Made by a program: the position numbers and the translations under genes. From the NCBI GenBank assembly GCA_905147135.1, contig LR990039.1:31121708-31185707 (forward strand): a stretch of DNA of 64,000 bases, written 5' to 3'. How positions within the stretch are numbered: the stretch's first letter is position 1; each line of letters starts with the position of its first letter. The DNA comes from Blastobasis lacticolella (lineage: Eukaryota > Arthropoda > Insecta > Lepidoptera > Blastobasidae). This document shows positions 1-64,000 of this stretch, in pieces. The notes below the pieces were generated by a model. That model was not told the origin of the DNA and ran no database searches. It worked only from the letters and a program-made list of their open reading frames with translations.

Positions 1-63
1 TATAAATTTATATTTAATATAAATATTTAAAAGTTTGTGCTATAGTCACAGAGTAATGTTAGT

Positions 64-545
64 ATGGATGAAATACGTTCTGATAATGATGGTAATAATA
101 GCTTAAGTGAAAATGTGCTTAGTGACGGAGATGTGCTTTTAAATTGTGGACAAGCCTTTCCAAGCAGCCGGTCTGTTAGTAGCACAAATATGCGTAAAAG
201 AAAGTTTGGACAGATCGCAAAACGAGGATGATGAATTTTCTAGTGATGGGTATGAGACTGTAGTTAATAAAAAGAAAAGTAAGAAGCTGAAAAAGCGTGC
301 GAATATTGATACAAGGCCATTTGACAACTCATCTGACAAAGAGTCGCCATTACTTTCAAAGGTGTCAAGAAATGTCATGGTGGAATGGGCCATCGAAAAA
401 TATGCTGACAAGCGATATTGACAATTCCGCATAAGAGATTTATTACGAGGTTAGTGTGTTCTCTACGAAAGAGTTGCCGAAACCTATGGCATTCGCTCGA
501 CTTTTAAAATCAAGTATCAACAGATCCTTATTACAAAAAATATAA
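64..545 (+). pseudogene. LINE ORF1-like N-terminal fragment, copy 1
   Basis: An ATG at 64 opens a 55-codon frame ending at 229-231. The sequence continues in another frame (SSDGYETVVNKKKSKKLKKR, acidic then lysine-rich) and then as FSTKELPKPMAFARLLKSS, ending in a TAA at 543-545 that directly abuts the PA-like ATG at 546. An acidic/basic low-complexity N-terminus followed by an LPK..AxARLLK-type stretch is what I associate with ORF1 of lepidopteran Jockey/R1-type LINEs. The rest of a LINE is absent. Copy 1 has a private 4-nt insertion near 385. It may be a 5' piece joined to a viral transcript by template switching. The family call is tentative; a non-LINE origin is possible. Confidence 0.5.
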
Positions 546-2806
546 ATGGACAAATTCAACAAGATAATACACGAAGGTGGTCTATATGACTTTAGAGTAA
601 TAAAGGAAATGGGTGAAAGGCACCGAAAATGGCATAAGATGAGTTGGAGAGAGAGAGAGTTACTCCTATTACATATACACTTGTGCATACTCATGTGCAA
701 CAAAGAGCTGATGGCTAAGAAGAGAAAAAGAGAGGAGAGCAAGAAGATCGAATATGACAGACCCGGACCAAGTAAAGTCAGCCGGTCAGAGACCCAAACT
801 GCTGAAGGGCCTTTTACAAAAGAAGAGGGGCAAGACGACAACCAATCAACATCAGGGGCAACCAGTTCCTACGAATCAGACTGGTCAAGAGAGGAGGATT
901 TGCTCATAGAACTTACTGCCATGGAATCAAATAAAGATTATAGGTTCAGTATGTTAAACTATATGCCCTTGGTTGAGATAACGACAAATCATGTGTCCCA
1001 AGAATGGAAGATAGAGTCCCCGACCAAGATTTGGGATATAGTGGATAAGAAAAATAAAAAATTCATAATGATAAGATATGCAGGAAACAAGAATAGAGCA
1101 TTAGAGAGATATTACCGAGCGAGAGCGGAAGTTCCTGACAACTGTGGCTTATATCTAATAAGGTGGGAAGACACAGAAGGGGAATGGGTGGATCTACCCA
1201 ACATGCATGCCAAAGGAGAAGAAAAGGTAAGGAGATTTCTGTTGAAAAGGAAGATAGTGTTGGAATCTATGGGGATCAACACAGAGTTCTTTAAATTAGA
1301 AGAAGGAAGAATACAAGATCTCTTTCCAAGCCCATGGATAGATTCATGTGTTGATAAATGGATGGAGGATCTTCTGAAGGACCAATTTGAACAGTGGTCA
1401 ATGGAGGAATTGTATGTGAAAGAGCAGGCACCTAAAACCATAACTGCTAAAGCCCTTTTAGAAAATTTAGACAAGCTCAAAGAAAGTAAAGACAGATGTG
1501 AAAGGTTATTTTATAAGGGGAAAATAATCCCAGAACATTTCGTACAAAACATACATATTGAAGAAAGAGAAGATTCTTCATGCATCGACAGAGTAGTAAG
1601 TTGTTTGAAGGAACAACTAGAGAGTCTTCAGGAGATAAGAGAAGATAACGTGCATGAAGGAGCAATTTGCACTCAGATATATTGCCCAATTTGTTGAAAG
1701 CCTGGGATAGCTCAAGTAAATCTATCTTTAATTTTATAAATAATATGAATTGCCCAGGACATAAGAGGATCGAATCTGCCCTGGGAATAGGAGTGAAAAA
1801 GAGGACATATAAGGACAATACAAAAGATATGAAACAACCAGAGAGTGTAGGAATAAGGAAATGCAGATACCCAGAGTGGTATGAAGAAGTTGTATGTGGA
1901 CTTGAGGAAAAACATGACATGTATCTGACCCACATTCCTATGAGTGATTTGATGAACACACCTCCCACAGACAATCACCCAATTGCTATAATTGTAGAGA
2001 ATTCAGTATCAGATATGACTGAAATGATACTACAGTCTAAGGCAGCGCTGATGACATCTAAAATGATAAACTTGTATTCAAGGTTGGGTGGGGCTTATGG
2101 CCATAGGGTCACTGAGACAAACAAAGACAAGAGAAATATAGCTATCTTCCCAATAATATCTCATGTCTCTAAATGATGGTGAAAACTCAAAGAGCAGTGA
2201 ACGCCTCAGGTTGTGTTCTGGATTTGTGGTCCGTGCACCATCACACACTAGGAAACCTACGGATAGGGTTGGGCTCATCACTGTAGAAATTATGAAGAGA
2301 ACGGATGTCTCTGAAGCGTTTTGCTCTGAGTTAAAAGGAACTCTTGTTTATGTATGTAAGAATATTTTGATAGTTGTCAGACAGAACTCAGTGATGAAAG
2401 AAGACAGTGCTTATAACACTTTTGTGTCCAACATAGAGTTGTACCGATAAACATGCTGGGGAGCATGACATTAGAAAATCCTGATGTGTCTCAATCTGAA
2501 AACATGATTGGATATATAGCAGATATTACTAGTAGAGGCCAAGATTGGTTTTTGAGCAGATATGTCGAAGGCCTTTGCTTTGCACTACTTGGCAACTCCA
2601 GGGATGAGGGATATTTTGCTCACATTCGAAAGCTATTCATGGTCATCTTCACATGGAGAATAGGCAAGTCTTCCGCAAGTTTCGATATCCCAAAGTTTTG
2701 TGAGAAAACCAATGAGTGCCTTCTGGACAATCCAGTTTCGATGCATTTCCATCTCACACTCTTGGATTTATTAGAATTGTACTGTGAGAAGCAAAGAAAA
2801 GCATAG
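546..2806 (+). pseudogene. Endogenous orthomyxovirus PA-like polymerase subunit, copy 1
   Basis: Four successive ORF segments (546-1697, 1667-2176, 2163-2450, 2453-2806) together span about 750 codons, the size of an orthomyxoviral PA. The N-terminal ~250 residues resemble the PA endonuclease fold region (HLCILMC near residue 45; KIWDIVDKKNKKFIMIRY near 161-178). The C-terminal part has stretches matching conserved PA positions: GFVVRAPSHTRKPTD, DEGYFAHIRKLF and EKTNECLLDNPV. PA is the subunit that, with PB1 and PB2, forms the viral RNA polymerase. It is broken: a private 1-nt deletion near 1,655 changes frame, and two further frame changes near 2,165 and 2,450 are shared with every other copy. 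Copy 1 lacks the in-frame TAG and TGA found in the others, so it is in part the best preserved. No poly(A) tail follows. Recognition is by motif and length, not by a search. Confidence 0.78.
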
Positions 2807-3772
2807 GTTTTGCACTTGTCATTCTTGAAGTTTTATTTTATTGAGAAAAATAACAGTTAAAAGAAGCGTATGTTAAAAACATTTTGCGTATCGTAAGATA
2901 GTCTCCTTATAAAGTTTCCATCCGTTTTGGCTCTAATTCAGACTCGACCAATTTTGGTAAAATTGGTAAAAACTAATTTATCTGGGATCTAAGCCTGTAT
3001 CCGAACACAAATTATCAATCTAGGATAATTTATGAACGTTTTGACATATAATAAGTCTGTGTAAAATGTGTGGCGATTAAGTTTGTCCAGTTTCAAATCC
3101 ATGAAAATTTTCCCCAGTTTTTCACGCAAATCGGCCGACACGTGCCGTCGATATAACGAATTGAAAAATATTAAAAGTGTTTTTGAAGTGATAAGGTGAG
3201 AAATTTCTGTTATTTATTATATTGTTCACACATAACAACAACTACATTTAAAAATTGTAAGGATAAAACTCGTTTTGGACCGTTCAGATTTAGGAAATAT
3301 TTACGCTCTAAACATGCTGCATGATTATAAAGTAATATTGTGTGTATATTTTAGTTCAATAATAATATTGGTTTTGTATGAAATAATGTAACATTTGCTC
3401 ATTTATCTCATAGTAACGTAACCAAGGCGATCCATATTCAGCCGCCATTACATTTTCCGCGGTATTTTCGTTTATCTGTGGCAAAAACGTATCCCAGAAT
3501 AGGCGAATTTCATGTAACACATGTCGATAATATTATCGATAAAATAAAAACCATTTTTTTTATGTCGATGATTTGAGATTTCGTTAGATAACTTGAAATT
3601 AGTTTTTCTTAGCGTGTATTGTTTATAAGAATTGTAATATTCTTGAGTTTATTCTGGAAAAAATTATTGACCTTGAATAACGAGTTTTCGATGATAATAG
3701 CAATATTTAGGTATTATCATCTTACACACTATTAGGTACACAAGCTTATAAAATTTCTATTATTTTTGCCAG
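2807..3772 (+). promoter_or_regulatory. Spacer with probable non-coding exon, 5' intron and CGATA palindrome upstream of the piggyBac gene
   Basis: No coding sequence is seen. The first ~390 bases probably contain the transposase promoter and 5' UTR. A donor-like AAG|GTGAG lies at 3,195/3,196 (a full GTGAGT in copies 2-4 where present, GTGAGA in copy 1), and an acceptor TTTTTGCCAG ends at 3,772, exactly before the ATG at 3,773. That defines a ~577-bp 5'-UTR intron. Within it, 3,524-3,539 is a perfect palindrome, TCGATAATATTATCGA, with two divergent CGATA motifs of the type bound by insect DREF/BEAF-like factors. The same spacer recurs at 8,600-10,443 (with an insertion) and 19,809-20,768. No clear TATA/Inr was identified. 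Confidence 0.45.
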
Positions 3773-5739
3773 ATGGCTGCTTGGAATGTGGGTGACGGCG
3801 CCATCACAGACGAAATTCTGGAAGCCCTCAACGACGAGGATGATTTTGAGGAGTCTGGGTCGGAGCCGCCACTCTATTCAGAGGACGAGGATGAGGTATG
3901 ATAGCCTCACCTACCTACTTATATAGTTTTATGTGACAGAAATACAAAATTTTCTTTGTTCGAAAAGAAATTATTGAAATAATTTGTTTCCACAGGACTG
4001 AACAAAACTGGAATATTATTACGATAAGTAGAAAAATATTATAAAGGTGGAGGATTGACTATGGGGAGATTGTTGAATTTGGCCTTGATTGTTTTTTTTG
4101 TTGATTGATTTCTGGTTACCTGTGTGTTTAAGCTTTTTATGTGTGGTGGTGGTCACTGATAGACTTTTAGAGCAGCATCTTCATGCATATTTATGTCAAT
4201 CGCCTAAATTGTTGTATGTGTTTTATTACGATTTCATGTTGTTTTACATGTAGTGATTCTCATCGGTAATGCTCCGCTTGGGTTTCGTTTTAGAACAGAC
4301 AATATGCTAACATATTTGTTTTTCATAGGATGATTGGGAGCTTCCGATTTCCTTTCCGATATTCGAAAGGATATTGGAAGATATAATCGTGCCCGTGCGC
4401 CCGTACGCCTCGCAGCCGTAAGTAAAAATAGTTATTGAATATTATTATAAATTTCAGTAATTTGTTAGTGAATTTTTTTTATTTCTTACAGTGAACATAA
4501 CATCGTCATATTTGACGATGCCGGACGCGAGCTGATTGCTCCGGAGGACGACGCCCAGCCCGATGATCCGTAAGTAATACACGATTTTTGCAATTTACTA
4601 ATATTATAAAGAGGTAATATTTGTATGTTTGTGAGTTTTAGAGTTTGTATGTTGGGGGTAAACTCCGAAACTACTGAACCGGATTTAAAAATTCTTTTAA
4701 ACAACATTATTCCTGAGTGAGTGACGTAGGCTAATTTTTATTTCAGGAAAATAATAAGATCTCAAGATAGTTGATAGTTTACAAAAATACGAACTGCGGG
4801 CGGCTGAAAACAGCGGGGGACTGCTAGTACATTTGAAATGTTTTCTTGCAGGGAAGAAGGGCAGTTCATGGACCCTGATGCCCATGAACTGTTCGTACCG
4901 GTGGCTGCACCTGCGCAGACAATGAGGCGGGGGTCAGTGGGGCAGCGGAGGGGGCTCGGGGTCGGCGTCCTCGCCGAGGCGGTCGGGACGGACGGGCACG
5001 AGGTCGGGTGAGTGGGAGGGGTGGAATAGGTGCGCATGCTGGAATAGCTGGTGCAGACGCCACCCGATGGCAGCGAGGTGACCGATTGCGTGAGGTATGC
5101 CTATCTGACGATGACGTGCCAGAAGAATTGAGGCGATTGGTAATGAATGTCATGGATGGAAGGCGTGCTAGGGAAAGGAATGCCACTAGGAGACAGAATG
5201 CATGACGGGTGGCTATGGAAGAGGATGGAAATGATGCAGAGTTCCTTGATGCCGTTGAAGGCGAGGACCAATTTGCAGGGGAGTTTAACTGGCGCCCCAT
5301 GGAGTTCTTCGAAGGGCAAAGGGAGGTTTTTGTGCCCGATCAAACTGGTCCTCTCCTCAACCTAACCAATCCCTATGATGCCTTTCGTTCCTTCTGGGAC
5401 GATGGTATCCTGTCTCATGTGGTGGAGGAAACTAATCGATATGCCCACCAAATTGGTGAGCGGTCGGCTAGTTTCCTTCAGCAATTGTACGATACCAACG
5501 TCTTATATCATTATAAGACCGTCAAACGTCTTTAGCTCGTCTCGGCTAACTGGCCGGAATCATTGGGTATACCTCAATCAGCTGCAGGAGGACCTTCCCG
5601 GAATAAACGCTTGACATGTATGTGGTGCTCTAAACGGTACCGTACCAGAAGTATTACTTCCTGGCGATGTGAGACATGTGATGTAGCCCTTTGTGTACCG
5701 GACTGTTTTAAGATTCGGCTATTACTGAATGAACATTAA
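3773..5739 (+). pseudogene. piggyBac transposase gene, copy 1, with catalytic core deleted
   Basis: Exons read 3,773-3,895 (41 codons, MAAWNVGDGAITDE start, acidic), 4,329-4,417, 4,492-4,569, then from 4,852. Each intron has GT..AG ends, and phases fit through exon 4's start. Exon 4 meets a TGA at 5,009. A second in-frame TGA lies at 5,203, just before the transposase core (RSFWDDGILSHVVEETNRYA at ~5,387). Relative to copy 3, about 1,072 bp is missing at ~5,503: the sequence jumps from the start of the core (DTNV) to the C-terminus, so all three catalytic aspartates are gone. An 8-bp deletion also removes TTGCTCAC near 5,566. The C-terminal Cys-rich segment (CMWCSKRYR...) persists to the TAA at 5,737-5,739. 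Non-functional. Confidence 0.85.
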
Positions 5740-5912
5740 AACGTATGACATGTTTATTTTGCTCCAATTTTCTGTAACATTTACCATACCTATCTAACCA
5801 AAATCCATACGTCATCGTGTCCCTGTCAAGTGCGGATGTGTTTTGACTTTATAAATTTATATTTAATAGAAATATTTAAAAGTTTGTGCTATAGTCACAG
5901 AGTAATGTTAGT
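5740..5912. other. Inter-unit junction, copy 1 to copy 2
   Basis: About 170 bp between the transposase stop and the next LINE-like ATG; identical junctions lie at 16,903-17,065 and 23,814-23,986. I looked for a piggyBac end (TTAA next to a CCC-type terminal repeat) here and in the spacer upstream of the gene and saw none, so the unit does not look bounded by intact piggyBac termini. Confidence 0.6.
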
Positions 5913-6390
5913 ATGGATGAAATACGTTCTGATAATGATGGTAATAATAGTTTAAGTGAAAATGTGCTTAGTGACGGAGATGTGCTTTTAAATTGTGGAC
6001 AAGCCTTTCCAAGCAGCCGGTCTGTTAGTAGCACAAATATGCGTAAAAGAAAGTTTGGACAGATCGCAAAACGAGGATGATGAATTTTCTAGTGATGGGT
6101 ACGAGACTGTAGTTAATAAATAGAAAAGTAAGAAGCTGAAAAAGCGTGCGAATATTGATACAAGGCCATTTGACAACTCATCTGACAAAGAGTCGCCATT
6201 ACTTTCAAAGGTGTCAAGAAATGTCATGGTGGAGCCATCGAAAAATATGCTGACAAGCGATATTGACAATTCCGCATAAGAGATTTATTACGAGGTTAGT
6301 GTGTTCTCTACGAAAGAGTTGCCGAAACCTATGGCATTCGCTCGACTTTTAAAATCAAGTATCAACAGATCCTTATTACAAAAAATATAA
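5913..6390 (+). pseudogene. LINE ORF1-like N-terminal fragment, copy 2
   Basis: Same fragment as at 64-545, joined in the same way to the PA-like ATG at 6,391 (TAA immediately before ATG). This copy carries a private AAA-to-TAG nonsense change in the lysine-rich stretch near 6,121, besides the frame change shared with the other copies. Confidence 0.5.
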
Positions 6391-8599
6391 ATGGACAAAT
6401 TCAACAAGATAATACACGAAGGTGGTCTATATGACTTTAGAGTAATAAAGGAAATGGGTGAAAGGCACCGAAAATGGCATAAGATGAGTTGGAGAGAGAG
6501 AGAGTTACTCCTATTACATATACACTTGTGCATACTCATGTGCAACAAAGAGCTGATGGCTAAGAAGAGAAAAAGAAAGGAGAGCAAGAAGATCGAATAT
6601 GACAGACCCGGACCAAGTAAAGTCAGCCGGTCAGAGACCCAAACTGCTGAAGGGCCTTTTACAAAAGAAGAGGGGCAAGACGACAACCAATCAACATCAG
6701 GGGCAACCAGTTCCTACGAATCAGACTGGTCAAGAGAGGAGGATTTGCTCATAGAACTTACTGCCATGGAATCAAATAAAGATTATAGGTTCAGTATGTT
6801 AAACTATATGCCCTTGGTTGAGATAACGACAAATCATGTGTCCCAAGAATGGAAGATAGAGTCCCCGACCAAGATTTGGGATATAGTGGATAAGAAAAAT
6901 AAAAAATTCATAATGATAAGATATGCAGGAAACAAGAATAGAGCATTAGAGAGATATTACCAAGCGAGAGCGGAAGTTCCTGACAACTGTGGCTTATATC
7001 TAATAAGGTGGGAAGACACAAAAGGGGAATGGGTGGATCTACCCAACATGCATGCCAAAGGAGAAGAAAAGGTAAGGAGATTTCTGTTGAAAAGGAAGAT
7101 AGTGTTGGAATCTATGGGGATCAACACAGAGTTCTTTAAATTAGAAGAAGGAAGAATACAAGGTCTCTTTCCAAGCCCATGGATAGATTCATGTGTTGAT
7201 AAATGGATGGAGGATCTTCTGAAGGACCAATTTGAACAGTGGTCAATGGAGGAATTGTATGTGAAAGAGCAGGCACCTAAAACCATAACTGCTAAAGCCC
7301 TTTTAGAAAATTTAGACAAGCTCAAAGAAAGTAAAGACAGATGTGAAAGGTTATTTTATAAGGGAAAAATAATCCCAGAACATTTCGTACAAAACATACA
7401 TATTGAAGAAAGAGAAGATTCTTCATGCATCGACAGAGTAGTAAGTTGTTTGAAGGAACAACTAGAGAGTCTTTAGGACATAAGAGAAGAGAACATGCAT
7501 GACAGGAGCAATTTGCACTCAGATATATTGCCCAATTTGTTGAAGTCCTGGGCAGAGGATCGAATCTGCCCTGGGAATAGGAGAGAAAAAGAGGACATAT
7601 AAGGACTATACAAAAGATATGAAACAACCAGAGAGTGTAGGAATAAGGAAATGCAGATACCCAGAGTGGTATGAAGAAGTTGTATGTGGACTTGAGGAAA
7701 AACATGACATGTATCTGACCCACATTGAGTGATTGAGTGATTTGATGAACACACCTCCCACAGACAATCACCCAATTGCTATAATTGTAGAGAATTCAGT
7801 ATCAGATATGACTGAAATGATACTACAGTCTAAGGCAGCGCTGATGACATCTAAAATGATAAACTTGTATTCAAGGTTGGGTGGGGCTTATGGCCATAGG
7901 GTCACTGAGACAAACAAAGACAAGAGAAATATAGCTATCTTCCCAATAATATCTCATGTCTCTAAATGATGGTGAAAACTCAAAGAGCAGTGAACGCCTC
8001 AGGTTGTGTTCTGGATTTGTGGTCCGTGCACCATCACACACTAGGAAACCTACGGATAGGGTTGGGCTCATCACTGTAGAAATTATGAAGAGAACGGATG
8101 TCTCTGAAGCGTTTTGCTCTGAGTTAAAAGGAACTCTTGTTTATGTATGTAAGAATATTTTGATAGTTGTCAGACAGAACTCAGTGATGAAAGAAGACAG
8201 TGCTTATAACACTTTTGTGTCCAACATAGAGTTGTACCGATAAACATGCTGGGGAGCATGACATTAGAAAATCCTGATGTGTCTCAATCTGAAAACATGA
8301 TTGGATATATAGCAGATATTACTAGTAGGGGCCAAGATTGGTTTTTAAGCAGATATGTCGAAGGCCTTTGCTTTGCACTACTTGGCAACTCCAGGGATGA
8401 GGGATATTTTGCTCACATTCGAAAGCAATTCATGGTCATCTTCACATGGAGAATAGGCAAGTCTTCCGCAAGTTTCGATATCCCAAAGTTTTGTGAGAAA
8501 ACCAATGAGTGCCTTCTGGACAATCCAGTTTCGATGCATTTCCATCTCACACTCTTGGATTTATTAGAATTGTACTGTGAGAAGCAAAGAAAAGCATAG
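6391..8599 (+). pseudogene. Endogenous orthomyxovirus PA-like polymerase subunit, copy 2
   Basis: The first segment, 6,391-7,476, reads 361 residues nearly identical to copy 1 and stops at an in-frame TAG (after ESL) that copies 3 and 4 share but copy 1 does not. A private deletion of about 66 bp sits near 7,545-7,556. A TGA at ~7,730 (after the motif THIE) comes from a small difference in copies 2-4. Later segments are 7,733-7,969, 7,956-8,243 and 8,246-8,599, with the two frame changes common to all copies. Family motifs are as in copy 1, including GYFAHIRKQF and EKTNECLLDNPV near the C-terminus. It cannot make a full-length protein as it stands. Confidence 0.78.
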
Positions 8600-9045
8600 G
8601 TTTTGCACTTGTCATTCTTGAAGTTTTATTTTGTTGAGAAAAATAACAGTTAAAAGAAGCGTATGTTAAAAACATTTTGCGTATCGTAAGATAGTCTCCT
8701 TATAAAGTTTCCATCCGTTTTGGCTCTAATTCAGACTCGACCAATTTTGGTAAAATTGGTAAAATCTAATTTATCCGGGATCTAAGCCTGTATCCGAACA
8801 CAAATTATCAATCTAGGATAATTTATGAACGTTTTGACATATAATAAGTCTGTGTAAAATGTGTGGCGATTAAGTTTGTCCAGTTTCAAATCCATGAAAA
8901 TTTTCCCCAGTTTTTCACGCAAATCGGCCGACACGTGCCGTCGATATAACGAATTGAAAAATGTTAAAAGTGTTTTTTGAAGTGATAAGGTGAGTAATTT
9001 CTGTTATATATTATATTGTTCACACATAACAACAACTACATTTAA

Positions 9046-9918
9046 CCCTAGAGTGCTCGCGCTATGAGCATTTTGCCGCCTGCGACAAAAAAATCCTGTT
9101 ATATTTAAAACGAAGCGTTTGTCAAGGTTAAGTGTCCTGGTAGCTGCCCCCCCGGACCTCACCTCCTTATTTTAGAAATTAGAATAAATTCAGCGCGGGG
9201 GTTACCGCAGTAGGCAACGGTTGTAGTCTGTATGAGGCGTTTGGCGGCATTTTGCTCACTGCGCGACTACTCACGTAAGTAAAATTCGTGTATCTAGTTT
9301 TTTACTGTTGTTGAAATATTATTAGTTTTCAATGTGTATAATATTGTTTTGATGTAAATATCATAATAATATTGATATTTAGTTTGTTTTGATTAATTAT
9401 AGGGCGTTTTGCTAATGAGCTGGTTGCTAACTACCGAACAACTATAGTGGGCACTTTGCGAAAAAACAAAAAAGAAATCCCACCTTGCTTTCTAACTACC
9501 AAAGATAGAGTTCAGACGAGTACAATGTTTGGATTTGGTGAGAAGAAGGTTCTAATATCCTATGTGCCTAATAAAAAGCAAAAAAGGTGGTTCTGTTATT
9601 ATCAACTTTACACGATGATAATAAGATTGATGAAATAAAGTTTCATTTTTCTTTTTTTTATGTTGATTAATATATCAAGATGATGAAACAATTAAAAAAA
9701 AATACCAAAGATTTCCCAAAGCATTTTTATGTAATACTAAATACAAAAGGTTAATAAATATTACTTTTTCTGCTAGTTTATGTTTCATTCTATCCTATTA
9801 AATCATTGTAAAATTTATTTACCTATTTTTTGCAAAAAAAAATCATTTTAAGTATGAGCGGCAAAATGCTCCCCACGCGATCACTTACGTTTCACGGAAA
9901 GGCGCGACTACTCTAGGG
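9046..9918. mobile_element. Short non-autonomous piggyBac-type element with TTAA target duplication
   Basis: The array sequence ACATTTAAAAATTG is split at its TTAA, which is duplicated at 9,042-9,045 and 9,919-9,922. The element begins CCCTAGAGTGCTCGCGC and ends with the inverted counterpart (CCCTAGAGTAGTCGCGC on the other strand). Sub-terminal GAGCATTTTGCCGC is also inverted at both ends. TTAA duplication plus CCC-starting ends is the hallmark of the piggyBac superfamily. These termini belong to a family different from the array's own transposase as far as I can tell. The other copies lack the insertion, so it arose after the array formed. Confidence 0.92.
9405..9638 (+). pseudogene. piggyBac transposase remnant inside the short element
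   Basis: One open frame reads ANELVANYRTTIVGTLRKNK, then KKEIPPCFLTTKD and FGFGEKKVLISYVPNKKQ. This is the stretch of piggyBac transposases just after the second catalytic aspartate (VGTxRKNKKEIP...SYVPKK). About 75 residues remain of a ~550-600-residue protein, so the element is an internal-deletion derivative that would need transposase in trans. The frame is preceded by an acceptor-like TTATAG. Confidence 0.75.
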
Positions 9919-10443
9919 TTAAAAATTGTAAGGATAAAACTCGTTTTGGACCGTTCAGATTTAGGAAATATTTACGCTCTAAACATGCTGCATGATTATA
10001 AAGTAATATTGTGTGTATATTTTAGTTCAATAATAATATTGGTTTTGTATGAAATAATGTAACATTTGCTCATTTATCTCATAGTAACGTAACCAAGGCG
10101 ATCCATATTCAGCCGCCATTACATTTTCCGCGGTATTTTCGTTTATCTGTGGCAAAAACGTATCCCAGAATAGGCGAATTTCATGTAACACATGTCGATA
10201 ATATTATCGATAAAATAAAAACCATTTTTTTTATGTCGATGATTTGAGATTTCGTTAGATAACTTGAAATTAGTTTTTCTTAGCGTGTATTGTTTATAAG
10301 AATTGTAATATTCTTGAGTTTATTCTGGAAAAAATTATTGACCTTGAATAACGAGTTTTCGATGATAATAGCAATATTTAGGTATTATCATCTTACACAC
10401 TATTAGGTACACAAGCTTATAAAATTTCTATTATTTTTGCCAG

Positions 10444-13400
10444 ATGGCTGCTTGGAATGTGGGTGACGGCGCCATCACAGACGAAATTCTGGAAGCCCTC
10501 AACGACGAGGATGATTTTGAGGAGTCTGGGTCGGAGCCGCCACTCTATTCAGAGGACGAGGATGAGGTATGATAGCCTCACCTACCTACTTATATAGTTT
10601 TATGTGACAGAAATACAAAATTTTCTTTGTTCGAAAAGAAATTATTGAAATAATTTGTTTCCACAGGACTGAACAAAACTGGAATATTATTACGATAAGT
10701 AGAAAAATATTATAAAGGTGGAGGATTGACTATGGGGAGATTGTTGAATTTGGCCTTGATTGTTTTTTTTGTTGATTGATTTCTGGTTACCTGTGTGTTT
10801 AAGCTTTTTATGTGTGGTGGTGGTCACTGATAGACTTTTAGAGCAGCATCTTCATGCATATTTATGTCAATCGCCTAAATTGTTGTATGTGTTTTATTAC
10901 GATTTCATGTTGTTTTACATGTAGTAATTCTCATCGGTAATGCTCCGCTTGGGTTTCGTTTTAGAACGTTTTTTCGTAGAGATTGGGAGCTTCCGATGTC
11001 CTTTCCGATATTCGAAAGGATATTGGAAGATATAATCGTGCCCGTGCGCCCGTACGCCTCGCAGCCGTAAGTAAAAATAGTTATTGAATATTATTATAAA
11101 TTTCAGTAATTTGTTAGTGAATTTTTTTTATTTCTTACAGTGAACATAACATCGTCATATTTGACGATGCCGGACGCGAGCTGATTGCTACGGAGGACGA
11201 CGCCCAGCCCGATGATCCGTAAGTAATACACGATTTTTGCAATTTACTAATATTATAAAGAGGTAATATTTGTATGTTTGTGAGTTTTAGAGTTTGTATG
11301 TTGGGGGTAAACTCCGAAACTACTGAACCGGATTTAAAAATTCTTTTACTATAGGGAACAACATTATTCCTGAGTGAGTGACGTAGGCTAATTTTTATTT
11401 CAGGAAAATAATAAGATCTCAAGATAGTTGATAGTTTACAAAAATACGAACTGCGGGCGGCTGAAAACAGCGGGGGACTGCTAGTACATTTGAAATGTTT
11501 TCTTGCAGGGAAGAAGGGCAGTTCATGGACCCTGATGCCCATGAACTGTTCGTATCGGTGGCTGCACCTGCGCAGCCAATGAGGCGGGGGTCAGTGGGGC
11601 AGCGGAGGGGGCTCGGGGTCGGCGTCCTCGCCGAGGCGGTCGGGACGGACGGGCACGAGGTCGGGTGAGTGGGAGGGGTGGAATAGGTGCGCATGCTGGA
11701 ATAGCTGGTGCAGACGCCACCCGATGGCAGCGAGGTGACCGATTGCGTGAGGTATGCCTATCTGACGATGACGTGCCAGAAGAATTGAGGCGATTGGTAA
11801 TGAATGTCATGGATGGAAGGCGTGCTAGGGAAAGGAATGCCACTAGGAGACAGAATGCATGACGGGTGGCTATGGAAGAGGATGGAAATGATGCAGAGTT
11901 CCTTGTTGCCGTTGAAGGCGAGGACCAATTTGCAGGGGAGTTTAACTGGCGCCCCATGGAGTTCTTCGAAGGGCAAAGGGAGGCTTTTGTGCCCGATCAA
12001 ACTGGTCCTCTCCTCAACCTAACCAATCCCTATGATGCCTTTCGTTCCTTCTGGGACGATGGTATCCTGTCTCATGTGGTGGAGGAAACTAATCGATATG
12101 CCCACCAAATTGGTGAGCGGTCGGCTAGTTTCCTTCAGCAATGGTACGATACCAACGTCTCAGAAATTCTAATCCTGTTCTCCTTTTATATGATGTTAGG
12201 TATCGTTAAGATGCCTAGCATCAATTCCTGTTTCACACTTAATCCTCTTCTCAAAACAGAGGTATTCCGGACGATGTTCACACAAAAGCGTTTCTGGAAT
12301 TTGCACAGAGCGCTTCATTTCGTAGACAACACCACGCGCACTCCGCAATCTGATGGACTATTTTGTTTCGGCCCCATACTTGGCCACCTAAACGCAAAAT
12401 TTAAGGAAAACTATGTACCACAGCAAAACGTTAGCATCGACGAATCTCTGACCTTATGGAAAGGGGTTCTGTCGTTCAAACAATACATAAAATCGAAGGC
12501 GGCCAAGTTCGGTATTAAAACATTTGAACTCTGCGAATCGGCAACAGGGTGGGTATCTATGGTCATTTTTTGTCTTCACGGGGAAAAACAGTGAAGGTGA
12601 CTCCACTATGCCTGTGAGTACTCAAACAGTCTTAAGACTGATATCCCCGCTTCTAAATAAAGGCTATACGTTATTCATGGACAATTGGTTCAATTCTCCT
12701 GCACTCGCGCGATATTTAAAAGCTAATAGAACGGATTGCGTTGGGACGCTGAGATCATCGCGACAAGGGGTGCCGACATTAGTTTCTTTGGCTAAATTGC
12801 GGGAAGGTAAATATTTGGCGCGTAATTCGGGGGATGTAACTGTGTTGGCATTTCAGGACAAAAAGAAAATAGTTGGCATATCAACATACCATGGCTCTGA
12901 ACTCGGGCAGACTGTGACGAAACCTCGTAAGCCGTCTGTATGGAAGCCTCAACTGGTCCTTGATTATAACATCGGTATGGGAGGGGTAGACCGAAAGGAC
13001 CAAATGCTCGAACCCTATGAACTGGAGAGGAAGCGCTGTGCAAAATGGTATATGAAGTTGTTCAAGCGTCTCTTGAACGCTTCTATCCTAAATGTACGAA
13101 TAGTGCATGATGCTTCGCGGCGGCGACTTGACTACCCTGATGACCGACAGATGGACCACGTAGTATTTCGCCTCAACCTTATCCAACATATTCTGGAAAA
13201 GCATCTTGCCTTAGTCCCTGCTTCAAACCGGAATATCATTATAAGACCGTCAAACGTCTTTAGCTTGTCTCGGCTAACTGGCCGGAATCATTGGGTTGCT
13301 CACATACCTCAATCAGCTGCAGGAGGACCTTCCCGGAATAAACGCTTGACATGTATGTGGTGCTCTAAACGGTACCGTACCAGAAGTATTACTTCCTGGC

Positions 13401-13474
13401 GATGTGAGACATGTGATGTAGCCCTTTGTGTACCGGACTGTTTTAAGATTCGGCTATTACTGAATGAACATTAA
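10444..13474 (+). pseudogene. piggyBac transposase gene, copy 2 (catalytic residues present, frameshifted)
   Basis: Exons 10,444-10,566, 10,980-11,066 and 11,141-11,218, then from 11,509. Exon 2's upstream region is replaced (CGTTTTTTCGTAG), making the exon 87 instead of 89 nt and shifting the frame. The core reads in two frames, 11,866-12,594 and ~12,570-13,474. The first holds DDE residue 1 (NVSIDESLTLWKG). The second holds residue 2 (LFMDNWFNSPAL) and residue 3 (YNIGMGGVDRKDQM), then a C-terminal cysteine-rich domain (CMWCSKRYR...CETCDVALCVPDC) that in the family binds terminal repeats. The change of frame falls at a run of six T at 12,567-12,573, one T too many, and copy 3 has it too. A TGA lies just before the core frame. 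The LINE at ~13,495 follows its stop by 20 bp. Confidence 0.88.
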
Positions 13475-13710
13475 AACGTATGACATGTTTATTTATTTAT
13501 TTATTTATTTATTTCCAAACAGTTTTACAGCAATAAAATTTAGTTATAATTGTAGAATTCAAAGTTGCAATGCCAATAACAAAACTGCGGTTTAAAATTT
13601 TGAATATCAAACCATCTAGCAGTATGATAACCTAATGACAAAATACAAAAGAAAAAGCTTTCATATACATAGGTAGATACATGCGCCCAAATATTTGTCT
13701 TTCTCCCACT

Positions 13711-13790
13711 GACTCTGTGTGTGTGTTCGTGCATATGTGTGTGTGAGTGTGTGTATGTGTGTGTGAGTGTGCGTTTGTTTGTGTGTAAGA
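13711..13790. repeat. (GT)n-rich microsatellite in the LINE 3' UTR
   Basis: Interrupted GTGTGT runs (CA-rich on the LINE sense strand) between the ORF stop and the tail. Confidence 0.8.
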
Positions 13791-13794
13791 TCCT

Positions 13795-16704
13795 TCACTG
13801 CGACTGGAAAAACTGAAGAACACCATTCGAAAATTGCACACGACTGAGATGGAAAATATCGAGAGTACCGGAGACGTGCTTCTCATATAGATCTATGGCC
13901 CTATTGATAGGAGAACCTAAGGCATAACTGCTGCGCGCACGACGGTGGTCGAGTAGCCGCGGCCAGCGGCCGCCGCGGCGCGCGCGCGGCGAACCCGCGC
14001 ACAGCAAAACCCGTGACAATAGTTGTGGACTATCAACTCCGCTATGAATGATGTCATATAGGAGTCTCAAGTCCGCCACCAGGCGCCTGTCATTCAAAGA
14101 ACAGATTTTGTGCGAACTTAGACCAGCTGTATAATCCGTGGTTATCGTGTGCGATATGATGTTAAGTTTGTTAACGAACGATTTCTGTATGGACTCTAGT
14201 CTAACACGGTGGATAGCGTAGATCGGTGACCATACAGGGGATGCATACTCCAGTACACTCCTGACGTATGCAAAATAAAGTATTTTAAAAGCAGGCGCTG
14301 AGTTCAGAGACTTAACTGCCCTGAAAATGAAGCCCAACATTCTTATCGCTTTCGCGACAATCGATTCATAGTGGGCACAGAATGTTAACTTTGAATCCAG
14401 AATTATGCCGAGATCTTTAACCTGCTCAGTGCGTTCAATTTTGATATTGTTGAGCCTATATGAAGTGGGTATAACGTTTCTTTTTCTCGTAAAGGTGATT
14501 GTCAAGCATTTTTTTACGTTTAGATCCAGACTGTTCTGCTCACAATATGCCGTCACCCTGTCCAGATCTTCCTGCAATCTGCAGCAGTCTGTCGTACATT
14601 TTATCGGCATATAGATCTTAGTGTCGTCAGCATACATGAGGAAATACGCATATCGAAAACAAGACACATAATCAAATAAACAAATATTAAAAAGAAGAGG
14701 ACCCAGATGGGAGCCCTGAGGTACCCCGGAAGGGATGGGCGCAAAACGTGAGTGATAACACCCTACTCGAACAGCCTGGCTCCTGTTCCGAAGGTATGAC
14801 TCGAACCAACGAAGAAGATCACCGTGTACACCGACCTGCTCCAGTTTATATAAAATAGTGCTATGGTTCAATCGGTCAAAACATTTAGAGTAGTCGGTGT
14901 ACACGACGTCCACCTGATGGCCCTCATCCATAAAGCTGGCAATAGAGTCCACGAATCCCGTCAGGTTAGTTACAGTAGAACGCTTGCGCATAAAGCCGTG
15001 TTGAGTGGGTGGAATACTACGCTCGACTATCGGATAGACTTGGTCATATACTATCTTCTCAAAAGTTTTACTAAAGATATTTAGTATAGAAACTGGGCGG
15101 TATTGTTCGGCAAGCACCTTCGATCCACTTTTATGTATCGGTACTATAAAAGCCTGTTTCCACGCAGTTGGAAAAAAGCCCTCCGCAAGCGATCTTTGAA
15201 ACAAAATAGCCAAAGGTGACGCCAAACAACGAGCGCAGTTGCGGATGAAAATAGGCGGAAAACCGTCACTACCCGCACCCTTATTAATATTTAATTTGAG
15301 AAGATATTTTTCAACCATGTCAATCGTAACCGTCAGAGAGCTCACATAACCCAGCGGATTAACGTGTGTGTTTACGGATGGAGGAGTGAAATTTGTGGGA
15401 GTGATTGTGTAAACGGATAGAAAATATTCCAGAAAAACGTCACATATCTCTGGACCGTCAGCACCAGTGCGATTGCCATAATTAATTACAGCCGGAAGGC
15501 CACGATTACGCCGCAGGCTCTTCGTATAATTCCAGAACGTTTTCGGATTTTTGGCAATAGACTTGCTGCATTGTAGTGTATACCTACTCCAGCACTGACG
15601 CTGTAACTTTTTGTGTCGTGATCGTAATAAAGAGAATGTTTCGCGGTCGCAACTATTTCCAGTTCTCTTCCAGAGTGAGTGGTATTTGTGCTTTTCTTTA
15701 ATGACCTGGATTAACGCTCTAGAGTACCAAACTGGATATCCATCCGGGGTGCTATAGAAGTGGGGGACATGCTTATCAATAACAGTTTTCAATGAGGTGT
15801 TTAGAAAAAGCACGGCTTCATCCAGCGGCACGTTATTAAGAGTGCGTTGCCAATCGATGGCGCCTAAATCACTTTGAATGTTATCGTAATTAGCCTTTTT
15901 ATAATTAAAAATTTGTTTAGGGGGTACCTTAAAATGTTTAAGACCAATATTGACAAGACTCAATTCAAGCGCCGGATGGTGAGGCCAGTCTTCGCGAATA
16001 ATAGGATTCGTAACGCGCCTAACCTCCACTTCCGTGTTGGAAAAGGCAATGTCTAAAATCCGTCCATTGCCATTAATCACCCCACAATACTGACATAGGC
16101 CACTAGAGTGAATGTACTCAAAAAACATCTCCTGACATTCGCCCGACACTCCACCAGGATCATAAAAACCACCTGACCGTGGACTCCAAACAATATTAGA
16201 CAAATTAAAGTCACCCACCAATAAGTAATGTGCTTTCGTTGTACACTCGGCGTGTAAATAAATAACAAGTCGGCGCAGCTGATCATCATGGAAAGAACCA
16301 GCACCAGGTAAGTAGGCACATATAATGTGTAAGTCCAAATCGGAATTTAAAGCGCGCGCGCCTATAATAACGTGTACTAACTCCAGCCCCATTGTATCGG
16401 ACGGCGGCAGCGCCCGCGTCGCAGCGCGGCGCGCGGCGAGCGACCTGCGAGTGAGTAGCATCACTCCACCGCCGAGCGGCCGCGCCGCGCCACGCACGCC
16501 GCCACCGCGCGCATTGCACGGCCGGTCCCGGCGATGCACGTCGTAGCGCGTATCACTTACCTCGGCATCGAAGACCCCATCCACCAGCCATGTCTCGCAT
16601 ATGGCTACAACATCGTAATCGTTATTTAGTAATCCCTGCCTAAATAGGACAGTTTTACCCCTAATACTGCGCGTATTCTGTAAGTAAACAGTTAACGGTG
16701 TCAT
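13795..16704 (-). CDS. LINE endonuclease-reverse transcriptase, intact 969-residue ORF
   Basis: Encodes the protein that nicks target DNA and primes reverse transcription of the LINE RNA. The N-terminal ~245 residues form an APE-type endonuclease: ICETWL (Glu37), LLVGDFNLSN (162-170, Asp165/Asn167) and a His-containing PHHPAL at 241-246 where an SDH motif is usual. An Arg/Ala/Gly-rich insert (residues 62-100, GC-rich DNA) interrupts it. The reverse transcriptase covers about 515-740: VYTDYSKCFDRL (601-612), GVPQGSHLGPLLF (660-672) and the catalytic YADD at 691-694. A thumb-like and C-terminal region follows (LEYASPVWSP, 818-827). No stop or frameshift. Clade (Jockey, CR1, Daphne, Kiri) cannot be settled by eye. 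No RNase H domain seen. Confidence 0.92.
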   Translation of the reverse strand: MTPLTVYLQNTRSIRGKTVLFRQGLLNNDYDVVAICETWLVDGVFDAEVSDTRYDVHRRDRPCNARGGGVRGAARPLGGGVMLLTRRSLAARRAATRALPPSDTMGLELVHVIIGARALNSDLDLHIICAYLPGAGSFHDDQLRRLVIYLHAECTTKAHYLLVGDFNLSNIVWSPRSGGFYDPGGVSGECQEMFFEYIHSSGLCQYCGVINGNGRILDIAFSNTEVEVRRVTNPIIREDWPHHPALELSLVNIGLKHFKVPPKQIFNYKKANYDNIQSDLGAIDWQRTLNNVPLDEAVLFLNTSLKTVIDKHVPHFYSTPDGYPVWYSRALIQVIKEKHKYHSLWKRTGNSCDRETFSLLRSRHKKLQRQCWSRYTLQCSKSIAKNPKTFWNYTKSLRRNRGLPAVINYGNRTGADGPEICDVFLEYFLSVYTITPTNFTPPSVNTHVNPLGYVSSLTVTIDMVEKYLLKLNINKGAGSDGFPPIFIRNCARCLASPLAILFQRSLAEGFFPTAWKQAFIVPIHKSGSKVLAEQYRPVSILNIFSKTFEKIVYDQVYPIVERSIPPTQHGFMRKRSTVTNLTGFVDSIASFMDEGHQVDVVYTDYSKCFDRLNHSTILYKLEQVGVHGDLLRWFESYLRNRSQAVRVGCYHSRFAPIPSGVPQGSHLGPLLFNICLFDYVSCFRYAYFLMYADDTKIYMPIKCTTDCCRLQEDLDRVTAYCEQNSLDLNVKKCLTITFTRKRNVIPTSYRLNNIKIERTEQVKDLGIILDSKLTFCAHYESIVAKAIRMLGFIFRAVKSLNSAPAFKILYFAYVRSVLEYASPVWSPIYAIHRVRLESIQKSFVNKLNIISHTITTDYTAGLSSHKICSLNDRRLVADLRLLYDIIHSGVDSPQLLSRVLLCAGSPRARRGGRWPRLLDHRRARSSYALGSPINRAIDLYEKHVSGTLDIFHLSRVQFSNGVLQFFQSQ

Positions 16705-17065
16705 TTGTAAAAGTAATTTAAATATAGGATAGAAAATAGTTTATACAGATAAATTATGATTATGCTAATAGAATGTCGGTGAAGGTATCTATGCAGTAGG
16801 TGTGTATTTAACCAGTGGTGAGTTTTTATGTAAGAGATGTGTAGTGTATAGTGTGCAGACAAATAATAGGAACGTGCTTCAAAAATGTTTATTGAATTAT
16901 AAATGTTTATTTTGCTCCAATTTTCTGTAACATTTACCATACCTATCTAACCAAAATCCATACGTCATCGTGTCCCTGTCAAGTGCGGATGTGTTTTGAC
17001 TTTATAAATTTATATTTAATATAAATATTTAAAAGTTTGTGCTATAGTCACAGAGTAATGTTAGT

Positions 17066-17543
17066 ATGGATGAAATACGTTCTGATAATGATGGTAATAA
17101 TAGCTTAAGTGAAAATGTGCTTAGTGACGGAGATGTGCTTTTAAATTGTGGACAAGCCTTTCCAAGCAACCGGTCTGTTAGTAGCACAAATATGCGTAAA
17201 AGAAAGTTTGGACAGATCGCAAAACGAGGATGATGAATTTTCTAGTGATGGGTATGAGACTGTAGTTAATCAAAAGAAAAGTAAGAAGCTGAAAAAGCGT
17301 GCGAATATTGATACAAGGCCATTTGACAACTCATCTGACAAAGAGTCGCCATTACTTTCAAAGGTGTCAAGAAATGTCATGGTGGAGCCATCGAAAAATA
17401 TGCTGACAAGCGATATTGACAATTCCGCATAAGAGATTTATTACGAGGTTAGTGTGTTCTCTACGAAAGAGTTGCCGAAACCTATGGCATTCGCTCGACT
17501 TTTAAAATCAAGTATCAACAGATCCTTATTACAAAAAATATAA
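17066..17543 (+). pseudogene. LINE ORF1-like N-terminal fragment, copy 3
   Basis: Same structure as copy 1. Here the second frame (17,148-17,432) ends at TAA 17,430-17,432, and the same frame then continues (YYEVSVFSTKELPKPMAF) to TAA 17,541-17,543, directly before the PA-like ATG at 17,544. The fragment and the PA start therefore share one frame, separated only by that stop. Confidence 0.5.
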
Positions 17544-19808
17544 ATGGACAAATTCAACAAGATAATACACGAAGGTGGTCTATATGACTTTAGAGTAATA
17601 AAGGAAATGGGTGAAAGGCACCGAAAATGGCATAAGATGAGTTGGAGAGAGAGAGAGTTACTCCTATTACATATACACTTGTGCATACTCATGTGCAACA
17701 AAGAGCTGATGGCTAAGAAGAGAAAAAGAGAGGAGAGCAAGAAGATCGAATATGACAGACCCGGACCAAGTAAAGTCAGCCGGTCAGAGACCCAAACTGC
17801 TGAAGGGCCTTTTACAAAAGAAGAGGGGCAAGACGACAACCAATCAACATCAGGGGCAACCAGTTCCTACGAATCAGACTGGTCAAGAGAGGAGGATTTG
17901 CTCATAGAACTTACTGCCATGGAATCAAATAAAGATTATAGGTTCAGTATGTTAAACTATATGCCCTTGGTTGAGATAACGACAAATCATGTGTCCCAAG
18001 AATGGAAGATAGAGTCCCCGACCAAGATTTGGGATATAGTGGATAAGAAAAATAAAAAATTCATAATGATAAGATATGCAGGAAACAAGAATAGAGCATT
18101 AGAGAGATATTACCAAGCGAGAGCGGAAGTTCCTGACAACTGTGGCTTATATCTAATAAGGTGGGAAGACACAAAAGGGGAATGGGTGGATCTACCCAAC
18201 ATGCATGCCAAAGGAGAAGAAAAGGTAAGGAGATTTCTGTTGAAAAGGAAGATAGTGTTGGAATCTATGGGGATCAACACAGAGTTCTTTAAATTAGAAG
18301 AAGGAAGAATACAAGGTCTCTTTCCAAGCCCATGGATAGATTCATGTGTTGATAAATGGATGGAGGATCTTCTGAAGGACCAATTTGAACAGTGGTCAAT
18401 GGAGGAATTGTATGTGAAAGAGCAGGCACCTAAAACCATAACTGCTAAAGCCCTTTTAGAAAATTTAGACAAGCTCAAAGAAAGTAAAGACAGATGTGAA
18501 AGGTTATTTTATAAGGGAAAAATAATCCCAGAACATTTCGTACAAAACATACATATTGAAGAAAGAGAAGATTCTTCATGCATCGACAGAGTAGTAAGTT
18601 GTTTGAAGGAACAACTAGAGAGTCTTTAGGACATAAGAGAAGAGAACATGCATGACAGGAGCAATTTGCACTCAGATATATTGCCCAATTTGTTAAAAGC
18701 CTGGGATAGCTCAAGTAAATCTACCTTTAATTTTATAAATAATATGAATTGCCCAGGACATAAGAGGATCGAATCTGCCCTGGGAATAGGAGAGAAAAAG
18801 AGGACATATAAGGACTATACAAAAGATATGAAACAACCAGAGAGTGTAGGAATAAGGAAATGCAGATACCCAGAGTGGTATGAAGAAGTTGTATGTGGAC
18901 TTGAGGAAAAACATGACATGTATCTGACCCACATTGAGTGATTGAGTGATTTGATAAACACACCTCCCACAGACAATCACCCAATTGCTATAATTGTAGA
19001 GAATTCAGTATCAGATATGACAAAAATGATACTACAGTCTAAGGCAGCGCTGATGATATCTAAAATGATAAACTTGTATTCAAGGTTGGGTGGGGCTTAT
19101 GGCCATAGGGTCACTGAGACAAACAAAGACAAGAGAAATATAGCTATCTTCCCAATAATATCTCATGTCTCTAAATGATGGTGAAAACTCAAAGAGCAGT
19201 GAACGCCTCAGGTTGTGTTCTGGATTTGTGGTCCGTGCACCATCACACGCTAGGAAACCTACGGATAGGGTTGGGCTCATCACTGTAGAAATTATGAAGA
19301 GAACGGATGTCTCTGAAGCGTTTTGCTCTGAGTTAAAAGGAACTCTTGTTTATGTATGTAAGAACATTTTGATAGTTGTCAGACAGAACTCAGTGATGAA
19401 AGAAGACAGTGCTTATAACACTTTTGTGTCCAACATAGAGTTGTACCGATAAACATGCTGGGGAGCATGACATTAGAAAATCCTGATGTGTCTCAATCTG
19501 AAAACATGATTGGATATATAGCAGATATTACTAGTAGGGGCCAAGATTGGTTTTTGAGCAGATATGTCGAAGGCCTTTGCTTTGCACTACTTGGCAACTC
19601 CAGGGATGAGGGATATTTTGCTCACATTCGAAAGCTATTCATGGTCATCTTCACATGGAGAATAGGCAAGTCTTCCACAAGTTTCGATATCCCAAAGTTT
19701 TGTGAGAAAACCAATGAGTGCCTTCTGGACAATCCAGTTTCGATGCATTTCCATCTCACACTCTTGGATTTATTAGAATTGTACTGTGAGAAGCAAAGAA
19801 AAGCATAG
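17544..19808 (+). pseudogene. Endogenous orthomyxovirus PA-like polymerase subunit, copy 3 (least rearranged)
   Basis: Frame 17,544-18,629 (361 residues) ends in TAG; the same frame continues at 18,648-18,941 to a TGA (GAGTGATTGAGTGAT region), and again to 19,178. Then a +1 shift (19,165-19,452) and a -1 shift (19,455-19,808) follow. Total span ~2.27 kb, the expected size for PA. Key motifs: HLCILMC near residue 45, KFIMIRYAGNKNRALERYY near 172-190, GFVVRAPSHARKPTD, and GYFAHIRKLF with EKTNECLLDNPV near the C-terminus. By-eye comparison places Thr160 and Met175 where active influenza-type endonucleases have acidic metal ligands. All breaks are described, none inferred to be functional. Confidence 0.8.
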
Positions 19809-20768
19809 GTTTTGCACTTGTCATTCTTGAAGTTTTATTTTGTTGAGAAAAATAACAGTTAAAAGAAGCGTATGTTAAAAACATTTTGCGTATCGTAAGA
19901 TAGTCTCCTTATAAAGTTTCCATCCGTTTTGGCTCTAATTCAGACTCGACCAATTTTGGTAAAATTGGTAAAATCTAATTTATCCGGGATCTAAGCCTGT
20001 ATCCGAACACAAATTATCAATCTAGGATAATTTATGAACGTTTTGACATATAATAAGTCTGTGTAAAATGTGTGGCGATTAAGTTTGTCCAGTTTCAAAT
20101 CCATGAAAATTTTCCCCAGTTTTTCACGCAAATCGGCCGACACGTGCCGTCGATATAACGAATTGAAAAATATTAAAAGTGTTTTTTGAAGTGATAAGGT
20201 GAGTAATTTCTGTTATTTATTATATTGTTTACACATAACAACAACTACATTTAAAAATTGTAAGGATAAAACTCGTTTTGGACCGTTCAGATTTAGGAAA
20301 TATTTACGCTCTAAACATGCTGCATGATTATAAAGTAATATTGTGTGTATATTTTAGTTCAATAATAATATTGGTTTTGTATGAAATAATGTAACATTTG
20401 CTCATTTATCTCATAGTAACGTAACCAAGGCGATCCATATTCAGCCGCCATTACATTTTCCGCGGTATTTTCGTTTATCTGTGGCAAAAACGTATCCCAG
20501 AATAGGCGAATTTCATGTAACACATGTCGATAATATTATCGATAAAATAAAAACCATTTTTTTTATGTCGATGATTTGAGATTTCGTTAGATAACTTGAA
20601 ATGAGTTTTTCTTAGAATTTATAAGAATTGTAATATTCTTGAGTTTATTCTGGAAAAAATTATTGACCTTGAATAACGAGTTTTCGAAGATAATAGCAAT
20701 ATTTAGGTATTATCATCTTACACACTATTAGGTACACAAGCTTATAAAATTTCTATTATTTTTGCCAG
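19809..20768 (+). other. PA-piggyBac spacer, copy 3
   Basis: Homologue of 2,807-3,772 with the intact donor AAG|GTGAGT near 20,198 and acceptor TTGCCAG at 20,768. The palindrome TCGATAATATTATCGA is near 20,527. A small private deletion is present near 20,615. No coding sequence seen. Confidence 0.7.
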
Positions 20769-23700
20769 ATGGCTGCTTGGAATGTGGGTGACGGCGCCAT
20801 CACAGACGAAATTCTGGAAGCCCTCAACGACGAGGATGATTTTGAGGAGTCTGGGTCGGAGCCGCCACTCTATTCAGAGGACGAGGATGAGGTATGATAG
20901 CCTCACCTACCTACTTATATAGTTTTATGTGACAGAAATACAAAATTTTCTTTGTTCGAAAAGAAATTATTGAAATAATTTGTTTCCACAGGACTGAACA
21001 AAACTGGAATATTATTACGATAAGTAGAAAAATATTATAAAGGTGGAGGATTGACTATGGGGAGATTGTTGAATTTGGCCTTGATTGTTTTTTTTGTTGA
21101 TTGATTTCTGGTTACCTGTGTGTTTAAGCTTTTTATGTGTGGTGGTGGTCACTGATAGACTTTTAGAGCAGCATCTTCATGCATATTTATGTCAATCGCC
21201 TAAATTGTTGTATGTGTTTTATTACGATTTCATGTTGTTTTACATGTAGTGATTCTCATCGGTAATGCTCCGCTTGGGTTTCGTTTTAGAACAGACAATA
21301 TGCTAACATATTTGTTTTTCATAGGATGATTGGGAGCTTCCGATGTCCTTTCCGATATTCGAAAGGATATTGGAAGATATAATCGTGCCCGTGCGCCCGT
21401 ACGCCTCGCAGCCGTAAGTAAAAATAGTTATTGAATATTATTATAAATTTCAGTAATTTGTTAGTGAATTTTTTTTATTTCTTACAGTGAACATAACATC
21501 GTCATATTTGACGATGCCGGACGCGAGCTGATTGCTCCGGAGGACGACGCCCAGCCCGATGATCCGTAAGTAATACACGATTTTTGCAATTTACTAATAT
21601 TATAAAGAGGTAATATTTGTATGTTTGTGAGTTTTAGAGTTTGTATGTTGGGGGTAAACTCCGAAACTACTGAACCGGATTTAAAAATTCTTTTAAACAA
21701 CATTATTCCTGAGTGAGTGACGTAGGCTAATTTTTATTTCAGGAAAATAATAAGATCTCAAGATAGTTGATAGTTTACAAAAATACGAACTGCGGGCGGC
21801 TGAAAACAGCGGGGGACTGCTAGTACATTTGAAATGTTTTCTTGCAGGGAAGAAGGGCAGTTCATGGACCCTGATGCCCATGAACTGTTCGTACCGGTGG
21901 CTGCACCTGCGCAGCCAATGAGGCGGGGGTCAGTGGGGCAGCGGAGGGGGCTCGGGGTCGGCGTCCTCGCCGAGGCGGTCGGGACGGACGGGCACGAGGT
22001 CGGGTGAGTGGGAGGGGTGGAATAGGTGCGCATGCTGGAATAGCTGGTGCAGACGCCACCCGATGGCAGCGAGGTGACCGATTGCGTGAGGTATGCCTAT
22101 CTGACGATGACGTGCCAGAAGAATTGAGGCGATTGGTAATGAATGTCATGGATGGAAGGCGTGCTAGGGAAAGGAATGCCACTAGGAGACAGAATGCATG
22201 ACGGGTGGCTATGGAAGAGGATGGAAATGATGCAGAGTTCCTTGATGCCGTTGAAGGCGAGGACCAATTTGCAGGGGAGTTTAACTGGCGCCCCATGGAG
22301 TTCTTCGAAGGGCAAAGGGAGGTTTTTGTGCCCGATCAAACTGGTCCTCTCCTCAACCTAACCAATCCCTATGATGCCTTTCGTTCCTTCTGGGACGATG
22401 GTATCCTGTCTCATGTGGTGGAGGAAACTAATCGATATGCCCACCAAATTGGTGAGCGGTCGGCTAGTTTCCTTCAGCAATGGTACGATACCAACGTCTC
22501 AGAAATTCTAATCCTGTTCTCCTTTTATATGATGTTAGGTATCGTTAAGATGCCTAGCATCAATTCCTGTTTCACACTTAATCCTCTTCTCAAAACAGAG
22601 GTATTCCGGACGATGTTCACACAAAAGCGTTTCTGGAATTTGCACAGAGCGCTTCATTTCGTAGACAACACCACGCGCACTCCGCAATCTGATGGACTAT
22701 TTTGTTTCGGCCCCATACTTGGCCACCTAAACGCAAAATTTAAGGAAAACTATGTACCACAGCAAAACGTTAGCATCGACGAATCTCTGACCTTATGGAA
22801 AGGGGTTCTGTCGTTCAAACAATACATAAAATCGAAGGCGGCCAAGTTCGGTATTAAAACATTTGAACTCTGCGAATCGGCAACAGGGTGGGTATCTATG
22901 GTCATTTTTTGTCTTCACGGGGAAAAACAGTGAAGGTGACTCCACTATGCCTGTGAGTACTCAAACAGTCTTAAGACTGATATCCCCGCTTCTAAATAAA
23001 GGCTATACGTTATTCATGGACAATTGGTTCAATTCTCCTGCACTCGCGCGATATTTAAAAGCTAATAGAACGGATTGCGTTGGGACGCTGAGATCATCGC
23101 GACAAGGGGTGCCGACATTAGTTTCTTTGGCTAAATTGCGGGAAGGTGAATATTTGGCGCGTAATTCGGGGGATGTAACTGTGTTGGCATTTCAGGACAA
23201 AAAGAAAATAGTTGGCATATCAACATACCATGGCTCTGAACTCGGGCAGACTGTGACGAAACCTCGTAAGCCGTCTGTATGGAAGCCTCAACTGGTCCTT
23301 GATTATAACATCGGTATGGGAGGGGTAGACCGAAAGGACCAAATGCTCGAACCCTATGAACTGGAGAGGAAGCGCTGTGCAAAATGGTATATGAAGTTGT
23401 TCAAGCGTCTCTTGAACGCTTCTATCCTAAATGTACGAATAGTGCATGATGCTTCGCGGCGGCGACTTGACTACCCTGATGACCGACAGATGGACCACGT
23501 AGTATTTCGCCTCAACCTTATCCAACATATTCTGGAAAAGCATCTTGCCTTAGTCCCTGCTTCAAACCGGAATATCATTATAAGACCGTCAAACGTCTTT
23601 AGCTCGTCTCGGCTAACTGGCCGGAATCATTGGGTTGCTCACATACCTCAATCAGCTGCAGGAGGACCTTCCCGGAATAAACGCTTGACATGTTTGTGGT

Positions 23701-23813
23701 GCTCTAAACGGTACCGTACCAGAAGTATTACTTCCTGGCGATGTAAGACATGTGATGTAGCCCTTTGTGTACCGGACTGTTTTAAGATTCGGCTATTACT
23801 GAATGAACATTAA
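20769..23813 (+). pseudogene. piggyBac transposase gene, copy 3 (best preserved)
   Basis: Exons 20,769-20,891 (phase 0), 21,325-21,413, 21,488-21,565, then from 21,848, all with canonical GT..AG. The N-terminus is strongly acidic (DEDDFEESGSEPP; YSEDEDE), as usual for piggyBac proteins. The reading path is broken around 22,005 (TGA) and by TGA at ~22,199, then open from 22,205. The transposase core in 22,205-22,933 carries Asp192 of that ORF (SIDESLTLWKG). After a T6-run frameshift near 22,907, the frame 22,863-23,813 carries LFMDNWFNSPAL (Asp53), GMGGVDRKDQM (Asp156) and the Cys-rich end. All three catalytic aspartates survive. Introns plus absence of recognisable terminal repeats leave open whether this was a transposon or a piggyBac-derived host gene before decay. 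Confidence 0.88.
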
Positions 23814-23986
23814 AACGTATGACATGTTTATTTTGCTCCAATTTTCTGTAACATTTACCATACCTATCTAACCAAAATCCATACGTCATCGTGTCCCTGT
23901 CAAGTGCGGATGTGTTTTGACTTTATAAATTTATATTTAATATAAATATTTAAAAGTTTGTGCTATAGTCACAGAGTAATGTTAGT

Positions 23987-24464
23987 ATGGATGAAATACG
24001 TTCTGATAATGATGGTAATAATAGCTTAAGTGAAAATGTGCTTAGTGACGGAGATGTGCTTTTAAATTGTGGACAAGCCTTTCCAAGCAGCCGGTCTGTT
24101 AGTAGCACAAATATGCGTAAAAGAAAGTTTGGACAGATCGCAAAACGAGGATGATGAATTTTCTAGTGATGGGTATGAGACTGTAGTTAATAAAAAGAAA
24201 AGTAAGAAGCTGAAAAAGCGTGCGAATATTGATACAAGGCCATTTGACAACTCATCTGACAAAGAGTCGCCATTACTTTCAAAGGTGTCAAGAAATGTCA
24301 TGGTGGAGCCATCGAAAAATATGCTGACAAGCGATATTGACAATTCCGCATAAGAGATTTATTACGAGGTTAGTGTGTTCTCTACGAAAGAGTTGCCGAA
24401 ACCTATGGCATTCGCTCGACTTTTAAAATCAAGTATCAACAGATCCTTATTACAAAAAATATAA
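23987..24464 (+). pseudogene. LINE ORF1-like N-terminal fragment, copy 4
   Basis: Same as in copies 1-3. The second frame (24,069-24,353) is open to the shared TAA, and the fragment ends immediately before the PA-like ATG at 24,465. Confidence 0.5.
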
Positions 24465-26700
24465 ATGGACAAATTCAACAAGATAATACACGAAGGTGGT
24501 CTATATGACTTTAGAGTAATAAAGGAAATGGGTGAAAGGCACCGAAAATGGCATAAGATGAGTTGGAGAGAGAGAGAGAGTTACTCCTATTACATATACA
24601 CTTGTGCATACTCATGTGCAACAAAGAGCTGATGGCTAAGAAGAGAAAAAGAGAGGAGAGCAAGAAGATCGAATATGACGGACCCGGACCAAGTAAAGTC
24701 AGCCGGTCAGAGACCCAAACTGCTGAAGGGCCTTTTACAAAAGAAGAGGGGCAAGACGACAACCAATCAACATCAGGGGCAACCAGTTCCTACGAATCAG
24801 ACTGGTCAAGAGAGGAGGATTTGCTCATAGAACTTACTGCCATGGAATCAAATAAAGATTATAGGTTCAGTATGTTAAACTATATGCCCTTGGTTGAGAT
24901 AACGACAAATCATGTGTCCCAAGAATGGAAGATAGAGTCCCCGACCAAGATATGGGATATAGTGGATAAGAAAAATAAAAAATTCATAATGATAAGATAT
25001 GCAGGAAACAAGAATAGAGCATTAGAGAGATATTACCAAGCGAGAGCGGAAGTTCCTGACAACTGTGGCTTATATCTAATAAGGTGGGAAGACACAAAAG
25101 GGGAATGGGTGGATCTACCCAACATGCATGCCAAAGGAGAAGAAAAGGTAAGGAGATTTCTGTTGAAAAGGAAGATAGTGTTGGAATCTATGGGGATCAA
25201 CACAGAGTTCTTTAAATTAGAAGAAGGAAGAATACAAGGTCTCTTTCCAAGCCCATGGATAGATTCATGTGTTGATAAATGGATGGAGGATCTTCTGAAG
25301 GACCAATTTGAACAGTGGTCAATGGAGGAATTGTATGTGAAAGAGCAGGCACCTAAAACCATAACTGCTAAAGCCCTTTTAGAAAATTTAGACAAGCTCA
25401 AAGAAAGTAAAGACAGATGTGAAAGGTTATTTTATAAGGGAAAAATAATCCCAGAACATTTCGTACAAAACATACATATTGAAGAAAGAGAAGATTCTTC
25501 ATGCATCGACAGAGTAGTAAGTTGTTTGAAGGAACAACTAGAGAGTCTTTAGGACATAAGAGAAGAGAACATGCATGACAGGAGCAATTTGCACTCAGAT
25601 ATATTGCCCAATTTGTTAAAAGCCTGGGATAGCTCAAGTAAATCTACCTTTAATTTTATAAATAATATGAATTGCCCAGGACATAAGAGGATCGAATCTG
25701 CCCTGGGAATAGGAGAGAAAAAGAGGACATATAAGGACTATACAAAAGATATGAAACAACCAGAGAGTGTAGGAATAAGGAAATGCAGATACCCAGAGTG
25801 GTATGAAGAAGTTGTATGTGGACTTGAGGAAAAACATGACATGTATCTGACCCACATTGAGTGATTGAGTGATTTGATGAACACACCTCCCACAGACAAT
25901 CACCCAATTGCTATAATTGTAGAGAATTCAGTATCAGATATGACAAAAATGATACTACAGTCTAAGGCAGCGCTGATGATATCTAAAATGATAAACTTGT
26001 ATTCAAGGTTGGGTGGGGCTTATGGCCATAGGGTCACTGAGACAAACAAAGACAAGAGAAATATAGCTATCTTCCCAATAATATCTCATGTCTCTAAATG
26101 ATGGTGAAAACTCAAAGAGCAGTGAACGCCTCAGGTTGTGTTCTGGATTTGTGGTCCGTGCTCCGGGCTCATCACTGTAGAAATTATGAAGAGAACGGAT
26201 GTCTCTGAAGCGTTTTGCTCTGAGTTAAAAGGAACTCTTGTTTATGTATGTAAGAACATTTTGATAGTTGTCAGACAGAACTCAGTGATGAAAGAAGACA
26301 GTGCTTATAACACTTTTGTGTCCAACATAGAGTTGTACCGATAAACATGCTGGGGAGCATGACATTAGAAAATCCTGATGTGTCTCAATCTGAAAACATG
26401 ATTGGATATATAGCAGATATTACTAGTAGGGGCCAAGATTGGTTTTTGAGCAGATATGTTGAAGGCCTTTGCTTTGCACTACTTGGCAACTCCAGGGATG
26501 AGGGATATTTTGCTCACATTCGAAAGCTATTCATGGTCATCTTCACATGGAGAATAGGCAAGTCTTCCGCAAGTTTCGATATCCCAAAGTTTTGTGAGAA
26601 AACCAATGAGTGCCTTCTGGACAATCCAGTTTCGATGCATTTCCATCTCACACTCTTGGATTTATTAGAATTGTACTGTGAGAAGCAAAGAAAAGCATAG
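24465..26700 (+). pseudogene. Endogenous orthomyxovirus PA-like polymerase subunit, copy 4
   Basis: The ATG frame from 24,465 is thrown out by one extra GA unit in a (GA)n run near 24,567-24,580; the remaining N-terminal part reads from 24,563 to the shared TAG at 25,552. Segments 25,571-25,864 and 25,865-26,101 follow in frame behind the shared TGA. A private ~38-bp deletion near 26,160 removes the region that reads RAPSH in the other copies. The last segment, 26,347-26,700, is full length. The 3' end and ~150 bp beyond it match the other copies until 26,850. Confidence 0.78.
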
Positions 26701-26850
26701 GTTTTGCACTTGTCTTTCTTGAAGTTTTATTTTGTTGAGAAAAATAACAGTTAAAAGAAGCGTATGTTAAAAACATTTTGCGTATCGTAAGATAGTCTCC
26801 TTATAAAGTTTCCATCCGTTTTGGCTCTAATTCAGACTCGACCAATTTTG

Positions 26851-27183
26851 TTAATGATCCAAAATTTGGTGAGTTGGGTTTCCGCTGTCAGATGACTAAT
26901 GGGGGTGATGTGGTTTTGTCGTATGGTATTTTACGTAAGTAAGTAATATGTAAGATTTTAGAATGTGATGTCAATATTATGTCGGTGAAACCACGGAGCT
27001 TCACGGAAGGATCGCTTTCGAAATGCCCACATATGAGGTAGCCTTGGCGTCCGTGACATCGCAGATAAGCTGCAAGAGTGCCACTTTCGATGGTAAGGCC
27101 ATGGCTTGCGCAGACCAGCAAGTTATGTGGGGAACAAGTGTCTGACCATGCCGCCCCTGCCGGGCACGGGAAGGAGAGTGTAA
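26851..27183. other. Unassigned sequence at the right edge of the array
   Basis: The array stops after CCAATTTTG and unrelated sequence begins with TTAATGATCC. No gene is recognised. A minus-strand frame at 26,888-27,121 has no recognisable domain. Confidence 0.5.
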
Positions 27184-27300
27184 CCCAAGAAGCGTTGGTT
27201 TGACGTAGTCAAGACTGATATGCGTGCCAATAAGCTCACCACTAAGGATGCCAAAGACCGAGCGAGTAGGCCAAGAGTAGCAGGAAGGCGGACCCTGGGT
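27184..27300 (+). pseudogene. RTE-type LINE C-terminal relic
   Basis: The + strand reads KKRWFDVVKTDMRANKLTTK followed by DAKDRA, typical of the very C-terminus of RTE-clade LINE proteins in insects. Only about 35 codons are recognisable. Confidence 0.55.
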
Positions 27301-28239
27301 CCTATGTTACTTGAATTACAATATTGTTGTTTTATTTTAAAATAATACTTAGGTATTATCTGTCAGACATAATATGGTTTCCTGGTGGTCTGAGGGATCG
27401 CCAAATTTAGAGGTTTTCTGGTGGATTACGATACCACAATTTGTGGATTCGTTAAATAAAGTTGGCAACTTTGAGGCCAGCCTGTCGACGACCTCGGCCA
27501 CCATGGCCTGTCGTGCAGCAAGAGAGTCGGTCACTTTCCGCGACATACGGATATTAATGACGTCATTCGCCAGGCCTTTTCCTCCGCTGCAATGGTAAAC
27601 CCGCGGTGCAGGAACCGAATAATTTCGCTCGCGACTATAATGAAATGCAACTTCCATCAATAATGACGTATTTTTTTTTCCTGCGCACCTTTTACGTCAA
27701 TACGTCGTCATCTCAAACTCGCGCAAATGTTTACTTTAAATCCATGTTACGGGCGGGTATAGGCGGGTAACCACTGTAGGGTCTTGCCCTGATGAATGGT
27801 GTACTTACAGTTATTAGGATTTCTTTTCAAACAACTGTTCAGGTTCTTAAACCTTTATTTTCAATTTGAATGTAATTTTCAGTTTTATTCCCTTGGATTT
27901 GGCCCTTCAGGCTTTAATGACTCACCAATCCATTATATTATGTTCTGAAAAAGAGAGGAAACTATGTTTTTTTCGTAGCGACCATTACTCCTACATGGAC
28001 AAAGAATCATGTATTCCTTGACGTACCTTTTTGTTTTGTTAATTAATAACTTTTTGGCCTTGAATATATATTTTCTATTTTATTGTTAATAATAACTTGG
28101 CATAAATAGTGTTTTTAAGTTGTTGTGAAGTTGTCAAGCAGTGACGAACCATAGATCGATGCCATGATGGCGAAGATTTTATTTCTATTTGCTGCCCACG
28201 AAAAAAATTGGCTGTGATAAATTTGTAATCAAATGACGA
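27301..28239. other. No recognised gene
   Basis: AT-rich sequence with short open frames only. The 103-codon minus-strand frame at 27,349-27,660 has no domain I recognise. Confidence 0.5.
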
Positions 28240-28715
28240 CTGATGTCTGGGAAGTTTGGAAGTGAAAAGATTTTTCAACCAGTATTATTGCTCAGCAGAA
28301 GCTAGGTTGGCTATGAGTACTGGCCACCAAGACTTTATCTCCTTTTGTGGCAAATCGTTCTCGAACGTGTTTAAGTGCAGACCCGAGCCTTTGTTAGAGA
28401 GTACAGCTGAGAAGTGGGCAGACTTATCCCAGCCTTCGAACTAGCAGGTAGATCAGTATTATAACCCAAGGCTTGCTTTAACGAAATCCAAGTGAATTCA
28501 GTGATCCTGTCTGGACTAAGGTTATGTGGAGTAGACTCTTTTTGGAACTTTTGTGCTTTATCTAGACTATTTTTTAAATTCACTGTACGTAGCTAGTTTC
28601 CGGACTAAAAGAAATATAACCCATTACCCTGAATCTTTGTGTTTTCTTTTTTAACTCAACCTGGCACTGAAACTGAAACTGGCCTCCCACTGTACGTGGG
28701 ACAGTGTTACGTTAC
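28240..28715 (+). repeat. Dispersed repeat R, first copy
   Basis: Shares many segments in the same order with 34,225-34,880: a CAAGACTTTATCT.CTTTTGTG stretch, AAATCGTTCTCGAACG, GACCCGAGCCTT, then CCCGGAC/CTGGACTAAGGTTACGT-like and CATTACCCTGA.TCTTT segments, ending near GTTACGTTACA. Probably two old copies of one transposable element; family unknown. Confidence 0.55.
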
Positions 28716-31700
28716 ACCACAAAGGTACTCGTATGAGTACCATTATTGGGAACCACTGCATCAGCTTAATTCAGCAACAATCAACAAACAGGCAATTCAC
28801 GCATATTGCATTGCCTACGCCCCGTGGGAATGCATCAATTTACAAATGCGAACGATTTGTCGCTCCATTTTCGCTAAGCCTCTTTGATTGGAAACACTAC
28901 GCTTTTAATGCATCCTCAATCGAACGTTTGCGCTGCAAATATTATTTCCATTAGGTCTTCGCATGACAATTTATTACTATTGAAGATTGAAGCTTATCAC
29001 AAATATGAATAAAGGAATGCATTTTGTTTAGAATCCCGTTCCAGACCCTAATCTAGCGACTTACCATATTTATGTAATCCAAATCCGTTCATCCGTTAAA
29101 TAATGAAAAGAACAAACACACACAAACTTAATAGCACATCATTTAAAAATTACCCTTATATTACTTAATATAAATTACTTGTGAACACCAATTTTGATAA
29201 TACTAAAACTTCTAAGATTTAGGCTTACAAAACGGCCTTCGTCAAAATTTTAACATTCGGTTTATTAATAAATGAACGAGTCCGCAGTGATATTCTCTTC
29301 AGAAAACCTTCAAGATAAAGTATATTCCACTTGAATGAATACTTTATCAAGCTGCGGCGACGAGGTTAATATTAATGAAGTTGTAACAGGACTGTTTACA
29401 ATTGTTTCGCGTCTGACAGCAGCATGCCCGGGGGATCGTAGCCGGCAGCCAGCTACTGCAAACTTCACTTATCAAGAAGTGGCCAGAAGAAGTATGTACA
29501 TCTTGGCAGAGTTGTGGAATTTGCATGATTTTTATTGAAAAAAAGAAACCGTTAGTTTGTTAAGCATAAAAGTTACTTAAAAATAAAGGAATATGTAAAT
29601 TCGAAGGAAGGATTACACCTTAACAAGTAGGTTCCACTCTTTATATCAAAATGCAGCATAGTTACATTACTACATACGTGGGAAACAACCAAAACTAAAA
29701 CTGAAGTAAGATTCCCACTAATTTTGAAAATGATCAACAGATATAGGTTAATTTCGTTGGGAACGTACGTTAAATTTTAAATAACCATTCGATACTGCTA
29801 ATGGGTACATCTCCCAATGGGTAGGTGCAAACGGATATATTATGACATTTACGAATAACAGATGAGATGCAGATACCTACCCCGATTTCCGTGTGTATCG
29901 ACACAACATTCTAAACTACTACAATAAAATACCGAATAGCGAATTACAAGATTTATAGATCTGTATAAATTACTTAATAAGTTTATAAAAAATATTACAG
30001 TACATACATACACATAATGTTTGATTGTAAGCCAAGCCCTGGTGAAAACCAGGCTATCCTACCAGTTGTGATGGAGGATTAATTTTCTTAATTCATACCA
30101 GTTGTTATGGAGGAGCAATTTGGCTTCTATCGTGACTATGCTTTGGACCTTTTTTTTATACGGCTGTCATTGATCTTTACAAAACAAAGGGCTTGATATC
30201 ATCCTTTCATACCATCCATCCAAAAATTATTATCATTAATTTAATTCCTTTTATAATCAACTTATTGTTATCAGCTACGCTACGTCACCTTGCTACGGAC
30301 AATGCCTGTCCGGAGTTCGAACGAAACCTTCAATAATTTTGCAAACTTCTGACATTGCTACTTAATGCAATGTGCCGCAAACTTACCTAACGCGGTGACG
30401 GCGTCGCTGTTGTTGACACCCAAAGTGTCATTTTAAAAGGGCGACACTAAGTTCCGGTTTTGTTATGTGTCAGAATGGTCAGTTGATTGTCAGTAATTTT
30501 AAGCTTCCCCCAAATAAGGGCGACATGCGGGGGGTGGGGGGCAGTTGATTTGATCATTAGTGTAGTAAACACATTTAGCATTAGGTGCACTAAAAAATGT
30601 TCGACGAAGTGATCATTACCTTTACGAAAAGAACGGTATATGTAATATGAAAGAAAACGATTGAAAAAAGATGACACCCTGTTTTATTTAAGTGACAGAC
30701 GTTGGATTGTCTTAGAAATTAAATGGGAAAAGAAAATTACTGGTTAAAGAGAACAGGGTATATGGATAACCCCATTGTGGAAGGGAATCGGTTCATACAA
30801 GTTATAAAACGGCGACAGCTAACGAATATAAATTATAAAGAAATAGGATAAATTATAAAGAAATAGGATAGAACGCTAATCGAACAAAAAAGCCGGATTC
30901 AATTTCTATTAGTTTGGGGAATCGAAGTCACACTTAGACACACAAAAACAAATATACAGTAAAACCAACATAAAGTTAATCCAACCAATAAAAAATCAAA
31001 ACCCAGGTGGCCGATTAGATGTGACTTCCTGTCGATCAGGATGATCAGGACGCATAATCAGGATGAAACAAGCTGGGGGAGGCATAAGTCCAAAGTTGGA
31101 CGGAGAAATGCTGATGAAAAAAAAAAGAGATGACAATCAAAACCCGTAAAAACTAAAGGTAGACTTTATTTACTAAATTATGTCATTGCAATAATTTGGT
31201 GGCAAAAATTTACACTGAAAGTGTCACCTAACTGTCGCCCATAATACATAACCTACCCTGCAATTTTACTTTTTTCTGAATTTAACTCTTTATCGTGTTG
31301 AAACTATCATTTAGGAGCTCCCGCTGTACCTACAATAATTATAATTGGGTCAAAGCAACCTTAGTACCTACATTACTTTTGTGCAGCCAGTTAAAATAAT
31401 TTCAACTTTGCGTCGCGGCATTTCCGAGCTCGTCGCCAAGGGCATAAAGTCATTCAACGAACGAGCATTCCTTTCAAATACCCGTATGCCGGTGTGACGA
31501 AAAATAAACGAAATATTCGCAGTCTGCGGCTTTATTTGAAAACGAGTAAATGCGGAACTCGTTAGTGGCCGAGAATGAGGCTGACTGCCACCGAATCGGC
31601 GAGAGCTCTCCACGACATCTAGAAATTAAACCTCCCGCGGCATGACGAATTAACACAAGCGAGCTATTCTTTCGCAGTAAAACCTATTTACACATTTTAG

Positions 31701-32689
31701 CATTAAACTCTGAACGAAACTTGAATGAATGAAAGCATATTAAAGAATGAAAGCCTATGAGTATTGAATAGCCTTGCTTTCGCAAACGCATTCCAAGCTG
31801 CCAGCCGTATATAAATTTCTGTGGCAGTGTTTATTAATAAAAAAAAAGACATTTTTATTTATATTTCGCCTTCTCTAAATTTATAGTCGCATAATTCGGT
31901 ATTGTTTATTTGTACTTAGCTAAAAAGAAAGAATGAATGATATTAATTTCTCCGATAGAATATTTCCAAACCACCTTAATATTCTTGCAATTTCTCCATA
32001 TTACCAATAAATATGCTGTTGCATAAGCTGAGATTCTATGCAACCAAATTTATAGGTACAAATGAGTCTACTATTTGGAATGACCACTTCCACCACAAAT
32101 TAAATAATAACAACATGTGAAATAAGGAAAGGGCATGACGAATAGCTCCTTCCACACATCCACCGTGCTTACCATAAAAAAAATTAAATACTTTATATTT
32201 AGTCTCTACCCAAATCAAATTCCTTTACATAAAACATGTCTTTAACACATCTCAGGAACCGTCGGTCCTCGTTTACAATAGCTTAATTATCTCCTACAGT
32301 TTAATATCAAACACAAACATTCAATTTATTTTAACGGCTCTGTGAAGATAACGTGTATCCCAGTGCCCGACACAACATGTAGATAACATATACATTGAGC
32401 CTAACGAGCCACCGACAATGAGATCCGATTAAATCCCGTTTAATCCCGTCAAATGCAAATTGACACGAGTAAGTTCGCGCATTTCAGCATTGTTCTACTC
32501 GTATGTGGACATTCCCGAACAATAATATTAGACTATGTATAGGTAGTTCCAACAGTTCTAAATACAAATAATTAGACTATAGTAAGTACCAATTTAACAA
32601 ACAAACGGGTCGGACACATGTAGTATGTAGAGGTATTCGTTATATTAGATAACGGGTATAGTACTACCTACATCGTAGTGGCAAAAACA
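28716..32689. other. Four kilobases with no recognised gene
   Basis: AT-rich intergenic sequence. The only structure noted is a short direct duplication (AATTATAAAGAAATAGGATA twice, 30,826-30,868) and a pair of similar phrases (ACCAGTTGT.ATGGAGGA) near 30,060 and 30,098. Open frames are short and without domains. Confidence 0.5.
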
Positions 32690-32990
32690 GAAAGAGGGAT
32701 GTTGAGATGTTTCGGGAATGTAGAGCGATTGGATGAAAGAAGATTGACGAAAGAGATATATAGCGCAAATATGGAAAACCGGCCCGTAAGAGGACGACCC
32801 AGAAAAATATTCACTGATCAGATCAGTAATGTGCTCTAAAAAGCTGGGGTTCGAAGTGGTAAAAATAAAGGGGGATGTATGAAAAGAGTTGTGGATATAT
32901 GCGAGGCTAGGGAGTTGTGTCAGGACAGAACAAAGTGGCGGTCCATAGTCTCTGCCTACCCCACCTGTGGGACACAGGCTTGAGCTTTAT
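32690..32990 (+). pseudogene. LINE C-terminal fragment, lepidopteran type
   Basis: Reads CFGNVERLDERRLTKEIYSA, then RPVRGRPRKIFTDQISNVL with a stop, then in frame VDICEARELCQDRTKWRSIV and AYPTCGTQA. This is the conserved tail of a widespread lepidopteran LINE reverse transcriptase protein. It has one nonsense codon and no upstream RT domain here. Confidence 0.65.
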
Positions 32991-33234
32991 GTATGTAGGT
33001 ATTTGACAGGACGCCACGCGGTTTGCTTAGCAACGCCGTCGGGGTGCTGGGCAACCTCGACGTTTCAATGTGCGCGCAGCTCAAGAGATAAACAAACCTA
33101 AGCAAAATCAATGAAGCGCAGGCGATAAAACGTCAGTGAAATTTCATACGTATTCAAGTTCAACGTCATGTTACCGAACCGTCAATGAAAATGTTACGTT
33201 TAATGTTGAATACTTTGTTAAAATTAAGTAACAT

Positions 33235-33520
33235 TTCTCACAATGACAAAGAACAGTTATTGTATTATGCTCATATTTCGCATTTGTTTGTAATCCTAGC
33301 GAAAATTACCTTATCTATTAATGATATGATGATATATATTTGAATATATTAATGATCTTTTACAAGTGTTTCCGAATTGAGAATGTATTAGCCTATAGTA
33401 AAATAAATAAAATACACCATTCTATTTTAAATGTGCACCTCTTCAAGGATATTGTATCTAGTTTAAGCGAATTGTATAACCCTGATCAGATTTAAACCCT
33501 AGATGAAAGAGATTATTTTG
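33235..33520 (+). pseudogene. Errantivirus-type envelope (baculovirus F-like) fragment, copy A, central part
   Basis: Reads DKEQLLYYAHISHLFVI and, after a frame change, RIENVLAYSKINKIHHSIL. The same two blocks occur at 37,738-37,900, and both resemble the stalk of the F-like envelope protein carried by insect errantiviruses (gypsy-group LTR retroelements). Broken by stops and frame changes. Confidence 0.55.
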
Positions 33521-34224
33521 ATAAATAGGTTCTTATTAAGCCGTTAATAATGTAGTTGTAGTTTTGAGAGTGCCGATTGTTTTCAAGTATTCCTATGATT
33601 TATACACTGTGTAGGATGTTACTGTTGATGTTTATTTTATTACTCACGGTTAAGACGACTTCTGATGAAAATGTTCCTTTAGCTTGTTGTCACTTTTATT
33701 CTCAATTTTTCCACCTTTATTAGTTTATTATGGGCATCTTTATTCTGTATATCAGACTACGTTGTTACTACGTTCTACTAATATTTTGATTTTAATAGAT
33801 TTTGGGGAATGACCTTTTGATATATAGACACTCAAATGATAAAAGTAATGATGGTTTCCGAATGAAAAGCAGGAGGCAATGGCGTGTGTCTCGATTCTTA
33901 CCTTCGTAACTTCTTGTTTTTAAATATTATGGATCCGGACGGGCCCCAATGTCTCAGAAGGGTGGGTTTGATTTATATGTAGTTTCCAATACGAATTATA
34001 CACATAAACCCGCATTTTTATTTGGAGCCTTTTGTTTTTTTACGCTGGACTTGTCATATGTTGTCATTGGGCAGACTTTTTATACTCAAAGGAGATTTTA
34101 ATATTTTTTATGCTCATCTTATTCTAGGTAACTGCTGGATCCAATCCCTCATCATAACTGCATGAATTATATCCTGGGCCGTCAAGCACGAGCCCGTCCG
34201 AAAATTAATATCATCCATTTCGGG
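33521..34224. other. No recognised gene between two errantivirus env parts
   Basis: About 700 bp of AT-rich sequence with no domain seen; with repeat R (34,225-34,880) it separates the central and C-terminal env parts of copy A, so it may be inserted material. Confidence 0.4.
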
Positions 34225-34880
34225 AAATAGCTGGCTGACCACGACCACTGGCTATCAAGACTTTATCTTCTTTTGTGCCAAATCGTTCTCGAACGCGTTT
34301 GAGCGAGGACCCGAGCCTTCGATAGAGAATTCCAGGCCTTTGGAAGGTTGTCTATATCGTAACCTGGAGTTACCCATTTCGTCATGAAAAAATAATTACT
34401 AGAAGATCGTCTCAAACCAATATATGCACATGGGTTGCAACAAATCATAACCTGAAGCCTCACACCAATAAATGCACATAGTTGCATCAATTTTCCTCCC
34501 CGTTAATTCCAAGCTGACGCAGTTGTTCAGCCAGTTTTCAAATTGTTCTTTTCGGCCAGACTAAACTTTATCGCGAGTGAAATATAGCTTTATCGTGAGT
34601 GAATACGTGTTCCAGCCCGGACAAGGTTACGTGAATATGACTCTTTTCTAACTGTTGTGCTTTACTTGTGTTTTTGATAACTTAAATTGTTGTAGATAGC
34701 TTTCGGACAGAATAATCATACCCACTACCCTGATTCTTTCGTTTTCTTTGTTCAAGAGGTCGGCTACCGACGTCCAGTTAGTTTCTCTCATAAAATAAGC
34801 TTGCTACTGACCTCTAACTGAGCATTCCTTTTTACAACTGAACCTGACCCAATGCTAGCAAGTTTTGTTACGTTACAACT
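34225..34880 (+). repeat. Dispersed repeat R, second copy
   Basis: Counterpart of 28,240-28,715, sharing TCAAGACTTTATCT, AAATCGTTCTCGAACG, GACCCGAGCCTT, GGACAAGGTTACGTG and a terminal GTTACGTTACA in the same order. Diverged and unclassified. Confidence 0.55.
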
Positions 34881-34944
34881 GTCCCCTTACTAATAAATAG
34901 AAATTAATCTGTATCCCCCCATATCCTTACACGGCAACCAATAC

Positions 34945-35530
34945 GTTCAAATATGTGTATCTCGAGGCAGAATGCCCCAAATCTATATAATGGTATGTCT
35001 GTGAACAGATCCACCAGGAAATATATTCAACATGCAAACTCACACCTATTTCCCTTTACAAGGAGGCTATATGACCAGCATTACGCTGTGACATTTCCTA
35101 AGCCCACCAAGGTACAGCTCAAATGTCAACAGGATCAGCATGTTGTTCTTGAAGGCAGCTTCGCCGTAACTATTCCGCAGCATTGCCTTCTATTCTTCTT
35201 CTTCATAAACAATAAGCTCCAAGGACAGCCTATGAAAATAACTTCAGTTCCACTACGTCAACAAAGTAATTAAATAATGACTAAAGCTCTATTGAGAGAC
35301 AGAATACTTTGGAAAACCTTATCCAAATTGATAAAATGCAATTAACCAGCATTTATCACGCAACCATACTTATGTTTATCGTAGATTTGATTACTATCGG
35401 TGTCCTTATTATATCATTTTACCGTCGCTACTGCCGCAAGCCAGAGATAATTGTGAAAGACAACATAGAGATGTCATTACCCCCTGACAACAATAAGGAC
35501 GCAACATTTTCAATAGACTTTTGCAATTAG
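34945..35530 (+). pseudogene. Errantivirus-type envelope fragment, copy A, C-terminus
   Basis: Two frames, 34,953-35,273 and 35,309-35,530. The first matches copy B at QHCLL and the K(I/M)TS.PL.QQ block. The second contains the membrane anchor (VDLITIGVLIISFY, flanked by RRYCRKPEIIVK) and ends CN just before a polypurine tract. In errantiviruses env is the third ORF, directly 5' of the 3' LTR, which matches this layout. Decayed by frameshifts. Confidence 0.65.
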
Positions 35531-35541
35531 TTGCTATTCTT

Positions 35542-35805
35542 AGGGGGAGATGTCATGTTGAAGCTACGCCGGGTTTATTTGCGGTCAAGACCGAGTGCAG
35601 TGTTAACCGTGTTGTGCAATCCTAAACGTATCGATTCATAACAAGTAATACAAGCCCGCAAGGGGCGCTTTCCTTACTCATCAATGGAATGGGTCGGACC
35701 GGACACTCGTAGTTTGTATTATTATAATGAATAAATTTCTAGTTTATAATAAATTTGCATTTTTTAAAGATCCTCCACCGCCGCTTAGATCCGATTCGCG
35801 CCCGA
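35542..35805 (+). repeat. Polypurine tract and LTR, errantivirus-like copy A
   Basis: A purine run TAGGGGGAGA at 35,541-35,550 is followed by TGTCATGTTGAAGCTACGCC, the likely LTR start at 35,551. Homology with the LTR of copy B (38,468-38,693) runs to about GATTCGCG at 35,803. The LTR carries TACAAGCCC and AATAAATTTCTAGTTTATAA, a possible polyadenylation region. Confidence 0.55.
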
Positions 35806-36159
35806 AAACGTAAAATACAACGGGAGCGAGCGGCACTGTGCGACGCGGGGGTGCGCAATCAGTGCCAAACGGTAATTGAAAAACAAACAGTGTTGAACGA
35901 AACATACCCTTTTTTTTGCTCCCGACGCAATGGAAATGGGCACCATCCGGCAGCGGTTGTGAGGGAGGAGGTGAACTCTTATGAGTACCAGCCGGCCGCC
36001 CGGACTGGTTATGCACGACTCGCCAAAAGAAAAACCTAGGCGCATACGTACTAAACACCCCCTGGGAGCACCTGTAGCCGGGAAGGCTTTCCAGGTCTCA
36101 TCGGATGCGACACCCCCAGGAACGGGGTGCGCTCAGCGTAACTCTTTATGGAGCATACG
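35806..36159. other. Unassigned GC-richer stretch
   Basis: Several overlapping open frames on both strands, none with a recognised domain. It lies between an LTR and a LINE remnant and may be 5' LTR-element or LINE leader sequence. Confidence 0.4.
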
Positions 36160-36665
36160 CTGGAGAAATTATAGCGAGACCCCAGAAGAAATTGTCCTCA
36201 TTCATATACGCATTTAGACATCTAAAAATGGTAACAAATTTAAAAACCGCACTCACAGCATATTATTCATATGTCCATTCTAGACTTGCATATGGAATAA
36301 CATTGTGTGGAAACTCTACAGATGTGGAAGATATCTTCATCCAACAGAAAAAATGTCTGAGAATTCTTACAAATATTAGTCCAATGGATTCCTGTAGACC
36401 CCAATTTATAAAGTACGGCATAGTAACAGTGACGTCATTGTATATTCTAGAGTCATATAAATTCGTAAGAAAACACGAGTACGAGTACTCACCTGTAACC
36501 TCCGTTAGACGAAACAATCGCAATGTTAACAAATTAAAAACACCTTTTTCTAAATTATCTATATTTACAAATGGTCCTCACGCTATGATGGTTAAAATTT
36601 ACAATCACATACCTAACAACATAACAAAACATTTAAAAATTTTTAGTCATTTACCAACAAACTGA
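36160..36665 (+). pseudogene. LINE reverse transcriptase C-terminal fragment (Jockey/CR1-like)
   Basis: Within the open frame 36,105-36,665 it reads LTAYYSYVHSRLAYGITLCG, then QQKKCLRILTNISPMDSCRP and LYILESYKFV, the hallmark region after the RT domain in Jockey/CR1-type LINEs (YGxxLWGNS; QKRxIRI). The 5' part of the ORF is not this domain. Truncated, with no RT catalytic core present. Confidence 0.7.
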
Positions 36666-36689
36666 AATATTTTCTAGTGCAAAAGTGTT

Positions 36690-37060
36690 ATTATGATATT
36701 AATGAATTTTGAGCTGGTCGTAGAAATGATTTAATTAGAGAAAATCTATATGGAACTTTAGTCTGGCGGTGTACCAAGAAACCCTGTAAAGGACAAATTG
36801 TAACGAATACTGAAAAAATGGTAATTATACGAGTCATGCTTGTATTCCTGATTATCAAAGCATTGATATAGAGAAAAAGCTGATTTATTTAAAAGAGAAG
36901 GTAAAGGATGACTACTGATCAATACCAGAAATGTATGAACAAGAAATAAGATAGTTCTTGACGGATTACGCAGATAAACTTCCACTTTTTTATAAAAAAA
37001 ACGATGCCCGTTACCGAGCACAAAAGAAGAGCAATGGAAAATGTGTCTTCGAACAAATTG
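36690..37060 (+). pseudogene. FLYWCH/MULE-type transposon N-terminal fragment
   Basis: The strand reads LIRENLYGTLVWRCTKKPC and KGQIVTNTEK, then KKLIYLKEKVKDDY and LTDYADKLPLFYKKNDARYR, interrupted by stops and a frame change. A W.C....C.G.I pattern followed by a helical linker is typical of the FLYWCH zinc finger and adjacent region of Mutator-like (MULE) transposases. The transposase domain is not found here; an unrelated MULE piece lies at 60,334-60,555. Confidence 0.45.
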
Positions 37061-37069
37061 AACTTACCA

Positions 37070-38393
37070 TAGTGTCGAACCAATAGAAACTGCAACGTAC
37101 TTTGTTAAAATAAAGTAACTTTTCTCACAATGACAATAGTAGTTTATGCAACTGTCATATAAAAGGGGGTATTAAAACATGAGTGTCTGATAGTTTTTTA
37201 GTGTTTTAATACCTAATTATATGCAGTTGCATACACTAATTTATCTCCACTCATATTTTTATGTTAAAATATCGTACCTATAATTTTCTTAACTTAGCTG
37301 GAAGTAAGCTGCGAGTCAGTTCTGTTGTATCTACGCGCCGAGGATATCAAGCGGCGGGAAATTCGCTTTACTACTTTCACATTTATTTATTTATTTGCTT
37401 AAACTAAGAAAAAACATTCACAAATACAAATTACAACAATTACAAAAAATATTCTGTTTAGCGGGAAAATAATTACACAGAATATAAACAGGAAAATTTA
37501 AATTTTGAATTTGAATTTGTTAAAGACATCTAAGTATTCAGCCTACATTACGCCGAGTCCCAGCGCCCGACAAAAAAATAAAAAATAAAAGTGTTGCATA
37601 ATGATTAAAAATTTCTTTTACGGTACAGCTGTAATGAAAATAGTATGGGAAATGCTGTATCGAAAAGTAATTTTTTAATATTTTATAGTCTGGCGTGAAA
37701 AAAGTGTACCCTTAAACGATTGTTTTCGAATATGTAATTGGAACATTACGCTATGAGTGTAGATAAAGAACAGTTATTGCATTATGCACATATATCGCAA
37801 TTGTTTGTAATCCTTAGAACAAATACTACTTTTCTTTTAGAAGAGCTTTCCCGAATTGAAAACGTATTAGCCTATAGTAAAATAAATAAAGTACACAGAA
37901 ACAGATTCAACATGCAAACTCACACCTATTTCCCTTTACAAGGAGGCTCTAATTGAGCTAGATAACCAGCATTATGCTGTGAAGTTTTCTAAGCCCACCA
38001 AGGTACAGTTCAAATGTCAACAGGATGAGCATGTCGTCCTCGATGGCCCGTAACTATTCCGCAGCATTGCCTTTTGAAGAGCACGGAGTTCACCCTTATT
38101 AACACCAACAATAAGCTGCGAGGACAGCCTCTGAAAATAACTTCATTTCCACTATGTCAACAAACTAATGAAATAAAAGGACTCACACTGAAGATGAGCT
38201 CAATAAACTTAGATGATTTAAGCTTTATTGAGAGACAGATTACTTTGGAAAATCCAATCCAAATTGATAAAATGCAATCAACCAGCATACCTATGTATAT
38301 CGTAGGTTTGATTACTATCGGTGTCCTTATCATATTATTTTACCATCGCTACAGCCGCAAGCCGGAGATAATTGTGAAAGAAAACATATATTA
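37070..38393 (+). pseudogene. Errantivirus-type envelope fragment, copy B
   Basis: Two env blocks: 37,738-37,900 (DKEQLLHYAHISQLFVILRT; IENVLAYSKINKVH) and 38,074-38,394 (KSTEFTLINTNNKLRGQPLK; SSINLDDLSFIERQITLENP; membrane segment MYIVGLITIGVLIILFY then HRYSRKPEII). The nucleotide stretch ATACTTTGTTAAAATTAAGTAAC before block A at 33,205 has its counterpart at 37,098. It is split from the rest by ~630 bp of foreign sequence (37,135-37,760). An F-like fusion protein is the role of the family. Both copies are defective. Confidence 0.65.
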
Positions 38394-38467
38394 GTAATTT
38401 CCCTCCTAACAACAAAAAGGACGTAACATTTTCAATAGAATTTTGCAAATAGTTGCTATTCTTAAGG

Positions 38468-38693
38468 TGTCATATTTAAGCTACGCCGAGTTCATTTGAG
38501 TTCATCTTAACCGTATTGATTCATAAAAAGTAATACAAGCCCTTGGGCGCCTTCCTTACACATCAATCGAGCGGATCGAACAAATGTAGTTTGTATTATT
38601 TTAATTAATAAATTCTTAGTTTATAATCTATTTGTATTTTTTAAGAGATCTTTCACTGCCGGTTAGATCTGATTCGCGTTATGTATGATCAGC
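38468..38693 (+). repeat. LTR, errantivirus-like copy B
   Basis: TGTCATATTTAAGCTACGCC starts 14 bp after the TAG of the env tail region, parallel to 35,551. TAATACAAGCCC and TTAATTAATAAATTCTTAG match the copy A LTR. The polypurine tract is degraded (CTTAAGG). Confidence 0.5.
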
Positions 38694-38909
38694 CAGAGTA
38701 ATTGTCAAGACTAATCAATAGGGGCCCAGGCCTACCAAAAATACACACACAAAAACTTTGGCATTTATAATATTAGTAAGGTTGCCCAAATATGTAAACG
38801 CTACTGAGACCATTTCAAATCAAATCCAAATAACCTCTTCCATGCAAACATACAGCTAGAATACAGCATAGTAGGAACGTACGGTCATATGTGCGGCCTT
38901 GATGCGGCA

Positions 38910-39150
38910 CTGCGGCCATGTACTAATGACTCTTTTCTGAGTTATGTACATTAGTTGAATGATAACCGATGCTCTTACGGTGAGGGAAAACATCGTGGTG
39001 AAAACTGCCCAGTCAGGCGACTGAATATGTAACCATGATCCAATCTGGTCAGGCTCCCCTGATAGCATGGACACTGAGGTCAGATGGCAGTCGCTCCACT
39101 GTTATTATCTGATGCTAAACCCTCGATCGAGGTCAAGGTGAACCCCGGGC
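38910..39150 (+). repeat. tRNA-derived SINE body, 5'-truncated
   Basis: Shares ACTCTTTTCTGAGTTATGTA, GAGGGAAAACATCGTG, CAGGCGACTGAATATG and CATGATCCAATCTGGTCAGG with copies at 43,385, 46,560, 50,762, 53,165 and 57,840. The tRNA-like head is mostly missing. Confidence 0.75.
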
Positions 39151-39787
39151 CTTAAATATACATCTTATATCATATCATATCATCATATAAATCTTAAATA
39201 TATACATTTCTTGCCTTTTTTTGCGGCAAATTTAGTTACTAAGTTATCTTATAACTGAAGATGATTTCAGTTTTTCTAGTGTTTCTGTCTCTATTGACAA
39301 TACTGACAGGTCTGAGAGTCGTTCCTGGCTCATTAAAGTCCTAAGATAGTTTTTTATCAATTTAAGTTTCGAAAAACTTCGTTCAGCTGTGGCAGATGTA
39401 ACCGGAAGGGTCAAAAATGGACAGCATGCTGTTATTACCTCCGGAAAACTGGATGCAAGGCCATTAAATTTTATCAATAATAATTCCGTGAGTTCCTTAA
39501 TGAAATGAATTTTCTCAATTTCAGATTTTAAGCATGCCTTTAAACCAATTAGTTGTTCATAAAGTTGAACTGATATGTCGTTACTGTATTTGGTAGACAG
39601 TTTTAGGGCATACTCTTTTATTATTTCATTTGAAGTACATAAGAGTTTCGCTGGTTGTAACACTTCGAACGTATTACTCAGATCACAGAGGCTTTGAAAT
39701 CTTTGTTTAGTTTGAGAAATTAATATATCTAAAACAAAATAGTATACATTAACTTTGAAGAATATTTCGGGGTCTGAAATCCGCTCA

Positions 39788-40045
39788 CATCACAGCCCGT
39801 AACAGTCCACTGCAGGACTTAGGGTCTCTCCCACGTAAGGGGAGGTTATTGCCATAATCTCCACGCTTGGCAGGCGGGTTGGATATCGCAGTGTTTAAAT
39901 ATAACAATGGAAAATGCTGCTGCCCATTTTCCAGACTACGGAGACTGTTGATCTTTTGCCTCGAAAACATTAGTCGCCTCGTACGACACCCATGAGTGTA
40001 AGAGGTTGGTGCTATTCTACTCTGCCGGACACCATACGGCCAAAA
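39788..40045 (-). mobile_element. SINE-like/LINE-3'-end repeat with 13-bp target duplication inside the hAT gene
   Basis: Flanked by TGAAATCCGCTCA at 39,775-39,787 and 40,046-40,058. On the minus strand it contains GTGGAGATTATGGCAATAACC and CCTAAGTCCTGCAGTGGACT, ending in a CTGTGATG tail. A related copy is at 44,470-44,830 on the plus strand. The perfect duplication indicates target-primed insertion after the hAT copy had landed. Confidence 0.85.
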
Positions 40046-40875
40046 TGAAATCCGCTCATCTTCACATAATTCACCAAAAAAACGCTTCGTCATTTTTCTT
40101 CCCTAATTTTTAAAACATCTGGTACACCCCATTCTTTTGCTAGATCTTTGGACTCTTTACGCAAATCAAGAAATGCATTTAGGTTTCGTTTATTGCCTTA
40201 GTCTTTTAACAAGATTGCTTAGTAAAATACTAGCCTTTTGTAGGTCATTATCTTCATGCTGAAGCGCTTTAGAGATAGGATTAACGATGTCAAACAACGA
40301 AGAAAAAAAGGCGACAAGCAGTATATATTCGTAATTCTCTAAAATATTAATTATATTTTTAGTGGAAATTAAATTTATTTGATATAACGTTTTCATTATT
40401 AATGAATAATTTTTCCTTATGGCTGACAAAGCATCATTTCTAGAAGACCATCGAGTGGGACAAACCTTTTTAAGAGTGATTTTATATTTTACTGAGGAAT
40501 CGTTACTTAACATTGACCAGCGTTTTATACTGTTGGCAAAAAATGTGTATATTTTTTTTAGATTATCGAAAAATGTTGACACTTCAGGAACACGTTTTGC
40601 AGCATCATTTAAAATTAAATTTAGTGCGTGTGAAGCACAATGAACATAATCGGCATTTGGGGCATGTTCTTTAATAAGGACTTGTAGTCCTCCATACGCT
40701 CCCGACATAACATTTGCTCCATCATATTCCTTCCCCTTTACATTTGCACAAATCAATACCATATTCTTTTATACTTTTTAAAATTTCAGAATTAGGTCCT
40801 TCTGCAGTACCATCGGCTACAGATATAAACCCCAAAAAGGACTCGCAGATTTTTATTTCTTTAGGTATATGATTA

Positions 40876-41665
40876 CACAGGCCTACAAAAAAAAATTTTT
40901 TGTTTGGTGCCTCTAATTCTATGTTATAATTTGGTTAATTAGTCCGCAAGACGTCATGGTTAGCTGTCAAAATCGCGAAGCTACGTTCAGGTTTGTATCG
41001 ATCGGTCATAACCTAAAAAATGTATTTTATTATAATTAATGTCATTATAGTCAATTAATTTCTTTGATTAAATGATAATATCGATATGGCGTCGTCGAGA
41101 AGGTGTTGTGTAAATAATCCAAATACATTTTGTTATATTTGTGGTGAATATGTAGTAAAAAAGTTTAGAAAACCTATAATAGATGCAGTGAAGAAGACAT
41201 ACGTTGATTACTTTAATATAGAGATGAATGCTCTGGACAAACCGTGGGTTCCAAACATTGTGTGCAAGTTGTGTAGTGAACATTTAAGACAGTGGGCAAA
41301 CGGTAAACGTAATCATTTTAAGTATAGTGTGCCGATGATTTGGACAGAACCGAAAAATCACATTGATGACTGTTATTTTTGTGTTGTAGAATTACGTGGT
41401 ATAAACAAAAGAAAAATGACATATCCTGATCCTAGCTTCTAACCTGTAAAATTATGAGTAATTAAATGTATTTAAATGTTTCGAATTAAATGTTCTTTTG
41501 TTTTTTAAATAAATTTATTAAATGTTATTTAATTTATTTATCCTTGCGAAATCTCGAAAACTACACGTAGCATTAAAAAAGTAAGTATCAATTTTTTATC
41601 AGGGTACCGAACGTACTTGAAATCTGTTTTATTTTTAGCGGCACCAAAATCATTGTAGGCCTGTG
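40876..41665. mobile_element. 790-bp DNA element with terminal inverted repeats and TTA target duplication
   Basis: Ends are CACAGGCCTACAA...TTTGGTGCC at 40,876-40,911 and its inverse GGCACCAAAATCATTGTAGG...CCTGTG at 41,640-41,665. TTA flanks both sides (40,873-40,875; 41,666-41,668). Removing the element and one TTA rejoins the hAT reading frame exactly (ITENN then HIPKEIK), strong evidence for a precise insertion. A 3-bp TWA target fits PIF/Harbinger-like elements, although the ends do not start with the usual GG. The interior holds one intact ORF (41,086-41,442) rather than a transposase. Confidence 0.8.
41086..41442 (+). CDS. 118-residue Cys-rich zinc-finger-like protein inside the 790-bp element
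   Basis: Starts MASSRRCCVNNPNTFCYICG and ends YPDPSF. Paired cysteines FCYICGEY (15-22), VCKLCSEHLR (59-68) and DDCYFC (92-97) look like zinc ligands. A KPW.P..VC..C..HL.QW pattern is one I know from insect proteins of unknown function that are associated with repeats. The frame is intact although the surrounding hAT gene is heavily decayed. ATG at 41,086 follows an AT-rich leader; TAA at 41,440. It is too short to be a transposase; it could be a captured host DNA-binding module, the remnant of a longer gene, or a true small accessory ORF. Confidence 0.6.
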   Translation: MASSRRCCVNNPNTFCYICGEYVVKKFRKPIIDAVKKTYVDYFNIEMNALDKPWVPNIVCKLCSEHLRQWANGKRNHFKYSVPMIWTEPKNHIDDCYFCVVELRGINKRKMTYPDPSF

Positions 41666-43024
41666 TTATTATTTTCTGTAATCGAAATGTATCGAAAAAC
41701 TACAGAAAGTTGGTCAATTTTTAACAGGTCTTGTGTTGTATCCAAAATGATCGCCAGAAATTGAGCTTTTATCATTTTTAAAACAATATTTTCCCTAACT
41801 GCGGTACCAATTTATTATCTCATTTTGAATCGTTGGGCTTAAATAATTGATTTCACCTTTCGGCTTTAAAAGAAGTTCTTTTAAAATAGGATCGTAATTA
41901 GATACTAAACGTAAAATTGACATAAAATTTCCAGATTAAGACTCATGGCCTCTTAAACGTAAATTGCAAGACGCTAACGTGAGTATAACATTAATTATAC
42001 GTTGCAATACATCTCGCCAGAATGTTATTTGGCTGTTGATTTCACTTTGCAATAAAATATCCATAGTCGTTCCTTGTAACCAATTATTGTAAGATATAGC
42101 TGCATTAATATGCTGCTGAGACTTTTCGTGGTCAGTTACACATTGCGTATAATTACTTTTTACGGAAACACCGTTAACCCATGCGGAGGAGTACAATTTG
42201 CTTTGTCGATCTGCTAACAACCAACAGAAGTGGCAATATGACTGGTTTAAAATATTAGAGTAACATAACCAGGGCTTTGAAATTTTTATACCAGCCTTAT
42301 TTAAATATGTTTAATAATAGGCCGAGAAACAGCGCTTCGTTTCTGGACCCTTGGGAAATGGTCCTTGTGGTTAAATAGGCCCAATTTAAAAATTATGTTG
42401 CGTTCGTATTCAGTAAGGCTGTCACCAAAATTTCCTCTATCTGACAAAGAAAACATATTAGCAAATTCTTCAGACGGGTGAATATCTAATGAGCAACGTG
42501 CTTCAGAAGAAGAAGGCATGTCATGAAATTCTTCAGACTGTTTAAGATCATCGTTATTGGTTTGTTCTATTTTCGGGTGGATTTCTAATGGACAATGGTC
42601 TCCAGGAGAATCTTAAAATACAATTAAATAAAATTCATACATAAGTACCACGCAAGCGAGCGATGCTCCTCAACTCTAAGCCAAACATGTTAACAGTATT
42701 CATAATTATGTACCTATGAAATATAAGTTGTGTATTTCCGCGACGAAGTAAAACGTGTACCTATGTAGACATAGGTCGCCGTAGAGGGCGTAGCCAATAG
42801 TGGCTGGCCCGTGCATTCGTGCGCTAATATACCACCTTTGGAACAGAATGGAACAATTTCGATGCAGTTTTCTCTATTTGTAAGCCAGTTTAATCGAGAC
42901 TGTTTTTGTTTATTTCATTAGAATCAGTTCAGGGGTTTCCTGGAAACCCCGGACCGCGAAAACGTACACAGAAAACTCCTACTTACGTTATTATAATTAA
43001 TAGGTATGTAGGAGGCACCTAGTT

Positions 43025-43190
43025 TTAGCGGTGAAGCCCAAGAAGCGATGGATTGACATCGCCGTGTCGGATGCGAGAGCCAATGGCTTACGTCGAGAGG
43101 ATGCCCAAGACCAGGCAAAATAGAGGAGAATGAGTCAGAAAGCGGGCCCTGGCAGAAGCCGGGACTGACCGCTCGGATGATGATGAAGAC
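43025..43190 (+). pseudogene. RTE-type LINE C-terminal relic in the hAT intron
   Basis: Reads KPKKRWIDIAVSDARANGLR, then EDAQDQAK and a stop, then WQKPGLTARM, with the ATGATGATGA tail typical of these repeats. Same C-terminal family as 27,184-27,300. Confidence 0.6.
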
Positions 43191-43384
43191 GTAGGGAGAT
43201 ACCTAGTTTTAGAATTGTTTTTGAATTTTCTAAGATGGTGTGTGTATTCATGTGTGTAAATGGCTATTGAAGTAAACATTTTGTTTCATAGACTATTTAC
43301 AAACAATAACAAAACTTTTAACCACAACCAACTTTTCAAGAACAAAGCCATTTTTAGTTTAAACCATTGCAGTGATCTGGTCCC

Positions 43385-43625
43385 GGTTGTGCTGTCGCGC
43401 GCGGGGCCTTAGCCTTGATCTAGGATTTGGCAAATCAGGAAATTAAAACGGAGTTACAGCCATCTGATCTCCGTGACCCTGTTAACAGGGTAACCTGACC
43501 AGATTGGATCATGGTTACACATTCAGTCGCCTGAATATGCAGGTTTCATCACGGTCATTTCCCTCAAAATAAGAGCATCGGTTAGTGTACCTACAATGTA
43601 AATAACCTAGAAAAAGTTATTATAT
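43385..43625 (-). repeat. tRNA-derived SINE body, inverted
   Basis: Contains TGACCAGATTGGATCATGGT and CATTCAGTCGCCTGAATATG, the inverse of the SINE at 38,910. Diverged; head not visible. Confidence 0.7.
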
Positions 43626-44469
43626 TAGTTTCATTTGCACTATATTTTCGAAACATACATGCTAATAAAAATAGGACTGCGTAAGTTTTGTGTCGCTTTT
43701 GACTTGGCTTTGAGAGGTAAGTAAGCAAAATGTCGTTTAATTAGAATTTGTAATCAAGATTACTCCCAGCTACAGAAATGATAATTAAAGTTATCCTTCA
43801 TTAAACATAAGCAATATCACTGTCTTTTAATAACAGTCATGAAACGTGACAGCACGAAGAATTTATTAAGTAGCTGAAAATATTATTTCTGCAACTAACT
43901 AGCGGTTAGTGAGGTAGGAGCGATTACTACCATCCATGTCTATTACACACCAGCCGCCATTGCGTACTTATAACATTTGAAATAGGTAAGAATTGTTTTC
44001 TGTGTAGATGTAGTGTAGATAGATAGGTATTTAGCACTTACCATTGCAATGTAAATCACTTACAGAATCTGATTGTTGAAAAAATGAAGAAATGTTGGGC
44101 AATTTTGTCTGTTTACTTTTTCTTTTCATAGCTCCACTATGATAATCTCTTTTTCTTTCAGTCATTTTTTCACAAATTAAATTCTTTTACGAAAATAAAA
44201 TTTTTGATAATCGCGCGCGTATCAAACGGATTGATTTTTATTAGTTCATCCTCAATAGGATAGGCAAAGGAAGAAGTCAACTATACAGCCTTGTCATGTT
44301 CTGGTGTTTTTCGCGTTGTAGTTCATCTTCAAGCAAGAAGGAAAGGATTCATTCAACCATACAGCCTTATCATATTTTGATGTTTGGTGAAGCCAAGTCT
44401 TTTTTCCAGTATTTGCTATATTTTTTTTCGAGTAGCAGTATAAAGTAGATAACTTAATAAAACAATCTT

Positions 44470-44830
44470 ACAGGCGTTTGGGAGCCCCCGGGGCCCGGAG
44501 GCCCCGTATAATTGATACGGCAGATACGGTGGTAGCTACGCCCTTGACCAAACCCTTAAACAAGGCGACTATTTCATCTAGGCAAAAGATGAGTCTCCGG
44601 TGTCTGGAAATTGGGTATCAGTGTTTTCCCTTGTTTTATAACACTGCGATGTCCAACCCACCATGCGTGGAGATTATTTATGGAACCTATTATTTATGGT
44701 TATAATTAGATACTCAGCTTTTAATGCCATACGAATAGATAAAAAATAGCAATAACCTCCCCTCGCGTGGAAGAGGCCCTAAGTTGTGCAGTAGATTATT
44801 ATGTGCTGTGTGTGATGATGATGAACTCGA
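44470..44830 (+). repeat. SINE-like/LINE-3'-end repeat, second copy, with a ~75-bp internal insertion
   Basis: Shares AACACTGCGATGTCCAACCC, GTGGAGATT and AATAACCTCCCCT with 39,788-40,045 (read on its minus strand) and ends in TGTGATGATGATGAACTCG. The two halves are separated by an AT-rich insert at about 44,675-44,750. Confidence 0.7.
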
Positions 44831-46559
44831 TTCAGTAAATATCTACATTGCTCGTGCCTAGGTACAAATATGTTGCCCTGCTTTACCCACCGGCTCTTAA
44901 AGACCTAGTAACCCGAGTAATCCCTGGACGGCCTCTGTTAACTTTCCCTTTCGATTTTTCGACGTTTGTAGGAGATTAATTAACCCTGCCTGTTTAAATA
45001 AACATTTTTACTTTGACTTTGAATTCCCTAAGCCTTTAAATTGATCCAAACCGACCTCGTTACACTTACATACGTGGATTAAATACGTATTTGTTTTATT
45101 TTACTTAAGTAATACGAATTAGCACTTATCTACAACATTTTCCTGACCCTGTCAGACAGAACGACATGCAATCAAAATATGGATGTTGTTATTCAGCCGC
45201 AGGACTGTTCACAGCTGGGTACAGACATTCCACCACCCACGCATTCATAACCGATATTTCGATGGTCGAGCGTCCATCTCTGTGGCGTTCTAGCTGCGAT
45301 ACACCTGTAGAATGCTTCGATCACATTTTCCCCCATCGGCCAATTATGGATGTACTATGAAAATAAAAGGCATTATATTATTTTCAACTCGAATTACAAT
45401 ATCGCTTTGAGTGCCTAGGAGAGTGCGTCAACGTGGACGACTACAATAACAGGGGGCCTACCACAAGCCTTACAAACAAGATTACTTCTTACCTCGTTTT
45501 TCAAATTGGTACCATGACCTCAAAGAAAATAATATTAAAATAATGTTATTTTGGTTAGAAGTTTTGTGCCGTCACAGCCGAATCATTCATTCAAACCAGA
45601 GACTAAAAGCCACCACAAACTTATGTTTGTATTAAAACTGGAACGAAGTGTGACCATTTTGAAATGTAATTTTATTACCAAAAACAGACACGCTTTACTG
45701 GTACTTTGACTAGTACAGTCACACCTAGCTTTTATTTGACGGAAAGCGTAGTTTATATTATGTCAGATTTTTCATAAATTGCAGTTTTAGATAATTTATT
45801 TTTATTGAAAAGATAATATTAAAACGTTATTTTAATAAAGTTATCAATTTAATGGCTTCGTCTCCAATACTACAACAATTGTGATGTTTTGTCATAGATG
45901 GCCAAAGAATTCGAGATATTATTCGTGATTGTAGAGCTGATTGTAGCTTTAGCGTTAAACCAGGAAACAGCGTCAAAAGCTATTGCATGAGAAATGTGAC
46001 CCCATCAGCGAACATAGATGATGCGGAGTTCGTCAACAGATACAAAACAGGAGCTCGAACGTAAAATTCGACAGATTTGTCTGTTCAACGAAGAACCTGG
46101 AGGACCGTCCACTTAGCCAAGGCGTACAGCTCATGGAGCCACGCTTTGAACGTACGTTCAATATGTACGTTGCGTTGATGAGATCTATCGTTATAGATTT
46201 AGTTCTTCATAAGGGAATATTATTGTCCCAAAGAAGGCCAAGGGTATGCTTTACCGGAGTTTCCGTGGGCGACCTAGAATTATCGTTGAAGCCGATATGA
46301 AATTAAAGGAGTGTTAGAAATTGATAATGTGTGTCCGAAGTGTGAGTAGATTTTAAATTATATTTTTATATAAGTACCTATAGTAAACGAATGTATTTAT
46401 AATGTTGTATATTTGTGTATTTAGGTATACATACACGTATACATTCATTACCAGGTAATGTCAGCAATTACCAATTATCAAGTAGGCTTTAGACGCTAAG
46501 CAAGCCCCCAATTAGTGCGGTCGTATAAATCCCAATAGTACAAAATTAATAAATTATAA
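44831..46559. other. No recognised gene
   Basis: AT-rich; short frames such as 45,166-45,360 have no known domain. The 45,900-46,330 stretch has a somewhat protein-like base pattern but many stops in all frames. Confidence 0.45.
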
Positions 46560-46922
46560 TCATCATCTTGGCATTAATTTACCAGTCGAGCTCTCGCGCA
46601 CGAGGGCCCGGGGTCCGCCTTAACGATGGTCGTGGCGGAACATGTTCCAGATATTTGTAGATCAGGTAATTGTAGTGCGACTGCCAACTTACCTCCGTGA
46701 CCCTGTTAACTGGGAAAGCTGACCAGATTGGATCATGGTTACACATTCAGTCGCCTGGCGGTGTGAGGTTTCATCTCGATGTTTTCCCTCACCGTAAAAG
46801 CATAAGTCAGTATTTAACTATGTACATAACTCAGAAAAGAGGCATTGGTACATGGCAGCAGTGGGATTCGATCCCGGTATTTGGTTATTGGATACTTAGC
46901 CACTAGGCCATCGATGCTCAAA
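46560..46922 (-). repeat. tRNA-derived SINE, near full length, inverted
   Basis: On the minus strand it begins with a tRNA-like head (about 46,922-46,850, GGCCTAGTGGCTAAGTATCC and a GGATCGAATCCC-type B box). The shared body follows, ending in a region matching GGCATTAATT near 46,570. Other copies: 38,910, 43,385, 50,762, 53,165, 57,840. Confidence 0.75.
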
Positions 46923-46984
46923 GCAAAGTACTAACTTTGTATGAATATAGTGCTAATACTAATGTAAAGAACAGGTTTTAATTC

Positions 46985-47790
46985 AACAAAGACAGGTACA
47001 TGGGAAAAGATCAACGTCACCATTTATACAGACAAGGTAATTACCACAATTGGTAGTGACGTTCTTACCATAAATCGTCAAGATGTCTTGGAACTGACTC
47101 CATGCACACCTGAAGAAGCCGACACTAGAATCCTATTGCATTTAAGCGATGCTGTACAGCAAGGATATACAAAAGCTAAAATACGCACTGTAGACACAGA
47201 TGTTTTGGTTCTTGCCATTTTATCAGCACAACGCCTATACATTAAGGAATTTTGGGTTGCTTTTGTAACGGGAAAAGGCTACCGGATCCTTGCGGATTGT
47301 TTCACGCTATAACGGGTTGTGTTCTTTGGAGGAAGAGGAAAAAGACCAAATAGGACACCTGGAATGCATATCAAGACATTACCGCTACGTTTTGTGCCTA
47401 CTCAACAAACTGTACAAGATATGCTGAAACAATTGGAGAGATTTATAGTACTAACAGTGACGACTTTGTTAATGATGCGTGAAAACACTTGTTTACCCAT
47501 ACGCAATCGACAATCTGCCTCCTACATGATGCTCTCATTCAGCATACGAAAAGAGCTATCTACCAGGCTATTTACTGCTGGGCTCAAATGATGCTTGCAA
47601 TTCCAGTGCTTCCGTCACCAGCTGATTGGGGTTGGAAGAAGAAAGGTTGAAAGGTGGTTGGGAAATATCTTGGACGACCCTACCAGAGGCTTCGCAAACA
47701 TGCAGGGAACTCATTCGGTGTGGCTGCAAGAAAGACACGACAATGCCAGTGCAAGAAGGCTGGCTTACAGAGTACCGCACTTTGTGCTTG
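46985..47790 (+). pseudogene. Remnant of a TE-associated protein of unknown function
   Basis: Frames 47,088-47,312, 47,319-47,591 and ~47,585-47,780 read CTPEEADTRILLHLSDAVQQ and IRTVDTDVLVLAILS, then GRGKR and LERFIVLTV, then AIPVLPSPADWGWK. This order is that of a family found in many copies in animal genomes and generally linked to transposons, but its activity is not known to me. Stops and frame changes occur at each junction, and the central part is shortened. Confidence 0.5.
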
Positions 47791-47919
47791 TGATATTTGT
47801 ACTTAGTAATACCATACTTTTAATCGTATCACTATGCTATAGCAGTAGTTTTATGCAAATGTATCTATATTTTTTATACTAAGATTTATTATGCATAAAA
47901 ATTATAATTATTATTGTAT

Positions 47920-48490
47920 TTGGGGGTCTTGCTGCACCACGTCCGTAGGCTATACCCTAGAAACCCTACACGTGACCCCCCCCTGTGGTGCGAAGAGTGC
48001 AGCCGAAATTGCTTGGTGGTAGGGCCTCGGCCCGCATGGCTAGCGACAACCCACGGAGATGAGTCTGCATGGCGCTAAGCAGCCCATGGGGTGTGTTCCG
48101 CCAGAGTACTCCGTGAGCCATTCCCCCTCGTTCGAGTGCTGTAATGTTGGTACTCTGCAGGTCCCAGTTTTGTGTCGGACATGTTAGGCAGGTGGGCGTG
48201 ACAGGTTGGCGCGGGGGGCAGGGTACCCGATGAAACGGCTCGTCGCTGGCCGCCCGCCAGTTAGTAGGGGACCCGAACCCGGGCTGTCGACGTCTTGCTA
48301 TTGAACAGAGGGACCCATTTCTTTCATCATCCCATGTCTGGGCATGCCTATACAACAACCGACACGGCAAATCGGTTTTTCGAGCACATTCAATGCGCTA
48401 TCAACAAAGTTCTTGAGCGGCGTCCTTCCGCTAACTTGGTAGTCTTAGAAGACTTTAATGGTCACCACACTAAGTGGCTAGGGTCTATTT
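47920..48490 (+). pseudogene. LINE 5' region with endonuclease fragment
   Basis: GC-rich leader followed by FFEHIQCAINKVLERRPSAN and LVVLEDFNGHHTKWLGS (about 48,380-48,485), the APE endonuclease of R1/Jockey-type LINEs, where VLGDFNxHHxxWLGS is usual. Here Gly is replaced by Glu (LEDFN). It stops soon after in AT-rich DNA, so no RT is present. Confidence 0.6.
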
Positions 48491-49113
48491 ATCTATATAT
48501 AGGTATATAGTATAAAACTAAGCGTCTTCTCAACTCTCTATATTTATGTACGCTTAGATCTTATAAACTACGCAACAGGTTTTAATGCAGTTTTCAATAA
48601 TAGATAGAGTGATTCATGAGGAAGGTTTATAGGCGAGCAAAAAAAGGGTAGGTAACAATTACTTGGCACTACTATACTATTTATCATTTAAAATCATCTA
48701 AGACAATTTAAAGGCAACATTTATCAAACTCTCTGAAGCCACCATTTTGAATGTCCGCCATTACTGTAAAAGGCAAAATTTGAGATGGCCTCATATTCAA
48801 ACTTAAACCTTTATATATAGTATATGTGGTCCAAATTGTATGCTTCTATCACAAAATGCGCAATTCTTTCACCTATCTGCCAAACTAGAGCCATTTTTTT
48901 GTTAATCAATCGCAAATTTGTTCAAGCAAAAATTTCACAAATTAAGACTGACAGTAACAGAATATATCAGAAGAAAAAGAAGGAAAAGAGAAAGCAAATA
49001 AAGATAACACAACGTGCAAAGAATTGTTTTTCCACCACACATACCTTTATGTGGTATACGTATAATGATGTTAAGAAACAACAAAAGGTTGTTAGATAGA
49101 TTTTACATATTAT
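48491..49113. other. No recognised gene
   Basis: AT-rich; the 91-codon frame at 48,824-49,099 is lysine-rich low complexity without a domain. Confidence 0.45.
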
Positions 49114-49410
49114 TTAAAAAGTGTTCCCGGGCCGCTTTTTTAAAAGCATATTTATAGAAGATAGTCTTATATCCACCGGGAGGTCATTCCAGAGACGCAC
49201 TGCTGTTGATGAAAAAGAATTTGCAAGGAAACCTGTGCGGTGAATTGGTAGGTTTAAGCAGCGTGTATCAGATGAACGAAGGTTGCGCTCATGGGTATCG
49301 CTGAGATACTGAAATTTGCATTTCAAGTAATCAGGAACAGCTGGGTCGTTGAGTACCGAGAAATGAAGACAAAGAACTCGCTGATTGCGCCGATGTCTAA
49401 TAGGAAGCAA
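49114..49410 (-). pseudogene. LINE reverse transcriptase C-terminal fragment
   Basis: Reads LPIRHRRNQRVLCLHFSVLN, then YLSDTHERNLRSSDT and TAVRLWNDLPVDIR, the end of a Jockey/CR1-like RT protein. Only the last ~95 residues are left. Confidence 0.7.
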
Positions 49411-50349
49411 TTTAAGCTGGTGACGAAAGGTGGAAACGTAGTCGTATTTACGTTTATTACACTAGTTATTTATTATATACGAGAGCAAATTAGTTTGTGC
49501 TGCTTTCCTGCTGCGACCCGACTTTAAATCACAATCTAGCAAAGTAATCTAGAATTGAATCACGAGCGAGTAATAAACAAAAAATTTCACACAACTTTTC
49601 ACTTCTCCTGATTTACGCCATAACCACAGACCATAGATAATAATAGGTATAAGTATTGTTGTTTAAAACCTCTTTGCTCCATGTTTTACAATTTAATTTT
49701 TTTATTAAAGGTCTTGGCTAAAAAAAACCTGGTGTCGCCAGAAACGTTTATACATTTATTATATTGATAATATGTACATCATCAAACATATATAATCATT
49801 TACTGCAAAATCGATGTGGTATACTAGATATTTTGTTTTTAAATGACAATCTCCATACAAAAAATCAAATCAAATCAACCGGTCCATTATGCAGAAGTCT
49901 TTGCAGTCTTTGTATCTAATAATAATATAAATTCTTGTAGAAATAATATTTTTATATTTATGTCAGTAATAGAATTTCCATATATATAAAGTTAAATTTT
50001 TATCTTTGTAATAGAAATAAATAACATATCAAGGGGCCAGATATTATGTCTATTGCTGAGCTGTTCTATGTGGTCTTCCAGTGGATGGATAGACCATACG
50101 AACGAGTCGTAATTCGCACCACCGGCACTTGCATCCTACACTCTCTACTCCGCATGTTCGCATTACAAATCTAAAAAAATAAAATAGAAATGAAATTGCT
50201 GTCAACGTTAGGGTCCCTGAGACTCCAAACTGTTCAACTGAACAGTCCCTGGAGTCGATTGGCACTTCGTGACGGTATTTTTTTTTTTAATTATTGTAAG
50301 TCTGAAATTAATTATATTAATAAGGTTTACTTAACTAAGTAGTAATGAG

Positions 50350-50690
50350 AAATATTCCAAGCGAGGCGGGCCCCGTGCCCGCACCACGTGCGGCGGGCGA
50401 TAAACCAGGTGCAGCGCTGCTTTATGCTAAAATCTATACTAAAATCCTTGTCAAACTCAATGGGCTTATTCGGTTCGATTCCCGGGCGGGCAGAAATTAA
50501 AATGATGAATTTTAATTTCTGTTACGGGTCTGGGTGTTAGATGTATAATAAGTATGTATTTAAAAGTTTTTAAGTAGTATATCAGTTATCTAGCACCCAT
50601 AGTACAGTACAAGCTTTGCTTAGTTTGGGGCTAGATGGCGCTGTGTCAATTTGTCCACGAATATTTATTTATTTATAATTATAGCGTAGT
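50350..50690 (+). repeat. tRNA-headed SINE of a second family
   Basis: A B-box-like GGTTCGATTCCCGGGCGG near 50,471 is followed by a body ending CAAGCTTTGCTTAGTTTGGG, GATGGCGCTGTGT and a (TTTA)n tail. The same 3' segment recurs at 59,555-59,645. Confidence 0.65.
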
Positions 50691-50761
50691 AGATAGACGC
50701 TAATATGATGATGACTCATAGACCACGTAGACCCCTGTAGGCCATCATTCCTAGAACATAA

Positions 50762-50935
50762 TAATTATAACCATGATCCAGGTGGTAAGGTTCCCCTGGT
50801 AGCAGGGTCACGGAGTTCAGATGGCAGTTGCTCTGTATACATTTGACTGTAATCACCTGATCTGCCTAATCCTGGATCATGGTCGAGGCGAGAGCAATAC
50901 CGGGACTTTAATGCCAAGATAATAATGAATAATTA
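50762..50935 (+). repeat. tRNA-derived SINE 3' part
   Basis: ACCATGATCCAGGTGGTAAG, CCCCTGGTAGCAGGGTCACGG and TCCTGGATCATGGTCGAGGC match the 53,165 copy; 5'-truncated. Confidence 0.7.
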
Positions 50936-51792
50936 TAACGTAAAAAAATATCCCTTACCTTATATTCTATTACATACCTGGTCATTATCTGGAAAGTGTA
51001 TGTATTTTTGTCTAATCAGCAATGCATTAAGGATAGCAGTAACCTGTGTACCTGTGTACCTACGTACAGATGAAACAGTTTTGTCCCCAGATGCCTACAG
51101 AACGTTTTTTGTATGACCCCGTCGCGTAAAATGACAGCGCAGTCAGAACCTAAAAATAAGCAAGAATTGTGGTGATAGTATGAAAAACAAGGCAATTAAA
51201 AGCACGTAGGAAAACCTTTACCTTACACTTAACTCAACAGACAAATCTGTGGCTGTTGTGTCTGTGCTAGCCTCAGAAGCGACATTAGCTCCTCACATAC
51301 TTTTGTGTTAGTTCCTTTGTCAGTTGGTACCTATTTCCAAACTCCGCTTCATCTAAGTTGAGAGGGTCACATTCGTCTATTTCTTCACTCTTTGCATTGA
51401 CTCAGAAGCAGCGCTATCTGCTTCCAAAAACTGAAAAATTTCGAATTTGTTGGCTATCTAAAATAACATTAAGTACAGTTGTTGTAGTTTGAAAGACGTA
51501 CATATGAATCTATTAAAGAGCATGGCTAAAAATCAAAGACAAAAATCCCAGAATAGCCAGCAACGAAATGAATAAAAATGGGTTCACTATAGTAAACTCA
51601 TAATGTTTTTAAATAATCAGCCTCTTAAACCATGTAACTTAAGTCATGATTTTTCTTGACTTTTATTTTATCACTTTCACTTTATTAAATGATAATACTT
51701 ACTTATATTAAAAAATGCAAAAACATAAATGCGATTTAATACATTATTTGAATAATTCGTACTTAATCATTTTTTCATTGAAGTCGTCATAT

Positions 51793-52075
51793 AAAAATCA
51801 ATTGCAGTGCGTTAGTCTTGCTAAAACTCGAAAACGGCTTGACCGATTTGAATAATTCTTTTTTGTTTTGTTCGCTATAATATTGGGATCGTTTAAACTC
51901 AAATAAAAAAGGGTATATAGGGGCAAAGTAGTAGGCTACTTTACCCCTATTTCTCCTTTTTTCTTTCGTACAAACCACCCCTGTATTATAACCAACAAAA
52001 CAAAAGAAGAAATATTCAAATCGGTCCAGCCGTTTTCGAGTTATAGCGAGATTAACGAAGAGCAATTGATTTTTT
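51793..52075. repeat. ~285-bp palindromic MITE-like repeat nested in the fold-back element
   Basis: Arms of ~130 bp: AACTCGAAAACGGCTTGACC (near 51,825) is inverted at 52,025-52,044, and both outer ends read AATCAATTGC. The centre, near 51,920-51,947, is GGGGCAAAGTAGTAGG/CTACTTTACCCC. The ORF spanning it is a by-product of the palindrome. Confidence 0.8.
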
Positions 52076-52705
52076 GGATTGTACCGTTTATAAACAAAAC
52101 ATCTAGTATAACCACATCGATTTTGCAGTAAATTATTATAAGAAAGAAAGAAAGAAAACTTTTATTACACGTAGACACCACGACACGACAATTAGGTACA
52201 ACAACAAAAACAAGGTAAGTAATAAATAATAAATAAATAAAAAATAAAATAAAATTTATTTATTTCAGACATATTAGTCCATATCTTACATGAAAGACAG
52301 ATTTAAGATTTAAGATGTCAGTCTAAAAAAATATTATTACTGCAATGTCAAATAACTAAATTTCCAGATACAAATATAAAAATTTCCAATTAAAATGTCA
52401 ATGTACACAATATAATGTGCAATAAAATAAACTAAATTGCAACTTTTAAATGTCAAGATTATTGTCATGTAAAAAAAAATAGGATAAAATAAAAATGTAA
52501 TTAGACTTAGGTATTATTTAACATGCAGACCCATGAAACGACCCAGTATAATAAAAGTAATAAAAGTACATAAAAAAATAAGAATGAAGTTAGAAAATTA
52601 AAAAAACAGAATAATAATTAAGTATACAATTTTTATGTAAGTTATGAATATAATAACGGCAAATATATAAAATTTCTGGCGACTGGTTTTTTTTTAGCCA
52701 AGACC

Positions 52706-53164
52706 TATATTATAAACATTTACGAAATAAAAGCATTTCACTTACTTTTTGGTGTAAAAAGGACAAATTAATTGTAATTAATATTATAAAATCTGCCTAA
52801 TGACAACGAGAACTACATATTGTTGCGTTACTTACTCGAGAGATGGCGCCGTATGTCTGTTAGAACGCGCTAACGGCACGACTTAGAGTTTAAATACAGA
52901 CGAGCGGCTGGGTCTAACTCTAAATCCAACTTACCGTTGTACTAACATGACCATGAATTTTTGAAGAAGAAAGTGCTTTTCGCTTTCTTTTCTAGCCAAA
53001 ATAATGGAAGATTAGGTACCTTCAGACAAAGGAGACAGTATGAAGGCCCCCTGACCACCAGCTGACATCACAATGAGAGTTGTAATCGATAAAGTTTAGA
53101 AAACGTAATGTCCTTGCGTAATTATTTAAATTCTTAAGCAATTAAAGCCAATTTTTTTTGGTCC
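52706..53164. other. No recognised gene
   Basis: AT-rich sequence between the fold-back element and a SINE; nothing recognised. Confidence 0.45.
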
Positions 53165-53520
53165 ATCGATGGCCGGGCGGTTGAGTATCCGACTCGTAAG
53201 CGAGACGTAGGTACCTCATTCGAATCCCCCTGCGGCCACGTACCAAAGACTCTTTTCTGAGTTATGTACATTAGTTGAATTCTAACCGATGCTCTTACAA
53301 TGAGGGAAAACATCGTGATGAAACCTGCAAATTCAGGCAACTGAATTTATAACCATGATCCAATCTGATCAGGTACCCTTGGTAGCAGGGTCACGGTGGG
53401 CAGATGGTAGTCGCTCCACTGTAATTACCTGATCGCCAAATCCTGGATCATGGTCATGGCGGACCCCGGGCCCTCGTCCTCGAGATCACAACCGGGACAT
53501 TAACGCTAAGATGATTATTA
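53165..53520 (+). repeat. tRNA-derived SINE, most complete copy
   Basis: Head 53,170-53,240 is tRNA-like (GGCCGGGCGGTTGAGTATCC, B-box-like ATTCGAATCCCC, closing GCGGCCA). The shared body follows: ACTCTTTTCTGAGTTATGTA, GAGGGAAAACATCGTGATGA, TAGCAGGGTCACGG and GATCATGGTCATGGCGGACC. It ends near a GCTAAGATGATT tail. Confidence 0.8.
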
Positions 53521-55886
53521 ATATTATAAAATCTGCAAAGATACGCCAGGAAAAGCAGTTTCGAAATAAAATCATGCTTTCCGTCAAAAGTTTGCTCAAA
53601 TTAGCTGGAGTGCTGCTGCACCCATCATGGAAGCATTTGTTAAATGACAATCTGGGTGTGCGAGAAGTGTGGCGTAGCATAAGCTTTGTATTTGGGCAGC
53701 GTCGGGAAAAAATCACCAGCTTCAGAGGTTCTTGACAATTTTCGTTGCGGGAAATGTCTTTATGGCTTCTACTTTAGCTTCCAGCGGTTTGGATGCAATT
53801 TTCATGCACCACAGCTTGGAACTTACAGTGATAAGATAGAGTAGATATTAGCCACAAATTATCACCAGATCGCGATAAAAATATTGAAAGACAACATCAT
53901 TTAATAACTGTAAACATCTTAGCCGTAGGATTTTCACTGCCGAATATAGGCCTCCTTAGTGTATATTACGCAAATAACATCAGAGAATCTCACACAGCCC
54001 TTTACTTTACGTTTATAATTATGAATTTTTCAATTGGAAACAGCTCGCATCAATCCCAGTTCGATTATCCGTACTCGTATTTGTTCTGCTCGCTAGTCCA
54101 ACAGCAGACGGCTTATAGTTTCCAGGACGGTTCTGATTGAGTCCTTGTGTACCTTACACATTGCATAGACGGGTATCCGGGTTACCCGGCGAAATGGTCC
54201 AAATCTTCCAACAGTTTCAAAACCCATGTTGTATATGTGATAGGATAGGTAGGGCAGGTAACTATTAATTTAATTTACGTCCAGTCTAGCTGCCCTAATA
54301 GTGCGATGGCTCACGTGCATTCGGAATTTTTATATTGAATATAGTTGCGATGTAGTTTGAAAAGTACCTACATAACATGTAGGTATGTTATGCGTGAGTG
54401 TGTACACACACGCCTGTGGCCCACAAGGGTAGGCAGAGAATATAGAGTGCCACAAGCAAACAAGTTTCATTTATACGAACATCTTTTCGCACATTTAGGC
54501 CAGATGAAGGAAGGTCATTTGTTTACGAGTACCTAATTATGTCTTTCTCCGGCGCTCTCTGCCGATCCTTCCATGCATATTCGCACGATAGCTACATTTC
54601 GTAAAGCGTGATTCATCCAATCTGGGCATGCATCTTTCAAGCCAATCACTACATCATCCTTCAGATTACAACGAACTCTTTAAACTAATCCTCATTCTAT
54701 CCTCTATGGCACCCCACACTTACTCCGTAGGGAGCGCATTTCCACAGCATTTATTCGACTTTCATGTTTCTTCTGCTATTCCCAATATTCACTTCCATTC
54801 CATTTCATGACAAACCTGTTGCACAGGAATGTTACTTAATTGCAACATAAGTTCTTAAAATATTGTATTGTGTGGTCCCTCAATGAACCTATAGGTACAG
54901 AAAAATTACAATGGGGATGCTGACTGAGTCAACATTTTTAAATGTCTACCCATCTCTATGCCATTCAAATCCAATTAGTTTATCAGTTAGATCATAAAAA
55001 ATATATAAGAAACCTTCTAAAATATACTAGTGTAATATGTTAAAAACGTATTTTTTAATTAACAAGTCACTACTTACTCTGCACTCGCAGAGAACAACCT
55101 CGTACAAAACTTAGTGTGGGTAGATTGACATCAATTCTTGGCACTACGCACGGTTGCCAGCTTTATGTAGATGCAATATATTGTAGCTCGGCGGCCACTC
55201 GGCACGGCCTCAATCCCGCACTCTGTTGATCAGTGCGATCCGACATTATTGGTCGTCAAATAAAGGAAATTGCAAATACTATTTATGCAAAGTACGGTGA
55301 AAGGCACCTTTTTGCCCACCATCCGCGCGGATGTGGATCGTAAATCCCTTTGCATTATTAACTTTCAGTGATTTACTGGTACGTCGTAATCGTATCGGTA
55401 GATTAGGAAAATTGGTTCCAATTCAAAAGGTTTCAAATGCCAAGGGTTTTAATTACGGGCCCTGATTTATTGCCCTTTGTTGGCGTAACTGTAAATAACA
55501 CTATCGCGATTGGTCGACAATAGATTTTAAACAATATCCACATTCTTTCAGCGGAGAAGAAACTATTGTATTTATGTCACACCATTTACCTAACTGAATA
55601 CTTGTTTATATAAAACTCTGTTATGTACATATTGTAGTGTGACGGGAAAATAAGACCCTAATATTTTCGCTGAGAGTTTCGTTATTAGAGGAAAATACTA
55701 TGTGTAATTATCTAGTATATTTGGTTAATAATTGCTAATTGTCCTTGAGAAATAAAGTCGGCTACAGAAAAGGTAACACATTTAAAGCTGCTTTTTCACC
55801 GAGCAAACGACGACAATTTGTTTTGAAATGATATTTCCTGCGGGGGCCTTGCCACCATCTTAGGGACCCAAATCAACCTCACCAGA
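53521..55886. other. No recognised gene
   Basis: AT-rich DNA; open frames up to ~76 codons on both strands lack domains. Confidence 0.45.
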
Positions 55887-56045
55887 GGGCCTATCGGCTA
55901 TCTCAGTGGACAACTGAATTTGACATAAAAAAATCTGACACTACTCTAATTTGGTAGACGCTATTGCCAGTTTTCAACGTAGATGACGTGGTGTAGAATT
56001 ATCTAGTGTCAAATACAGTTGTCAACTGAGTTAGCCAATAGCCCC
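55887..56045. repeat. Short fold-back (MITE-like) repeat
   Basis: GGGCCTATCGGCTATCTCAG with TGGACAACTGAATTTGACA (left, 55,887-55,925) pairs with the inverse of TGTCAAATACAGTTGTCAAC and TGAGTTAGCCAATAGCCCC (right, 56,007-56,045). About 38-bp arms with ~80-bp loop. No ORF. Confidence 0.7.
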
Positions 56046-56853
56046 GCTGGCCGTGATCCCCCTGCTGACACGATGGACGAGGCCCTGGCGAATCTGCTTT
56101 TCCCTAACGGGTTGTGCAGGCTGGATGGTAGTCACCACCCGAAAAAACTAAAACACCAATAATCTAGCATGACACTGTAATGCCTATTACGCCATCCTGT
56201 CATGATGACAGTAAGAAAGACAAAAATCCTCAAAATTTTTGGACTCTTTCCAGTTTTTTTATTATAACTCGAAAACGACGGCCTGTAGCAAAAATGCCTT
56301 TACACTACGGTAATCTACATAAAATTATCTGCTACTTTTGCTTTAAACGCATTTTTAAACTCCCAACCCTTAAGAGTTTGCTTTACATCTTGCTAAATTT
56401 CATAATTATAGATCATCGGTAACTGCTTCTGAAGTTGTGATAAAGTTACTCTGTGAGTACCTATCAAAGTTGTCATAAAACTTGATACTCACAAAGCATC
56501 TTCATCACATTATGTATAGCTCATCCATGACATATAATTATAAAACTCGGCAAGAAGCAAGGTCTTACATCACAAGTAAAGGGAAACAAAACTAAATTGG
56601 TAATTTGTACATACATCAAATAAAAATACATGTATATTTTTTCATACAATTTATAAGAAAAGGATATTTTCAATGGTTTAATTATTCCTGTACATTTCGG
56701 GTTTCAAGTGATTTAGACTTACTAATGAGGTGTAATTTCTGAACGATGACCTTGACATATTTACGGGACAATATTTAAAGTGCCTCCTTTCTTACAATGC
56801 GCTAATGAATTACTACTATGTACTCAGTTTGACTTTCATTGCCTTCTACTCTA
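56046..56853. other. No recognised gene
   Basis: AT-rich; an 80-codon frame at 56,180-56,422 has no recognised domain. Confidence 0.45.
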
Positions 56854-57830
56854 GATAAAGAATGGAAAGGAAGTACGATTAGTCCACTAAGTCTATTTGA
56901 TGACTAAAGAGAAGATCGATTGTCTAATGCTCAAGGAATTGAATCAGCAAGAGCAAGCAATGACCCCTGGATGGTAGCTTATATCCTTGGGATATGTAGG
57001 ATGATTGGTGCTGGATTAGCTGATTACAAGACTTCGATAGGACAAAGAATAACTATGCAGTTCAAGGCAATTTGCCACAACTCAACAGAAATGACTGATG
57101 TTGTCGATATGTACATCGGCTGAATGAATTATGCAAGCTTCAATAAGATCGTAGCAACATTTGATATGTTTTTTAATAAGTTTCCTACACATAAATTAGC
57201 CAACATACGTATTGGAACTACTGTATCTCAACATAAAGATTGTGCTGCTCTGTTGTTATACGATTATCTAATGAACCTGCTCGGATAACCCAATATGACG
57301 GACATAATGGATTGGATATTCATTCCAAGTATAGGAAATAAATAATATTTAAAGAGGGAGAGAATATCCTTTCTCCTATTTCCCATATCAAATAGATTTA
57401 GGACTAGTAACAAAGACCATACTCAGCGACCGTAAATCCACATTTCTTTGAATGCGCGCATGTCACTGGTGCGCTACTCAGATGCATCAGATCTATGAAC
57501 GCGATACACACATCACAGAGTCTCAAGCTATGAGTATTCTTTTAAATGCTGGTTGTATGGCATATGTATTTTCGCATGCATTTGCAATAACTAAAGTATA
57601 CTTCAGAAACCGGAGAAGTATTAGATTATGATTCAGATGATGAGGACGATGACGGAAACTTAGTTACGGCAACTATGAAATCCAGAGATCCGTCTGCATG
57701 GGTACTCATGTTAAAAGCAACTAAAGAACAGATGCCACAGAAGATGAGGAAGTTCATCAAGGACGTTGCACACGTATAGCTGATCCTAGAATGGGGACTA
57801 GTATGTGGGGATTGCCGATGCACTATAAGA
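56854..57830 (+). pseudogene. Endogenous rhabdovirus nucleoprotein (N)-like element
   Basis: One frame from 56,854 reads SNAQGIESARASNDPWM, then VAYILGICRMIGAGLADYKT, then past a TGA (57,121) NKIVATFDMFFNKFPTHKL and RIGTTVSQHKDCAALLLYDY. Later segments in other frames read ATVNPHFFECAHVTGALLRC, then HITESQAMSILLNAG, an acidic loop (DYDSDDEDDDGN) and QKMRKFIKDVAHV. This order (RxGTxxSxxKDCAAL in the core, TVNPxFFE then a C-terminal lobe) is that of rhabdoviral N, which coats viral RNA. Stops at about 56,905, 57,121 and 57,286, and frame changes near 57,350, 57,505 and 57,600, make it inactive. The N-terminal third is missing. A SINE follows at 57,840. Identification is by motif only. Confidence 0.75.
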
Positions 57831-57839
57831 TAGATATTG

Positions 57840-58065
57840 AGCGTCGGTGCCCTAGGGGTTAAGGTATCCGACTCGTAAATGAGAGGTAACCGAGTTCGAA
57901 TTCCACTGCCACCAATGACTCTTTTCTGAGCTACGTACATTACTTAAATACTAACCGATGGAGGGAAAACATCGTGATGAAAGCTGCACAATCAGGCGAC
58001 TGAATGTGAAACCACGATTCCCCTGGTAGCAGAGTCACGGAGGTCAGATGGCAGTCGTTCAATTA
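57840..58065 (+). repeat. tRNA-derived SINE adjoining the N-like remnant
   Basis: tRNA-like head (GTGCCCTAGGGGTTAAGGTA, B box GAGTTCGAATTCC) and the shared body ACTCTTTTCTGAGC, GGGAAAACATCGTGATGAAA and CACGGAGGTCAGATGGCAGT; 3' end shortened. Confidence 0.75.
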
Positions 58066-59554
58066 TTTACACATTTTTACTTACATAGCCTCAGGTAGCA
58101 TGTTAAATTTCGGTATAAAAAAAGTACTTAGTGTCCTACCTCGTAGGACACTAAATACTGAACTCAAACCATACCAAGTTTTATTGGAATTCATTCTGTA
58201 GCCAAGACCCAGACAGACAAAAATGAAAAAAATTACAGATTTGATTTCAGCATTGTACTTTCCAATAAAAATGTTAAAATATCTTCAATGATCAGAATTA
58301 GAGGTCTAACTACAGTTTTATTATATGTATTGATATTTTCGTAACAAGTTGCTCCAGAGGCAATGGCGGCATTGACGCTAAAATAGCCTATTCTATTAGC
58401 CAGATACATTGCTGTACCTACCTATCTAATTTCATCAAAGCAAAGTTTATTGTAAGCTTACTGGTTACAGAAACAATAGACCCATTTCAAAGCACGTGTG
58501 CATTAGACAGGTACATTAAATACTGTGCGGCTGGTCACACATTATTGTATGGTAAACGTAATTAATATTAAGGCCATTCAACGTTAGCATTTACAGTGGT
58601 TGCTTAATACATCGTAGTCTAGGATTGGAAAGAATTTTTATTTACATTCATATCGTTATGTACCGATAGTTTTTGATTTGTTATGCATGCTATAATGATT
58701 AGTATGTATTCTGATCTCTCGCAGGTTTCTAAGTAGATACTATATGTGAAAGTTTCTAATTGGCAATCCATTGTACCTAATTTTTCTAAATATACATACT
58801 GTATTGTAGCTGTTTGCTTTCTAAATTAATAAATAAATAAACATAAACAAAAATCACCCATAATCACCTTTTGCAAGGTAGAATATACAATTTGACTGGG
58901 CGTGGAGAGCGACTTTATATCATTCAATGTACTCCAATAGCAGTAAGTACTAAAATAATACCTTGTGACGTTACGGTAGTGTATCTACTATGCGACGGTC
59001 TACGCGTGGTCTACGAATAATAGCTTCATTACGCATTTTGTGCTGCCTTTAGTGTCAAGCTGCCTGTGTTCCTGCGATTCAGTCCATAAAGGCCTTATTA
59101 AGCACATGAGCGACAAAGCTGGTATTAGCTGTGCTGATTTGATTGTAACTACGTATCCAATTCAGCGCCATTCCTGCACCTATTTTGACCTACAGAGTTT
59201 TGCTTCGTGGTATTTTGTGAATCGGTTTTCTCTCTATTGTAATTCTTGTTCGGAGAAGCACATCAAATATTTTATGATATTGGAACTGTCTTTTAGTGCG
59301 AAAGACAAATTAATGTGGTAATTGAAACGCGTCGCACGGGTACTTAATGAGTTCTACGTATTCAAAACCAGTTTTAATTAATACATTCCATATGAATTAA
59401 CTTTCACTGCGATGTAAACCACAGTTGTATAATTACAATCCGGTCGAAAGTTTTAAATAATTATTTCAGGGAAACCCTTAAGCGCCATACACCCTGGCTA
59501 GTGCTGCTGCCCCCTAACGGTCTACAACTGTAAAACTAGTGTTCTAGACATATT
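58066..59554. other. No recognised gene
   Basis: AT-rich; the 93-codon frame at 59,040-59,321 has no recognised domain. Confidence 0.45.
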
Positions 59555-59645
59555 TTATTTAGCACCCATAGTACAAGCTTTGCTTAGTTTGGGGCTGGAT
59601 GGCGCTGTGTGAATTTGTCCACGATTTTTATTTATTTATTATTAT
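59555..59645 (+). repeat. 3' segment of the second SINE family
   Basis: AGCACCCATAGTACAAGCTT, TTAGTTTGGGGCTGGATGGC and a TTTATTTATT tail match 50,590-50,690. Confidence 0.7.
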
Positions 59646-59799
59646 CAATATTTCAATACAAATCTTAAATCCCATGTAACTAAGCCATGATACATTGGCT
59701 TTTATTGGTTAATATTGAAGTGCCCGAGCGCGCTCAGGGGACACTCCTCTTAATTATTTTAAATAATTTACCGGAGCTTTTGCGTATTGTTTCGCTAGT

Positions 59800-60147
59800 T
59801 TATGGATTTTTCACTAACAAATTGGCATGAAATTCTGCGAGACCATTAAAGAATACCGAGTTGCCTACGATCACTACTACAATACTTGCGTCTATCTTCG
59901 CTAGTCCAGCTTTGAGGAGGACAATGCCCCTCAATTGACTAGTGATATCGACGTGGTCGAAGGTAACCGGTGGGAGGTTGTTCAAATCTCTCGCCACAAA
60001 TACCGACACGTCGTCAGGATCGATTACTTTGCACACAGTGACACCGTTATCCAGACTCCTCGATGTTCCTTCTCGTCTGCGGCCCGCCATCTTTTCCCTG
60101 ATGTTGAGCAAGCGAAGTAACAGCTTCGCATCAGAATCAGAAATCAT
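59800..60147 (-). pseudogene. Transposon-associated ORF fragment
   Basis: A 115-residue frame reads GRRREGTSRSLDNGVTVCKV, then VFVARDLNNLPPVTFDHVDI and LLKAGLAKIDASI. The FVAxDLxxLPPVTFDHVDVT pattern is one I know from repeat-derived insect proteins upstream of LINE-type ORFs; the function is not known. Only part of such a protein is present. Confidence 0.4.
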
Positions 60148-60333
60148 TTATTGTGTAACTGTGTAAAACGACGAAAACAGAACTTACTTCAGATATGTCG
60201 TCCATACTGAAGCTAGACTTACAAATCTGAATAACACTGACCTCATCAATCACGTCCAGCTCCTGCTACAGGAAAGCGAGGAGCTCGATCACTATGACTT
60301 TATTGCACCAATTCACTTAATAGGCTGAACGCG

Positions 60334-60555
60334 GTGCATACGGCGCATAAATGCGACTGCGAGATTGCATTCATGAATGCGGTTAAAACGGTGCTTCCAG
60401 AAATGGAGGTTTCCGAATGCTTTTTTCTTTTCCAAAAAGCCACAATTAAGAAGGCCAAAGAAATAGGCTGTGAGAGTTCACCAGCAGGAAGAAAATTCAT
60501 GAGAATGACAGCCAATCTTCCATTACTACGTGCTAATGAAATTAGTGAGGAGTGA
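60334..60555 (+). pseudogene. MULE transposase domain fragment
   Basis: Reads AFMNAVKTVLPEMEVSECFF, then LFQKATIKKAKEIG, ending RMTANLPLLRANEISEE. The A..N A....FP...v..C.FH..QA...K pattern around the third part of the DDE domain is typical of Mutator-like transposases. About 70 residues remain; catalytic D/E residues upstream are absent. Confidence 0.6.
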
Positions 60556-62299
60556 AATTCTAACAACGACTGTGGCTCCATCCACTGTCGCAATGTAAGA
60601 GTTAAAAAAGTACATAAACAAATTTTGGCTGAACAGTAGCTAATAATCAGCTAAATACTCATAATTGTTCTGAAATACCGAAATAGAACTTTCTGGAGAG
60701 ATTATATAGAAGAATAAATACCAAAATGGCCTCATTGTACTTTTTTATATACACAATAAAAAAAGAGTCCATCGATCGTGTCATTAAAACAGCATTTATT
60801 TTTGATCTAAAAGACAGACTTAATTCAAATATACTTTTCGTAAGTTGTACGATTAATTTTTGCATTTAGATTTATTACATGAGCACGAGAAATATGTGCT
60901 TACACAAAAAGTGCAGTACAACTTATTCAAAAACTTATTTTTCAGACTAATAGAGCAGAAAACAGGAGGATTATTTAGAAACAAACAGTCGTTTACTCAA
61001 ATAGCACATTGCACTAGATTTCTAAAGTTCACAAATGTTTCCTATTTCATTTACAAACTTTGATAGTTAATATGTTAACTGTTGCGACTGACAACAATAA
61101 ACTTTATACTTCTTGTACTTCTTCTTATACTTCTTTGCTAATAAACGTTATACTACTACTAATTTATTTATGTACTGTGACAGATCGTTTGCAAAGATGT
61201 TAATATCATTCAGCGTAACATTATAACACCGTGCGGTTTTTCTGATAAAGGAATTCTTTGCATAGTTTGTGCTCAATATAAAATGTGTCTTTAGAGCGTG
61301 AGAAGCTGCGTGGTAACTTAAAGATAATTCATTTAAAAAGAGGAGAAGAGTCTATGTTACTACATTACATTATGTGGTAAACTAGCGTTCTATCCTAAAC
61401 ACCTTAAAAACATGGCCGCGACTATATGAAAAGGTAGGTTTCGCTAAACGAGGATATCACAACAACCAAATATTTATAAAAGATGAAGTGCATATTTTTT
61501 AGATACCTACTGCACATTTTACATCAAGAGTCATCATTTTACATCAAACGAGCGTTCAAAATGACTATTGCAGTTTTTACAAGTAAGCCTCGATCATTCG
61601 TAAGTATTGGTGATAGCTATATTTTGTGTGTTTTATCACTTTTACAACGGTGATTGTTCTGGGCAACTGTTTGACCATAGGCTGCAATGACTGCTTACCA
61701 TCAGCGCCTCAAGCCCCCTCATTTACTCTTAGCTCTATTATTGTATTGGATCGCAATCAACATCAGTTTTAATTGCATTGTAGCAAAATAAAAATTCGTA
61801 AAGCAGTTACATTTCAATCAAACTATTGGTAATAGCCTAAGAAATTAGCGGACTCGAAGCCCAAACAGGCTTATTTGCCACCTTAGAAGTATCTATCAAA
61901 AAGAAGCCGAACACTTCATTATTCGTTAGCTGATATTTCGCCACCGAAGTACAAACGCATCAATTGCTTATAGAGGACATTCAGACCATTATTTAGAAGT
62001 TTGACGCAATCTTCGAGGTAGTGTTTACTCAATATTCAAGACAAAATGGCATGCACGTGTTCCTACAAACAGCAACAACATACAAAGGATCCGATCCCCA
62101 TCCGTCAACAATACTGTGTTTATTACTAGTATGTACCGCCCTGAATACAGGAAGGAGACAGGATACAAGCGTATTGAATTAAGTAGGTAAACTACCTCGG
62201 ACACAGCCTTTGCCGGATGCAGTTGACAATTGACATAAAACCGTCTGATTGCCACGACAGAGGTTGTATCTCGCAGGCGGGGCGCATTTCCCAGTCGGG
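60556..62299. other. No recognised gene
   Basis: AT-rich; frames are short. It ends in a GC-richer stretch before the candidate promoter at 62,300. Confidence 0.45.
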
Positions 62300-62303
62300 T
62301 CTC

Positions 62304-62340
62304 ACTCAGTGCGTTTCCAGCAGTCGCCGGGAGCGGACCT
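62304..62340 (+). promoter_or_regulatory. Candidate Inr+DPE core promoter
   Basis: Arthropod initiator TCAGT at 62,306-62,310 sets A+1 at 62,308. GGACC at 62,335-62,339 is exactly +28 to +32 and matches the downstream promoter element consensus RGWYV. The surrounding sequence is locally GC-rich. No TATA box, as usual for DPE promoters. Confidence 0.5.
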
Positions 62341-62686
62341 GCTGAGCGCTCGGCCTGGAACGTTACGCGAGATCCATATCCCAACTACGTTCCGGGAACT
62401 TTTAACTTTCGCAAAACTTGTTAATGCGCATCGACAATATATTATTATGGACTAACGAATGGAATGTATTCTGTGCAATGAACTTGAAAGAGTTTAATGG
62501 TCCTTTTATAAAGTAGTCAGTAGATAGGCCAAGTTTGAGTGTTTTAGCGGTGTGGAAAAAGTGGTGTTTTTGAAGTGCAACAAGTAATTAAAATTGTTAT
62601 AACACAGGTACTTTGTAACTAGATTCGATTTCCGACTTTTTGTGATTTCGGTGTCGACGGAGACACCCGGTTCGCGTGCATAAAGG
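62308..62686 (+). other. Candidate non-coding first exon of a host gene
   Basis: Runs from the putative start site to a strong donor AAAGG|GTGAGT at 62,686/62,687. No long ORF begins in it, so it would be 5' UTR of a gene continuing beyond the window. Supported only by promoter and donor signals. Confidence 0.35.
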
Positions 62687-64000
62687 GTGAGTATCTAACA
62701 GCATTCGAATACGTATCTATAGATAAAGATCAAAATCTATTCAATCTATTATAGGTACATCACGTTGGGGCCGAGCAGTAGAGGAATTCTATTTCTATTT
62801 AAACTAGGCACCGTTGCCAATTACCTAATAAGGGACTTAACTCAGCTGGAAAGTTGAGTAGCTATTATACAGGTTACGTAGCGTTGGATGTCGTAGGCGG
62901 CCGAAGGCAGTCGCTGACTGCCGATCTGATCCTAGTTTACCTAGTATAATTCTTTGATATATAATTTTTAAGGTACGAGGCAAGGTTTCATGATATGATG
63001 TCCTTGACATATAAAGGGTATTTTTTAACGGCGGAGAACTTAAAATTTAAGTAAAACAAAGACAAAAGTATTTAGTATCAGTGAAACTAGCTTAATTGGA
63101 AAGATAATTTTATGGCATTTATCCTTGGATATATATATCAATGAACAATTTTACAAATGCACACACTATCGTTTTGTGGATCACCTATAAAAAGAATACC
63201 TGTTTCTTTATTTCCACTCCAGTTCAGAGTTAATAAATGGCTCATATTTTGCACCTAATTATTAGGACTATAGACAATACAAGAATTAGTCAGATTGTCC
63301 GATAAATATCAAAATATCGGTTATTTTGATATTTACATAGGTATTATCAATATCGGATCTTTTCGAACCCAGGCTTTAGAGGCAGCTGCGATTCAGGGTA
63401 TCCCGGTGTGTGTGGAGATGTATGTTCTGGCAGACCTTAGTGTAGGGTAGGCCTTAGAATAGGGAGCCCTCAAGGGTGGGTTCTTGTTCCGACAGCGTGG
63501 CCGGGGCTCTATTTTAAGCTTATGTTATTTAGCAGGCATTATTAGGTCTTAGGACCCAGCGTTCTGATATGTTTAGGTAGGTTGTAGGTATTGACTTCTT
63601 GGCTTGCTGAGGTGCACGTACTCATCAGGTGTGATTGCACTTCGGCTTGGTAGGTCATGCTGGAGGTCAGAACTTCTGTTGCTGATCATAAATAGCGCTG
63701 GGCTATGTATAAAATTCAAAACATATTCCATTTTGTATGAGTCATTGTATTTTTCTTACTTCTTCAAAAAAGAGTTTATATACATACATCTGTATTAGCG
63801 CGTTAATCCGTACTCTTAATCCGAACGGAAACTCATAAATTAATTTTCATTAATTTATTTTGTGAATAGTCACATATTTACGTTCTGACCAAATTTTGCC
63901 TAGGCAACCAAATATTATTTGTTAGGGGAGAAAACGTCCTTTCATTTAACATATAACTCGATTAAAAAACAGATGAGGCCAGATTGTCTCCATGGCAACC
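62687..64000. other. Candidate intron/intergenic sequence, no gene recognised
   Basis: No acceptor-linked coding exon is recognised; could be the first intron of the gene proposed at 62,308. Confidence 0.35.

Follow-up and report, generated by a model that had tools for sequence, protein, structure and literature searches.

The window, the whole 64,000-nucleotide stretch of Blastobasis lacticolella DNA analysed here, raises the question of how the gene for the orthomyxovirus polymerase subunit PA came to stand four times in an insect chromosome, and whether any of the copies still works. Our reading, in which we have high confidence, is that the segments are endogenous DNA copies of the PA segment of insect orthomyxoviruses, captured repeatedly, and that one of the captured copies was amplified together with a piggyBac transposon.

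PA copies in the window

An earlier sequence-only reading had described four near-identical, PA-sized units, and this description holds. The units share an ATG (Table 1), at which the 18-base start ATGGACAAATTC... is identical in all four, and pairwise substitutions among them amount to 0.27-1.12% (6-25 substitutions over 2178-2261 aligned sites). Conserved-looking stretches singled out in that reading are also found, as DNA encoding DEGYFAHIR and EKTNECLLDNPV is present in every copy. Copy 1 has GFVVRAPSHTRKPTD literally, and the corresponding stretch in copy 3 is SHARKPTD. The units had been called PA genes, of which the orthomyxovirus PA part stands, but none of the four works as a gene since the reading frame is broken in each. 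Judged from these frames, the window copies yield no whole PA today.

Table 1. Features of the window (positions counted from its first nucleotide).
Feature	Position	Strand	Basis or remark
PA copy 1, viral-derived, shared 5' end to shared 3' end	511..2860	+	ATG 546
PA copy 1, open pieces in two frames	546-1697, 1658-2176, 2157-2450, 2417-2806	+	
PA copy 2, broken	6356..8653	+	ATG 6391; final piece ends 8599
PA copy 3, broken	17509..19862	+	ATG 17544; final piece ends 19808
PA copy 4, broken	24430..26754	+	ATG 24465; final piece ends 26700
Array unit 1: PA and piggyBac with internal deletion near 5503	1..5849	+	Self-comparison
Array unit 2: PA, long piggyBac reading, two later insertions	5850..17002	+	Self-comparison
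Array unit 3, 6.9 kb	17003..23923	+	Self-comparison
Array unit 4, incomplete, at right edge of array	23924..26854	+	Homology to other units ends at 26854
Unit 1 piggyBac transposase remnant	5206..5535	+	22.3 bits, slightly below cut-off 22.4
Unit 2 piggyBac-type transposase, two overlapping pieces	11866..13474	+	DDE_Tnp_1_7, E 5.4e-43 and 1.5e-36
Unit 3 piggyBac-type transposase, same two pieces	22205..23813	+	ORFs; near-identical to unit 2
Non-autonomous piggyBac-type element in unit 2, at TTAA	9046..9919		CCCTAGA-type inverted ends; gap in unit match
LINE-type retrotransposon inserted in unit 2	13495..16902	-	RVT_1 6.8e-30

Identity of the PA copies

The proposed orthomyxovirus PA identity is borne out by the C-terminal part of the copies. 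The C-terminal piece of copy 1 (2453-2803) matches Pfam Flu_PA at 2e-6 and 26.8 bits over profile positions 621-685, the curated cut-off being 23 bits; copy 2 reaches 23.3 bits, and no Pfam match to a host or transposon family is better. At a related locus outside the array, L017, the middle and C-terminal part matches the same profile at 6.5e-7 and 28.4 bits (positions 367-505), and the N-terminal part gives a weak match below the cut-off (0.0092, 14.6 bits, positions 69-145), such that the matches of L017 and of the window stand in the expected order along the profile, with a weak N-terminal part. When the whole genome was searched with Flu_PA, only one of eight scored candidates passed 1e-3, and this was a copy left of the window. 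Against the PDB, a profile of the C-terminal piece found 5d98 best at 5e-6 and 6kuj at 0.0019, which we take to be influenza C and D, and orthomyxovirus polymerase chains make up 27 of the 30 rows listed, including the first six; the remaining three are designed proteins at 0.059-0.56. A further profile, A4, matched solved PA subunits at 2.6e-5.

Taken alone, the N-terminal piece matches nothing in Pfam, and neither do the two middle pieces of copy 1 (1658-2173 and 2157-2447). A profile of the N-terminal piece has no PDB match, and as a single sequence the piece gave a lectin at 0.33 as its sole PDB row. For a profile of the N-terminal domain, 4 of 11 rows were PA endonuclease chains, at E values of 0.42-0.44 only, and the best row was a lectin (0.017). 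In the endonuclease region, the single PA alignment shown places an acidic residue, presumably catalytic, opposite a methionine of the group studied here. Structure predictions had unusably low confidence (pLDDT 35 for the N-terminal piece and 40 for the middle and C-terminal piece of L017), and no relative of the C-terminal piece was detected among IMG/VR viral contigs at the sensitivity used. Protein searches, in which a length rule excluded full-length PAs for the pieces used, retrieved no PA of a named virus.

The contig of the array also carries a PB1-like element that falls among insect quaranja-like viruses, a placement that covers PB1 only. Through this element, the quaranja-like origin proposed in the earlier reading gains indirect support. 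Its nearest named viruses are Soybean thrips quaranja-like virus 3 (55% identity) and Wuhan Mosquito Virus 7 (50%), over 89% of the part searched. A Pfam search of the genome for PB2 gave no match, and control genomes were equally silent.

Probable repeated capture from related viruses

Three further PA loci were found outside the array: L017, which is 71% alike to it in DNA; L018, which has 45-50% of its residues in common with the array and L017 over two pieces compared; and the C8 piece, which is 0.4 kb long and 97% alike. Homology of the array, L017 and L018 starts at the same spot, ~30-35 bases 5' of the ATG, which fits the expectation for a viral segment end. No poly(A) tail was seen at the 3' ends looked at. 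The C8 piece is bounded at both ends by the 7-base repeat TAATCAT, which partly overlaps viral letters and might therefore be microhomology.

The differences between the array and L017 number 70/50/212 of 361 at codon positions 1/2/3, and 20/13/79 of 140, 17/7/49 of 80 and 19/6/45 of 83 in further stretches. As they fall mostly at third positions, the two diverged as working genes before integration. The C8 piece has eight fixed coding differences from five array copies, six synonymous and two nonsynonymous; random changes would be expected to replace an amino acid or create a stop in about 80% of cases, and by this yardstick the pattern shows coding constraint. The differences of L018 from the other PA loci are less skewed towards third positions, and its separate origin thus rests on distance. 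The codon-position patterns show that L017 and the array stem from different viral lineages or strains, and the same is suggested for L018 and C8, so that PA would have been captured at least three times, probably four. The earlier suggestion of a past infection is therefore right about orthomyxovirus integration in the host chromosome, but the diverged copies point to at least three related viruses and not to one.

The frame of L017 is open over 726 codons, and neutral decay would leave such a frame open in less than 5% of cases beyond ~0.7-1.4% divergence. This might be explained if at least L017 has been kept by selection in the host, e.g., because it jams kin viruses in the role of a decoy subunit, with the array as a decayed or small-RNA-producing cousin. 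However, a recent integration also accounts for the open frame, which is known from one genome, and L017 is cut short at its C-end, lacking the last ~30 residues that the array and the relatives P0002-P0004 have. We therefore regard maintenance by the host as unlikely. If the window copies act in any way, they would most likely give rise to small RNAs directed against kin viruses. More speculatively, PA may have been captured repeatedly (at least three lineages versus one PB1 element found) and kept or amplified because truncated PA or PA small RNAs block kin viruses; the loci would then form an antiviral archive that is specific to PA and renewed again and again, in which L017 would be the protein-coding copy added last and the array would supply RNA. 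We offer this archive as a doubtful idea.

A single ancient integration is also conceivable, in which case the array, L017, L018 and C8 would be host paralogues that diverged after endogenization. The array, L017 and L018 do share contig C30, with L017 ~0.14 Mb from the array. However, near-saturated third-position and few second-position changes require a working frame throughout the divergence, and the array is dead, with window copies only 0.27-1.12% apart. The coding constraint in the C8 pattern also argues against a single integration, as does the finding that, in the 10-kb stretches compared, the array has no flank beyond PA in common with L017 or L018 except scattered repeats. Such an origin is hence quite improbable.

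Tandem amplification with a piggyBac transposon

The contig that holds the window is 35.4 Mb long, in an assembly of 577 Mb, and the array has transposon flanks and contains LINE and piggyBac insertions. The PA array is embedded in the host chromosome and bordered by host sequence to its left and right. It spans ~53 kb, from 26.7 kb left of the window to the point where homology to other units stops (Table 1). Seven PA-bearing units make up the array, four in the window and three, truncated or internally deleted, to the left; the array unit pairs PA with an adjoining piggyBac transposon, whose transposase lies in the unit. Four separate integrations in the window are ruled out by self-comparison, by which the four copies are tandem duplicates from one integration. 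Chance likeness is excluded, since most of the 300-base blocks repeated in the array agree at 98-100%; among the 20 families listed, two have 94% and one 68%, because copies of unequal length were compared without gaps.

The LINE-type element in unit 2 has an ORF (13795-16704) encoding endonuclease and reverse transcriptase, and overlapping flank matches point to a target duplication of ~10 bases. The TTAA site and the ends of the non-autonomous element were read by eye from the flanks. A comparison of two stretches around the piggyBac of the unit revealed no exact inverted repeat of at least 10 bases, and Rfam gave no match in the window at gathering scores.

Near-identical tandem units are a known assembly hazard, and a single PA locus might have been falsely repeated. 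However, the window copies are set apart by 6-25 substitutions and also carry distinct insertions and deletions, which makes an artefact very improbable. Although the unit does hold transposon proteins and its N-terminal PA piece alone is without a match, a transposon or host protein family merely resembling PA has a negligible probability and is ruled out by the Flu_PA and PDB polymerase matches, as the transposon proteins are encoded in ORFs of their own and have their own matches, the PA pieces with any Pfam match hit Flu_PA only, and polymerase chains head the PDB list of the C-terminal profile.

Capture could have proceeded by reverse transcription of PA RNA in germ cells through host retrotransposon enzymes, as is usual for RNA viruses without a DNA stage. 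One PA copy, beside a piggyBac transposon, was amplified together with it into the tandem array, presumably when repeats underwent ordinary unequal exchange or replication slippage.

Comparison with known elements

Several PA captures from distinct, related viruses would document that one viral group came into contact with the germ line repeatedly, and the array exemplifies the tandem duplication of a viral fossil beside a DNA transposon. The genome is also a natural setting in which to test if fragments of viral polymerases are retained for defence.

Orthomyxovirus-derived elements are already known, and repeated capture of PA together with its amplification in tandem adds a notable new case. 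The sequence-only reading considered such elements uncommon, but they are less rare than claimed, as quaranjavirus RdRp elements are described in several insects including Bombyx mori (Li et al., 2015, PMC4384744). In Campodea augens, seven endogenous quaranjavirus-like PB1 fragments are reported and described as probably not functional (PMC6938034). The elements of B. lacticolella resemble these in that arthropod chromosomes carry integrated polymerase genes of orthomyxoviruses in each case (PMC6938034, PMC4384744). However, those of C. augens and of the insects described earlier are PB1/RdRp, while the present ones are PA, tandemly amplified with a transposon, and represent several viral lineages in one genome. 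Several independent lineages are also described for the quaranjavirus-like elements of ixodid ticks, there across related hosts (PMC10675110); the genes named in that account are PB1 and nucleoprotein, and not PA as here. More generally, the accounts cited name arthropod orthomyxovirus fossils as PB1 (RdRp) and nucleoprotein (PMC6938034, PMC4384744, PMC10675110). The beetle Photinus pyralis likewise carries orthomyxovirus elements in its genome, but its kin viruses are reported to be still circulating (PMC6191289), whereas those of B. lacticolella are known from endogenous copies alone.

Structure and decay of the PA array

The tandem array of PA genes and piggyBac sequence fills the first 26.9 kb of the window (C30:31121708-31185707; assembly of 577 Mb in 45 contigs). 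The four near-identical PA-sized segments described in the sequence-only reading were found again, as the same ATG opens the stretches at 546, 6391, 17544 and 24465, and differences between the copies amount to 0.27-1.12% (6-25 substitutions in 2178-2261 sites). All four are broken by premature stops and frame changes into 4-5 open pieces (at least 75 codons) in two or three frames, and none encodes a whole PA. Some breaks are common to several copies and others are private to one; because some are shared, the decay started before amplification.

Along with PA, units 2 and 3 carry a piggyBac-type transposase split into two long pieces; in unit 1 it is reduced to a remnant. The LINE within unit 2 has a 969-residue open frame and a (TTTA)n tail. 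To the left, the array extends to about C30:31095044. This part contains unrelated sequence and three further PA copies, of which one has lost an internal stretch and the other two break off near window position 1702-1705. The sequence directly upstream of PA in the units (window 1-510) has short coding-like stretches, of which pieces 49-228 and 143-418 gave no Pfam match. A hAT transposase remnant was seen at window 39247-39663 (Dimer_Tnp_hAT, 6e-10).

Features of the array and related loci
Feature	Coordinates	Strand	Remarks
Array unit 1	1-5849		boundaries by self-comparison
Array unit 2	5850-17002		boundaries by self-comparison
Array unit 3	17003-23923		boundaries by self-comparison
Array unit 4	23924-26854		boundaries by self-comparison
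LINE	13495-16902		later insertion into unit 2
Small piggyBac-type element	9046-9919		at TTAA; later insertion into unit 2
L009/L017	C30:30968264		71% alike to array in DNA search
L017 PA copy	L017:5246-7426; C30:30.968 Mb		diverged; 726-codon open frame, without C-end
L018	L018:4006-8164; C30:34.73 Mb		65-74% in DNA search; most diverged PA copy
C8 piece	C8:3611298; L019:4799-5212		0.4 kb; 97% alike to array
PB1-like element	L020:829-2469; C30:22221909-22222847 region	minus	nearest quaranja-like viruses of insects

Identification as PA

The profile search against Flu_PA, the Pfam model of PA proposed earlier as a check, placed piece 2453-2803 over the curated cut-off at 2e-6, with the equivalent piece of copy 2 barely over it. 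The proposal of four PA genes holds as to their derivation from orthomyxovirus PA; none of the four is a working gene. A C-terminal profile built from this piece, L017 (a PA locus outside the array) and three metagenomic relatives matched 30 PDB sequences with E values of at most 1, of which 27 were orthomyxovirus polymerase chains. The best were 5d98 (5e-6) and 6kuj (0.0019), which we take to be influenza C and D; the remaining three were designed proteins (0.059-0.56).

The N-terminal piece by itself had no Pfam match, nor its profile a PDB match, and an endonuclease-region profile with the further PA locus L018 added reached PA chains weakly (0.42-0.44), behind a lectin at 0.017. L017, a 74% relative of the N-terminal piece, matched two parts of Flu_PA in the correct order: the N-terminal part weakly (0.0092, 14.6 bits) and the middle part well (6.5e-7). 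In a set of 5.8 billion protein sequences, the N piece had one relative (67% identity) and the C piece three (52-78%), all unnamed; the length rule of this search left out full-length PA proteins, so an absence of named PAs is not implied. We take the source code lgn of all these relatives to mean assembled public reads. A whole-genome Flu_PA search put one of eight candidate places over threshold, a copy immediately to the left of the window, and none in 14 control genomes.

Number of viral sources

The genome DNA search scored 10 candidates, with 12 matches among them. These comprise the four window copies, the three left array copies (one split into two pieces) and three places elsewhere (one of them giving two rows). 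Counted in pieces open in both, the array and L017 differ at first/second/third codon positions by 70/50/212 of 361 codons, and in three further pieces by 20/13/79 of 140, 17/7/49 of 80 and 19/6/45 of 83. Silent sites are near saturation while the proteins are 71-82% alike, and because dead copies cannot diverge in this way, the array and L017 lineages separated when both were still working genes, on the simplest reading of these counts as exogenous viruses. The L018 protein is 45-50% alike to both array and L017 in two pieces, with differences more evenly distributed over codon positions; this comparison suggests that L018 represents a third lineage, which is either older or more decayed. The one past infection proposed in the sequence-only reading agrees with our results as to viral origin, but the L017 codon-position pattern and the L018 distance speak against a single virus.

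Compared with five array copies, the C8 piece has eight fixed differences in coding sequence, six synonymous and two not. As about 80% non-silent changes are expected at random, the binomial probability of at most two in eight is near 0.001 (hand calculation), which suggests that a near-identical strain was captured separately, although eight changes are few. TAATCAT stands at both ends of this piece.

Homology of array, L017 and L018 starts at one common position some 30-35 bases 5' of the ATG, consistent with a viral segment end. The array and C8 piece have a common 3' end, without poly(A). The open frame of L017 runs into unrelated sequence ahead of the last ~30 residues. From a count of the possible nonsense changes, and with 5-15 indels assumed for every 100 substitutions, the probability that such a frame stays open drops below 5% once neutral divergence exceeds about 0.7-1.4%; since the frame is still open, L017 is either young or under selection. 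L018 is interrupted by an apparent mariner transposase remnant, as judged by eye.

PB1 element and virus affinity

A Flu_PB1 search of the genome scored one candidate, an element at C30:22221909 whose open frame spans 546 codons. Its first 330 residues had 86 protein matches; among the named ones, Soybean thrips quaranja-like virus 3 was nearest at 55%, followed by Wuhan Mosquito Virus 7 at 50%. In a quick tree of 41 rows (the query, 46% filled and stretched over the alignment, and 40 of the 86 matches, picked by us), rooted on an outgroup that failed to hold together, the element falls among unnamed sequences within a 13-member group at 100% (SH-aLRT only). This group includes both viruses, Hubei orthomyxo-like virus 2, and Bactrocera and Ceratitis sequences. 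The PA and PB1 elements likely come from the same viruses. Long contigs from Chilo suppressalis, Gryllus longicercus and Cyamophila willieti carry annotations of three PB1-like proteins (P0039, P0029 and P0087), which are probably endogenous elements in those species.

Probable mechanism, rough age and comparison with known elements

Orthomyxoviruses make no DNA, and on the usual account the viral RNA would have been reverse-transcribed by host retroelements. PA was then amplified together with the adjoining piggyBac sequence. At an insect substitution rate of about 3e-9 per site and year, the copy divergence would correspond to some 0.5-2 million years, a rough figure. A defensive small-RNA role of the copies is possible.

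According to Katzourakis and Gifford (2010; PMC2987831), none of the insect insertions showed poly(A) tails and target duplications of the mammalian kind, which fits the PA observations in this genome. Other reports describe orthomyxovirus-derived PB1 elements in Campodea (PMC6938034), RdRp elements in several insects, Bombyx mori among them (PMC4384744), PB1 and nucleoprotein elements in ticks (PMC10675110), and firefly orthomyxovirus elements with genes unspecified (PMC6191289). No title among the literature matches listed reports an endogenous PA, the firefly gene content being left unspecified. The interest of the PA loci lies in their repeated captures.
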